Assembly (NCBI RefSeq): GCF_029873635.1
Contig: NC_080419.1
Coordinates: 62,675,540-62,739,539, forward strand
Origin: Malania oleifera
Taxonomy: Eukaryota; Streptophyta; Magnoliopsida; Santalales; Ximeniaceae
Length of the DNA stretch: 64,000 bases
Direction of reading: 5' to 3'
Below are positions 1 through 64,000 of the stretch, piece by piece; within the stretch, counting starts at the first letter, position 1, and each line of letters begins with the position of its first letter. The translations under genes were made by a program, and so were the position numbers. The notes under the pieces were generated by a model. It was not told the DNA's origin and did no database searches. It saw nothing but the letters and a program-made list of their open reading frames with translations.

Positions 1-1281
1 AGTCGACTAAGCCCTGCAAGTCCAGGCAACTGATCCCATTTTGACTTTGATATTACGCTGAATTTCAAAGTCCAGGCTACTAACCCTGCTGAGTCTAGTT
101 GACTAAACTTCATAATGACTATTTTAAAACAACATTTAAAAGTTTTCAAATTATGTTGCTTGTGCCCCAAACTTTGTCAAAACTTGGGAAACACTCCAAG
201 TAACTTGAGCAACACGAAAATATGACTTTTAACTCTATAAATACATAATTTTACAAATCAAATCATATACCAAGAATTCAAAATAGCAATCAAGCTTATA
301 ATTCTCATACTCTTCAAAAAGCCTTCTTGCTCGCATACTTGTTGAAGTTATTCTAAGACTTGTTGAGTTATTTTTTACCGATCTTTGAGCATAAATTTTT
401 AGTTTGATCAATCAAAAGAAATGTCCTGGTGATATATTCTCTGAGCTTTAATTCTATTTTCATTGATATTTAAATTGAAGTATTCTTAGCCATGCTATAA
501 CTTGTACTAATCTGCTCTTTTTGAGAGTGATTCTTGTATGCAAGAAGTTTTCTTGTTTTCTTTGTTTTCTTGACGGTTCAAGTTTGTTGAATCATTGGTT
601 TACTGAGCGTGGGGTATCGATTGGAGAGGAAGACTCTATCCTATTAAAGGAGTGTTGTAAAGGTTTGCTCCGCCCATAAAGGAGTGGTATAGTGGAATAC
701 TTAGGTGTGTTGCCTAAGGCAAGGACGTAGGTAGGTATAGACAAACCTCATAAAAACTCGGTGTCATTCTATTCCGTACTCTCTTTAAATTTCAGCACTT
801 ATAATTTGTGTGGTTGTGTACTTAATTTACTGAATATTAATTTGTCTTTGGGAATAATGGAAACCATAAGGGAGTATGTTGGTTGATCAATACATATTGC
901 GGAAACCATAAGGGAGTACGTTGATTGATTAATACCCAAGGCTCATTAATCCATTGACATATTCAAAAGCCGAATCTTGGAAGCACTGGTGCAATTCATA
1001 CATTGTTTAATTGGTTAACTTGTGGATTGTGTTGGCTCAATGATTGATTTCATTGATTGGATGTTAATTTAAATTGCTGTAAGATCAAATTGATATACTT
1101 TTGCATAAATATTTAAAAATGAATTTGATTCTCAACCGATATTGTAATTGAAATTCAAACCATCCTTGTGTGATTGCTAAATATACAATAAGTTGGGAAA
1201 AAATTTTATAAAAAGAGTTCAAAGAAACTTTAAAAACCCAATTCACCCCCCCCCCCTCTTGGGACTACACCTCACTTTTCA
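1..1281 (+). mobile_element. Partial copia LTR, group A (U3 cut by window edge)
   Basis: The window opens inside the U3 of a Sirevirus-like LTR. Palindrome-type units (AGTCGACTAA at 1, TAGTTGACTA at 96) precede a TATA box (TATAAATA, 235-242). The three-hairpin block follows at 667-752, then two GGAAACC..AAGGGAGTA repeats (858-935), and the conserved end AATTCA plus 11 C, CTCTTGGGACTACACC, finishing in CA at 1281. No primer-binding site follows, so this is a 3' or solo LTR, or a rearranged 5' LTR. The right edge is set by alignment by eye to the LTR ends at 12220 and 35182. The left edge is outside the window. Confidence 0.75.
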
Positions 1282-2565
1282 AGAACATGCCTTAATTTAA
1301 CTATATTATGATTTCAAATGAATCATATCTTTATTGCTTTTGTTTTTTAGTCTTAAGGCACTTCTGAATACTATGAACGTCATATCTGGATTTTATGAAT
1401 CTATGAATAGGTATGGATTGTTCTTAGGTTTTATGAACACCTAACATGACTTAATTTTAGTTCTCCAATGCATGTGTGTTTTGTAGGAATGATTTTACTG
1501 GTTGGATAAAAACGGCTTAATCAATATTTAGTAGAATTGCTTAAAGAATCAAAACTGGTTGTCTATACTGTTTGGCACTTAATGAAATCAATCCTTGATG
1601 AGTATGAGTGATAAATTGCATCTAAGCTAGTACTTAGATAAAAAGGGGGACCTTTTGAACTTAAAATTCTATCTTTTTGTGCTCCCCCATCCTTTGGCTT
1701 AGATTTTTTTTGAAAGCTTACTATGGCATGTATGTTTAGGCAAAAAGATTTTTTTGCTCACACTAAATCTTAAGTGAAAATGTGTTGCTGAGGCACAATT
1801 ATTCTAAGCTTAGCCATATGACCTTGTATTAAACTTTCTAATGTATTTAGGATTTATATGGTTGCCTTTTCTGGTTGAAGCATGAAATGTTTTTAAATAC
1901 TTACTAGAAAAATTTAAGCTTGCTTGACCTTAGTGTTAAAATTATTATATATAGCAAGCATAGTCCCTAGTACTTATTGATGATATCAAAAGGGGAAATA
2001 TTTTACGAAATGAATTTTTTTTTTGTGTGGCAAGAAATGAACTTATAAAAGATAAATCTTATCTCTCGCTTCAAGTTTGTAAGCATAAAGGCATTCATGA
2101 CATGTGTTATTTCCTAAAATTCAATTTTTGTCATGGAGTTAAAAAATTTAAGGGCTCTGTTGTTTAAATGGTCTTCTTAACAAAGGAGAAATATTTAGCT
2201 AATGACAAAAGGGGGAGAAGTTGAGCAAAATTATCGTATAACTTGCATTCTCCTACCCTTTTATTATTCATATTTGGAAATAATTTGTAAGTAGAGATTG
2301 TTGTGACTAAGGGTCTTAACTATATTTTCAACACTCTTAGTAATACTAAAATATAGACATGATAATTATTGAAAAATTGTAATCATTTATGTATCATGTG
2401 ACTTTGCTTATTTAATTGAATATTTTTCAAAGATAGCTTCAATACAAAATACACATTGAACCAAACTAAACTCAAAATTTTCAACTAAAGAATTCAGAGG
2501 TCTTCAACCAAGTTGACCTCATTCTGCTCCTGTGTTTGTCATCATAAAAAAAGGAGGAGTTTGTT
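1282..2565 (+). mobile_element. Non-coding post-pol spacer of a Sirevirus-like element
   Basis: There is no usable reading frame. The stretch resembles the region after pol in Copia-1 (17271-18229). It is AT-rich and carries repeated polypurine runs: AAAAAGGGGG near 1640, AAAAGGGGAAA near 1990, AAAAGGGGGAGAAG near 2208, and AAAAAAAGGAGGAG near 2546 just before a possible LTR start. Several polypurine tracts in this position fit a Sirevirus. The pol that should precede it is missing, so it is a deletion remnant. Confidence 0.5.
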
Positions 2566-2815
2566 TGTTAGGGCTTAAGGTTGATCGATCTGCCACTAAG
2601 GAGCTATGGTAAGTCAAAGAGCGCAGAGAAGATTGCCCACCACTTGTTTTTGTACGTGCTATAAGATATAGGCTTTCTATGAAAGCTCGTAGGATCAGCT
2701 AACAAATCACAGCATCTCATTTTTGTGCTAAGTGTATGAATAGGCTTATTTTTCTGTAAAGTAAAAATGACCGATGCAAAATGGAAGCCATGAAGCACTT
2801 ACATGCTCATATATG
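2566..2815 (+). mobile_element. Possible start of a truncated 3' LTR
   Basis: TGTTAGGGCTTAAGG follows a purine-rich tract, as expected where a 3' LTR begins. After about 250 bases the sequence runs into the reversed LTR at 2816. I recognise nothing else here, and a short minus-strand frame in it looks accidental. Confidence 0.3.
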
Positions 2816-4298
2816 AAAAGTTAGATGTACTCCCAAGAGGGGGAGGTGAATTGGGTTTTTAAAATTTTCTCTGAAATCCCTTTGTTTTACAAGTTCCTTT
2901 AGTTAAGAGTTAACCCCTTTTTAAATTTGAGTTAATTTGCAATCACACTCTTTAAACACAAAAATTTCACAAGTACAATCGATATTCAATCCAATCAATG
3001 AAGTTAGATTGACATCACAAAAATAGAAAATTCAACCAAGCTTCCAAAATTCAAATATCGATATCAAATAAGTATCTTGACTTTAAGTTTGTAACCAACC
3101 AATATATTAATGAGCTTTGATACTAATCAATTAACGTACTCCCTTGTGGTATCCGCAATAATATTGATTAATCATCGTACTCCCTTACGGTTTCCGCAAT
3201 TCCAAAAAACAAATTAAAATCCAACAATTTAAAAAAGCATCCACACAATTTATATGTGTTGTAATTTTAAGAGAACAAGGAAGAGAGTGACACCAAGATT
3301 TTTACGAGGTTCGGCTATATCTACCTACGTCCTCGCCTTACGTACACCACCCAAGGATTCACTATACCACTCCCTTAACCAGGTGGAGCAAACCTTTTAC
3401 ACACTCCTTTAAATAGGATACCAAGCGATACCCCACGCTTGGTAAACCAACGATTCAACAACCTGAATCATCAAAACAACAAGAAAAAAGAACAAGTTTT
3501 TGTGTACAAAGAGATTCTCACAATAGAGCTGATTAGTACAAGTTAGAGCACTAATATACTTCAAATTAAATATTAATAAAGAAAGAATTTGAAGCTCAAG
3601 AAATTAATCATTGGGTTCTTCTTTAGATTGAATGAAACTTAGTAAGAGTACAAGAACCGAGTGGTTGTATTAGCAGGAATTCAGTAGAACTTCAGCAAGG
3701 ATGTGTGAGCAAGAGAGCTTTGAGAATTAGAGACTTTGATTGCTTGATTGTAAGTAGTTGTATATAAAAATCCTTTGGTTTTCCATGTATTTATAAAGTT
3801 CTAAAAGTAATTTCTTGTTGCCCAAGTTTACTTGGAGTATTTCCCAAGTTTATACAAAGCTTGGATCCTAAGCAAACAATTTTGAAAGTTTCCTATACTA
3901 CTTTATCTTAATTTTGGAAAGTTACTCTCCTTTTAAAAAGAGGTGCTATTAACTTCAACCACCTTTCAATATTTTGGGTATAACTTTCACTATCCAACTC
4001 CAATTTGAACGTTCTAGGTATCAACACAAAGCTAAGAGAAAATCTCACAACTTTCATGTTAAAAATGGGTCTCTAAGTCAACATAATTCCTAAGATCTTC
4101 AAAGCATCCATACTGATTTTAAAATGAAGTACTTACATAAGACTTTTCTTAAGACTTAAACATTCGAAATGTGAAGTCTTCATGTATGTCTTCCTTTGAG
4201 TCCATCTTAACTTTAAGCTTTAACATTCTTAAAGCTTTCATAGATTTGTCAAACTTTGACCTATTGAGCTTTCTTTCGATCACTTGTTTGGAATGTAG
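2816..4298 (-). mobile_element. Group A copia LTR, reversed, 5' end lost
   Basis: Read on the minus strand this ends in ..TTCACCTCCCCCTCTTGGGAGTACATCTAAC. The three-hairpin block is at 3301-3389, two copies of the AAGGGAGTACG repeat lie at 3130-3195 (reversed), and a TATA box lies near 3786-3795. The TATA-proximal sequence (3825-3860) matches that of the LTR at 1-1281. Its U3 start (TGTTGG..) is absent because a group B LTR begins at 4299. No palindrome cluster is visible in the U3 that remains, unlike its relatives. Confidence 0.7.
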
Positions 4299-4926
4299 TG
4301 TTGACCTTATAGGTCACACTCGCTTTTGATAATGACAAATACTCAAGTATTTGATGGCTATCTAGTTTATGTACAGGTATATAATTGGCAAATCAAATTG
4401 ATGGCATATGAAGTAGTGCTTGAAGACCCTGGAGACTATATTATGTTGTATTTCAATTCATTTCTTATTTGGGTCTGTAATAGTAAATAGGAAATGGTCT
4501 GTAATAATCAATGCGTTACATGCATGATTAGATAGAAAAACTCAAAGGACTTAGGCTGAACTTAGGACCCTCATAACTGCATTAAAATATGCCCTATCGA
4601 ATTAAATTCAATCATCATATGAATAGGGATAATTTTATAAAGGGACTAGGACCAAAATACTCGAAAAAGGCATGTTTGGTCTACCTAACTATAATGCACA
4701 GAAGTATTCGGTCAACCAAACCTCCACCGAGTCAACATTTTGACCCTTCAGCCGACGGACCAGAAATGTACTCCAATGTTCTGGTCGATCGAACCTCCTC
4801 AAGGTCAACAAGTTGACTCTTTTTTCGACTGACCAGAAATGAGCTGCAACACTCTAGTTGACCGAACCACCACGGGGGATGTCCTGACGCTTTGGTTAAC
4901 CGAACCTCCAAGTTCAAAATGACTTG

Positions 4927-7253
4927 TGTTGACCCCATGGGTCATATCCCGATTTTGATAATAAAAAATACTCATGTATTTAATGGATATCTAGATCATG
5001 TGCAGGTCTATATTAGCAGATATATTAATGGCACGTGAAAGCTTAAAGTTGGAAGACCCAATACATGGTGTACTCTATTTCATTATTATTTAAAGGGTTT
5101 CTAATAGTAAATATGGCTTTGATTGTAATAATTGCATGCATCACCTGCATGATGTAATAGGTAAGCTCATAATGCAAATGACCTTATAAAGACCTTAGGG
5201 ATTACCTTTCGGTCGACCGAAATCAGATTTTTTCGGTGTCTTCAAAAAGAACCTAAAAAGGACCCTAGGACACTCACTCATGCATAAACATGTTTGATTA
5301 CTTGAAATTGGATGATTGTTGGATGAAAAAGGACAGAAATGCACAAAATGTGCACTTTTGGTCGACCGACCTAGGAAGTTCATTTTGGCCTTGGTCGATC
5401 GAACCAGGTCTGAGTTAACATGTTGACTGCAGCTCGGTCGACCAAATTGTATAGTTCGTTTGGCCCCGGTCAACCGAACCCTCATGAAATCAACAATTTG
5501 ACTTCCTGGTCGATCGAGACATTTTTGTATTGCACCAACCTGGTCGACTGAGGGTCCTCGGGAGTTGTCTCAATGGTCTGGTTGACCGACAGGCCTAGTT
5601 CAAATCAACTTGGTCGACCGAACCTCGGAAATACGAAAAATCGCCTCATCCGGTCGACCAAAAAGTTAGTTCATTTCAGTCCCGGTAGACCAAACCATGC
5701 AAAAAGGCTTCGGATTTAAAGATTCGGTTGACCAACCTAGGCAATTCAAATTTGGCCTAGTCGACCGAACCATATGAACTTCGGTCGACCGAAAATGTTT
5801 CTGGTCGACCGGACCTCTCGGGTGCCCTGAATTTTTTACCGTGGTTAAATATTTTAAATAGGGTTAATTATTTTAAAATGATTTAAAACTTTCCTAATAA
5901 TGCCAATAGGTCCCCAACAACTATAATTCTTCCATTTTCTATAAATAGTCCATCATTTGCAAAGATTAGTAGAGCATTAGCAATCTTGATTAGGAGAAAT
6001 TTCCTGAAAATCCCAAAACCTATAATACTCATTTTTGAGCCTCCTACACTTATTCTTACCTGATCTTACTACTCAAACTTCTTTGTAAGTGTGTTTAAGT
6101 GTGGTTGTTCTATAGGTTGGCTCTCCTTGCTCTACTTGATTGATATTATTTTTATTGAGAGCAAAACCTTAAGGATTCTTAGGGGACTTTGTTAATAAGT
6201 CTATCCTAAGGAGACTTTGTTAGATCTTCTAAGATTGCACCTTCATTGCAACATCTTGAGAAGATTGTATTTGTTTTTGTTTGCAAAATCCTCTTAAAAT
6301 CATTTTCAAATATCTTGTGTGCTTTATATTGAAAAATATATTTGAAGAGATATTTGTTTATGAGATAAAAATCTTTGTTGCAATATTCATTGACTTACAC
6401 ATTATTTGCTGATACAAAGATTAAATATATTTTGCAAACCAAGCATATACATTATTTGATATTTGCATGATTGAGATATTTTGCTGATTGGAATATTTGA
6501 GACTTGATTGACATCTTTGTTTGAGCATTTAGATTGAATATCTAGTGATACAAAAATCATATAGGTTTGCACTCTCATGCACTAATTACATCGATAGTAA
6601 ATATATCTGAGAGTTGAGATATTTGACCACACTGAGCATACATATTAAATCATATTGTGGTGTATGTAATTGCGCATATTCGGGTACATATCTGTTTTAC
6701 ATGAAAGCACAATCACTATACCGATATTATTTGATTTCAAAATCTATTTTATTTCCAGGCACGGGCCTGAAGAGGGAGACTAGCCCTGGAATAGTCCCAG
6801 ATTAGCTTAGATCCGGTTAGGAAAGCTAGGTGCACCATCCTGTTAAGGCGTGTAGGTTGAGGTCAGCCCCACCAATTGACCTGGTTAAGGTTGAGGTCAG
6901 CCCTGTGCTAATTGACCTAGTTGTAATCGATGCCGCTCCACCCTTAAGTGAGCTATTAGTGGAATCCTCGGGCTTGCGAGCTAAAGGCAGGGACGTAGGC
7001 ACAGTTGGCCAAACCCCGATAACATATCATGTGTTTATTTATATTTTCGGACTTTATATTTACCACATGTGTATGTTATTATGTGAATGATGCGCTTGAT
7101 TTAAATTTTTATATATTATGTTTATCGGCGTATTTGGAACTAAATAGAAAGACACTAGGTTGTAATATTTTGCTAACATCTAGTTCAACTTAGGATAAAA
7201 GTTTAAAATTCCAATTCACCCCCCCCCCTCTTGGGAATACACCAATTCTAACA
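4927..7253 (+). mobile_element. Complete group B solo LTR with 5-bp TSD
   Basis: The element runs from TGTTGACCCCATGGG to ..CACCAATTCTAACA, 2327 bp, in TG..CA form. It is flanked by a perfect target duplication ACTTG (4922-4926 and 7254-7258), and removing it rejoins the older LTR. In order it holds about 15 palindromic GGTCGACCGA-type units (5205-5815, spaced mostly 23-43 bp), a TATA box (TATAAATAG, 5940-5948), the hairpin block (6935-7023), and a run of 10 C near the 3' end. There is no internal region, so it arose by LTR-LTR recombination. Confidence 0.93.
5205..5815. repeat. Palindrome array in group B LTR U3
   Basis: Units centred on GGTCGACC occur near 5212, 5351, 5393, 5436, 5468, 5508, 5542, 5578, 5612, 5651, 5685, 5725, 5759, 5782 and 5805. 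The best unit in related LTRs is the perfect 16-bp palindrome GTTCGGTCGACCGAAC (9441-9456). Variants differ mainly by C-to-T or G-to-A at the CpG positions (GGTTGACCGA, GGTCAACCGA, GGTCGATCGA). The array ends about 125 bp before the TATA box, where enhancers or silencing targets would be expected. Confidence 0.9.
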
Positions 7254-7801
7254 ACTTGGTCAACCGAAGTTCGTATAGTTCGGTCAATCAAACTCAGTAC
7301 GGTCGACCAAATCGTGAAGGTTCAGAATCGCCCTATATATGTTTGACCGAACACTTAGTTCAAACTTTCCTTGGTCGAGCTCCACTGTCGACCGACCCTC
7401 TTGGGTTGCTCTGAATTTATTGAGGTTAGAAAACTGTTAAATATTATAAACTTCACTTAAACTTTTTCAAAAATGATATCTATGTCCCGAATGGTTATAA
7501 TTTTGGGGAATTCTATATATACCCCCTTATTTTCAAAAATTAGTGTGAGATTAGCAAATATAATTATAAAATAGCCTTTGAATTTCAAAAAGCCTATTTC
7601 TCGTACTTATGCTTCATACTCCCATTCTTACTCATCCATATTGCAAATACCACTTAGTAAGAGTGCTCTTGTGTTCATCTCACCAAGCTTAAACTCTCAC
7701 TTGCTTGTTTTGATTGAGATTAATTTTTCATTTCGAGTAAACATCTAGTTTTTCTAGGGGGCTTCGTAAATAAGTCTTCTGTAGGAAAACTTCTTAGAGC
7801 T

Positions 7802-9894
7802 TGTTGACTTTGGTGTATTCCCAAGAGGGGGGGGGGGGTTGAATTGAGTATTTAAAACTTCCTAGGTTGATTCCAATTTCATAGGTAGTACTTCACAACC
7901 TAGGGTCTGTCTATGCAATTATAAACCCAATCATTCACAATAGTAAAATATGATCATTCATGTGCTGGAATTTAAAATGAGGAAATAAAAAGCACGCACA
8001 AGAAATGTAATCGAGGTTCGGCCAAAGTGCCTACGTCCCTGCCTTAGCTCTCCAGCTAAGGATTCCATTACGGCTTACTTAACGGGTGGAGCAGCACCGT
8101 TTACAACCAGGTTAATTAGCGGGACTGACCTCAACCTACAGCTTACCAAAATTGTGCACCTAACTTTCCTAACCGGGTTTAAGCCAATCTGAGACTATTC
8201 AATAGGGCTAGTCTCCCTCTTCAGGCCCATGCCTGGAATACAACAAATATGAAATTTTGCGTACACGAAAATGCTTCTTACACAAGCTGATATGTACCAC
8301 TGCACACAATATAATCAATGCACACCAATAATGTATGAACTGTAAACTCGGTGCTCTACGTGTACAATCAACACTCAGTCTAATGATTATTCTCAAGCAA
8401 GCCCTAGAGTGTTTAAACATGCTATTCTTTGAAAACCAAGTATACAAAATCTCAATGTCAGATCAATGTTTCAAAGATGCTAGTAATAATATTCAAACAA
8501 ACTCAAAAATATTTTCTTCAATGTAGCAAGCACAAGAGTTGTTTGAAAACAAACTTGTAAATTTTTTTTTGCACACAAAATATAAGCCTAAGAAATCTTG
8601 CAATATCAATGCAAAGGCCCTTAAGCTACTGAGTTTTCCCACACAAGATTTATTTGTTAAAATTAGTGGGAAAACTCTAGCCTAACTCTCAAGATAAAAA
8701 TCAAGCAATACAAACTTCAAATGAGAGTTGTGGGCTTTTTAGAATGGAGGAAAAGAAATCTAGAAACTCTCATAATACTTGGATAATCAAGGAACAAGTG
8801 TGTGAGAGTGAATGGGAGTAGTATGAGCCAAATAGGTTTTGGGAATTTTAAGAGAATTTTGGCTTAATGATTTTGCTAATTCCTTGACTAATTTTTGCAA
8901 ATAAGGGGGTAGATATAGAATTCCCTAAAATTATAATTGTTTAGGACATATTAGTCATTTTATAAAATGTTTAAGTGAGGTTAATAAAAATAATAGCAAT
9001 TTTAACCTCGGTAAAATTTGCCAACCCGAGAGCACCGATCGATCGTACTTAAGGTTCGGTTGACCGAGTGTCCGGGTTCGGTTGATCGGGAGTATTTTGA
9101 ATAAGAAAGATGGTCGACCGTACTTGAGGGGTTCAAAGGCGATGTTTCAAATCCGCGCGGTTCGGTCGACCGGATCATTTTGAACTAGGAGGTTCGATTA
9201 ACTAAGCAGGTTGAAATTCCTATGTGGGGTTTCGGTCTACCAGAGCGTTGCTTATATAATCTTGGTTGGTCGATCGAGCGGTCAACTTGTTGACCTGGTT
9301 GAAGTTCGGTCGACCAGGAAGTTGCTATATGTTTATGGTCGGTCGACCAAGCGATCAACTTGTTGATCCAGTGGGAGTTTGGTCGATCGAAGATCTCAGT
9401 GTAACTGAGTTCGGTCGATCAAAGATCTCAATGTAACTGAGTTCGGTCGACCGAACTTGCCAATTTGGGCATTTTCAGTCCTTTTTACTTTGAAATGTTG
9501 TCCCTATTCATATGGTGATTAACTTAATTTTAATAAAACACTCTTTTATGCATGCATGGGGGGCCTAAGGTCAATCAAGGTGTTTTTGAGATGGTCCCAA
9601 AAATCCGGCATCAGTCGACTGATCCCTAAGGTCTGTTTATGGTCTTGAGATTGTAAGTTTCTACATGCATGATGCACCTCAATTATTACAGACCAATCCC
9701 ACTTTACTATTACAAACCCAAATTAAACATGATATGAATTACAACATAAAATAAATCTTCTAGGTCTTTAGTCTTCAGGTCTTCACGTGTCATCAAATGA
9801 TCTTACTAATATAAGCCTGCACACAAACTTGATAGACATTAAATACCAGAGTATTTGTCATAATCAAAACAGGGTATGACTCATAGGATCAACA
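7802..9894 (-). mobile_element. Group B LTR, reversed; 3' LTR of a minus-strand element
   Basis: On the minus strand this begins TGTTGATCCTATGAGTCATACCC, directly after a polypurine tract (9895-9907, reversed), and ends ..CTTGGGAATACACCAAAGTCAACA. It therefore is a 3' LTR, with the internal region lying to the right. It contains the palindrome array (9035-9460, including a perfect GTTCGGTCGACCGAAC at 9441), a TATA-like box near 8905-8915, the hairpin block at 8009-8092 with an 8-bp perfect second stem, and a 12-G run at 7827. Confidence 0.85.
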
Positions 9895-10587
9895 ATCTCC
9901 CCTTTTTTGATGATGACAAATACTTGCCTACTTCTCCCCTTTTTGGCAACAACAAAAAGGGTCTAGATAAATCATTTAAGTATATAGGAAAATAAAAGAT
10001 AATTATCATTCAAATATAAATATGATTTTGGGAAACCTTTTTAAAAAATTTCAGCAGCATGCCATTTAAAAATAGAACATTTCCCAAAAGCAATATGTAT
10101 GCCAACGACCTAATTGATTATGAGAATACAATTTTGCCATGACAAACAACTCAATCAATCTAGTATGATCAAGACATAAAATAGAGATATAACTTTCAAA
10201 CATTCAAGAGATAGAATAGCCATACAATAAAAAGTGAATGACAAAGATAATCTCAATGATTAAGAACACAAACAATAAAACTGGTCATTTAAATGACTTA
10301 CATGACATGAGAACAAGGTGTGACAAAAAATATACACAAACCATTGCAATTGAAACATATCATACGACCCGTGAAGGATTTGAGTTAAAAGCACCCGACA
10401 TATGATACCAAATAGAAGGTTTGAGCATAAAAGCAGTCTAACTAGATCGCATGCATTTTCATGTGAAGTTACCGCACCAGTTATACAATTTAAAAAACAT
10501 GTAGTATAAAATAATATTAAGTAAGTGATAAAGAGTTTAGTTTTGAAATTTGATCTTGCCAAAAGTACATGTAAATAAATATTTATG

Positions 10588-10619
<32 letters not shown>

Positions 10620-10937
10620 CCCCCTTATGATGTTTGCAAAAAGGTATTGGGGGGTGCTTGCCAAAAATTTAAAGATCAAGCAAGCAAGCAAGCAACATTA
10701 TTCTGGTTTTAGGATTTAAGTACAATTTCATATAACAAGATCATAATCATATGGATCCAAAGAAATAGATAATTTTAAGTGCAAGATCATATGGAAAACT
10801 TTGAAATAGTCTGTGGAAAAACAATACATTTCATTTTTAAGATGTTTAATGAAATTACTAAATTTAAGCACATGCCACAATACAACTTAAAGCACATCTA
10901 AGCTAAAAAAAATGGGTGAACACAATAAGATAGGGAT
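9895..10937 (-). mobile_element. 3' internal remnant of the minus-strand element
   Basis: This contains the polypurine tract AAAAAAGGGGAGAT (reversed, 9895-9907), a second AAAAAGGGGAGAAG-like tract near 9935, and AT-rich non-coding sequence of the post-pol kind. A (TA)n microsatellite lies at about 10588-10620. The 143-codon minus-strand frame across it has low-complexity content and no recognisable domain. Pol is absent because the element is cut by the LTR starting at 10938. Confidence 0.55.
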
Positions 10938-11530
10938 TGTTAATTTAGATGTAATACCAAGAGGGGGGGGGGGGGGTGAATTGGGTATTTTTAAATTCTT
11001 TCAGATTAATTACCACTTAGTCCCAATTTCTTTGTTTAACAAATTAAATTTAGGAGTTTGGAGCTGATTTAAATTTATTTTATCAATGAATTCTTTTTAC
11101 CCAATTAAGTGCGTGTGGAGTTATTCAACATACACATGCAAGCTCGATATTGAAATATGATGCAGAAAATAAAAAGATAAGGGAAGAGAGAAGGAAAACA
11201 CAAGTTTACGAGGTTCAACCAACCCAGCCTACGTCCTCGCCTTGACCAACCCACTCAAGGATTCCACTATATCCCTGCTCCTTTAACTAGGACAGGGCTT
11301 CCCTTACATCACTGCTTACAAGAGGTACAACTTCCTCCTTACCCAATTCACAACCCGAACCATGATTACAATATAATATCAAATCTGCAAAACAACTCAA
11401 GATTTGCTTCTAACAAAGCTAGTGAGTACAATTGAAATCCTAACACATATACATATGATGAAACTCGAAGCTTAGTATGTATGTAATGATATAATCGTTA
11501 GATGGATGATATGCTTCAACACACAATTTC
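10938..11530 (-). mobile_element. Group A-like LTR fragment, reversed
   Basis: Read on the minus strand this ends ..CACC plus 14 C (10953-10976 region), CTCTTGGTATTACATC..AACA. The hairpin block is at 11205-11298. Its U3 and promoter are missing. It abuts, head to head, the forward LTR that starts near 11531; the two share the general layout but differ in sequence. The right boundary is approximate. Confidence 0.6.
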
Positions 11531-12220
11531 CTTTTTGTTGTAAGGTTTTTGTTCCACCTAGAAGGAACAAGGTATAGTGAATTCCTTAGGTGGTTGACCT
11601 AAGGCGAGGACGTAGGCTGGGGTAAGCCGAACCTCGTAACAATGGTGGTGTCACTCTCTTTCCCTTACTCTCTTTTACAGTTAAGCAACGATATAACTTG
11701 CATGGATGTTTTAATATTTTTTAATCATAAAGTAACGCATATTGGAAATTAAGTAAACCCAAAGTCTAATTTGTTTTTGGGCTTGCGAAAACTAAAAGGG
11801 AGTATGTTGGTTAATTGATCTTTTGTGGAAACCGAAATAAAGTACGTTGATTGGTTAAGATCCCAAAACCTATTAGCTGAAGGTTTATTTAAATTATGAT
11901 ATTAAAAAGGTGCTTGGATGTCATTTTAATATTCAAATTCAAAAGCCAACTACAGGAACTTCACATTCATATACAGGGTCGCTAAATATTCCAAATTGAT
12001 TTCTTGGTGTATGGTTGTTTTGCTTGAATAGTTGATTGATTGATTGTGGTTGTTGTGATTGTGGATTAATTAGAGGAAATAGGAGTTTGTGTGGATTGTC
12101 TGCTTAACAAGAATACAAGAAAGCCTTAAAAGATTGTAAAAAGGAACAAAAAGGATCTTAAGGAATTTTTAAAACACCCAATTCACCCCCCCCCCTCTTG
12201 GGACTACACCTTAGGTTTCA
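11531..12220 (+). mobile_element. 5' LTR of Copia-1, U3 lost
   Basis: This holds the hairpin block (11551-11640), a pyrimidine-rich stretch ending in TTTTACAG (11655-11681) that could be a splice acceptor, the AAGGGAGTATG repeat (from about 11790), 10 C, CTCTTGGGACTACACC and a final CA at 12220, two bases before the primer-binding site. The matching 3' LTR starts at 18230 (TGTTGGCCTAATT), but here everything upstream of the hairpin block is gone, so the copy has no promoter. Confidence 0.75.
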
Positions 12221-12222
12221 AT

Positions 12223-12234
12223 TGGTATCAGAGC
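12223..12234 (+). other. Primer-binding site of Copia-1
   Basis: TGGTATCAGAGC complements the 3' end of plant initiator tRNA-Met, the usual primer of copia elements. It starts two bases after the LTR end. Confidence 0.9.
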
Positions 12235-12277
12235 CTAGTTATATAAAAACCTAACAAGTAGCTATATAAAGATCAAA

Positions 12278-13653
12278 ATGGCACAAATAGGAGTAGCTCC
12301 CTTTGGTGAGGGTCAATCCTCAACTAGGCCACCCATTTTTTGTGGATTAAATTACACCTTTTGGAAGCAACGAATGAGAATCTACCTTCAAACAATGGGC
12401 TGGAAGGCATGGAATATTGTCAAAAATGGAAATTTAATCCCCACAAAACTAGTTCATGGAAAAGAAGTACCTAAAGAAGATAAAGAACTAAACGACTCAG
12501 ATTACAAAATGTTGTAAATTAACTCAAATGCAATAAACACCTTATACTGTGCACTTGATGCAAATGAATTCAATAGAGTAATGGTGTGTAAAATAGTCAA
12601 AGAGATTTGGGATAAATTGGAAGTAACCTATGAAGGCACAGTAGATGTTAGGGAAAGTAGAATCAATATGTTAACTAGTGAATACGAAGCTTTTAGGATG
12701 AACTCCGATGAAAGTATAACAAACATGTACACTAGGTTCACACATATCATAAACTCACTAAGTGCTTTAGGAACAAATTATTCTACCCATGAGATGATCC
12801 GCAAAATTCTAAGAGCACTTCCACCTATTTGGGAACCAAAAGGTACAGCCATTACAGAAGGAAGAAATCCTAAAACAACTTCCTTAGATGAACACATAAG
12901 ATCTCTTCTAACTTATGAAATGATATTGAAAGAAAGAAGCATTGAAAACAAAAATAAGAAGTATATAGCTTTAAAAGCTTTGAAAGAATATTCAAGTGAG
13001 GAAGATAATGAATTTAGTGAATTAGAAGATGAGGACTTAGCTCTTATAACTAAAAGATTTGGAAAATTCTTAAGAAGAAACAAAAAATTCACTAGAAAAT
13101 TTAATGGATCAAAAGCTGAAAAAGGAGTAATAAAAAAGAATACAAAAACAAAAATGATCCTCCCACTTGCTATCATTGTAAAAAGATCAGGCACATCAAA
13201 CCAGAATGCCCACAACTCAAGAAAGAAAAGAAGAACAGGAAGCTTGCAATGAAGGCAACTTGGGATGACACTAGTTCGAGTGAATCGGAAAGTGAGTCAA
13301 GTGATTGAGAAGTAGCACACATGTGCTTCATGGTACATAACGAAGAGGTAAACTCTTATTATTCTCTCTCTGAAGATTCATGCAATGAATCTTGTAGTAA
13401 TTCGTGTGAAAGTATGCCCTCTTATAAAGAACTTCAAGATGAATTACTCTTTCTACATAACAAGTTTATTAAAGTTTCAAAGAGGAACACAAGCTTGAAA
13501 CAACAAAACGAAGCACTTAGAAATCAACTTGAATCCGAAAAACTTGTTAAAGAAGAAAAAGACTTAAAGATTGAAGAACTTGAGAAGAAAGTAGATAACT
13601 TGTCTAAAATATTAGCTAAGTCTCAACTAAATAAAGATAGTAAAAAAGTGTAA
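12278..13653 (+). pseudogene. gag: Copia-1 gag (broken)
   Basis: The start at 12278 lies 44 bases after the primer site. The N-terminal block RPPIFCGLNYTFWKQRM is the copia capsid signature. An in-frame TAA at 12515 interrupts it, and the same frame continues to about 13130, including SINMLTSEYEAF-type and YEMILKER-type motifs. A frameshift then moves the zinc knuckle (C-X2-C-X4-H-X4-C, about 13168-13210) into another frame. A third segment (13321-13653) is a charged coiled coil (YKELQDELLFLHNKF onward). A large gag with a C-terminal coiled coil fits the Sirevirus lineage. The product would package element RNA if intact; it cannot be made from this copy. Confidence 0.85.
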
Positions 13654-14610
13654 GAAATAAATGATCTCAAAAACCAAATTCAAGAGAAAGAAAAAGTCAT
13701 CTACAACTTTACCAAAGGTAAAGATACTTCGAAAAGATGGTAGGACAACAAAGGATGACAAACAACAAAGAAGGAATTGGTTATAATGGAGCACCAAACA
13801 AGAGAAAGAAAAACTTGTTTATGGGATATTTTGTAAATCAATCTAAATATTATGCAAGCACTTGATCAATGAATATTCATGAGCACACCACTTGCTACAT
13901 GTGCAAAAATAATGGACACATAATGTTTAATTATCCACTTAATAAAAAATATATTAAAGTAAAGAATGAGTGGAAGATAAATGCTAAAACTAGGCAAAAT
14001 TTAAAGAAAGTTAAGAAGGTTTGGTTTCCAAAAGTAACAACTTAAATCTTTTCTTGTTGGTTTGCTTTAGGACCACTCCATCTAAGGATAAATGGTACTT
14101 GGACAGTGGATGTTCAAGGCATATGACGGGAGATAAATCTAAGTTGACCTCTTTTTCTCTCAAAAGGATGGAGGATTTGTAACCTTCGGTGACAATGCAA
14201 AAGGCAGATCATCGGAATTGGTAAAATAGGTTAAAACTCTTCACTTACTATATATGATGTCTTGTTAGTAGAAGGTCTAAAGCATAATTTACTAAGCATT
14301 AGTCAACTTAGCGACAAAGGATTTGAAATAATGTTTAAGAGAGACAAATGCATAATTCAAGATTCTAAGGATCAAAAGACATTATTTACTGCACTTAGAA
14401 TGAATAATCCATATTGCATAAACCTTGATAGCTTGATCTCTCAAGACATAACTTGCTTAGCAGCCATGAGCGAGAATAGTTGGCTTTGGCATAGGAGGTT
14501 AGGAGATGCAAGCATGGATCTTATATCCAAGCTCTCTAAAAAGAATTTAGTTAAAGGCTTGCCTAACACCAAATTTGTCAAAGATAAAGTGTGTGATGCT
14601 TGTTAATTAG
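13654..14610 (+). pseudogene. pol: Copia-1 protease and GAG-pre-integrase region (broken)
   Basis: The end of gag is degraded, including a second zinc-knuckle-like segment near 13895. The aspartic protease signature WYLDSGCSRHMTG follows near 14094-14135. The GAG-pre-integrase segment is a readable frame at 14262-14606 (LLSISQLSDKGFEI, then the WLWHRRLGDASMDLISKL block). In most relatives that last motif reads HRRLGHAS, so a zinc-binding His is changed to Asp here. Frameshifts separate the protease from this frame, and a stop follows DAC at 14604. Confidence 0.85.
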
Positions 14611-15385
14611 GAAAACAAATCAAGAAAAGCTTCAAAAAGAAGAAACATATATCAACTAGTAGACCCCTAGAACTCATACACTTAGACTTGTTTGGTTAAA
14701 CTAGAACCCAAAGTTTAGGAGGAAAACAATATGCCTTCGTAATCATTGATGATTACTCAAAATACACATGGGTGTTGTTCCTAGATAACAAAGAAGAAGC
14801 TTGCAACTCATTAATCACTTTATGTAAGAAGCTTCAAAATTAGAAAGGGTATAATGTCTCAAATTTTAGAAGTGACCAAGGAAGAGAATTTAAGAATCAA
14901 GTCGTTGAAAAATTCTGCAATGAACATAGCATAAATCACAACTTTTCAGCACCTAGAACCCCACAACAAATGGAGTTGTCAAAATGAAAAATAGAACCCT
15001 ACAAGAAATAGCAAGGACAATGCTTAATGAAAATGACCTACCCAAATATTTTTGGGCCGAAGATGTAAATATATCTAGCTATATAATTAATAGGGTTTCC
15101 ATTAGTTCAAACCTAAACAAGACACCTTATGAATTGTGGAAAGGAAGAAGGTCTAACATAAATTACTTTCATGTCTTTGGATGTAAGTGTTTCGTCCTAA
15201 ATAACAAAGACAACTTAGGAAAATTTGATGCTAAATCGGATAAAGGCATTTTCCTAGGATACTCCAAAAATAGTAAAGCCTATAGAGTCTACAAAAAAAG
15301 AACACTCACCATAGTTGAATCAATTCACCTAGACTTTGATGAATCTAACCCTTTTTCAAGGAAGTCAAAAATGAAGAAAAAATGA
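14611..15385 (+). pseudogene. pol: Copia-1 integrase (broken)
   Basis: The core can be read across stops: HLDLFG (first Asp, about 14680), DDYSKYTWVLF, and RSDQGREF (second Asp, about 14870). The region of the catalytic Glu (NGVVE) is damaged near 14970, where a short deletion leaves NKWSCQN-like sequence. The C-terminal part is open at 14984-15385 and has the typical PYELWKGRR and HVFGCKCFVL motifs. In-frame stops at about 14697 and 14842 inactivate it. Confidence 0.85.
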
Positions 15386-15386
15386 T

Positions 15387-17020
15387 ATGTTCAAAAAGGC
15401 GGATGAGATAGAAATCAAGGAAGAAAAGGAAATAAATAAAGAAAAGTCAAAAGATGAACTCATAGAAAATATGGAATTACCAAGAGAATGGAAGTATAAG
15501 AAAGATCACCCTCATGAACAAATTATAGGTGAACCATCTAGAGGTGTGACTACTAGATCTTCACTAAAGAACCTTTGCAATCATTATGCATTCCTATCCC
15601 AAAATGAACCTAAATATGTTGAAGAAGCCCTTAAGGATGAATCTTGGATAGTTGCAATGCAAGAAGAGTTAAATCAATTTGAAAGAAGTCAAGTATGGAA
15701 AATAGGACCCAAACCGGAAAATCATTCAATCATAGGAACTAAATGGGTATTTAGAAATAAAAAGGATGAAAATGGTATAATCACTAGAAACAAAACTAGA
15801 CTTGTAGCAAAGGGGTACAATCAAGAAGAAGGAATAGACTTTAATGAAGAGGTATATGTTGAACAACCCCCTGGTTTTGAGGATATTGAAAATCCTAACC
15901 ATGTATTTAGACTAATTAAGGCTTTGTATGGACTAAAACAGCCCCCTAGGGCTTGGTATGAAAGACTTAGTGGATTTCTAATTGAGAAGGGATTTTCAAG
16001 AGGAAAAATTGATAGTACCTTGTTCATTAAAAATAAGGAAGATGACATACTTTTAGATCAAATCTACATAGATGATATAATATTTGGTGCTACAAATGAA
16101 CATCTATGTAAAGAATTTGCGAAATGTATGCAAAAAGAATTTGAAATGAGCATGATGGGGGAATTAAACTATTTTTTTGGACTGCAAATTAAACAAGCAA
16201 AGAATGAGACTTTTATAAGTCAATCCAAATATATAAAAGAAATAATATAAAAATTTGGCATGGAAAATAGCTAACCCCATAGGCACACCTATGAGTACCA
16301 CCATCAACCTAGACAAAGATGAAAAGGGAAAATCCGTAGACACAAAGCACTATAGAGGTATGATTGGAAGTCTACTATATCTAACAGCTAGTTGACCCGA
16401 TATAATGTTTAGTGTGTGTATGTGTGCACGTTTTCAATCAGTACCTAAGGAATCACACCAAATAGCTGTTAAAAGAATCCTAAGATACTTAATAGGCACT
16501 ATGGACTTAGGACTATGGTACCCTAAAGATACCAGTTTTGAAATGATCAGTTATTTAGATGCGGACTATACCGATTGTAAGATAGATAGAAAAAGCACAA
16601 GTGGCACATGCCACTTCTTAGGAAGATCTTTAGTTTCTTGGTTTTCCAAGAAGCAAAATTTCATGGCTTTGTCAACTGCTGAGGCCGAATATGTAGCAGC
16701 TGGTAGTTGTTGTGCACAAACTCTTTACATGAAAAAAAAAATTAAGAGATTTCAATTTGAAATACACAAGTATACCAATTAAGTGTGATAATATGAGTGC
16801 GATAAACATATCTAAAAATCCTATTTCACACTCAAGAATAAAGCACATTGACATACGACACTACTTCTTAAGAGATCATGTTCAAAAAGAAGACATCATT
16901 CTAGAATTCATCAATACAAATGATCAATGGGTTGATATCTTTACTAAACCACTCTCAGAAGATAGATTTATAACTATTAGAAGAGAGCTTCGTCTACTAC
17001 ATAGTAGAGAAACAAACTAA
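15387..17020 (+). pseudogene. pol: Copia-1 reverse transcriptase and RNase H (broken, RT deletion)
   Basis: The frame 15387-16250 runs from the hinge (GEPSRGVTTRSSLKNLC) through the RT start (TKWVFRNKKDENG, RLVAKGYNQEEGIDF) to ALYGLKQPPRAWYERL and the active-site motif YIDD (about 16066-16077). Between GIDFNE and EVYVEQPPGFE about 126 bp are missing compared with Copia-2, which removes the first catalytic Asp (QMDVKS motif). The deletion is in frame and lies at an AATGAA repeat. RNase H follows in 16405-16782 (DADYTDCKIDRKSTSG, ALSTAEAEYVAA), with a frameshift at the A run 16731-16741, and finishes in 16757-17020 (CDNMSAINISKNP, FTKPL). Confidence 0.9.
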
Positions 17021-17045
17021 AAGGACAAGGCCTAAAGAAAAATCT

Positions 17046-17270
17046 ATAGTCAGCCAACTGACTCTTAGGTCAGCCGACTAATTGAAGTGTTTTTCTTTTG
17101 GTACAGAGGCCAGTCAGCCAACTGACCCTGAGGTCAGCCAACTGACTGAGGTAAATTGCCTTGAACTTGAGAGCACTTAGCCAATTGACACTGAGGTTAG
17201 CCTACTGACTGATAGAGCAACCCTAGACTTGTTTGTGAAACTTAAAAGTGTTAGTTAACTGACCTAGGGT
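17046..17270. repeat. Post-pol palindrome array in Copia-1
   Basis: Starting about 30 bp after the pol stop, units of the form GTCAGCCRACTGAC recur: CAGTCAGCCAACTGAC, GTCAGCCGACTAAT, CAGTCAGCCAACTGACC, GTCAGCCAACTGACTG, and weaker ones up to GTTAGTTAACTGACC near 17250. The arms GTCAG and CTGAC pair around CCRA. The same motif forms the U3 array of group A LTRs, yet this array is in the internal region. Confidence 0.85.
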
Positions 17271-18214
17271 TTGTCTCTTTGTGTGATCTAAGTTTTTTTT
17301 GGTGTGTACTTTCATGTGTTGTATAATACAACACTTAGCTTGGATTTCTTTCCTTGTTGCTTGAAAAATAGGCTCATGATAAGTGATATGCAGCATGCTA
17401 CGTATGGATGTTTGAAAAATTGGTATCTTGAAATTGGTATTTTGAAAATTTGAGCATAAAGTTATTAAGTATGAAACATGATTTTTGAAATATCTTGACC
17501 ATGTATGTTTATGATCACATGAATAAATGAAAAATTGGCATCTATGAGAAATGCAACATTTGTAACTAAAGAAGTACATTGGTATCCATGAATATATCAC
17601 TTGGTTTTTGAGCAATACAATATAATTATGAGCTTGGAAACATTGCCATGATATTAGTATTTAAATGATGCATGACAAATGTAATGTTTGAAGTATTTTC
17701 ACAAATATGAATGTTGGGCACCAGATGCATGATTGAAAATTCAAAGATGTCACAACACATATGAAATAAGAATGCCCAATATGAAATATGATATTGAATT
17801 TTGGCATGATTGAGAAGTGTGTGATCATATGTTCATTTGAATGTTTACCCTCTTTGATTGATGTCAAAAGGGGGAGTAGTATTTGAGAAAAAATTTTGGC
17901 ATGATTGAGAGCATGATATTGAATTTTGAGCATGTTAGTGAAAAATCATATTTGGGCATGTTGAGCATGATAGCATGATAGTAAAAAATCATATTTGAGC
18001 ATGATAACATGATAGTGAAAAATCATATTTCAGCATGTTTAGCATGATAAGAATGAAAAATTGAGCAATGAGCATGATTGGTCTTGAATCTACAAATTGT
18101 TAAAATAATGCTTATTGTAAGGGAGAGTAGAATAATGCTAGTTATAAGGGGGAGTTTTTTTTTTTTTTTTTTTTTAACGCTTATTCATATTTTTTGCTCC
18201 TCGTTTGTCATCAT
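17271..18214 (+). mobile_element. Copia-1 post-pol spacer
   Basis: This is non-coding, with a loosely repeated text (GAGCATGATA / GTGAAAAATCATATTT, 17920-18075). Extra polypurine runs lie near 17866 (AAAAGGGGGAG), 18119 (AAGGGAGAG) and 18146 (AAGGGGGAG), and an 18-21 T run at about 18155-18175. No accessory ORF like that of Copia-2 is seen. Minus-strand frames at 17223-17933 look accidental. Confidence 0.6.
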
Positions 18215-18229
18215 AAAAAAGGGGGAGAT
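18215..18229 (+). other. Polypurine tract of Copia-1
   Basis: AAAAAAGGGGGAGAT immediately precedes the LTR start TGTTGGCC at 18230. It primes plus-strand synthesis. Confidence 0.85.
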
Positions 18230-18504
18230 TGTTGGCCTAATTGGGCTTTTCAATCTTGTTTTGATGATAACAAAATGAAGGATGCTTTAACATGTGATGT
18301 TGAGTGATTTGATTTCAGATCTAGTTAAAAGGACACTCACAATTGATAAGCTAAAGATCAATGTCAATCTAGTGGAAGCTCCTCAGAATATTGAAGAAAT
18401 GAATGACAAATGAAGAGGTTAAAGACCAAGCAAATCTTAAAGTCAAAAGTGAACCTCGAGAGGCAGAAGGAAGCCGAAGGACTTAGTGATTAAGGAGACC
18501 ATAA
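18230..18504 (+). mobile_element. 3' LTR of Copia-1, first 275 bp
   Basis: TGTTGGCCTAATTGGGC opens it and GTTTTGATGATAACAAAATG follows, matching the start of the Copia-2 5' LTR (33290). It is cut near 18504 by a TRIM-like sequence, so the palindromes, TATA box and hairpin block are missing. Confidence 0.8.
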
Positions 18505-18809
18505 GGCCAATAATCACCCCCCCCAATAGCTACCCTGGGAGTGCTCGAACCCGTGACCTCGCTCTGATACCACTTGTCAAGATCAAGCGCTACTAGTTTT
18601 TCTAAAACTAATTGGTGGTAGAAGGGGCGCAACTTTTTCCTTTAAACGGCAACATAGAGCCCCGCACTAAGCATCGGGTGGACATGAGGGGCTGCACCAA
18701 TTCCAAGCAAGGGTGCCGATGGGCTGGCATGCCAAGCATTGTCAAGCTAGGGCCCACTGCTACGATCCCTTGCAATAGGGTTGACTGCTGATTCCCCATA
18801 AAGCCAACA
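18505..18809 (-). mobile_element. TRIM-like retrotransposon end, reversed
   Basis: On the minus strand 18809-18575 reads TGTTGGCTTTATGGGG ... GATCTTGACA, 235 bp with TG..CA ends. It is followed by AG and the primer-binding site TGGTATCAGAGC (18561-18572 reversed), then a short non-coding internal segment ending in a C run. A 235-bp LTR plus tRNA-Met primer site without coding sequence fits a TRIM or a short non-autonomous LTR element. It is more GC-rich than its surroundings. Only one LTR is seen. Confidence 0.65.
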
Positions 18810-20329
18810 ATATCAATATTCAGTTTAGAGTTCTAGCAACAATTAATAAGTTTCTCAAGACACCAAACCAAATATATGAATTAAGTAATTTTGATACCTA
18901 TGCTACAATCAAGCACTCAATCTTAATAACTTTACCTTAGCAATTTCACACTTGAATTCAAAGATTAGCTCTTATATGAATTTTTTAATCCAACAACATG
19001 AACCAACATTCAAGATGATAACTTGATTCAATTACAATCAACTCCCAATGTTCAGCTAGTTCCAAATGAATTTAAAACATACACGTAGGTTATAACTTGC
19101 AGGAATTTAAAGAATAAGAAAAGAATAAGATTGAACACAAGATTTTTTACAAGGTTCAGCCAGCAGTCTACGTCCTTGCCTCAAGCAACCTATTGTGAGA
19201 ATTTTCGTTTCCCACTTCGTTAACTAGGTGAAGCACCCTTCTCTCTGTTCAAGGTGTAGATCCCTCTCTAATGAGAACAACCCTCTCACAAGGCAACGAT
19301 TCAATAACCTGAACTGTCAATAACAAAACCAATAAAAACAAGTTCGTTTGTACAATAAAGATACTCTTCAACATAGCAGAATTTGTAAACGTTAAAGCGC
19401 AATATACTTCAATAAATCAATAAAGAGATGATGCTCACAAAGATATAACCAATATTCTGATTGTAGATTGTGAATTTCAAAAAATCAAATTAGAATTTCG
19501 CAAGGTTTCAGCAAGAACTCATAGCATCCTTTTCATAAAGAATTTCAGCTGTATAACACAAATTTTGAATTGTATGTGAGTATTAGTTAACCTAATTTGC
19601 AAAAATATTACCCCTATATATAGTAGAAAGGTTTCTTACCATTTTCCCTAAGTTTTCTCTGAGTTTGGAAACCCAATCATTCAAATTTTGAAACAAAAAT
19701 CCACGTTGTTTAAAAGTTTAAAACATCGACATCAGTCGACTAAGCCATAGGGTCAGTCGCCTGAACTTCTTTAAAATAGCGCATAAAGAACAGTCAGTAC
19801 CAAGTCAATCGCCTGACCCCGATGGTTTAGTCCCATGATCCTATTTTGTTCGTTCATTAACAATGTCAGTAGCATATCAGTCGCCTTATGCAATATCATC
19901 AATTGCCTGACCACTTAGCCACTTTTTTTTTTTTTCAAAGTTTGGTTCCAAAACTTAAATTTGTAACTTGAAAAACTTATTTTAGACTTTATGAAAATAT
20001 TTTCCATGTTTAAAAAATAGGTCTCTAAGTCAATAATGAATCCTAAGAGCTTCAACTTCAATATCGAGAATCAAAGTACTTACATGAGACTTTAATAAGA
20101 TAAAACATCTTAGTTCTTAAGTCTTCATTTTGTAAGGCTTTCAATAACCATCTGATCTTTGATCAATGCTTCAATAAACTTCATGTTCCTCATTACTTGT
20201 AGCTTTAAGTTTAAGTTTCAACAAACTTCATCAAGTAAAATCACTTGAGTCCTAAAACTTAACTCAAAACATAATTAGTAACCTTGATTTGTTATCATCA
20301 AAACGAAATTAAGCCTTGTGAGGCCAACA
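18810..20329 (-). mobile_element. Group A LTR, reversed, 3' end lost
   Basis: On the minus strand this begins TGTTGGCCTCACAAGGC at 20329, with palindrome units such as CAGTCGACTAAG and GTCAGTCGCCTGAAC (19728-19920 region), a TATATATAGG promoter box near 19610-19620, and the hairpin block at 19147-19234. The usual C-run end is missing because the TRIM-like LTR abuts at 18809. Confidence 0.75.
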
Positions 20330-20830
20330 ATTATTGATATTCAAAGTAGATGTTTGGGGCTTAAGGCTTTTGATTCTTTACTGAACTTAAATTCTATTTT
20401 ATTTGTATTCAATTTTGTATCTTGCTTTTGGTACTGCTCTTTGATCTATATTTAGATTTGTTTTTGTATTTAGTTTTGTTTTGACTTTTGTACTCTCATC
20501 TATTTTGCCTCCTTTAGATATATTGGAGCTTAATTCTTCCAAAAAATAAAATAAAATAAAATAAAACATCCCTGGAAAAATCCTTAACAATGTCCCTCAA
20601 CTAACCCAAGAACCTCTCCTTCCTCGATCTCGCTGTCAACAACCTATGTAGCAAAATTTCACATTTCCACTAACCCTCTCCAATCTCAGCATCCTTCACC
20701 TCGAGTGAAACTACCTATCTGGTCAAATTCCCAATGAATTTAGAAATTTCTAGCTAAACACCCCTAACCTTTACCTTTTCCCACAATTGGATCCTTGGCT
20801 ATATTCCATAATCTCTAGTATTATTAAAGT
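20330..20830 (+). pseudogene. LRR receptor-like pseudogene fragment (inverted repeat, left copy)
   Basis: The plus strand around 20600-20760 reads like leucine-rich repeats with stops and frameshifts: NLSFLDLAVNNL, then NLSILH, then GQIPNEF. The whole stretch is reverse-complementary, by eye at high identity, to 29352-29840. It includes an A-rich (AAAAT)n tract at 20541-20566. It is a degraded fragment of a plant LRR receptor-like or receptor-kinase gene, not an expressed gene. Confidence 0.65.
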
Positions 20831-21398
20831 TCATAATGATCGATTATTCCTACATATAATAAAAGGCGACATGTTGATGACTTTTTTATGCAAATGACGA
20901 TTTATACAGAACTTGGATCTATCAAAGAACAAGCTTTGATTATACACATTGTAAGGGTTGTTGCTTCCAACTAAAATTGATGTAGATCCAAGGCAAACAA
21001 CTTAGCAAAAAGTGTTTTGATTGCTTTCATACTTCAATTTCAATAATATTTCTTCATTGCTTCATTCTTGCAATCAGAAGCCATACTAGTCATCTCTTCT
21101 TCTTCTTCTTTTTTTGTTGAATTTTGTATGATGATTATTGTCACTATGCATAGCCTCTCTTGAAGAGTTTGTCTTTAAAAAAAAAATTAGTAAGAAGTTG
21201 TAGAGTTTTGATTACTCATCGTATTTGGGTGAAACTTGTTGTGTTCTTTGGAGTGGATCATCGAAGTTCTGGGATTAGGAGTTCCTGAAGATAAGAAGGG
21301 GATAACTTGAAAGGGAAGAGGAATTTTGTTGAAGAACAATCAAATTAAATGGAAATATTTAATCATACTAGGGATTAGGAAATGAAAGTGTGTGGTAT
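20831..21398. other. Unassigned stretch beside element C
   Basis: I see no gene. It is AT-rich with a TTCTTCTTC run near 21090. The last 20-30 bases (AATGAAAGTGTGTGGTATGC) match the sequence at 27673-27691 next to the primer site of element C, so at least the right edge is element C internal sequence from a second, tandem copy. Confidence 0.4.
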
Positions 21399-21410
21399 GC
21401 TCGGATACCA
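21399..21410 (-). other. Primer-binding-site-like sequence, element C (left)
   Basis: The minus strand reads TGGTATCCGAGC, one change from the standard TGGTATCAGAGC, two bases from the LTR end at 21413. A primer site on this side of what should be a 3' LTR suggests a tandem LTR-internal-LTR arrangement that has lost its left part. Confidence 0.6.
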
Positions 21411-21412
21411 CT

Positions 21413-23203
21413 TGTCGTCCCAAGAGTATATAGAGTCAGAGGGGGGTGACTGGACTCTTTTGTGTATTATCGACTTTCTCTACAAAATAAAACTCTTGGC
21501 AAGATACAAGCAATTATATCACAATATATAAAAAGTGAATCAAGCACAAGACATAAATTAAAAAGTATAGGGAGAGAAAGCTTAACACTAGAGTTTAACG
21601 TGGTTTGGCACCAAGCCTACGTCCACACCTTGAGACCAACTCAAACATTCCACAATTCACTATAAAATCCTTCACTGACGGAGAAGCCTTACACTCAGGA
21701 ACAAATCCCTGCCGTGCTCACCAAGAGCTGCAAGGTTCACCAAGAAGCCTTGCAAAATGGTTCACCAAGAACCTTCACCAATTGGTTCACAAACAACCTT
21801 TACAACAAGAAGATGATAAAAAATGATGCACCTTAAATAAGTTGATTGCAAATACAAAACAAACCTCACACTTAATCTCTCAAGTAAAGATTCACATAAG
21901 ATTAGAGAGCAAAAGAGAATTTGAGCACTTGTGAATATGAACTAAAATGCAAAGTGCTTAGGGTTGAATTCAAATGATGTTTTTCACCACTTGTAAACCC
22001 TCAAAAACTTATTTAATCAAGTCTATGGACTTGTATTTATAGCCAAAAATGGGCTACTAGCTTGTTTATGATCGTTGGGGGGGTGATATATTATATGTAC
22101 AAATTGAAAAATAGTCATTCATAGCTATTAGGGACTGAATCCAGAAGCCAATCGTCGACTATTTGACCCCATTCGTCGACTATTAACACCCATTGTCGAC
22201 TAATTGTCCTCATTCATCGACTATTAGCATTATGCCTAAATTCGTCGATGAATTACCCCAAATTGTCAACAATTACCCCAAACTAGAATCAGTCATCAAC
22301 ATAAAAGTTATGGAATTTTTTCTTAGCTTCCCATAGATTTCAAATCATCCTTTTTGGACTTTGTTTGCAAAAGTTATGCCCCAAATACCTAAGGGTGTTT
22401 AGGAAATTTGATAGGTACATAACTGAGGTTTTAAGTACAAGCAGAACCAAGTTTGTAAAAGATTATAACACTAATATGATTTAAAATTTGTCCTTATGAA
22501 AATATACTTCATTTAATTGAATCTTTAGGTACATAAAAATAGTTTTGACTCAACCGGGACCAAGTATTTAAAAGTTTATAATACTAAGATGTTGAAAACT
22601 TGTCCCTTATGAAAACATATTTGAGTATAGGATTCTTTTGTCAAACTCTTTGCTTTATCTTTGAAAACTATGAATAATGAGCTTATGACTTAGTGAAATC
22701 CCATATACTCATGTGTCCTAATATGCATATGCAAATTGCTCAACTCTTGCTTTAAAATCATGCGTGAAACAAAAACCACAAGGGTTACAAATACTACTAC
22801 CTCAAACACTCCCTAATACAAATAATACTACAATAAGCTTCCTTTGGTGTGCTTGAGTCCTTTCCGAGTGAGTGTCCATTTGATCTTTCCTTCTTGACAT
22901 CTACCCAGTCCAGTATTAGCTTTTGATCCAGTACTTCATGTATTTGTCACTTGAACCTGTACTAAACATGATCTGCAAAGATGGAATGCACTAGTAACTA
23001 CAAATAGGTTAGAATCATCAAAACATATTAAACATAATTATGTAGCAGCCCCCTTTTTGATGATGTCTAACCTATTAAGATTTTACTTAATCTTTGCATT
23101 TGTGTTTGTGCTTAATTTGCAAATATTAGTTTAACTCGAACCACTAATGTGTCGTTATCATCAAAACAAGACAATTAAGCTTATGTAGCCACCAAGGCTA
23201 ATA
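21413..23203 (-). mobile_element. Left LTR of element C, reversed
   Basis: On the minus strand this begins TATTAGCCTTGGTGGC after a polypurine tract (AAAAAAAGGGGAGAT, reversed, 23204-23218) and ends CTCTTGGGACGACA. It contains the CGTCGACTATT-type repeats at 22150-22290 and the hairpin block at 21597-21687, where the outer stem of the third hairpin is TGTGG/CCACG instead of CGAGG/CCTCG. A plus-strand ORF here (21462-21665) is accidental. Confidence 0.75.
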
Positions 23204-23685
23204 ATCTCCCCTTTTTTTATGATGGCAAACCATTGGTGTTCTCTATAGGATATAATTTAAAACTCCCCCTCAATTTATGCACATTCTTAAATAGGACTAA
23301 AATATGCTCCCCCCCATTCATATCTATTGGAGCATTAACATGCAATAAAAAAAAGTAGAAAGTTCATGTAAGATAATACAATAAGAAAATTAAACTTTCA
23401 TATTACCACATGAATTTTTCCCACATACATTTCTCCCTAACACTACAAAACTTCTCTCCCTTTGATCATCATCAAAAAGAGAGGTCCTATTTTAAAAAAT
23501 TTCTCCTCCTTTCGATTAGTTTCCATGGTGGTGAGGTGAGTATGTGCAAAACAAAAAATGCCAATTGTTGGTGCTAAACCATAACATTTGAAAAGCCTAG
23601 ATTGACTTTCTTACTTATTCATGAATGATGATTTCTAAGGTTTATTACCACTTGTTTTTGGATCAAACATTCATTGTAAATTCTC

Positions 23686-25999
23686 TGTTGACCTTATAGG
23701 TCACACCCGATTTTGATTATGACAAATACTCATTATATCTAATGGGTGTTTGAGATTGTGTGCAGGAACTTGCATTGTCAGATTAGGATGCACATAGAAA
23801 AGGTGAAGAGTCAAGACCCAATTACTTTGTGTTGTAATATATAATTCATTCATATAATTGGTCTGTAATAGTAATTATGGTTTTTGTATGTAATAATCAC
23901 ACACCCCACATGCATGGTCTAATAAGTAAGCTCAAAATGAAAATGACCTTAGAAAGACCTTAGGGATTACCCTTCGGTTGACCGACACCGGATTTTTTCG
24001 GTGCCTTCAAGAAGAAAAAAATCTAAAAATGACCTTAGGACACTCACTCATGCATATATATGTTTGGTCATTTGAATAGGGTGTCTACATGCTTTAACAG
24101 GATCAAAATGCTCGAAATAGGCTCATTCGATCGACCGTACTTCATAGTACATATACACCCGGTTGACCGAACCCGGACTAGGTCAACATGTTGATCGCAG
24201 TTCGGTCGACCGAGCTTCTAAAGCTCATTTTACCCCGGTCGACCGAATCCCCTTGAAGTCAATAGTTTGACTTCCTAGTCGACCGAGCGAAATTTGTACT
24301 GCACCAACCTGGTCGATTGAGGGTTCTCAGGAATTATCCCAATGATTTGGTCAACCGACAGGCTCAGTTCATCTTTGCTTGGTTGACCGAACCGCCCAAT
24401 TTTCCTAACGGTCTACTGAGACCATAGTTTATTTTTCTCCTGGTCGACCGAACCTCAAAAAATTGCCTTTGACACATATGTCCGGTCAACCGAGTCCCCA
24501 CTTCATTTTTGTCTTGGTCGACCGAACCATATGAACTTGGGTCGACGGAAAATGTTTCTGGTCGACCGGTGCTCTCGGGCTTGACTTAATTTTTACTGCG
24601 GTTAAATATTTTTAAACGGGGTTAATATAATTAAATGTCATTAAAATTTTTCTAATAATCCTGGCTATATCCCCAACGGTTATATTTCATGGGGTGTCTA
24701 TAAATACCCCTTCATTTGCGATTATTGGTAAAAGATTAGAAGATTTGATTAGGAAAATTCTTTGAAAATCCAACAACCTATAATACTCATTTTCATACTA
24801 AAACCACTCATACTTACCTTCTCCTATTGCTCATACTCTTTGTAAGTTGATTGAGTGTTTATCTTCATAGGTTTTCTCTCCCATTTGTATTTGATTGATT
24901 TGATTTTAACGAGAGCTAAACCGGAGTATTCTTAGGGGGCTTTGTTCATAAGCCTATCCTAAGAAGACTTGCCTAAGTTTTTGAGTATTGCATTTGTGTT
25001 GCAATATCTTAGGACACTTGTATTTGTTTTTGGGTTGCAAAATGTTTTCAAAACCTACTCAAATATCTTGTGTGATTTATATTTGATATACTTGTGAGGA
25101 GATATTTGTGTTTGTGATATTAATCTTTGTGCAATAGTTATCCACTCACATATTATTTGCTAAATACAAAGATTACATATCTTTTGCAAACCAAGCATCT
25201 ACATTATCTAATATTCACATGATTGAGATATCCTGTTGATTGATATCCCTGAGGCTTGCTCAACATCTTTTTGTGAACACAATTGATTGAATATCTTGAG
25301 AAACAAAGATTCCTTATTGAAACTCTCACACACTCATTACACTGATAGCAAATATTTTGAGAGTTGAAATATTAGACCATACCGAGCTTACATATTAAAT
25401 CATATTGTGGTGTATGTGACTGAGTGTATCTGGGAACACATCTGCTTTACATGAAAGCATAATCACCGTACCATTGTATTGTATTTTAAATCTGTTGTAT
25501 TTCCAGACACGGGACTGAAGAGGGAGACTAGCCCTTTGAAATAGTCCCGGATTGGCTTAAACCTAGTTAGGAAAGCTAGGTACGCTATCCTGGTAAGGCG
25601 TGTTGGTTGAGATCAGCCCCTTAATTGACCTGGTTAAGGTTGAGGTCAGCCCTGTGGTAATTCACCTGATTGTAATCGGTACCACTCCATCCTTTAAGTG
25701 AATTTTAGTGGAATCCTTGGGCTTGCGAGCTAGAGGCGAGGACGTAGGCATAGTTGGCCGAACCCCGATAACATATCGTGTGCCTTGTTTATATTTCTAC
25801 ACTTTATATTTACCGCACATGTATGTTATGGTGTGAATGATGTGCATGATTTAAATTCCGCATATTTTATTCATTGGCACAGTTGGAATTGTGTAGAAAG
25901 ATCCTAGGTTTCCAAACCATATTGATTTCTGACTTAACCTAGGAGAAAAGTTTAAATTTCCAATTCACCTCCCCTCTTGGGAATACACCAATTCTAACA
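23686..25999 (+). mobile_element. Group B solo LTR with perfect TSD
   Basis: TGTTGACCTTATAGGTCACACC to ..CACCAATTCTAACA, 2314 bp, flanked by TTCTC on both sides (23681-23685 and 26000-26004). The palindrome array is at 23973-24570, the TATA box (TATAAATAC) at 24709-24717 and the hairpin block at 25681-25772. The C tract is broken up (CACCTCCCCTCTTGGGA). It interrupts the non-coding part of element C. Confidence 0.93.
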
Positions 26000-26465
26000 T
26001 TCTCCAAATTTTTGTTATGATTAGCTTCACTAAAGCTCAGCCTCATGTATGGGATAGGTTATGCTAAGCTTATATATTCGACTATGTATCTTAAACTTAA
26101 GCATATATCATCAAAACAAATTTTTCCACTCAAAAAATTATTCCTAGCTCAAAAAATTATTCCTAAGGAATAAGCTTTGAGCATATGCTAATTCATCCCA
26201 TAAACAATAGTCAATACTTTTAACAGGAAATAACCCAATTAATAGAGATATAATAAAAGCATTATATTGGTTTTATTTTTAATTCATCAACATTGGCTTG
26301 ATCTTCAAAAGTTCCTAACAAAGTAATCAAATTATTTATACTATAATATGGGATTTCAAACTTTGAGCGCATCATATTCCTTTTTTTCTTTTTACCTAGG
26401 CATAGTTAAGTCTACCTAAATCCTATTTCCTAATCCTAGGTTCTAAGGAAGTAATATTCAAGAAT

Positions 26466-27615
26466 TCATGTGTTTTCTTTTGGTAACCATTCTTTCTTGG
26501 GTCCCAATGGGTTGGTTTTCTTAACTACCCATTCAAGCTTCTTATCTTTGCCTCTATTTACTCTAAAGGGGCAAAAATATCGTATGTGGACCTTTCTTTC
26601 ATAATATAAAAAAATTTTGTCTGTGTGAAAGGGTTTTGACTTATTTGCACTATTTTTACTCGTTGAGTCATAACCTTGTGATTTACAAGAGGATTCCAAA
26701 TTCTTTTTGGAATGGTTATTTCTTTTAACTCCCAAGAATTTTTTGGAGTTTTCTTTTCTTCTTGTGGTTTTACCATGATCTACATCCATCTTTTTCAAGC
26801 GAGTGTTTTCTTTCAAAACATTTCCAATTTGATTCTTTAAATTTTCTACTTCAACTTGAAAATTTTCATGGTCTTTTTGAGCCTTTGAAACAAGCTCCTC
26901 ATTCTTCTTTTTAAGGGCAACATTTTCATCTTTTAATGAGGAAAAAAGACAAGGTTCCTTTTATTTACATTTTGATAATTTTTCCTCCAATCTTTTTATT
27001 TTTACTTCTAAGGTTTCATGCCTTTTTTCAAAATGTTTGTTCCTGTTTTTAACTAAAACTAATTCATTAAACAATTTAGCACAATTTTCCACTACTTCAT
27101 CGTAAGAAGGAATATAATTGTCCTCATCTGAACTTATTTCATCTTTTTTTTCATTGGCTATGAAGCAAGAATGTGCTTCTCCTAATGTGTCTTGGTGAGT
27201 ATCACAAGATGAATCTAAGGTAAAAACAATTTCTCTCTTAGGCTCCTCTAGGTCTTTTACTTTTTCAAAGACCTCATATGTGTCTTGAAGCTTGTCCCAT
27301 ATTTCTTTTGCGGTTTCACATCCGCAAACATGATTGTATTGAATGTCATTTAAAGTATTAAAAAAAATGTTTTTCTTTAAAATTGAGTTCTACTAGCCTT
27401 ATTTTCGTGATTGACATCTCTTCAATTTCTTTTGGTTCCCTATCTTTATTTTGGAAGATATAATCTCCCTTTGTGATGACTTTCCATATTTGAAGATCAT
27501 GTGATTGGATGAAGATAGTCATTCGATTTTTCCATGCTGGGAAGTTGGAGCCATTGAACATCGGTGGTCTACTCATGGATTGTCCTTGGGAAGAGGTGCA
27601 CACCAAATATTCCAT
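26466..27615 (-). pseudogene. gag: Element C gag (broken, internally shortened)
   Basis: It begins near 27615 with MEYLVCTSSQGQSMSRPPMF and the capsid motif NFPAWKNRMTIFIQSHDLQIW. A frameshift near 27360 leads into YNHVCGCETAKEIWDKLQDTYE. The expected middle of gag is then missing and the sequence jumps to the acidic, serine-rich segment and a long coiled coil (about 27110-26800), with a stop near 26960. The zinc knuckle is degenerate: FLYYERKVHIRYFCPF has lost its first two Cys. The frame ends at 26466. Confidence 0.8.
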
Positions 27616-27691
27616 TTGATCTTTATGCTCTGGATTTTACTCCAAAAAATGCAAGCGCATCGCTCAGATACCAATTGAAAGTATGTGGTAT

Positions 27692-27703
27692 GCTCAGATA
27701 CCA
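27692..27703 (-). other. Primer-binding site of element C, with a second copy beside it
   Basis: The minus strand reads TGGTATCTGAGC at 27703-27692 next to the LTR end. A second, equivalent sequence (CAATTGGTATCTGAGCG) lies about 30 bp further inside at 27659-27675. Confidence 0.7.
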
Positions 27704-27705
27704 CT

Positions 27706-29357
27706 TGTCTACCCAGGAGTATATAGAGTCAAGGGGGGGGGGGTGAATGGACTCTTTTTCGCATTATCGGCTTTCTCTAAAAAATAAAACTATTGGCAAG
27801 ATACAAACAATTATGTCACAATATATAAAAAGTGAATCAAGCACAAGACATAAATTAAATAGCATAGGGAGAGAAAGCTTAACAACATAGTTTTAACGTG
27901 GTTCGACACCAAGACTATGTCCATGCCTTGATATCAACTCAAGGATTCCAGAATCCACTATAAACTCCTTCACTAGTAAAGAAGCCATACACTCAGGAAC
28001 AAATCCCTACCGCACTCACCAAGAGCCGCAAGGTTCACCAAGAAGCCTTGAAAAATGGTTCACTATGAACCTTCACCATCAATTGGTTTAAGAAAAACCT
28101 TTATAACATGAAGATGATTTACAAAATGATGCTCCTCAAATGAGCAAATTGCAAATACAAAACAAACCTCACATCTAATCTCTCAAGTAAAGATTCACAC
28201 AAGATTAGAGAGCAAGAGAGAATTTCAACACTTTTGAATATGAACTAAAATTCAAAGTTCTTAGGGTTGATATCAAATGATGTTTTTCAATAAAAACTTG
28301 TAAACCCTCAAAAACTTGTTTAATCAAGTCTATGAACTTGTATTTATCGCCAAAAAAGGGCTACTAGCTGTTTTATTGTCGTTGCGATGATATGTTATAT
28401 GTTTAAATTGAAAACTAGCCATTTATAGCCATTAGGGATTGAATCCCAACACCAATCGTCGACTATTTGACCCCATTCATCGAATATTAACACCCATCGA
28501 CTAATTGCTCCCATTCATCGACTATTAGCATTCTGCCTGAATTCATCGACGAATTAACTCAAATAGTCAACAATTATCCTAAACTAGAAAAATTCATGAA
28601 CATAAAAGTTGTGATATTTTTTCTTAGTTTTCCATAGATACTAAGATCGTCCTTTTTGGACTTCTCTAGCCAAAGTAATGCCCCAAATTACGAAGGGTAT
28701 TCAGGAAATTTGATAGGTGCATAATTGAGGTTTTAAACCCAACTAGGACCATGTTTGTAAAAGATTAGAACACTAATATGATTTAAAACTCGTCCTTATG
28801 AAAATATACATAATATAATTGAATCTTTTGGTACATAAAAATAGTTTTGACTTGATTGAGACCAAGCATTTAAAAGTTTGCAATATTAAGATGTTGAAAA
28901 CGTGTTCCTTATGAAAACATATTTTGAGTATTGGATTCTTTTGTCAAACTCTTTATTTTATCTTTGAAAAGCATGAATAATGAGTTTTTGACTTAATAAA
29001 ATCCTATATACTCACGTGTCCAAATATGCATATGCAAATTGCTCAACTCTTGCTCAAAAATTGTGCATGAAACAAAAACCGTAGGAGTAACAAATACTAC
29101 TACCTCAAACACTCCCTAATACAAATAATTCTACAATAAGCTTCCTTTGGTGTGCTTGAATCCTTTCCGAGTGAGTGTCCATTTGATCTTTCCTTCTAGA
29201 CATCTACTTAGTTTGATCTTTGCCTTTGATTTAGTATTTCATGTATTTGTCACTTGAACATATACTAAACATGATCTACAAAGATGAAATGCACTAAGAA
29301 CAACAAATAAGTTAATATCTTCAAAACATATTAAACATGATTATGTAGCTACCAAGG
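27706..29357 (-). mobile_element. Right (5') LTR of element C, reversed
   Basis: This aligns by eye to the left LTR: the same CGTCGACTATT repeats (28455-28590), hairpin block (27895-27986) and G run (11 G, 27733-27743). Its start on the minus strand lacks the last few bases: at CCAAGG (29352-29357) it passes directly into the inverted LRR pseudogene fragment, which shares CCAAGG at the same place. Confidence 0.75.
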
Positions 29358-29840
29358 ATCCGATTGCGGGAGAGGTAAAAGAAGGTAAGGGGTGTTTAGC
29401 CAGATATTTCTAAGTTCATTGGGAATTTGACCAGGTAGGTAGTTTCACTCGAGGTGAAGGATAGTGAGAATGGAGAGGGTTAGTGGAAACGTGAAATTTT
29501 TCTAGAGAGGTTATTGAAGGCGAGATCAAGGAAAGTGAGATTCTTGGGTTAGTTGAGGATAATGTTAAGGATTTTGCCAAGGATTTATTTTATTTTATTT
29601 TTTGAAAGAATTAAGCTCCAATATATCAAAAGGAGGTAAAATAGACAAGGGTAAAAAAATCAAAACAAAACTAAATACAAAAACAAAGTTGAATATAGAT
29701 CAAAGAACAATACCAAAAGCTGGATACACAATTGAATACAAAACGAAGTAATAAAATAAAATAGAATTGAAGTACAGTAAAGAGTCAAAAGCCTTAAGCC
29801 CCAAACATATACTTTTGATATCAATAGTTATTTGATTTAT
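29352..29840 (-). pseudogene. LRR receptor-like pseudogene fragment (inverted repeat, right copy)
   Basis: This is the reverse complement of 20330-20830, about 8.5 kb away. The same LRR traces are on the minus strand (LSFLDLAFNNL, GQIPNEL), with the (AAAAT)n tract at about 29583-29605. The two copies face each other across element C. Confidence 0.65.
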
Positions 29841-31941
29841 AGTCGTAGCATTGTTAATAGGAACTTCTTCAAGGATTTAAATATTTCTATATTTTTCGTA
29901 GAAATAAAATGTTAGTGGTCCGAATTAGCCAATATAAATCATCACCACTTCAATAACCCAAAAGAGGAAATCCAATTTAAATTTTCCTCCCATCACATTG
30001 AAGTCTCTTGAATATTGAACTAAAAGAAAAACAACCTTATAGATTTTCCAAAAATTCTACATCTAAAAAAGATACAGTCTATACTTTCAATCTCCTCTAA
30101 ACATACTTTGCAAAATGGATCATTAATACTATTGATGCTAAGTTTTTATGACTGATGATTAATGTGTCCAGCATTCATAGACTCATTCATAAACTCAGTA
30201 ATAGACTAATTCACAAACTCATTTATAAAAAACTCATCATCTATATCAGTGTGTATATCGCTCAATTTGCTACGTCAATGTAATTTGATTATTCACTTGT
30301 TAGTTTCTTAGACAGATTGCTAAGTCCCATTGCCAGTGCATATTAAAGTTCACATTTAAATTGTAGAATGAAGAAGAATCATTTTAAACAACTAGAAGTT
30401 TCCATCTTTGGATAAAGTAGCAATGCACACTGCCCTGTGCGAGGATTATCACGTTTAATTATGCATTTACTACAAAAGAATAGTTGAACTGGGTTACATC
30501 CTAACTTCTATATTTATTAGATGAACAATACGACTGAAGATGCAACACATGAGAAGAATAAAATTACACACACAAAAGTTCACGCTATGATCTTTTCAAT
30601 TATGATTATATTATTATTGTAATTTTTATTCTACGTTCTTCATATTTCATTTCACGTAATAGGTTGAGATCTTTACAAAGAATCTCTAGTTTTATATATA
30701 TAAACGAGAAAAAGTGGCACGCATTGGGTCCTTGAGCTGCCATGTAATCAACAAAAATGGGTGTTTTCTATAGAAGGAGACGTATTAATACCCTAAACCC
30801 TAACTACACTGCTAAGTTCAATCATGTAACTGCAAAAACCTAAACAAATTTTGTATAATTCTAATATTTTAAACCTTTTGATAATTATATAGCAATATTT
30901 CATTGGTTCTTAATTAACCTAGGTAGAATAAGGATTTAAACTAAGTAGTTATAAAAGGATAATTTAATTATACTAGGTCACCACTTTTTGCGAAGTATTT
31001 TTTTTTTCATCTAGCTCAAATTAAGTTATACATTCCTCAAGCTTTTTTGTTTCCTTCAATCTACTATTTTCATTAAATGTATGATCTTTATGAATCCATT
31101 CGGATCTTAGAAAATATTAAGAAAGGAATGGAAAATATAAAGGAAACAACTTTTTAGTTATCAAGAAAAAGAGAGAAATGAAATATATAACAAATCAATT
31201 AACAAAAATTTAATTTGACACTTCATTAACATATACTTTTTCTTATTTTTTAATCACATTATAAAATTTTAATTTTTAATAATATTTCATTTGGATAGAA
31301 AATATGATGGAAAATATTTTTTGTTCTTATTCTTCTTTTCAATCTTTTTCACAAGAAAATTTTTTGATACAAACATATATACTTATAAATTATTATTTTA
31401 TTATTAATTTAAAAAGAAATAGAGCATTTGCATGTTTTGATTTTGTTTTTAAAATCGCTACCCATAGTGTTTAGGAACATGGATTTTGGGATTTGGATTT
31501 AAATTTGTATGAATTTTCATGAAACTTGATATTCCATTTTATTTAAATGTACACAAATTCAAATCCAAGACTTCTTCCAAACAAAGGAATAGAATTTTCA
31601 TATGTTTTATTATTTGTTTGCACTACGGTATACTTATATATTAAAATTGTTTTTTAAATAAAATAATATGTTGTGATAGCTTATTGGTTCTTAAATAACC
31701 TATATTAGGCTAAATCATTATATAAAAAAAAAAACAACTTTAATTTTTCTAGGTCATCTTTTTTTGTTAGTATTTTTTTATTCTATCTCAAGTAAGTTAT
31801 ATTTCTTTTTTCTTTTTTCCCCTTTCCTTTTAGCCAATATTTCCTTAGGTAGAAGAACCCTTTTGGTCATTATTGTTAATTAATTTAAAAAGAAGTATTT
31901 AAGGAGCAATTGAAGATTTACATGGTAATATAATTGATAAT
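29841..31941. other. AT-rich intergenic stretch, no gene seen
   Basis: No frame or domain is recognisable. There is a faint direct duplication: 30880-31040 and about 31640-31800 share ATTGGTTCTTAA..TAACCTA, then CTAGGTCA, then AAGTTATA at matching spacing. It may be old transposon debris. Confidence 0.4.
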
Positions 31942-32441
31942 TGTTGTGAAAAACAAATTGCTTAGCGGAATATATGATCATACAAATGCAGCACTCAATG
32001 CTAAACTATACAGAAACAATCCACAACAATTATATGAAAGCAATAAAAAAAAATATACAAGGAATTATGTGGTTCGGCAATGCCTACATCCACGGGAACA
32101 AACGACAATGATTTCACTATTTTCTTGTCCAAAGAACATTAACAATACATCAACCATTACAAATACATCACAATCAATGTATATATAAAGTTCCCAGAGG
32201 TTTTCCCTCCAAACCCCAACCAACTTAACGTCCCTTATTCAAAATTTGATATCCGCACAAGGTTTCCTGAGCCAAACTGTCGGCGGTTTCAGGCAAAGTG
32301 TAAAATCTCTCAGACACTACTCCAAACTATCGATGGTTAGAGAGCTACCGTCGATGGTTTCCTCTGTTACTGCTTGATTTCCTTCATCTTTTCCCTTTTT
32401 TGCATGCTTTCCACTCAGTATGTGAGTCACATATCACAACA
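31942..32441 (-). mobile_element. 3' LTR of old copia element F, reversed
   Basis: On the minus strand this begins TGTTGTGATATGTGAC at 32441, after a polypurine tract (AAAGTGGAGAT, 32442-32452 reversed), and ends ..TTTTTCACAACA at 31942, 500 bp in all. It carries short palindromic units (AAACTGTCGGCGGTTT, AACTATCGATGGTT, ACCGTCGATGGTTT at 32272-32362), a TATATATA box near 32180, and at 32067-32098 the third hairpin of the shared block. The other two hairpins are not clear. Confidence 0.75.
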
Positions 32442-33289
32442 ATCTCCACTTTAGTGAACATACGCCCCTTAGAACAAACTGAAAGCATAAACCCGTTGCT
32501 CCACCTTGACCTTAGGACATTAAGTTTGGATTGTTTCCCTTATAACAGCTGGAGACAAAAACCAGGTCCAAGCAAGGCTTGAACTTTCCTGTGGCAGCTT
32601 CGGCTTCTGCCATGAACCCTGACTCAGTTGTAGACGTTATACCCGAAGACTGTACCTTGGACTTTCAACAAGTAGGCCTTCCCATAACAATAAATATAAA
32701 CCCTGTTATAGACCTTCTACCATTAGAGCCCCATGCATAGTCTGCAACAACAAATCTCACAACTGACTGACCCTGTTGAAATTTTCTATTATCATCTCAC
32801 ATTGTATAGGATACGTATCAAATGAAGAACATGTTGATATCCCTGATTATTAAGGATTTAGTTTGATAAAATTTACACACTCGTCCAATCTAATGCAATT
32901 TCTTTCTTTTCACTAGTAAATTTATTAATTTCATCTATAGTATATTCTTCACTTTGACCTTAGGACATTAGGTTGGGACTGTCTCCCTTATAGCAAAAAG
33001 AGACAAAAACCAAGTCCAACTATGGCTTAAACTTGCCTGTGGCAGCTTCGGCTTCTACCATGAACCCCAACTCAGTTATAGAGTTTATGCCCGGAGACTG
33101 TACATTGGACTTTCAATAAGTAGGCCTTCCCACAACTATAAACATAAACCCTGTTGTAGACCTTCTGTCATTAGAGCCCCCTGCATAGTCTGCAACAACA
33201 AATCTCACAACTAACTGACCACGTTGAAATTTTCTATTTTCATCTCACATTGTGTAGGATACGTATCAAATGAAGAACATGTTGATATA
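32442..33289 (-). pseudogene. pol: Element F RNase H fragments, tandemly duplicated
   Basis: The minus strand encodes a decayed copia RNase H: VADYAWGSNGRRSITGFIF, then MGRPTC-KSKVQSS, then TESGFMAEAEAATGK. The piece occurs twice, at about 32497-32955 and again from about 32956 to 33289, with its tail continuing at 56973-57090 beyond Copia-2. The period is about 455 bp. Stops occur in both copies. Confidence 0.75.
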
Positions 33290-33747
33290 TGTTGGCCTAA
33301 CTAGACTTTTCAATCTTGTTTTGATGATAACAAACGAATGATATATTAACATGTGTTGTTAAGTAAAAATGTTTCAGGATTAAACAAAGTTATCATGGAA
33401 GGAAGCTTAACAATTAAAGCCAATCAAATGAAAGCTTACTAGAGTATAGAAGTAGTACATGTCAAACTTAAAGCTTAAAGACAATTGGGACTTGAAGTCA
33501 AGATGAACCTCAAGAGATGGACCAAAAGCTTCAAGACTTAGTGCTTAAAGAGTTTATGTTTGGAAAGTCTTTTGTAAGTACTTTAGTTCAAATATAATTT
33601 AGAATTATGAAGCTCATTAGGATGCATCATAGACTTAGAGACCAATTTTTTAAAAAATCCTAGAAAATGATTTTGAAAAATTACATTTGAGTATTTCAAA
33701 TAACAAAGGTTTAAAAAAAAAATGAAATTTTTTTAGAAAATGAAACT

Positions 33748-34020
33748 GATCAGTCGATTGACAAAAACATCAAGTTGAATATCTGTCCAGCCAACTGACA
33801 CTTTTTAATTGTAATCCGTCAGCTGACTGACATAAGAGCCTGTCCAGCCGACTGACATAAAAGCCTGTCCAGCCGACTGACATTTTTGAACTAAGTTTAG
33901 TTAGCCGACTGACAATTTTCTGGAATTTATTTTTGGTAGACAGAAGGATCTCAGCCACCTGTTTAGTCGATTGACCCTGTAAAAATACCTATCTAGTCAC
34001 TTGTCCAGCCGACTGACTCT
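33748..34020. repeat. Palindrome array in group A U3 (Copia-2 5' LTR)
   Basis: Units include CAGTCGATTGAC, CAGCCAACTGACAC, CGTCAGCTGACTGAC, then GTCCAGCCGACTGACA twice, GTTAGCCGACTGACA, TTTAGTCGATTGACC and GTCCAGCCGACTGACTC. The arms GTCAG/CTGAC pair around a CG-containing centre. The array lies about 130 bp before the TATA box. Confidence 0.85.
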
Positions 34021-34574
34021 GCGGGATTTTAAATTTTGAACTTTAACAGGAAAATTCTAAAAATTATTTTTTTCAAAGATGAACGTTATAAAAACTTGGT
34101 GGACACTCTAAGTAACTTGAGAAAAAAGGAAACTCATCCTAAAAAGTTTATAAATACTCCTTTAAACCTAAAAAATCAAATCACCAAGCAATCACACAAC
34201 ATTCAAGCATTCAACTCTCAATCTCTCACAAAGCTCTTTCTTGCTCACACTCTAACTAGGAGAATTCATCTGAATTGCTGCTGATTCATAAGCCTATGAT
34301 TCTAATACCGAGTTTTCTCAATAACTAAAGAACCCTTGGTGATCTCTAATCTTGAGCTTCATACTTTCTATTTTTATATTTGATTGAAGTATATTTAAGT
34401 GCTTTAACTTGTATAAATTTAATCTGTTTTGAGAGTTATCTTGTACACAGATTCTTGTACCTTTCTTGTTGTACTTTGACGATTCAAGGCTGATTTGGAT
34501 CGTTGAACCAAGTGTGGGTTGATGGCTTGGAGAGGTTTCTTTTCCTGAAAAAGAGGGATTTTTGTAAAAGGTTT

Positions 34575-34666
34575 GCTCCACCCAGAAAGGAGCGTTCATG
34601 GTGGAATCCTTTGGTGGTATTGACCAAAGGAGAGGACGTAGGTTGGGGATAAACCGAACCTTGTAA
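34575..34666 (+). promoter_or_regulatory. Three-hairpin block in the transcribed part of the LTR (example copy)
   Basis: Hairpin 1 is GCTCC-acccagaaa-GGAGC. A linker GTGGAATCC-type sequence follows. Hairpin 2 is CCTTTGGT-ggtattg-ACCAAAGG. Hairpin 3 has an outer GAGG/CCTT stem, an internal loop ACGTA/GAA, and an inner GGTT/AACC stem. It begins about 426 bp after the TATA box, so it should be in the 5' leader of element RNA. The same layout recurs in at least 15 other LTR copies with compensatory changes. The function is unknown to me; packaging, dimerisation or translation control are possibilities. Confidence 0.65.
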
Positions 34667-35184
34667 AAACATGGTGTTCTTCTTTTCCTATTCTTTTAAA
34701 TTTCAGTACTTCATATATTGTGTGTGTATATGCTAAGTGCAGGTTACAGGGCTCAAACGTTGAATTAAAAAGAAGACTCTTAATTTAACGAAAGTACATT
34801 TTAATTAACCGTTTGCGGAAACCCACAAGGGAGTATGTTGGTTAATTTACGGAAATCTTAATTAAGAAAATGCAATAAAATAATTCAAAAACAAGGCTTG
34901 CAATTTACTTATAGGGCTACTTACAAATGCAAAAGTTGAAATTCCACAAAGGACTTCAAATTGTGATTGGTTTGGTATTTGTGGTTAGTTACTCTTAAAT
35001 TGATTGGTTGTTTAAGTTTTCAGTTAATTTGTGGATTGTTTGAGTTTTAATTGTGAATTGATTGGTTTACTTAAGTTTTTTTGTGTGTATTAAACAAGTA
35101 AGTAAAAATTTCTAAAAGGAAGTTAAAGATTTTAATAACCCAATTCACCCTCCCCCCTCTTGGGATCATTATTCCACTTTCAAT

Positions 35185-35196
35185 TGGTATCAGAGC
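35185..35196 (+). other. Primer-binding site of Copia-2
   Basis: TGGTATCAGAGC, complementary to initiator tRNA-Met, two bases after the LTR end. Confidence 0.9.
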
Positions 35197-35238
35197 TAAG
35201 TAGTAATAAATCCTAAACAGTAGTTACACAAAGATCTA

Positions 35239-35579
35239 CATGGCAAATATAGGACTAGCTCCCTTCGGAGAGGGTCAATCCTCAACATGACCACCTATCT
35301 TTTGTGGACTGAATTATATCTTTTGGAAACAACGTATGAGAATCTACCTTCAAACTATGGATTGGAAGGCTTGGAAGGTTGTCACAGATGGTGACTTAAT
35401 TCCTATCAAGTTGGTAGACAGAAAACAAGCCCCAAAAGAAGAAAAAGACATAACTGAACTTGATTATAAAATGCTTCAAGTAAATGCAAGTGCAATTAAT
35501 GCCCTAAATTATGCACTAGATATTAATGAATTTAATAGTCATGACTTGAAAAACAGTTAAGGAAATAAGGGACGAACTT
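35239..35579 (+). pseudogene. gag: Copia-2 gag, first part
   Basis: The start ATG at 35239 is in the same context as in Copia-1. The sequence reads MANIGLAPFGEGQSS, then an in-frame TGA (about 35287), then the capsid motif PPIFCGLNYIFWKQRMRIY and onward. A frameshift near 35540 ends the readable frame at 35560. The solo LTR E interrupts at 35580, within the KEIRDEL segment. Confidence 0.85.
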
Positions 35580-37550
35580 TGTTGGAATTGGTGTGATCCC
35601 AAGAGAGAGGTGAATTGGGTTTTAAATCATTTTTCGCTAATTTAAACAATTATGTTGATTCACCACATATTATACCCCATTCAATACAAATCGCGTGAAT
35701 GTAAAATGATTAAACTATTGGTTCATGCATACACGTGTATTTCATTCAATGTAAAAGTGTGCATGCAACTAAATATAATAGTAAATAAAGAGGCATACAC
35801 ATACTGAATTTAAAGTGCAGCAATTTAAATGAAATAGGGAGAGAGAGACACAAGATTTGTTATCGAGGTTAAGCTAAAGCCAGCCTACGTCCCCACCTTG
35901 AGCATACCCCCCAAGGATTCTACTAAAATTACTCACTTAACCAGGTGGAGCAAAATCCTTTTACATCCTCTCCTTATGGGGCGAGGAAAACCCCAACTCA
36001 ATTACTAGGCTGAGCTGAACTAGTCTCACTTACGGGGCTGAGACTCCCTAGTTCAATTTCGGACTAAACCGAACCGGTTTCATTTACGGGGCTGAGACTC
36101 CCCAGTTCAATTAACGGGCTGAACCCAACCAGTACATGGAAAATATTTTTGTACATGAAAATGCTTCTGAAAATACAAACTAAGATGTACACGTTTAATC
36201 TCAAATAAATGCACTATAATATGATATGCAATAATGCTCAGTAGAGTAAGGGTGCTTATCTAAATAATATTTTGCAATCTTTGAAAATAATGTATATGAT
36301 AAAGAGCTTCAAATATTTAAACCCTACAAAATATTTTCTCCAAATAATATTTTTCAAGGATGAACCGGAGAACCTAGGGTTTTAGTTTCAAATGATTTTG
36401 CACGACAAAACAAAATACAAGCATTTAAAAACTATATGTGCAAATCAAAATGAATGCCCAAATTAAAATGTTCACTTCAAAAAGTTTTTCAAAATAATGA
36501 GTGGAAGAGAATGTAGAGCATAAAATATAACCTCATAAAAGATTTTGCAATAAAAAAAAGTTTTGGGGGAACTTTGATTAGGATAAAAATTAGAAAGAAA
36601 ATGGGCTAATGAAAGTTACTAATCTTGGCTTATGAAGAGGTATATATAGACTTAGGGAAATTTTTGACCTTTGGGGACACAATGGAAATTATTAAAAAGA
36701 TTTTAAATGAGTTTAGGAAATTAACCCAGTTTTAACCCTAATTTACTTTGGTAAAAATAATTTTAACCCTCGAGATTCGGGTGCCCGATTTGAGGTTCGG
36801 GTGCCCGAATAGACTCAGTCAGAAATTTGATTTTTAAAGGTTTGAGTGCCTGAAGACAGGGTCGGTTGGCTGAAGAAAAGACAGAAACTTTCTGTTCATG
36901 ATTCGGTTGCCAGAAGCTAAGTTCAGTTAACTGAACCAGCAAGCTCGGTCGCCCGAGGCATATTTGTTCGTGGGGTTCGGGCGCCCGGGTTAGTAAAAGG
37001 GTACTCGACATGAGTTTGGTCACCCAGGGACGCTTACATCAATTTGGTTCGATCACCCGAACCAAGTCAAACGTTTGACTGGACAACAGTTCAGTCACCC
37101 AAGGCAGTTTGAACTGCCAGGTTCGGTTACCCGAAAGCCAACTTATTTTTACCTAAGGTCATTTTCTTTGCACTAAAATTTCCCTAATAATATGAGAACT
37201 ATGTTAGGGCTTTGTGCACTTAAGTGTGGTCCCTAAGGTCATTTGGTTCCCTATGGTCAATCTACAGTCATCTGAGCATACAAAACATATCATGCAAGAT
37301 GTATGCATTATTATAGACCAAATAGTAAAAATAAATGCAATACAAATTAAAATCAAAATGTCTTCTTCTCTTACTCTTCATTTTCAATGGAATTCACTAG
37401 GAGTGTGTGAGCATTATGTCCCTACTAGCTTCCATTTTGCGATATCTTATGTTCGTGCTGAAATGATATCCTCTTCAAACACTAAATGCACACATAAGAT
37501 ACTCGTGGTTTGTTAGCATCAAAATAGAGATCATAATCAAAAAGCCAACA
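35580..37550 (-). mobile_element. Solo LTR E with perfect TSD
   Basis: On the minus strand TGTTGGCTTTTTGATTATG to ..GGGATCACACCAATTCCAACA, 1971 bp, flanked by AACTT (35575-35579 and 37551-37555). Its palindrome cluster (36770-37135) uses a different core, TTCGGGCGCCCGAA (best unit near 36975), with decayed forms such as TTCGGGTGCCCGAA. A TATATATAG box lies at 36641-36650 and the hairpin block at 35871-35950. It also has GGGGCTGAGACTCCCC-like repeats at 36030-36115. Confidence 0.9.
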
Positions 37551-38415
37551 AACTTAAAGTAACCTATGAAGGAACCGAAGATGTAAGAGATAATCAAATA
37601 GATATGCTAACCAGTGAATATGAGACCTTCAAGACGAATCCCGATAAATCCATCATTAGTATGTATACTAGATTCACTAACATAATAAACTCCCCAAATG
37701 CTTTAGGAAAAACTTATTCCACCTATGAGATGATCCGAAAAATACTTAGGGCTCTTCCATCCATATGGGAACCAAAGGCTACGACCATTACCGAAGGAAG
37801 AAACCTTAAAATCACATCTCTAGACAAATTCATAGGATCACTACTCACTTATGAAATGGCTATAAAAGAAAGAAATCTTGAAAATAAGAAAAAGAAATCC
37901 ATAACTCTTAAAGCATCAAAAGAAAGCTCAATTGATGAAGATAGTGAATCAAGTGACTTAGATCAAGATGAACGTGCCTTTATTACTAAATGATTTGGAA
38001 AATTCTATAAAAGAAACAAGAGGTTCTGTAGAAAATTCAGAGGATCAAAAACTGAAAAGGTGAAACAAGTAAGAAGGAAAACGAAAACAAGAATGATCCA
38101 CCAAATTGTTATCATTGCAAAAAGGTAGGACACATCAAGTCGGACTATCCTCAGCTGAGGAATAAAAAGAAGAAGAAGAAAACAGCAATGAAAGCCACAT
38201 GGGATGACACATGCTTGAGTTAATTAGAAAACGAATCAAGTGATCAAGAAGTGGCCAACATATGTTTCATAGCGCACGAAGATGAGGTAAACTCCTACTA
38301 TTCATCTAATGAATCTAGTGATAGTTTATGTAGTGACTCAAGTGATAGCATGCCATCATACAAAGAACTTCAGGCTGAGTTATTTGCTCTTCATAATAGA
38401 TTTATAGAAGTTACT
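37551..38415 (+). pseudogene. gag: Copia-2 gag, middle part
   Basis: The frame resumes at the target duplication with VTYEGTEDVRDNQIDMLTS and runs to a stop at 37991. Further on, in another frame, is the zinc knuckle C-X2-C-X4-H-X4 with the last Cys replaced by Tyr (PNCYHCKKVGHIKSDYPQ, about 38100-38155). Then comes the acidic/serine segment SYKELQAELFALHNRF up to the B solo LTR at 38416. Confidence 0.85.
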
Positions 38416-40522
38416 TGTTAGCTTTGGTGCAATCCCAAAGGGGGGTGAATTAGGTATTTAAAAATTATCGCCTAGGTCAATTGGTTTAACGGCAGTATTA
38501 CACAACCTAGGGTCAGTCTATGCAATCAATAAATAAACATACACGTGCAAAATAAATGTAAAGTGCAAAAAGTAAACAATACATGCAATATGTTATCGAG
38601 GTTTGGCCAAATTGCCTATGTCCCTGCCTTGGCTATACCAGCACAAGGATTCCACTATGGCTCACTTAACAGGTGGAGAACCACCGATTACAACCAGGTA
38701 AATTCAAGGGGCTGACCACAACCAACACGCCTTACCAGGATGGCGCACCTAGATTTCTTAACCGGGTCTAAGCCAATCTAGGACTATTCAACAAGACTAG
38801 TCTCCCTCTTCAGGCCCACGCTTGGAATACAACAAATGATACTAAATTTTGTACACAAAAATGTGCTTCTTCACAAGCAGATATGTACACCAGTATAGCT
38901 CAAGAAATATTGCAAGCATGTATGATATGTAAATATGCCTAGTTCTCTAATGTGTGCTAAACGCTCAAACAAGTGTAGATTATTCGTCCAGATCTAGAGT
39001 GTATATAAAAGCAAAATTTGAAACACAGTATTTGAATATCACAAAATCAGATCAATGTTTTAAATATGCTAGCTAGTTTATTCAAAGAAACTCAACAAGA
39101 TATTCTCAATGAACTAACTACTAGGAGTGTTTGAATACAAGTTTTGAAAATGATTTTGCACACAAAAAATATAGGTTTAGGTGTCTTGTAATGACAATGC
39201 AAGAACCACAACCTTTCAAGTCTTCCCAAACAAGATTTATCAAATAAAATCGATGGAAGAACATAAGGCTATACTCTCAAATAAAATCAATCAAATAATA
39301 TAGCAAATGAGAGTACTAGCTAGTGAGATTAAGCACAAGAACTTTAGAAATACTGACAACACTTGAAGAATCAAGAAGAATGAAGTTTTGAAGTGTGTGG
39401 GAGTAGTTTAGGCTATAAAATGATTTTTGAATTTGAGAGAATTTTGGCCTTACTAATCTTGCTAATCTTGCCTTAATTTTGCAAATGAAGAGATATATAT
39501 AGGCATAGGAAAAATAATGATCGTTGGAGACACCAAGGGTATTATTAATATTGTTTTAAAACTTTTTATAATTAACCCTGTTTAAAAATTTTAACTGTGG
39601 TAAAAAATTTTCCCAAACCGAGAGCACCGATCGACCAGACTTGAGGTTCGGTTGACCAGGTGACCAAGTTCGATCAACCAGGAGAAATTTGAACTGAGAG
39701 TTTGATCGACCGAACTAAGTGTCCCAAGGGCAATTTTTCATTCTAGCACGGTTCAATTGACTGAGACACTTTGAACTAAGATGTTTGGTCGACCAGACAA
39801 TTGTGGCATCTCTCGAGGACCTTTGGTCGACCTGGGCATTGAAGTGCTTTCCAAGTCAGTCGACTAAAAGGTCAAAGTGTTGACCCCAGGGAGTTCGGTC
39901 GACTAGTAGTTTTGAACTGAGCAAGTTCGGTCGACCGTATCATGGTCAAACTGTTGACTTGGTGATCGATTCGGTCGACTGATAGATTTACACTGTGAAA
40001 GTACGATCAACCGAACATGCATTTTTAATGCATTTTGATCGTATTCCCTATGTATATTAACTTTATTCATATAATGATTAATGTTTAAGACTATAGGTCA
40101 TATTTTTATAAATTATAGGAAGTCCTAAGGTCAGTCTAGGTCTTCTTTAGGACACCAAAAAAATCTGGTGTTGGTCGACCAAAGGGTGATCCCTAAAGTC
40201 TTTCTATGGTTTGTGTAGGTACCAAAAGTCTAACTAGGGTCGATTTTAGCATATCTACCTATCATACATGATGCAAATTATTACAAGCCATAGGAGTGTG
40301 CAGTCCATATTAATATTACATCCCAAAATGAAGAAAGTGAAAAAGAATTACAAATACAACACAGAAAACTTCATTCTTTGGCACGAACACCGCACGCCAT
40401 CATGGTATGTCTTTTAGTCAGAATACACGTGCACAGTGCACCTGCATACAAGCCTTAGTACAACCACCAGTACCAAGAGTATTTATCATGATCAAAACTG
40501 GTTGTGACCTATTAGGTCAATA
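38416..40522 (-). mobile_element. Group B solo LTR, reversed, with perfect TSD
   Basis: On the minus strand TATTGACCTAATAGGTCACAACC to ..CCTTTGGGATTGCACCAAAGCTAACA, 2107 bp. It is flanked by TTACT (38411-38415 and 40523-40527). The first dinucleotide TG has mutated to TA. The palindrome array is at 39620-40190, the TATATATAG box at 39493, and the hairpin block at 38594-38679. It sits in the gag coiled-coil region of Copia-2. Confidence 0.9.
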
Positions 40523-40579
40523 TTACTAAAAGAAATACAACCTTGAAGGAACAAAATGAAAATCTTAAAAGCCAACTAG
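40523..40579 (+). pseudogene. gag: Copia-2 gag coiled-coil fragment between two insertions
   Basis: Fifty-seven bases of gag (TKRNTTLKEQNENLKSQL in the plus frame) lie between the B solo LTR and gypsy D. The same coiled coil continues at 49104. Confidence 0.75.
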
Positions 40580-42554
40580 TGTAACATCCTCAAAATTCTT
40601 ACCATTATATATATATATATATATATATGTATATCTACATCCATATGTACGCAGCGGAAACACAAATCATATAACCATTTATATACATACTATACAATAC
40701 CAGAATACAGTATATACAAGTCATAATCATACAAAATAAACCCCTCCAGCATCATCTATCTAAAAAATACAAAACTCTGTCATGACTCACCCTACAACCG
40801 AGGTAATCAAGTAAACTTCCTATCTGCGAGCCTAATCTGCTCGCCTAGCTATCTCACCTAAAAAATGGTAAAGTAATGGGGTGAGTCAACGCACAGTAAG
40901 TGGAAATATGCTATTACTAGTGTGTGGCGACCGAGTCATAAAATTATAATAATAGTATTTTAAAACTGCATAATCTGGAAATTCTGTACAACACATATAT
41001 AATAACTTAAAGCATTTGTATCATCTGAACTTCCTATCATTCATAGTGCTACATCATATTATATACAATAAAAGGTGCAAAATTGTATGCATATACATAA
41101 CTGTGTTCTTTCCCTAGGACTCTGTATGTCATGATTTGACCCCTCATGACAGGATTGTGCGGCCCGTAGGCAGGACTTAACCTGGTCGGCCCTCCAGGTA
41201 AATCACTATACTTTACACTACCTCAGCTCGGCCAAACTGCATACTCTCCTAGGTGCGAGACTGGTTGCTACCTCGTTAAACTGGCCCCCCTCAACCCAAC
41301 GAACTGGGGAGCTGCATACTCTTTGAGCACGGCTGACGATACCCACACACTATCTGAGATATGTGGTTGCACTCTATCTATATCTAGCAACGGTACCGTG
41401 CTCTGTAAACTGTATTTATCTGTAATAACTCCATAGGGATCTGATACTATATAAGTACATCTATATATATATATATATACCTTTGTTGTTTTCATTATGT
41501 TTCCAAAATAACCATAACGTTATAATTCTGTAGTGTGAAATCTGAGTAACTGTAGCATCTCGATACTATAACTGTATAATCTGTCTTCATAAACTATGTG
41601 TTATGGTATTCAAGAAAACATAGCATTCTGTAAAAACTATGAAATACTGAACTAAATAAAATCTATATAAATCTGTCTGTTAATCATTCGTGACTAACTG
41701 TATATACATGCTATATAACAAGATATGCTGAAGTATTGTATAAATTTTACATCAGGTAAATATCTACTCAGGCCACACAACATTAAAACATTCGTTCTGT
41801 AGAAACTGCATAATAACTAGTATATATATGTATCTATGAAAACTATGTTAATATTCTTAAAACCCTAGCATAGCATATTTCCTTTACCTGTTTCTTGCTA
41901 CAAATCCTCTACTATAATGGGTCCAACACCCACAGGGTTCCCCACTCAACACCCTAAAAACCTTAAATCTCAGAACAAAACATTCCTATTTCTACATCTA
42001 TTACATTTCTCACAACTGCTAGAAACCCAAATTCCAAATAAAATACCTTACCTTGGATTTGGGATGAATTCCAACTTCGTTCCACCTACGATCCGCTCTG
42101 GTAGACTTGAAGAGAACTCCGCCAGGAACATCGTGGTAGCCTCAGATCGTCGATCCGGTGACTAATAGGGCCAGAATTGAAGAGAGAAGAGGGAGGAGCC
42201 GTAGGGGTAGAGAGAGAGACAGGCTGCGGCAAATTTCTATGATTAAAATCAATTTAGGGCTATTTATACTGCGGAATTCATCGACGAGCCACGTCACCTC
42301 ATTGACGAGTCTTTCAATAATTTCATCGACGAACTTCCTCCTTCGTCAACGAATTTCAGTATGTTCTATGAACCCTTCTCGGTATCTTCTCGTCGACGAA
42401 CTCCCTATGTTCGTCGACAAGGCCTTATGTAAATTTTCGGGTTATTCCATCCAAAATGTAATGTCGTCGATGAAGCCTGCTGCCTCCTTCCGTTTCTATT
42501 TCCATTTCCCTCTCTTTTTAATATTTAAATACCATTATTTTTTGAGTCATTACA
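40580..42554 (-). mobile_element. 3' LTR of gypsy D
   Basis: 1975 bp, running on the minus strand from TGTAATGACTCAAAAAATAATGG to ..TTTTGAGGATGTTACA. The TTCGTCGACGAA-type palindromes are at 42270-42480. TATA-like and (TA)n tracts lie at 40602-40630 and 41461-41480. A segment of about 404 bp (roughly 41037-41460) is present here but absent from the other LTR. Confidence 0.88.
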
Positions 42555-42804
42555 TTCTCTCCCCCTTATAAAATTTCATCCTCGAAATTTACTATTTGTA
42601 TCTCTATCTATACACTCCATCATCCAGTAAAGGAAAAAGGTCTACTTATTTTATTAATAGCCCTCACTTATGGCGGAGGAATACCGTGGTTACATTTATG
42701 TTCTAGGATATTACATATATAAAATTGAAACTATCTACTCACTAGATCCATACATGTACTTGCAAAAGAAACTTATCTAGCTATTATACTTTATTTGAGT
42801 ATCT

Positions 42805-44250
42805 CTATACCTCTTGGAACAATTGTAGGTATTTCTGTCTGATCTGCTCCTCAAGCTCCCAAGAAGCTTCCTCTATGGCGTGATTCCTCCACAAAACTTT
42901 AACTAATTGTATTTCTTTAGTGTGTAAAGTCTGAACATTTCTGTCCAAAATCTGTACTAGTACTTCTTCATATGCCAATGAATCCTTAACATCTATCTCT
43001 GCATAGCTAATGATGTGGGATGGGTCTGGGACGTATTTCCTTAACATGACAACATGAAATACGTCATGAATTCGAGCCAAAGCTAGCGGCAAAGCTAGCT
43101 TATAGGCAACTAACCTTATTCTCTCAAGTATCTCAAAAGGACCAATATACCTAGGGGTTAACTTGCCCTTCTTTCCAAACCTTATAACTCCTTTTAGAGG
43201 AGCTATATTAAAAAATACTCGATCTCCCACATCAAATTCCAACTCTCGGCAGCGAGTGTCTGCGTAGCTTTTCTACCGATTCTGTGCTATACTGATTCTT
43301 TCTCTAATTAATCGGACTTTTTCGGATGCCTGTTGTATTATCTCAGGACCCAAAACTCGCCTTTCACCTACTTTATCCCAAAAAAGAAGAGAACGACATC
43401 TCCTGCCATATAATGCCTCGTAAGGTGCCATGCCGATGCTAGCCTGATAGTTATTATTGTAAACAAACTCAACTAATGACATAATCTGAATCCAACTGCC
43501 TCCAAAATCAAGCACACAAGCACGAAGCATATCCTCTAGTGTTTGAATCATCCTCTCAGTCTAACCATCTGTATGGGGATGAAAAATAGTGCTAAAAGCT
43601 AACTGTGTACCCATAGCCTCCTAAAAACTTTTCTAGAATCATGAAGTAAACCGACGATCTCAGTTTGAGACTATGGATACTGGTACTCCATGAACACGAA
43701 CTATCTCCTGAACATATATCTCTGCTAGTCTATCAATGGAATAACCAATTTTAATAGGGATGAAATGAGCGATTTTCTACAACCACTTAAATCGCATTCA
43801 GTCCCTATCGTACCGGTGGTAACCTCGTAATGAAGTCCATTGAAACATGGTCTTATTTCCATTTTGGAATGAACAGTGGCTGCAATTGACCTGTCGGTCA
43901 TTGGTGCTTAGCTTTAACCTACTGACACGTCAAGCATTGCTGAACAAACTTGGCTATCTCCCTCTTCATTCCACTCTACCAGAAATACTTTCGCAGGTTC
44001 CTGTACATTTTAGTACTGTTGGGATGGATTGTGTATAGGGATCTATGAGCCTCCTCTAGTATAGTTCTTCTGATCTCAGTATCTGCAGGAACACATAGCC
44101 TAGTACGGAATCGCAGAGCTCCGTCATCTGATATGCTAAACTCCTCTCCCCGACCATCCCGCACTCTAGCCATCGCTTCTACCAACTCTGCATCATCGCC
44201 CTGAGCTGCTTTAATCCTCTTGTAAAGCGTAGACTGAACTACTAGACTAG
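42805..44250 (-). pseudogene. pol: Gypsy D integrase with C-terminal chromodomain (broken)
   Basis: Pieces on the minus strand, 5' to 3': a zinc-binding H2C2-type start (ILEEAHRSLYTIHPNSTKMYRNLRKYFW, 44185-43976), a damaged core, then a late-core piece at 43551-43273 (MSLVEFVYNNNYQASIGMAP, YEALYGRRCRSLLFW), then 43242-42805. The last frame has the GPFEILERI motif and a chromodomain-like end (VQILDRNVQTLHTKEIQLV, then W..EEASWELEEQIR). The chromodomain class is known to guide integration to marked chromatin. Confidence 0.88.
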
Positions 44251-45760
44251 CAATGACCGCCTACGGACCCTCCTCTATTAACTCTAAACTGAGCTTCTCC
44301 AAATCCATTAAAATTGAATGTGGAATCTCCATGGCTGCTAGTGCTTATCCTCCTGACTTCCTACTCAGAGCATCTGCCACCACATTCGCTTTTCCTGTGT
44401 GATAACTAATTGTGCAATCATAGTCTTTAATGAGTTCTAGCCATCTTCTTTGTCTAATATTTAGCTCTTTCTGGGTGAAGAAATATTTCAGGCTCTTGTG
44501 ATCCGTGAAAATCTCGCACTTTCCACTATATAGGTAATGCCTCCAAATCTTAAGAGCATACACCACTGTAGCAAGCTCTAAGTCATGGACAGGATAATTT
44601 TTCTCATATTCTTTAAGCTGCCTAGACGCATATGCAATAACCCTGCCATGTTGCATCAACACGCATCCAAGACCCTTCAAAGAGGCATCACTGTATATTA
44701 CAAAACCGTCCTCCCCTTATGGAATAGTTAATACCGGAGCTGATACTAACCACCGCTTTAACTTTTGAAAACTCTACTCACAGTCATCAATCCATTCAAA
44801 TTTTACATTTTTTCTCGTAAGTCATGTTAATGGACCTGATAGCCTGGAGAAACCATCCACAAAGCGCCAATAATAACTTGCTAATCCCAAAAAGCTTCTG
44901 ACTTCTTGAATACTTCCCGGCCTTTCCCTACTCACCACAACCTCTATCTTATTTGGATCAACTGATACTCCTGCTTTTGAGATCACATGGCCGAGAAAAG
45001 TAACCTGCCTTAACCAGAATTCACATTTCTTGAATCTTGCATATAATTTCCTTTCCCTTAATACCTACAACACCAGTCTCAAATGATGCTCGTGCTCCTC
45101 AAAACTTCTTGAATAGACCAACATATCATCGATGAACACAACTACAAACTGATCTAAGTATTGATGGAATACCCGATTCATCAAATCCATGAACACCGCT
45201 GGTGCATTAGTTAACCCAAATGACATCAATAAAAACTCGTAATGCCCATATCTGGTACGGAAAGCGATCTTCTCCCTCTGCTCTAACTTTCACTTAATGG
45301 TAACCCGACCGCAGGTTAATTTTAGAGTAAACCTGGGTCCTCTGGAGCTGATCAAATAAATCATCGATCTTAGGGAGAGGATATTTATTATTGACTATCA
45401 ATTTATTTATCTTCCTATAATCGATGCATAATCTCATGGTTCCATCTTTCTTTTTCACGAACAAAACTAGTGCTCCCCAAGGCAACACATTGGACCTAAT
45501 AAAACCCTTATCCAGTAATTCCTGTAGTTGATCTTTTAGTTCTTTCAACTCGACTAGAGCCATAAGGTATGGTGCTTTAGATACTGGTGTAGATCCCGGA
45601 AACAAGTCTATAGTGAACTCAATCTCATGATCATGCGGCAAACTAGGTAATTCTTCTGGAAATACATCTGGAAACTCTCTCACTACTGGTATATCAGCTT
45701 GTCTCAATGCTTCTTTTGGCAATTATTTTATATATGTGACATACCCCTGACAACCATCCT
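44251..45760 (-). pseudogene. pol: Gypsy D reverse transcriptase and RNase H (broken)
   Basis: RT begins in the frame 45722-45294 ([50 protein letters not shown]) and continues after a shift through [15 protein letters not shown] to the active-site motif [10 protein letters not shown] (about 45140-45115) and [13 protein letters not shown]. RNase H is an open frame at 44680-44345 ([37 protein letters not shown]). Confidence 0.9.
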
Positions 45761-47205
45761 GTAGTAGTCTCCTCACCTGAATAGCTGACACCAGCTGTGG
45801 CGAGGTACGCACGCGTGAACCCATAAATCTAAATTCTGACTCACCCGAGGGTCTGAAAATTACTTCTTTCTAATGGCAATCAATAATAGCGTGATAAATA
45901 GCTAACTAATCCATACCCAGTATCACATCAAATATCTGCATATCCAGAACCACAAGATCGGCTAAAAGCACTCTCTCCTAAATACTTATTGGAAAATTCT
46001 GAAGTACCCTCCTACATCTAACCATAGATCCCATCGGGGTACCCACAGACAATTCTATATCTAATGGATGTGTCTCTATTCCAGCTATTTTCACATATCC
46101 CGTCGATATAAATAGTAGGTGGCACCTGTATCAAACAAAACAATAATTTTATATGGTAAATCAGTAAGAGTACCTGTGACCACGTCTCTAGTCATCTCAG
46201 CGTCTCCCGGTGTCAATGCGTAGACCCTCGCCGGCGCAGTGTTCCTCTGCTGACCATCGCGGGATGCCTGATATCCACCTCAAAATGGTCTAGGAGCCTG
46301 TGCATAATTCGACAGCATCTGAAATGATTGAGCTATATGACCAGGCCTCTCGCATCTATAACAGAAATTTTTTCCAGCCGGCACTTACTAGGATGTCTCC
46401 GTTCGTATCTAGGACAAATGGTAGGAAGCCATCCACCCTGAAATTCGCCATGCTCTACCATCTGTCTCTAGCCTCCACCAAATCTACCCCCTCTCCAAGG
46501 GCCTCAGCTAGGACTCGCCTGAAAACTCGAGGGCGTAGTCCTCTTCCTCTGACTCTGCATCTCAATCTCCCTGGGCAAACTTTCCTCTATTATAATAGCC
46601 TTGACAACCAACTCTGAGAAGTCCTGGATACTCAATACTGTCACATGCTTGTAAATATCACGCCTCAAGTTTCTCTTAATAAATCTCACAACGTACTGCT
46701 GAACAGTCAACGACCCCTAGGACAGACTAAGAAACTCTTGTACTCGAGCATCTCTAACTGAAGCAGGATAATATCTATCAAAGAACATGTCCCTGAATCG
46801 GGGCCAGGTCATCTGCACTGGTATCGCCCTCTACTCCTCCAACAATCTGGTGGCTGACCACCATCTCTCGGCCTCCCCTGCCAGCCTATATATAGCCTAT
46901 AAGACCCTCTGCTCATCGGTGCAGTGAAATACTGTCAGAATCTTCTCTATCTCCTGCATCCAATTCTCAGCGACTGCAGGATCAGTCGCTCCAGAAAAAG
47001 CTGGCGGATTCATCTTCATGAATTTCTCTATGGTACATGCCTGAACTGGAGATGGACCTCCCTACTCTCTAGAGCTCCGTGCTATCTCAGCCACAACTTG
47101 CTGAGCCCCACTACAAAGCACAGCATCTGAATCTCCACCTCCTATGCCAGAAGGACCTGCTCCATCATCCCCACTGGCGTGAGCGCAACTGCCTCCTGGG
47201 TCCAT
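45761..47205 (-). pseudogene. gag: Gypsy D gag and protease (broken)
   Basis: Gag starts at ATG 47205 ([12 protein letters not shown]). It has the retrotransposon-gag motif FMKMNPPAFSGATDP, WMQEIEKI, then WPRFRDMFFDRYYP, and a piece open at 46710-46504. The zinc knuckle CYRCERPGHIAQSF (about 46370-46330) has lost its last Cys. The protease active site VLFDTGAT is at about 46125-46105. Several stops follow. Confidence 0.85.
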
Positions 47206-47527
47206 CCTGCAAACATATAGAATAACGTTTTAAGAATTCTTTTTCCCTACAGACCCAACTTATTCAACTAAAACTCCAAATTCTCTATTAACCATCCCTC
47301 TTGATCTTAACCCCAAAATCCACTCCTGCAATCCAAACACATGACTCGTCGACATTTTATTATGGTTTTCTTAGAATCGTCGCCCCAGGAAAAACACAAA
47401 AATAATCACGAAATCTTGTATCGAGATCACATAACAAAACCTCAAATCTTTTCCTTATATTCTGGTATTATTTTCTACTGCACTCTCGAGTCTACATAAC
47501 CTAGCAACCTAAGCTTTGATACCAAAA

Positions 47528-49098
47528 TGTAACATCCTCAAAATTCTTACCATTATATATCATTATATATATATATATATATATATCTACATCCATATCT
47601 ACGCAGCGGAAACACAAATCATATAACCATTTGTATACATACTATACAATACCAGAATCTAGTATATACAAGCCATAACCATACAAAATAAACCCCTCCA
47701 GCATCATCTACCTCAAAAATAAAAAACTCTATCATAACTCACCCTACAACTGGGCTAATCAAGTAAACTCCCTATTCGCGAGCCTAATATGCTTGCCTAG
47801 CTGTCTCACCTGAAAAATGGTAAAGTAATGGGGTAAGTTGACGCTCAGTAAGTGGAAATATGCTATTGTTAGTGCGTGGTGACCGAGTCATAAAATTATA
47901 ATAATAGTATTTTAAAACTACATAATTTGGCAATTCTGTACAACACATATATAATAACTTAAAACATTTGTATCATTTGAACTTCCTATCATATATATAT
48001 ATACCTTTGCTGTTTTCATTATGTTTCCAAAATAACCATAACGCTATAATTCTGTACTGTGAAATCTGAGTAACTGTAGCATCTCGATACTATAACTGTA
48101 TAATCTATCTTTATAAAGTGTGTTATGGTATTCAGGAAAACATAGCATTCTGTTAAAAGTATGAAATACTAAACTGAATAAAATCTATATAAATCTCTCT
48201 GTTAATCATCTATGAATAACTGTATATACATACTATATAACATGATATGCTGAAGTACTGTATAAATTTTACATTAGGTAAATATTTACTCAGGCCACAC
48301 AATATTAAAATATTCGTTCTGTAGAAACTGCATAATAACTAGTATATATATGTATATATGAAAACTCTGTTAATATTCTTAAAACCCTAGCATAGCATAT
48401 TTCCCTTACCTATTTCCTACTAAAAATCCTCTACTATAATGGGTCCAACACCTGCAGGGTTCTCCACTCAACACCCTAAAAATCATAAATCCCAGAACAA
48501 AACATTACTATTTCTACGTCTATTACATTTCTCATAACTGCCAGAAAACCAAATTTTGAATAAAAGACCTTACCCTGGATTTTGGATGAATTCCAACTTT
48601 GTTCCACCTACGATCCACTCTGCCATACTTGAAGAGAACTCCACTAGGAACATCGTGGTAGCCTCAGATCGTTGATCTGGTGACTGACGGGGCCAGAATT
48701 GAAAAGAGAAGAGGGAGGAGCCGTAGGGGTAGAGAGAGAGAGAGAGATTGCGGAAAATTTCTACGATTAAAATCAATTTGGGTCTATTTATACTGCGGGA
48801 TTCGTCGACGAGCCACGTCACCTCATCGACGAGTCCTTCAATAATTTCGTCGATGAACTTCCTTCTTCGTCGATGAATTTTAGTCTGTTCCAAAATCCCT
48901 TCTTAGTGTCTTCTCATCGATGAGGCATAGCTTTGTTGACGAGGCCCTATGTAAAATTTTCGGGTTATTCCATCCAAAATGCAATGTCATCGATGAACGC
49001 GAAGCGTTTGTCGATGAAGTTTACTGCCTCCTTCCGTTTCTGTTTCCATTTTCCTCTCTCTTTAATATTTAAATACCATTATTTTTTGGGTCGTTATA
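47528..49098 (-). mobile_element. 5' LTR of gypsy D, with internal deletion
   Basis: 1571 bp. On the minus strand it starts TATAACGACCC (TG changed to TA) and ends GGATGTTACA. It aligns with the other LTR except for about 404 bp missing between CTTCCTATCAT and ATATATATACC near 47995. The TTCGTCGACGAA-type palindromes are at 48798-49015, and a (GA)n run lies at 48732-48746. Confidence 0.88.
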
Positions 49099-49620
49099 AC
49101 TAGAATCTTCTAAATCCATTGAAAAAGAAAAGGAATCACATATTGATAATCTAATGGAGAAGATAAATGATACGTCACAAAAATTAGTCAAGTTAAAAGT
49201 AAATGATCAAAGCAAGAAAGATTTAGAAATAATTGATCTTAAAAAGACAATTGAAGATAAAGAGAAGATTATTTACAACTTCACTAAAGGTAAAGAAAAT
49301 TTTGAGAAGATGATTGGACAACAAAGAATGAATGGCAATAAAGAAGGAGTCAGTTTTAATGGAATTATAAAAAAAAGAAAAAGAAAAAATTGTTCATGGG
49401 ATATTTTATAAAAGAGGCAAAACACTATGCTAGTACATCCTCAACTAACATACATGAACATACCATATGCTACTTGCGTAAAAACAAGGGACATATCATG
49501 TTTAATAGTCATCTTAAAAAGAAGTATGTCAAAGTTAAAAATGAATGGAAAGTAAACAATAGAACTAGATATGATTTAAAGAAAATTAAGAAAGTTTGGA
49601 TTCCAAAAGTAACATCGTGA
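49099..49620 (+). pseudogene. gag: Copia-2 gag, C-terminal part
   Basis: Coiled-coil sequence resumes after gypsy D (MEKINDTSQKLVKLKVND, then DLEIIDLKKTIEDKEKIIY). A frameshift near 49385 moves to a frame with MGYFIKEAKHY, a degenerate zinc-knuckle-like CYLRKNKGHIMFNSH and KKVWIPKVTS. This matches the same position in Copia-1 (13660-14045). Confidence 0.8.
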
Positions 49621-50243
49621 ATCCTTCATTGAAGGTATGCTTTAGGACAACACCATCAAAGGAAAAGTGGTACTTGGACAGTGGATGTTCAAGACATATG
49701 ACCAGAGATAGATCCAAGTTCACTACATTAGCACAAAAATATGGGGGATATGTAACCCTCAGCGACAATGCTAAAGGTAAAATTATTGGAATCAGTAAAA
49801 TAGGCAAAGAACCCTCACTCACTATTGATGATGTGTTGTTAGTAGATGGACTAAAACATAATATTTTAAGTATAAGTCAACTTAGTGACAAAGGTTTTGA
49901 CATAATCTTTAAGCAAGATATATGTTTAGTTCAAAATCCTAATAAACAAGAAATCATATTCACAGTTTGTAGGGTTAATAATGTATATTGCGTAAACCTT
50001 GACAACCAAGTTGATCAAAGTGTAACATGCTTGGCTATCATAAATGAAGCCAGTTGGCTTTGGCATAGAAGACTAGGTCATGCAAGCATGGACTTACTAT
50101 CAAAATTATCTAAAAAGAATTTGGTCAAGGGATTACCTAATTTAAAATTTATGAAGGATAAAATTTGTGATGCGTGTCAACTACGAAAAAAATTAAAACA
50201 AGCTTTAAAAAGAGGAAACATATCTCTTCTAGTAGACCCTTAG
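49596..50243 (+). pseudogene. pol: Copia-2 protease and GAG-pre-integrase
   Basis: This is an open 215-codon stretch with the protease signature WYLDSGCSRHMT (about 49668-49703), LLVDGLKHNILSISQLSDKG, and WLWHRRLGHASMDLLSKL, where the zinc-binding His is kept. It ends in CDACQLRKK before a frameshift near 50195. As a segment it is the best-preserved part of Copia-2, but it cannot be made as part of a full polyprotein. Confidence 0.88.
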
Positions 50244-51237
50244 AACTCATTCATCTAGACTTATTTGGTCCTACTAGAGCCCAAAGCTTAGGAGGTAAGC
50301 AATATGCCTTTGTAATAGTAGATGACTATTCTAGGTTCACTTGGGTATTATTTTTAGCCTGCAAAGATGAAGCTTGTAACTTACTAATAAATTTATGTAA
50401 GAAACTCTCAAATGAAAAAAGATATAATGTGTCAAACATAAGGAGTGATCAAGGTAGAGAATTCAACAATAAGGATGTTGAAAAATTTGTAATGAACATG
50501 ATATTAATTATAATTTTTCAGCACCTAAAAGTCCACAACAAAATGGAGTTGTAGAAAGAAAGAACCGAACACTACAATAAATGGCTAAAACTATGTTAAA
50601 CAAACATAATCTACCAAAATATTTTTAGGCTAAAGCGGTAAATACCGCATGCTATGTAATCAATAGAGTATCTATAAGAACAAAGTTAAATAAGACACCA
50701 TATGAACTTTGGAAAGGTGGAAGGCCAAATATTTCATACTTTCATGTGTTCAGATGTAAATGCTTCGTATTGAACGACAAAGATGAGTTAGGAAAATTCG
50801 ATGCAAAAGCTGATGAAGGAATATTTGTAGGGTATTCATTGAAAAGTAAAGCTTTCAGGATATACAATAAAAGGACTCTTACTATTGTTGAATCAATACA
50901 TGTAAATTTCGATGAAGAAAATCCTTTCAACAAAACATCAAAAGCAGAAGAAGGACAACCTACTCAAAAATCAGAAGACTTAGATATAGTTGAAGCAAAA
51001 GAAGAAGAAAAAGAATTAACTCTAGAAAATGACACTAAAAGAACTAGTGAATTACCAAAAGAATGGAGATACATTAGAAATCACCTAAAAGATCAAATAA
51101 TTGGAGAACCATCAAGAGGTATAACCACTAGGTCATCCTTGAAAAATCTATGTAATCGCTATTCATTTTTATCTCAAAAGGAACCTAAAAATATTGAAGA
51201 AGTTTTAAAAGATGACTCTTGGATAATTGTTATGTAA
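50174..51237 (+). pseudogene. pol: Copia-2 integrase (broken)
   Basis: The core at 50174-50554 contains LIHLDLFGPTRAQSLGG (first Asp), VDDYSRFTWVLF and IRSDQGREF (second Asp). A shift near 50490 leads to QQNGVVERKNRTLQ, containing the catalytic Glu, followed by a TAA (about 50578) and another stop (about 50626). The C-terminal part (50746-51237) has CKCFVLNDKDELGKFD and VGYSLKSKAFRIYN, then the hinge to RT (GEPSRGITTRSSLK). It stops at TAA 51235. Confidence 0.88.
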
Positions 51238-54200
51238 GAGGAATTAAATCAATTTGAGAGAAGTAAAGTATGACAATTAGTACCTAAACCTAAAAATCAT
51301 TCAATCATAGGAACTAAATGAGTATTTAGAAATAAAAAAGGATGAAAATGGCATAGTTGTTAGAAACAAAGCTAGACTAGTAGATAAGGAGTACAATCAA
51401 GAAAAAGGAATAGACTATAACAAAACTTTTGCCTCCGTAGGTAAAATGGAAGCAATTAGAATGCTCTTAGCTTACACATCTTGTTGACCTTATAGGTCAT
51501 GCCCTGGTTTTGATAATGACAAATACTCTTGTATCTAATGAATATCTAGTTCATATGCAGGTCTACATTGGCAGATACATTGACGGTACAAAGAGAAAGT
51601 GAAGCTGAAGACCCAATCTCTTTTTGTAATGCATTTCATATCTATTTGGTCTGTAATAGTAATTAGGATATTTGGTTTGTAATAAGCATACACAACACAT
51701 GTATGATTTATCTCGTAAGCTCAAAACCAAATACGAACTAAAAGTGACCATAGAGAGACCTTAAGGTGTACCTTTCGGTCGACCGACACCGGATTTTTTT
51801 GGTGTCTTGATTTTGGACATAAATGACCCTAGGACACTCACATTTGCACATATATCTGTTAGGCACTTGAATAAGGTTCATATGTTTCGAAATGGGACCG
51901 AAATGCACACTTGGTGCACTTTCGGTCGATCCAACCAGGCAGTTCATTTTGCCTTGGTCGACCGAACCAGACAGTTCATTCTGCCCTGGTTGACCGAACT
52001 AGGCTTGGGTCAACAGTTGACCAAGGCCTTGGTCGACTGAAATAGGTAGTACCAACATTTTGACCATCTAGTTGACCAAGCCAGTTTTGTACTCTAACTA
52101 CCTGGTCGACCGAGGGTCCTTGGGAAAAATCCCAACGGTCTAGTCGACTGAACCGGCTAGTTCAAATTGGCCTGGTCAACCAAACTTCATAAATTTGAGA
52201 GATCGCCTTCTCCTGGTCGACCGAGGCATTAGTTCAAAATCCCCCTAGTCGACCGAACCATATAAGACCTGGTCGACCGGACCTCTCGGGTTGCACCTAA
52301 TTTTTTACAGCAATTAAAATCTTTAAACAGGGTTAAAATGTTTTAAACGTCATTAAACTTTTCTAAAAAAACCCTAATAGGTCCCCAAAGGTCAAAAATT
52401 CTAGTATGTCTGTATATACTCTTTCATTTGAGAGAATTAAGGATTGATTAGCAAAAACAAAAAAAATCCAATTTCTCTCTCAAGCTAAAGACTCCCTACT
52501 GCTCATACTATTTCCAAATCCACTCAAACTTACTTTCTTACTTCTTTGTATCTTTTGTAAGTGTATTGAGTGCATTCTTTTAGAGGTTTGCTCTCGTATT
52601 TCGTGAGTGCTTGAATCGATTTTTACAAGAGCATAACCTAAGCATTCTCAGGAGGCTTTTCTAATAAGCCTACCCTTAGAAGGCTTGTGGTGAACTTCCG
52701 AGTATTGCATTCTCATTGCAATATCTTTGGAAGTTTGTATTTGTTTTTGGTTTGCAAAAACATTTTTACTATTTGTGAAAAGATATTTGTGTCTGTTACC
52801 TTAATCTTTGTGGCAATATTTATTAAAGTATATATCATTTGCTGAATACAAAGATTATCTATTTTGCAATCCAAGCATATACATATTCATGTGATTGAGA
52901 TATTCTTCTGATTGATATTCTTGAGGCTCACTGGATATTCTGTGTGAACACACTTGATTGAAACATTTTGAAATACACATATTGTTATTGATACTCTCAC
53001 ATACTCACTACACTGATAGCAAACATATTTGAGAGTTGAGATATCTAGACCACACAGAGCTTACATTTTAAATCATCTGTGGTGTTTGTGATTGTGCACA
53101 TTTGGGGTACAAATTTGCTTTACGTGAAATCACCCTTATATTGTACCGTTTGATTGTATATCTGAGAGATTCCAAGCATGGCCTGAGGGAGCGGTAATCC
53201 AGCTCGATAAGGATTGGTGTAAAGGTTGAGGTCAGCCCTGTGTTAATTTGACCTGGTTTGTATAGGTGTCGCTCCACCCGTTTAAGTTAGCAAGTTATTG
53301 TGATAATCCTTGTGCTGGTTAGCCAAGGCAGGGACGTAGGCAGTTGGCCGAACCTTGATAACATATCTGTGTGTCACCCTTCTCTTTACTGCTTTCTAGT
53401 GCTTGTGTAATTGATTAAACTGCTTTATCTAATTTCTGATATTACTTGCACTAGATTGACCATAGAATTGTGAACCTACTACTGTTAGGAGGAATACCTA
53501 GGGGATAGAATTTAAAAATACCAATTCACCCCCCTTCTTGGGATCACGGTAAAGCTAACACCTCCCACAAAGAATTTAAATTATACCAAATGGATGTTAA
53601 AAGTGTTTTCTTGAATGGATATATAAATGAAGAAGTTTACGTTAAACAATCTCTAGGTTTTGAAGACACAAAAAATCCCGATCATGTATTTAGATTAACT
53701 AAAGCTTTGTATGGTTTAAAACAAGCTCCTAGAGCATGGTATGAAAGGTTGAGTAAATTCTTACTAGACAATAGTTTTTCAAGAGGAAAGGTAGATAGTA
53801 CCTTATTTATAAAATCCAAAAACAAAGATATGCTTATAATTCAAATCTACGTCGATGATATAATATTTTGCTCTACAAATGAAGAATTATATAAAGAATT
53901 TGCAAAATGAGTTTGAAATGAGTATGATGGGAGAATTGAATTACTTCCTAGATTTACAAATAAAGCAAGCTAAGAATGGAACATTCATTAATTAATCAAA
54001 ATATATAAAATATATGCTCAAGAAATTCGATATGGAAGGATGTAAACCTATAGGAACCCCAATGAGTACCTCAACAAGTCTTGACAAAGATGAAAAGGGA
54101 AAACCAATAGATATAAAATACTATCGAGGTATGATAAGAAGTTTATTATACTTAATAGCTAGTAGACTAGATATATGTTTAGTGTGTAGACCAGATATAA

Positions 54201-54815
54201 TGTTTAGTGTATGCTTATATGCTCGATTTCAATCAGCTCTTAAAGAATCCCATCAAATGGCTATAAAAAGAATTATAAGATGCTTATTAGGAATCATTGA
54301 TCTAGGACTATGGTATCCAAAAGACACCGAATTTGAAATAACTAGTTATTCGGATTGCCGACTATGCCGAATGCAAGATTGATAGAAAAAGAACAAGTGG
54401 CACATGTCACTTCCTAGGACGTTCCTTAGTATCATGGTTTTCAAAGAAACAAAACTTAGTAGCCTTATCAACTGCTGAGGTCGAGTATATTGTAGCCAGG
54501 TGCTGCTGTGCATAAAGTCTATATATGAAACAACAATTAAAAGATTTTAATCTAAAATATAAAACAATACCAATCAAGTGTGATAATACCAGGGCAATAA
54601 ATATATCTAAAAATCCTATATTACACTCTAGAACAAAACATATTGATATCAAACATCACTTTTTAAGAGATCATGCTCAAAAAGAAGATATAACTCTTGA
54701 ATTTATCAATACAAATGATAAATGGGCTGATATCTTTACTAAACCTCTCCCAGAAGATAGATTCATATCCATTAGAAGAGAACTTGGTCTATTACATAGT
54801 ATAGATATTGTGTAA
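51238..54815 (+). pseudogene. pol: Copia-2 reverse transcriptase and RNase H, split by a solo LTR
   Basis: RT starts after the stop at 51235 (FERSKV, a TGA, IGTK then a second TGA for the conserved Trp) and reaches ASVGKMEAIRMLLAYTS at 51480. The B solo LTR occupies 51482-53560. RT resumes with HKEFKLYQMDVKSVFLNGY, keeping the first catalytic Asp missing in Copia-1, then ALYGLKQAPRAWYERL and IYVDDIIF (about 53845). RNase H spans 54014-54815 over shifts and stops: KRTSGTCHFLGR, ALSTAEVEY, CDNTRAINISKNP, FTKPLPEDRF. A 27-bp near-duplication at 54163-54212 doubles the RPDIMFSVC motif. Confidence 0.88.
51482..53560 (+). mobile_element. Group B solo LTR inside Copia-2 RT
   Basis: TGTTGACCTTATAGGTCATGCCC to ..TTGGGATCACGGTAAAGCTAACA, 2079 bp. 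Palindrome array 51775-52290, TATA-like TGTATATAC at 52411, hairpin block 53271-53362. The left flank CATCT is matched on the right only as C--CT, so the target duplication seems to have lost two bases. The host RT frame continues on both sides. Confidence 0.88.
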
Positions 54816-54837
54816 AGAATCAAAATTTAGAAAAGAT

Positions 54838-55070
54838 CAACAGTCAGCCGATTGACCAAAGGCCTAGCCGTCTAACTGAACGAATGTGCATTAAGAGGGT
54901 TACAGCTAGCCGAATGATCAAAGGCCCAGCCGACTGACTGGACCATTTCCTCTGAAACAACAAGCAATCAGCCAACTGACCATGGATTCAGCTGACTGAC
55001 TGACGGAAATCTCCAAAACTCGTTTATAAAACCTTAGTCCTTCGAGTGGTCAGTCAACTGACATAGGGTT
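54838..55070. repeat. Post-pol palindrome array in Copia-2
   Basis: Begins about 20 bp after the pol stop. Units include CAGTCAGCCGATTGACC, CAGCCGACTGACTGG, AATCAGCCAACTGACC, CAGCTGACTGACTGAC and GTCAGTCAACTGAC. It is the same motif and the same place as in Copia-1 (17046-17270) and is followed directly by the accessory ORF region. Confidence 0.85.
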
Positions 55071-55998
55071 TGTACTCCACTCATGCTCTCATTCTCTCCT
55101 ATTCCTTTGTCCTTCCTCCTCCAAATCTACTAAAACCTAATCATCCATCTTCCATTCCACACGTAATCCTTAGGGTTTCCACCTTCAGGTTTCAAAGAAA
55201 GTTCAAAAATTCCGCGAACCAAAAGTGTTGGAAGCAAGAAACCCTCCACTTCTTCTCAACCAATTGAGGATTCTTCTATTGAGCAATGGCTAGTAGCTCC
55301 GAATGGCAAGAGTTTTCATTGAAATCACCTAAGCACTACGGATCCAATACTAGGTAAAATTCTTGACTCTTCATTTTTCACATCCGATTTCCCTCACATC
55401 CTTTCATTGTCTGAGGCCCTAGGATGGAAAAATTTTATTTTGTATCAAGCCAAGAGACACTTTCCAAAACTTGTCAAAATTTTCTATGCAAATTTGGTTA
55501 AGGAAGAAACTGGGCTTACTACCAAGGTTATGGGAAAAACTATTTCTCTCACTCCCAATTCTCAAGCCAATTTTTAAAATCACCAAAGGAGATTTCGAAT
55601 GTCCTCCTTTTGGTACCGCATGGATCTTAGAACAAGGCTTTACTCCTAAAGAGTTCCTACCCTTGATATTGGACACCGAGCCTATTTTATTTGACAATCC
55701 TCCACTATACAAACATATGAACCTTCAAGCTCAAATTCTTCAGAAAATCACCACTTATAATATGCTTCCTCAAGCTGGTTCACACGCATATATCTCCTAC
55801 TTAGACTACTTCATACTTTGGTGCTTGCTCAAGGGCAAGAAACTTGACTTGCCTAATCTAATGCTAAAATGGATGATATCTCTCACGTGGAAGCAAGGCG
55901 AGTTACTCTTCCCTATGGAGGAATCCTAAATCAACTCTTTACTAAGATGCAAGTATCCTCTCCTTCTAATTTCTTTGTGAAACGAATCCATTACGACA
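55071..55998 (+). pseudogene. Copia-2 accessory ORF (plant transposon-associated domain, broken)
   Basis: The first part, from about 55205, reads VGSKKPSTSSQPIEDSSIE in one frame, followed by AKRHFPKLVKIFYANLV and TTKVMGKTISL (about 55450-55550). A frameshift then leads to the open stretch ending 55929 (GDFECPPFGTAWILEQGF, SYLDYFILWCLLKGKKLDL), and another shift leads to LPYGGILNQLFTKM. The FYANL, V.GK.I and LPYG..L motifs resemble the putative plant transposon protein domain (Transposase_32 family) often seen beside retroelements. Its role is unknown. It is in the position of the env-like ORF of some Sireviruses, but no transmembrane segment supports an envelope. Confidence 0.65.
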
Positions 55999-56972
55999 TT
56001 TTCAATTATTCAACTCTCAATCTCTCACAAAGCTCTTTCTTGCTCACACTTCATCTGGGAGAATTCATCTGAATTGCTGCTGATTCATAAGCCTACGGTT
56101 CTAATACTAAGTTTTCTCAATCACTAAAGAACCCTTGGTGATCTCTAATCTTGAGTTTCATACTTTCTATTTTTATATTTGATTGAAATATATTTAAGTG
56201 CTCTAACTTGTACAAATTTTCCCTGTTTTGAGAGTTATCTTGTACACAGATTCTTGTACCTTTCTTGTTGTACTTTGACGGTTCAAGGTTGATTTGGATC
56301 GTTGAACCAAGCGTGGGTTGATTGCTTAGAGAGATTTCTCTTCCTGAAAAAGAGGGATTTTTGTAAAAGGTTTGCTCCACTCGAAAAGGAGCATTCATAG
56401 TTGAATCCTTTGGTGGTATTGACCAAAGGCGAGGACATAGGTTGGGGATAAGTCGAACCTCGTAAAAACGTGGTGTTCTTCTTTTCCTATTCTTTTAAAT
56501 TTCAGTACTTCATATATTGTGTGTGTATATGCTAAGTGCAAGTTGCAGGGCTCAAACGTTGAATTAAAAAAGAAGACTCTTAATTTAACGAAAGTACGTT
56601 TCAATTAACCGTTTGCGGAAACCCACAAGGGAGTAAGTTGGTTAATTTATGGAAATCTTAATTAAGAGAATGCAATAAAATCAATTCAAAAACAAGGCTT
56701 GCAATTTACTTACAGGGCTACTTAAAAAGGCAAAAGTTGAAATTCCACAAAGGTCTTCAAATTGTGATTAGTTTGGTATTTGTGGTTGGTTACTCTTAAA
56801 TTGATTGGTTGTTTAAGTTTTTAGTTAACTTGTGGATTGTTTGATTTTTAATTGTGAATTGATTGGTTTACTTAAGATTTGTTGTGTGTATTAAATAAGT
56901 AAAATTTGTAAAAGGAACTTAAAAATTTTAATAACCCAATTCACCCCCCTTGGGATCACTATTCCATTTTCA
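55999..56972 (+). mobile_element. 3' LTR of Copia-2, U3 deleted
   Basis: This matches the 5' LTR from about 34208 (TTCAACTCTCAATCTCTCAC) to its end and includes the hairpin block (56374-56466). The polypurine tract, LTR start, palindromes and TATA box are missing; the accessory ORF region joins directly at about 55998. The C tract is reduced to 6 C and CTCTTGGGA to TTGGGA. Confidence 0.85.
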
Positions 56973-57090
56973 ATATCCCTGATTATTAAGGATTTTGTTT
57001 GATAAAATTTACGCACTCATCCAATCTAATGCAATTTCTTACTTTTAATTAGTAAATTTATTAATTTCATCTATAGTATATTCTTCAACT
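56973..57090 (-). mobile_element. Tail of the second element F repeat
   Basis: ATATCCCTGATTATTAAGG onward matches 32837-32955, the end of the first 455-bp repeat. It was separated from 33289 by the Copia-2 insertion. Confidence 0.85.
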
Positions 57091-58110
57091 TTTCTAGGCA
57101 ATCCCTATTCAACATTAACAAATTTCAACAAAGATCATTTTAAAGCTAATCTTTGGGTAATGTGCCACATAAAAAATTGTTTTTAATCAAATTCTATGAT
57201 TTTAAGTTTTATTTCCTTTTTCGTAGATTAATATTTTGTTATGCCGATTTTAGCTATTGTGTTGCAACAACTTATCTACAATGGGATGTTTTAGTGTGAT
57301 TGTATAAAAGCAATAATTGGTTATATCTCAGTAATTTTGATTGTGGAGTGTTTGATGACCACACACAAAATTGTTTTCAAAGTAAAGAAGACATAACTAG
57401 CTTTAAAGTAATGAAAAAATCAGCAACTTCACCGACAAAATAATATTATTTATTATTATTATTTTATTTTTTGTATATTGTTAGAGATTTGTGTAGCACA
57501 TAGGACGTTAAATTTTTTGAATATTAGTTGATTGAGCATTGAGCTTTAATTAATGAAGGTAGAAAAGCATGTTAAAGGTTGCACAACTTCACTTGGAAGG
57601 GGAGAAAGAAGGAAAGTCATGACAATAAGGGAGATGATTAAGTAGAATATAAATGAGTCAAACTTACTCGTGAGCTACTAAAACTTGATTCGTTCTCTAA
57701 CTTGACTCGACTCGACTCAAATATTTTACTTAAGTTCAAGTCGAGTTCAAATTCAGTACTTGAGTCGAGTTTAGAGTCTAATCAAACTTTTGGATTTTTA
57801 TATATATATATATATATTATATAAGTCATATAATATATACATTATAAATGTATTTAACATTAATTTATAATTGAGTCAAGTTTGAATTTTTTAGAACTTA
57901 TAGTCAAGTCGAGTTCAACTATAACAATTTTGAGATCAATTAAGTTCGAGTCAAGTTTTGAACTTAACATTTTTGAGTCAAATTGAGTTTCGGTATTTTA
58001 CTATGTCGACTTGAATAGATCCCATGAGTGAGTTTGTGAGAAAGAGACAGTTCATAAAATCATGAGTCCGACTCATTTTTTCGCCTTGCTTAGAGATAGA
58101 AAAACACAAT
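57091..58110. other. AT-rich intergenic stretch with GAGTCGAG repeats
   Basis: No gene seen. At 57685-58010 many copies of CTCGACTCGACTC, AAGTCGAGTTC, GAGTCAAGTTTG and relatives occur in both orientations around a (TA)n tract (57801-57826). This looks like an old miniature transposon or another short-motif repeat. It lies 3' of the carboxypeptidase gene. Confidence 0.5.
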
Positions 58111-58116
58111 TTTATT
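58111..58116 (-). terminator. Possible poly(A) signal of the carboxypeptidase gene
   Basis: AATAAA on the minus strand, about 100 bases after the stop codon at 58212-58214, in T/A-rich sequence. Confidence 0.4.
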
Positions 58117-58211
58117 TTAAAAGTATAATTGTACATCAAATAATTATTGCATTAAATTACAACAAACACAAAAAACAAAAAGACAAATGTTGAGTCGGAG
58201 ACTTGAAGGGA

Positions 58212-61739
<3,528 letters not shown>

Positions 61740-62690
61740 TCAAAAGACTCTAGGAAGAAAATAAAAAAAAAATATTACTTGAAGTTGGATCCATCCGAAT
61801 ATACATAAATAAATGTAAAGAATATTATATGTTTTTAAGGATTGGAAAATGTGAGATACAATGTATTTGGTCAGAGACAAAGGTCGACTGGTAGAACCCA
61901 CTAGGGTGAAACCTTCAATCTGTGATGTGGTGGCAATCAACCATTTAATGGCGGATCTTGGCTCCGAGAAAAGGAGATATTTTCTCCTCTTGTTCCCTTC
62001 CCTAGGGTTTGGCACAGACCAGATTATTATTTTTAAAAACATCAAATAAAACTTTCTAATTCTTTACAAGAAAATTTGCATAAAATATATTTAAATTGTA
62101 TTTGAGAAAATAAAGTTTATTTTTAAAATTAATAAATTCTGATGAAAATCTATGTAATTTTATATTATTTTTGAATTAAAAAATTTTAAGCTTCCAAACA
62201 CCACATTGAAGAATTTTTTATTTTTTTTCATATCATATTTGGTTCGTGAAATGTCTATTTGTAAAAATAGAATAATTATTATTGAAATTATATAAAAAAA
62301 CATGTTATACTTAGAAAACAAATAGCCATGTAATTATATATATATATATATATATATATAAATCCTTTAAATAGAATAGATAAGGAATGGGTAGTTCTAG
62401 ATTTTGAAAATATTTATTCTCTTTCCATTTTTGCATGATTTTTTAATTTATTTCCTAAAATATTTGAAGTCAAAATTTTTTTCTTTTTTTTTCTTTTTTT
62501 TTCTTATGCAACGAATAATTAATTTTTTAACAGATAAAATTATAATAATTTATTATTATTTTTGAATTAATGATGTCTAAGATCCATTGGACATTTGACT
62601 AATTACTGAAATATTAGACCCAACTCTCTATGTACCATTCTCCATTTTATTTTTATTTTTTAAACTTATCTTTTTTTTTTTTTACATAGG
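61740..62690 (-). promoter_or_regulatory. Upstream region of the carboxypeptidase gene
   Basis: No ORF is credible here. On the minus strand the region upstream of ATG 61739 is AT-rich, with (TA)n at 62337-62361 and T-rich tracts at 62480-62505. I cannot pick a transcription start. The short frames at 61740-62049 are likely accidental. Confidence 0.35.
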
Positions 62691-63090
62691 AACTCCATCC
62701 ACCAATGAACCCCTCGGACCCCCTAGTGCAGCACCAAATCTACGGATCAGCGTCCTCCTCGGCCCCAAACTCTTACTGATCAGGGTAAACTCCGGATGCG
62801 GACACGATTTCTATGCATCAGTTAGACGTTCGGCCAACAGGAATCCCGAGACACATCTCCATTACCATCCACTGTTCTCGATGGCTCACAGAGAATTCTC
62901 ACCATCCACGGTCCCCGCTGGCTCACAAAGCGAACTCCCACCATCCACGGTCCCCGCTGACTCACAGAGTAAACTCTCACCATCCACAGGTACCGCTGGC
63001 TCCATGAGTGTATCTATATGGAATTGAGCCCCCGATGTTCCTTCTTACTTGAAGATGCCTTTCCACCACACCATACCGTGGGGGCAAAAA
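62690..63090. repeat. GC-rich island with a 37-bp minisatellite
   Basis: About 400 bp of markedly GC-rich sequence between AT-rich flanks. At about 62865-63000 four imperfect units follow each other, each with CCATCCACGGTCCCCGCTGG then CTCACAGAGNRAACTC; the outer two are the most diverged. The 64-codon frame across it simply translates the repeat. The origin is unknown; it may be the end of an unrecognised element. Confidence 0.6.
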
Positions 63091-63668
63091 CTTATCTATT
63101 TTTTATTACAACATATACGGTATGTGGGGAACTTGAAAAATATTAGAAAAAAGAAAAGAAAATAGGAAGGATTTCATCTTTTCAAGTTTAGTTATCAAAG
63201 AAAATTAAAAAAAAATCACAAATTAATTAATAAAATTTTAATTTTACAAATCCTTTAGATCTAATATTTCTTAATTTTTATTAGTTTTTTCTGTCATTTT
63301 TAGTGATATTTGATATAGAGAGAAAATATAATGGAAAATGAATTTTCTTCATATTTTTCTTTCTTTTTCTTTCCCCAAGCAAAATTATTGATGTAAATTG
63401 ACCCTTAATTTTCTAAACTCCCATAATAACAATAAAAATTGAGTATTTGTACATCAAGTCTGCTTTTAATATATGTTATTTATTCTTTAAATTTTAACAA
63501 AATTTTAAATGAAATAATAAATGGAATTGGCAATATCACAAATATTCAACACATATAAAAATTTTTTTTAAATATAAATATATATATAAAATGAGCAGGT
63601 TCCTCAATCATGTTCTAGAATTCTTGCAAAATATCCTATACCATTTTGATAAACAATAAATTGTCTTT
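63091..63668. other. AT-rich stretch, nothing recognised
   Basis: There are no frames, repeats of note or motifs beyond A/T runs and a short TATATATA at about 63580. Confidence 0.4.
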
Positions 63669-64000
63669 TGTTTACTTTATGAGTCTTATTATGTTTTGAT
63701 TATGATAAATTTAAAGTATCTCACATATCCATCTAGTGTTTGAACAAAAATTTCTTTTAGAAGGCACATAGAGTCAAGGTACAATGGAAGTGATGAGGAA
63801 TTGAAAGCTCACATCACTTGACTTGCAGCATGGCAAAGTGAAGAGCAAGGAATGAATAAATTTTTATTTTGAATTGTAATGCATTAAGTTTGAATTTTTT
63901 CCCGTTTTATTATAATTTTATAATAAAATATAAAATAATACTCTATTTGGGAAAAATTTTCCCAGTTTAATGCTTACGTAATCTCACAACATGGTCTTGC
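63669..64000 (+). mobile_element. Possible start of another copia-type LTR (cut by window end)
   Basis: TGTTTACTTTATGAGTC, then GTTTTGATTATGATAAAT and CATCTAGTGTTTG, resemble in order the first 80 bases of group B LTRs (GATTTTGATTATGACAAATACTC, then a TCTAATGGGTGTTTG-like text). The rest lies outside the window, so this is tentative. Confidence 0.4.

Follow-up and report, generated by a model that had tools for sequence, protein, structure and literature searches.

The window, i.e., the whole stretch of 64,000 nucleotides that was analysed, contains 16 copies of a short block located within LTRs. LTR retrotransposons fill much of many plant genomes. An earlier note had described the block as an ordered row of three hairpins, and it is present at all 16 places listed there, as judged by a sequence check and by a structure model trained on the 15 full window copies (R1). 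The copies are given below with the LTR group letters (A, A2, B, C, D, E) assigned in the present analysis.

662..758, plus strand: block copy, group A, Sirevirus-type LTR (R1 77.4 bits)
3297..3394, minus strand: block copy, group A (R1 83 bits)
6930..7026, plus strand: block copy, group B (R1 76.4 bits)
8004..8097, minus strand: block copy, group B (R1 76.2 bits)
11201..11303, minus strand: block copy, group D (R1 77.2 bits)
11546..11644, plus strand: block copy, group A, with the clearest three-hairpin fold (R1 89.7 bits; fold z -2.8)
19142..19239, minus strand: block copy, group E (R1 59.6 bits)
21591..21689, minus strand: block copy, group C (R1 59.4 bits)
25679..25775, plus strand: block copy, group B (R1 74.3 bits)
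27889..27987, minus strand: block copy, group C (R1 60.6 bits)
32060..32150, minus strand: block copy, presumably Tork-like Copia LTR, outside the training set (R1 23.2 bits, E 0.006)
34570..34671, plus strand: block copy, group A (R1 89.4 bits)
35856..35956, minus strand: block copy, group A2 (R1 82.9 bits)
38589..38684, minus strand: block copy, group B (R1 75.2 bits)
53266..53365, plus strand: block copy, group B, folding into hairpins 2 and 3 (R1 73.2 bits)
56369..56470, plus strand: block copy, group A, near kin of the 34570 copy (R1 89.8 bits)

The core pattern GGACRTAG...SAACC occurs ten times in the window compared to 0.04 expected occurrences, and the stem variants quoted in the earlier note were found in the sequence. 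The copy placed at 35871 is correctly located and extends to 35856, and the minus-strand copy at 32067, which had been reduced to a third hairpin, is a fuller block, though its hairpin 2 is not recognisable. The parts regarded as constant vary to some extent: the link GTGGAATCC is exact in only 5 of the 15 full copies, and the internal loop reads exactly ACGTA in 12 and GAA in 10 of them, with seven of the eight exceptions being of the CpG type. R1 matches at 9901 (minus strand, adjoining a PPT), 14145 (plus) and 3103 (minus) were taken as chance, and an antisense open reading frame across the block gave no protein match.

The host LTRs were said to differ otherwise, which applies between the groups and not within them (groups A and B are each about 70-75% alike outside the block). 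The LTR pairs 34575/56374 and 21597/27895 are 93% and 86% alike, respectively, and the 16 copies represent about a dozen lineages. In 15 comparisons between groups the mean z was 4.3-14.0 for the block, -0.6 to 4.4 for the 100 nt upstream and 1.4-5.4 for the 100 nt downstream; for group A against group E no clear island was seen (block z 6.7, flanks 4.4 and 5.2).

The hosts of most blocks look like Sirevirus-type LTRs. Close to their 3' end, 14 of the 16 block-bearing LTRs have a C-rich integrase signal (12 by pattern, plus that of 8009 by reading and that of 35871, both minus strand); it was not seen for the minus-strand copies 19147 and 32060. At the end of the 5' LTR, the junction CA/ATTGG/TATCAGAGC follows two of the 16 copies (11551 and 34575, both plus strand), with a variant in group C, and a PBS is missing within 900 nt of most others, as expected of solo, 3' or cut LTRs. 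Moreover, a search for the PPT (GGGGGAG with AT/TG) gave four PPT-like sites, two of them with at most one mismatch at a chance mean of 0.16; these sites were not assigned to individual block-bearing LTRs. Of 36 blocks, 11 are followed by a PBS at a distance of 57-635 nt, compared to 4% of random stretches. The block lies downstream of the TATA box as claimed, and not uniformly close to it: among the copies with a recognised TATA pattern, those in Sirevirus-type LTRs of the window have it about 350-1000 nt before the block, and the 32060 copy begins 38 nt after it. With a spacing that varies between about 40 and about 1000 nt, the block has no obvious function linked to the 5' end of the RNA. 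The earlier note had also placed the block in the leader of the genomic RNA; judging from the order of the elements, with the PBS downstream in those 11 blocks, it would lie there, and the presumed leaders are hundreds of nucleotides long in several groups. After the block, the 16 window copies have a T-rich stretch with a high share of pyrimidines (mean 0.69, range 0.64-0.84; background 50-mers 0.50, sd 0.095). A promoter element is unlikely in most groups, in which the block is found hundreds of nucleotides downstream of TATA, and a mini-intron AG/GTATAG...TTTCAG around hairpins 2 and 3 was set aside, the GT not being kept between groups upon reading of the sequences.

The three hairpins are best illustrated by the 11551 copy.

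11551..11568, plus strand: hairpin 1 (minimum-energy fold)
11584..11604, plus strand: hairpin 2, 8 bp (minimum-energy fold)
11605..11636, plus strand: hairpin 3, outer stem 5 bp, inner stem 4 bp (fold and stem table)
11610..11614 opposite 11629..11631, plus strand: internal loop of hairpin 3, ACGTA opposite GAA (fold and stem table)

Unguided RNAalifold recovered hairpins 2 and 3, and 84% of the stem cells are paired in the 15 full copies compared to 26-51% if the partners are slid by one to three columns. The suggestion that the fold is better than that of shuffled sequences holds only weakly, because only 5 of 16 copies have a minimum free energy below the shuffles at z < -2 (mean z about -0.7) and because, by reading of the folds, the 11551 copy alone has all three hairpins in its minimum-energy fold. 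Fold energy by itself thus lends little support to a selected RNA shape. Hairpin 1 is not secured, as it depends on alignment freedom, and it is weakest in group B, in agreement with the poorer pairing noticed there before. A strict descriptor of hairpin 3 (14 stretches) gave seven matches, three of which look like block copies, at a resampled mean of 1.55 and a maximum of 5, showing that it is too loose.

The covariation was compared with tree-aware nulls. For the 15 full window copies the covariation score stood at 4/1000, and at 7/1000 if the null also keeps the column rates; the percentage paired stood at 56/1000 against the rate-keeping null. The number of pairs changed on both sides (202/1000) and the summed G (198/1000) were not unusual against the tree-aware null, and no single pair was family-wise significant in this set. 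A set of 27 rows, less than 85% alike, combined the window with copies from the 1.49-Gb host genome; its additional rows were found partly with the structure model and therefore lean toward pairing, and several of them come from one family. In this set the whole structure (0/600), hairpin 2 (covariation 0/600) and the outer stem of hairpin 3 (1/600 and 0/600, with the register fixed by anchors) exceeded the nulls, and the inner stem of hairpin 3 was weak against the rate-keeping null (percentage 106/600, covariation 25/600). In 34 of 35 rows the pair of columns 96-124 reads A-T, T-A, G-T or G-C; the position is not of the CpG type, and at least two double changes without a G.U intermediate are needed to explain the pair. 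Independent double changes are few, at most two or three per pair. Furthermore, on the sense strand G.U exceeds A.C by 36:14 in the 15 copies and by 59:19 in the 27 rows.

CpG decay in individual copies accounts for a part of the variation in the stems, as was shown for the 32060 family, and some of this variation is found at the level of families (CAAGG/CCTTG also occurs in L076). In the outer stem of hairpin 3 of the 32060 family, 25 departures were counted in 150 cells, of which 21 break the pair and one is a double compensation, itself of the CpG type. As decay within the family breaks the outer stem, the pairing kept between families is more than mutation bias. The selection on RNA shape proposed in the earlier note is supported for hairpins 2 and 3 by covariation above tree-aware nulls, by the excess of G.U over A.C and by the occurrence of hairpin 3 in a second kind of Copia LTR; for hairpin 1 it is not secured.

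The 32060 copy (32060-32150, minus strand) was matched by R1 although it was not among the training copies. It contains hairpin 3, the link ATAGTG and perhaps a short hairpin 1, and no clear hairpin 2. Its family is represented by 30 loci, and its host is in our assumption a Tork-like Copia element; the L068 pol query gave no match at E 1e-4 to the RNase H-like fragments upstream of 32060, which were read by eye and the decay of which could explain this result. Hairpin 3 is thus common to Sirevirus-type LTRs and to a second kind of Copia LTR with a different outer stem. Many invariant letters are located in its internal loop, A(C/U)GUA opposite GAA, and adjoining it, and in the 32060 family the loop reads ATGTA in 29 and GAA in 29 of the 30 loci. 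The bulged-G motif (sarcin-ricin, loop E) has the signature GUA opposite GAA between two stems. At the level of the letters hairpin 3 resembles this motif, differing from it by a C or U in place of the usual first A and by one extra A.

Beyond the window, none of 4227 Rfam families exceeded its gathering threshold in the window sequence, a single match around the 11551 copy (E 5.1) being chance, and no description of the block was found in Rfam or in the literature searched. In viral contigs, 66 core-pattern matches showed no block context on reading, 47 of the 66 contigs selected by the core motif (480 kb) contained a single R1 match with an E value of at most 1, namely 0.77, and no Copia protein was confirmed. 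The GTDB contigs contain no core-pattern match; a Copia RT alignment identified three contigs with Copia pol, presumed contaminants, and the block is absent from all of them. Among the citrus LTR-IRAP primers (28, i.e., 14 pairs), as far as given in the available part of the source, two cover hairpin 3 on both of its sides and a further two on the 3' side (PMC7876178). A barley gene primer was a chance match, and the BARE-1 primer LTR6150, which holds GGTTCGGC only, was not counted. The MADC2 hemp primers sharing GACGTAGG were set aside, as we take them to be RAPD-derived.

Directly supported are the conservation of the block above its flanks, the pairing on the sense strand, the covariation between lineages and the presence in two kinds of Copia LTR. 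We regard the block as a probable cis-acting, structured RNA element that plant Copia elements carry in the transcribed portion of their LTR, and we infer its function. The paired letter changes across different elements suggest that the shape serves the life cycle of the element. Placed between the promoter and the primer binding site, the RNA would fold into two or three short hairpins, of which hairpin 3 as the most constant one would present the A(C/U)GUA/GAA internal loop between two short stems and may act as a protein-binding module of the bulged-G type. Its likeliest reader would be Gag, the virus-like particle or a host factor, and reading may mark or handle the genomic RNA for packaging, dimer formation or the start of reverse transcription. 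Selection would keep the shape in active master copies, and dead copies would decay mostly by CpG loss.

A conceivable but improbable alternative is that the hairpins and the pyrimidine-rich tract act in translation, supporting initiation or passage of ribosomes over a long leader by internal entry or shunting. The tract itself (mean 0.69 vs. 0.50) and leaders of hundreds of nucleotides from the presumed start in several groups fit this reading; however, the block is internal to the LTR and, in the copies with a PBS, precedes it by 57-635 nt, with gag further away still; a shunt is unneeded about 40 nt after TATA as in the 32060-type block, and the tract fits a 3'-end or promoter-type signal equally well. 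Somewhat less likely again is that the structure acts in the 3' LTR as a 3'-end processing or R-region element, shaping the choice of polyadenylation between the LTRs. By its LTR location a block within R would be repeated at the two ends of the RNA, and plant 3' ends are often pyrimidine-rich and T-rich like the stretch after the block, but with a TATA distance between about 40 and about 1000 nt the length of R would have to vary greatly.

About as doubtful, and the last in our ranking, is a motif acting at the sequence level, as DNA or as linear RNA, with no selected fold, in which the pairing reflects inherited homology and CpG decay mimicking compensation. The concentration of invariant letters in and beside the internal loop, the unremarkable energies, the lack of significant single pairs and the ability of CpG decay to convert CGAGG/CCTCG to CAAGG/CCTTG are in line with it. 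However, stem pairs are mostly lost when copies of one family decay (21 of 25 departures), the outer pair with the best covariation exchanges A-T for T-A at a position that is not part of a CpG, the letters of hairpin 2 differ among several lineages and G.U exceeds A.C on the sense strand.

Tentatively, and with clearly less confidence than the structured element as such, hairpin 3 might be an ancient RNA tag of Sirevirus and Tork-type Copia elements, around which nearly all of the rest of the LTR was replaced, and by which a conserved protein, i.e., Gag or a host factor reading loop E, would sort the genomic RNA into particles. If so, plant Copia elements would have a cis-acting RNA element that spans lineages, going beyond the single-family signals of BARE. 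Few cis-acting RNA signals of plant LTR retrotransposons were found in the literature searched. A short shape common to Copia lineages would provide a handle on packaging and reverse transcription, would make LTRs and solo LTRs findable by structure, and would offer an internal contrast between constrained masters and dead copies in CpG decay. What Gag reads in the genomic RNA of plant elements would become a directly testable question.

Several known systems can be compared with the structured element. The Conserved Hairpin Site of fungal GalEa Copia elements is common to distant families and thought to serve transposition; as described in the part of the source available, it immediately follows the 5' LTR of elements that lack a PBS and consists of two complementary 9-bp sequences, whereas the present block is part of the LTR itself and is followed by a PBS in 11 of 36 cases, which places it outside the definition of that site (PMC5445492). 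For Sire and Retrofit LTRs, the same LTR class as the hosts of the block, profile HMMs were described along with the motifs TATATA and CAACAAA and a very short R, and in the portion of that source available the present block is not among the motifs (PMC3601003). For Sireviruses, conserved non-coding motifs were described (TATA, RM boxes, a PPT inverted repeat and the polyC integrase signal), which share with the block the kind of host element and the appearance as short conserved islands in fast-changing LTRs; in the main text of this source, available in part, the word hairpin has no occurrence and no hairpin block downstream of TATA was found (PMC2829016). For BARE, a Copia element of barley and thus a plant Copia as well, conserved dimerisation and packaging signals are mentioned, their structure and position not being given in the accessible text (PMC3735527). 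The 5' leader of the yeast Copia element Ty1, according to the part of the source at hand, contains a terminal pseudoknot, dimerisation palindromes and tRNA-annealing boxes (PMC9503155). It resembles the present block as a structured cis-acting leader RNA of a Copia-type element, linked to dimer formation, primer annealing and reverse transcription, and, compared by description, differs from it in that Ty1 uses a pseudoknot and palindromes, whereas the block consists of local hairpins in a row within the LTR and has a fixed internal loop.

The block of three ordered hairpins is best read, with moderate confidence, as a real, structured RNA element that spans lineages. It is present at all 16 places where the earlier note had listed about 16 LTR copies, and its core pattern GGACRTAG...SAACC shows 10 exact matches in the window compared with 0.04 expected. 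The covariance model of the block, R1 (98 positions, 22 pairs), was trained on 15 window copies, which it recovers by construction. At 32067-32098 (minus strand), where hairpin 3 alone had been described, the place was right but the description too narrow, since R1 recovers 32060-32150 (minus strand) at E 0.006 outside its training set, making this copy a fuller block. The three remaining window matches up to E 10 (E 0.037, 1.7 and 2.3) are taken as chance. In a viral control comprising 47 of 66 contigs (480 kb) chosen for core motif content, a single R1 match up to E 1 was obtained, at E 0.77.

The notion that the hosts are different families is true between LTR groups and fails within them. 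Pairwise global alignment in 15 between-group comparisons, leaving out the 32060 copy, gave mean z-scores of 4.3-14.0 for the block, -0.6 to 4.4 for the upstream and 1.4-5.4 for the downstream flank, in which some alignment signal persists; A versus E (letters are our LTR groups) is not a clear island (block 6.7, flanks 4.4 and 5.2). Inside a group, the flanks align as well and long stretches are about 70-75% alike, therefore the copies represent about a dozen lineages and not 16.

Unguided RNAalifold of the 15 copies returned 12 pairs, located in hairpins 2 and 3, with both sides changed in four, and 84% of stem cells are paired compared with 26-51% after sliding the partners; G.U occurs in 36 cells versus A.C in 14. 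Measured against a branch-wise tree null, three quantities stood out, namely percent paired (0/1000), cells changed on both sides (12/1000) and covariation score (4/1000), whereas the count of pairs changed on both sides (202/1000) and summed G (198/1000) were not unusual; a tree from unpaired columns gave 0, 15, 2, 218 and 243 per 1000 for percent paired, both-changed cells, covariation, both-changed pairs and summed G. A rate-keeping null gave 56/1000 for percent paired, 0/1000 for both-changed cells and 7/1000 for covariation. The proposed compensatory changes are supported by covariation overall; no individual pair reached family-wise significance in the 15 rows (best 0.15). Folding energy lies below that of shuffled sequences (z < -2) in five of the 16 copies and not in the others (mean z about -0.7), which counts against the fold.

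Two CpG losses convert CGAGG/CCTCG into CAAGG/CCTTG, so that decay could mimic compensation. As a control, 30 BLAST-found copies of the single 32060 family, including the window copy, were compared with CGTGG/CCACG: 25 of 150 outer-stem cells depart, 21 broken, three kept via one-sided change and one a double compensation of CpG type, the type of 22 of the 25 departures. The middle T-A pair shows zero departures in these copies; across lineages, 34 of 35 rows have A-T, T-A, G-T or G-C at this pair. Decay, as seen in the 32060 family, breaks the outer stem of hairpin 3, whereas change between lineages keeps its pairing.

Searches of the host genome gave 2521 first-look candidates for the group A block at 662-758 (plus strand) and 1693 for the 32060 block, with 40 scored each. 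Of the 30 loci belonging to the 32060 family, most show an R1 match (E up to 1) where the block should lie. Seven of 17 10-kb stretches at round coordinates contain 10 blocks (E up to 0.01), which scales, as a rough order of magnitude, to between some tens of thousands and about 100,000 blocks in the 1.49-Gb genome. An enlarged alignment of 36 blocks (16 window, 10 coordinate-picked, 10 from eight of 38 BLAST loci) is 86.1% paired (slid, 27-48%), with covariation of 0.349 versus 0.194 (sd 0.012) in shuffles; the coordinate-picked rows lean toward pairing because the structure model found them, and four rows are of the 32060 family. Once the incomplete L116 row was removed, together with any row 85% or more identical to one already retained, 27 rows were left, in which the whole structure gave 0/600 for all three measures on rate and branch nulls. 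Hairpin 2 gave 0/600 for covariation and 1/600 for percent paired on both nulls. The hairpin 3 outer stem, its register set by flanking anchors, is 94% paired versus 77% under the rate null (rate and branch: covariation 1/600 and 0/600, both-changed cells 9/600 and 4/600); the inner stem of hairpin 3 gave 25/600 and 2/600 for covariation and 106/600 and 6/600 for percent paired. Hairpin 1 gave 0/600, but its register was picked by the model. The minimum number of double changes without a G.U bridge is two for pairs 96-124, 53-88 and 107-115.

Among the outer stems of hairpin 3 are CGAGG/CCTCG, CGTGG/CCACG, CAAGG/CCTTG and CAGGG/CTCTG, among its inner stems GGCT/AGCC, GGTT/AACC, GGTC/GACC and GGC/GCC. 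The internal loop is A(C/T)GTA opposite GAA in most, the sequence signature of a bulged-G (sarcin-ricin) loop. Among 28 citrus LTR-IRAP primers, whose Copia members are not singled out in the accessible part of the source paper, GTAGGC and GCCGAACC occur together in two (LTR 7, LTR 9 reverse) and the 3' side CGAACCACGTAA alone in two more (LTR 5, LTR 10 reverse).

The window, at C3:62675540-62739539 of the host genome, is nested and decayed plant Copia DNA, and the named matches of its RT fragment are plant proteins among the matches listed (120 of 7836). The 32060 copy sits in an element that differs in kind from the Sirevirus-type hosts and looks Tork-like; RNase H-like fragments are readable upstream, where a pol query from L068 found no match. 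These fragments are covered by a tandem duplication (32499-32840 and 32947-33288, 89%), and a unit without R1 match is repeated at 40580-42552 and 47528-49096 (88-92% alike, about 6.5-7 kb apart). L067 and L068 (both Labilibacter sediminis) and L069 (Eubacterium MAG contig) are short scaffolds in bacterial genome records that bear pol genes of Copia type; they probably entered these assemblies as eukaryotic contaminants.

A TATA pattern lies within 1050 nt upstream of 26 of 36 blocks versus 44% of random stretches, a modest excess, and a PBS within 900 nt downstream of 11 of 36 (distance 57-635 nt) versus 4%; eight have both. Where the TATA pattern was found, its distance to the block start differs between groups: about 40-55 nt for the 32060 type, about 350-490 nt for A, C and E, 693 nt for A2 and about 820-990 nt for B, a few rows deviating. 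Two LTRs of different groups are arranged head to head with about 250 bp between them (11201-11303, minus; 11546-11644, plus); the search showed a TATA pattern upstream of neither one, so both seem cut short. The 50 nt 3' of the block are pyrimidine-rich in the 16 window copies (C+T mean 0.69, range 0.64-0.84, background 0.50), ending in TTTCAG or similar in several.

A C-rich signal near the LTR end, as described for Sireviruses in the accessible part of Bousios et al. (2010; PMC2829016), is found in 14 of 16 block-bearing LTRs. At eight window sites this "integrase signal" lies within a loop closed by the arms of a short inverted repeat:

Inverted repeats around the C-rich signal
1230-1274, plus strand, inverted repeat
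7203-7246, plus strand, inverted repeat
12170-12213, plus strand, inverted repeat
56928-56965, plus strand, inverted repeat
10945-10992, minus strand, inverted repeat
2821-2862, minus strand, inverted repeat
21424-21461, minus strand, inverted repeat
27717-27759, minus strand, inverted repeat

The arms vary by group yet pair (CCCAA/TTGGG, ATTCC/GGAAT, AATACC/GGTATT, AGAGTC/GACTCT), and none was found at 38423-38461 (minus strand). Judged from sequence, this may possibly be a second covarying hairpin near the LTR end.

Rfam 15 gave no match in the window at gathering score, a match at E 5.1 being taken as chance, and no published description of the block was found in the open literature searched, as far as its accessible text goes. 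The block would act in the handling of genomic RNA; a role in translation or at the 3' end are the rival explanations. According to the accessible parts of their descriptions, the known systems closest to it are the leader structures of Ty1, the BARE signals and the Conserved Hairpin Site of GalEa elements, and both the Ty1 structures and the GalEa site are unlike the block in place and shape.
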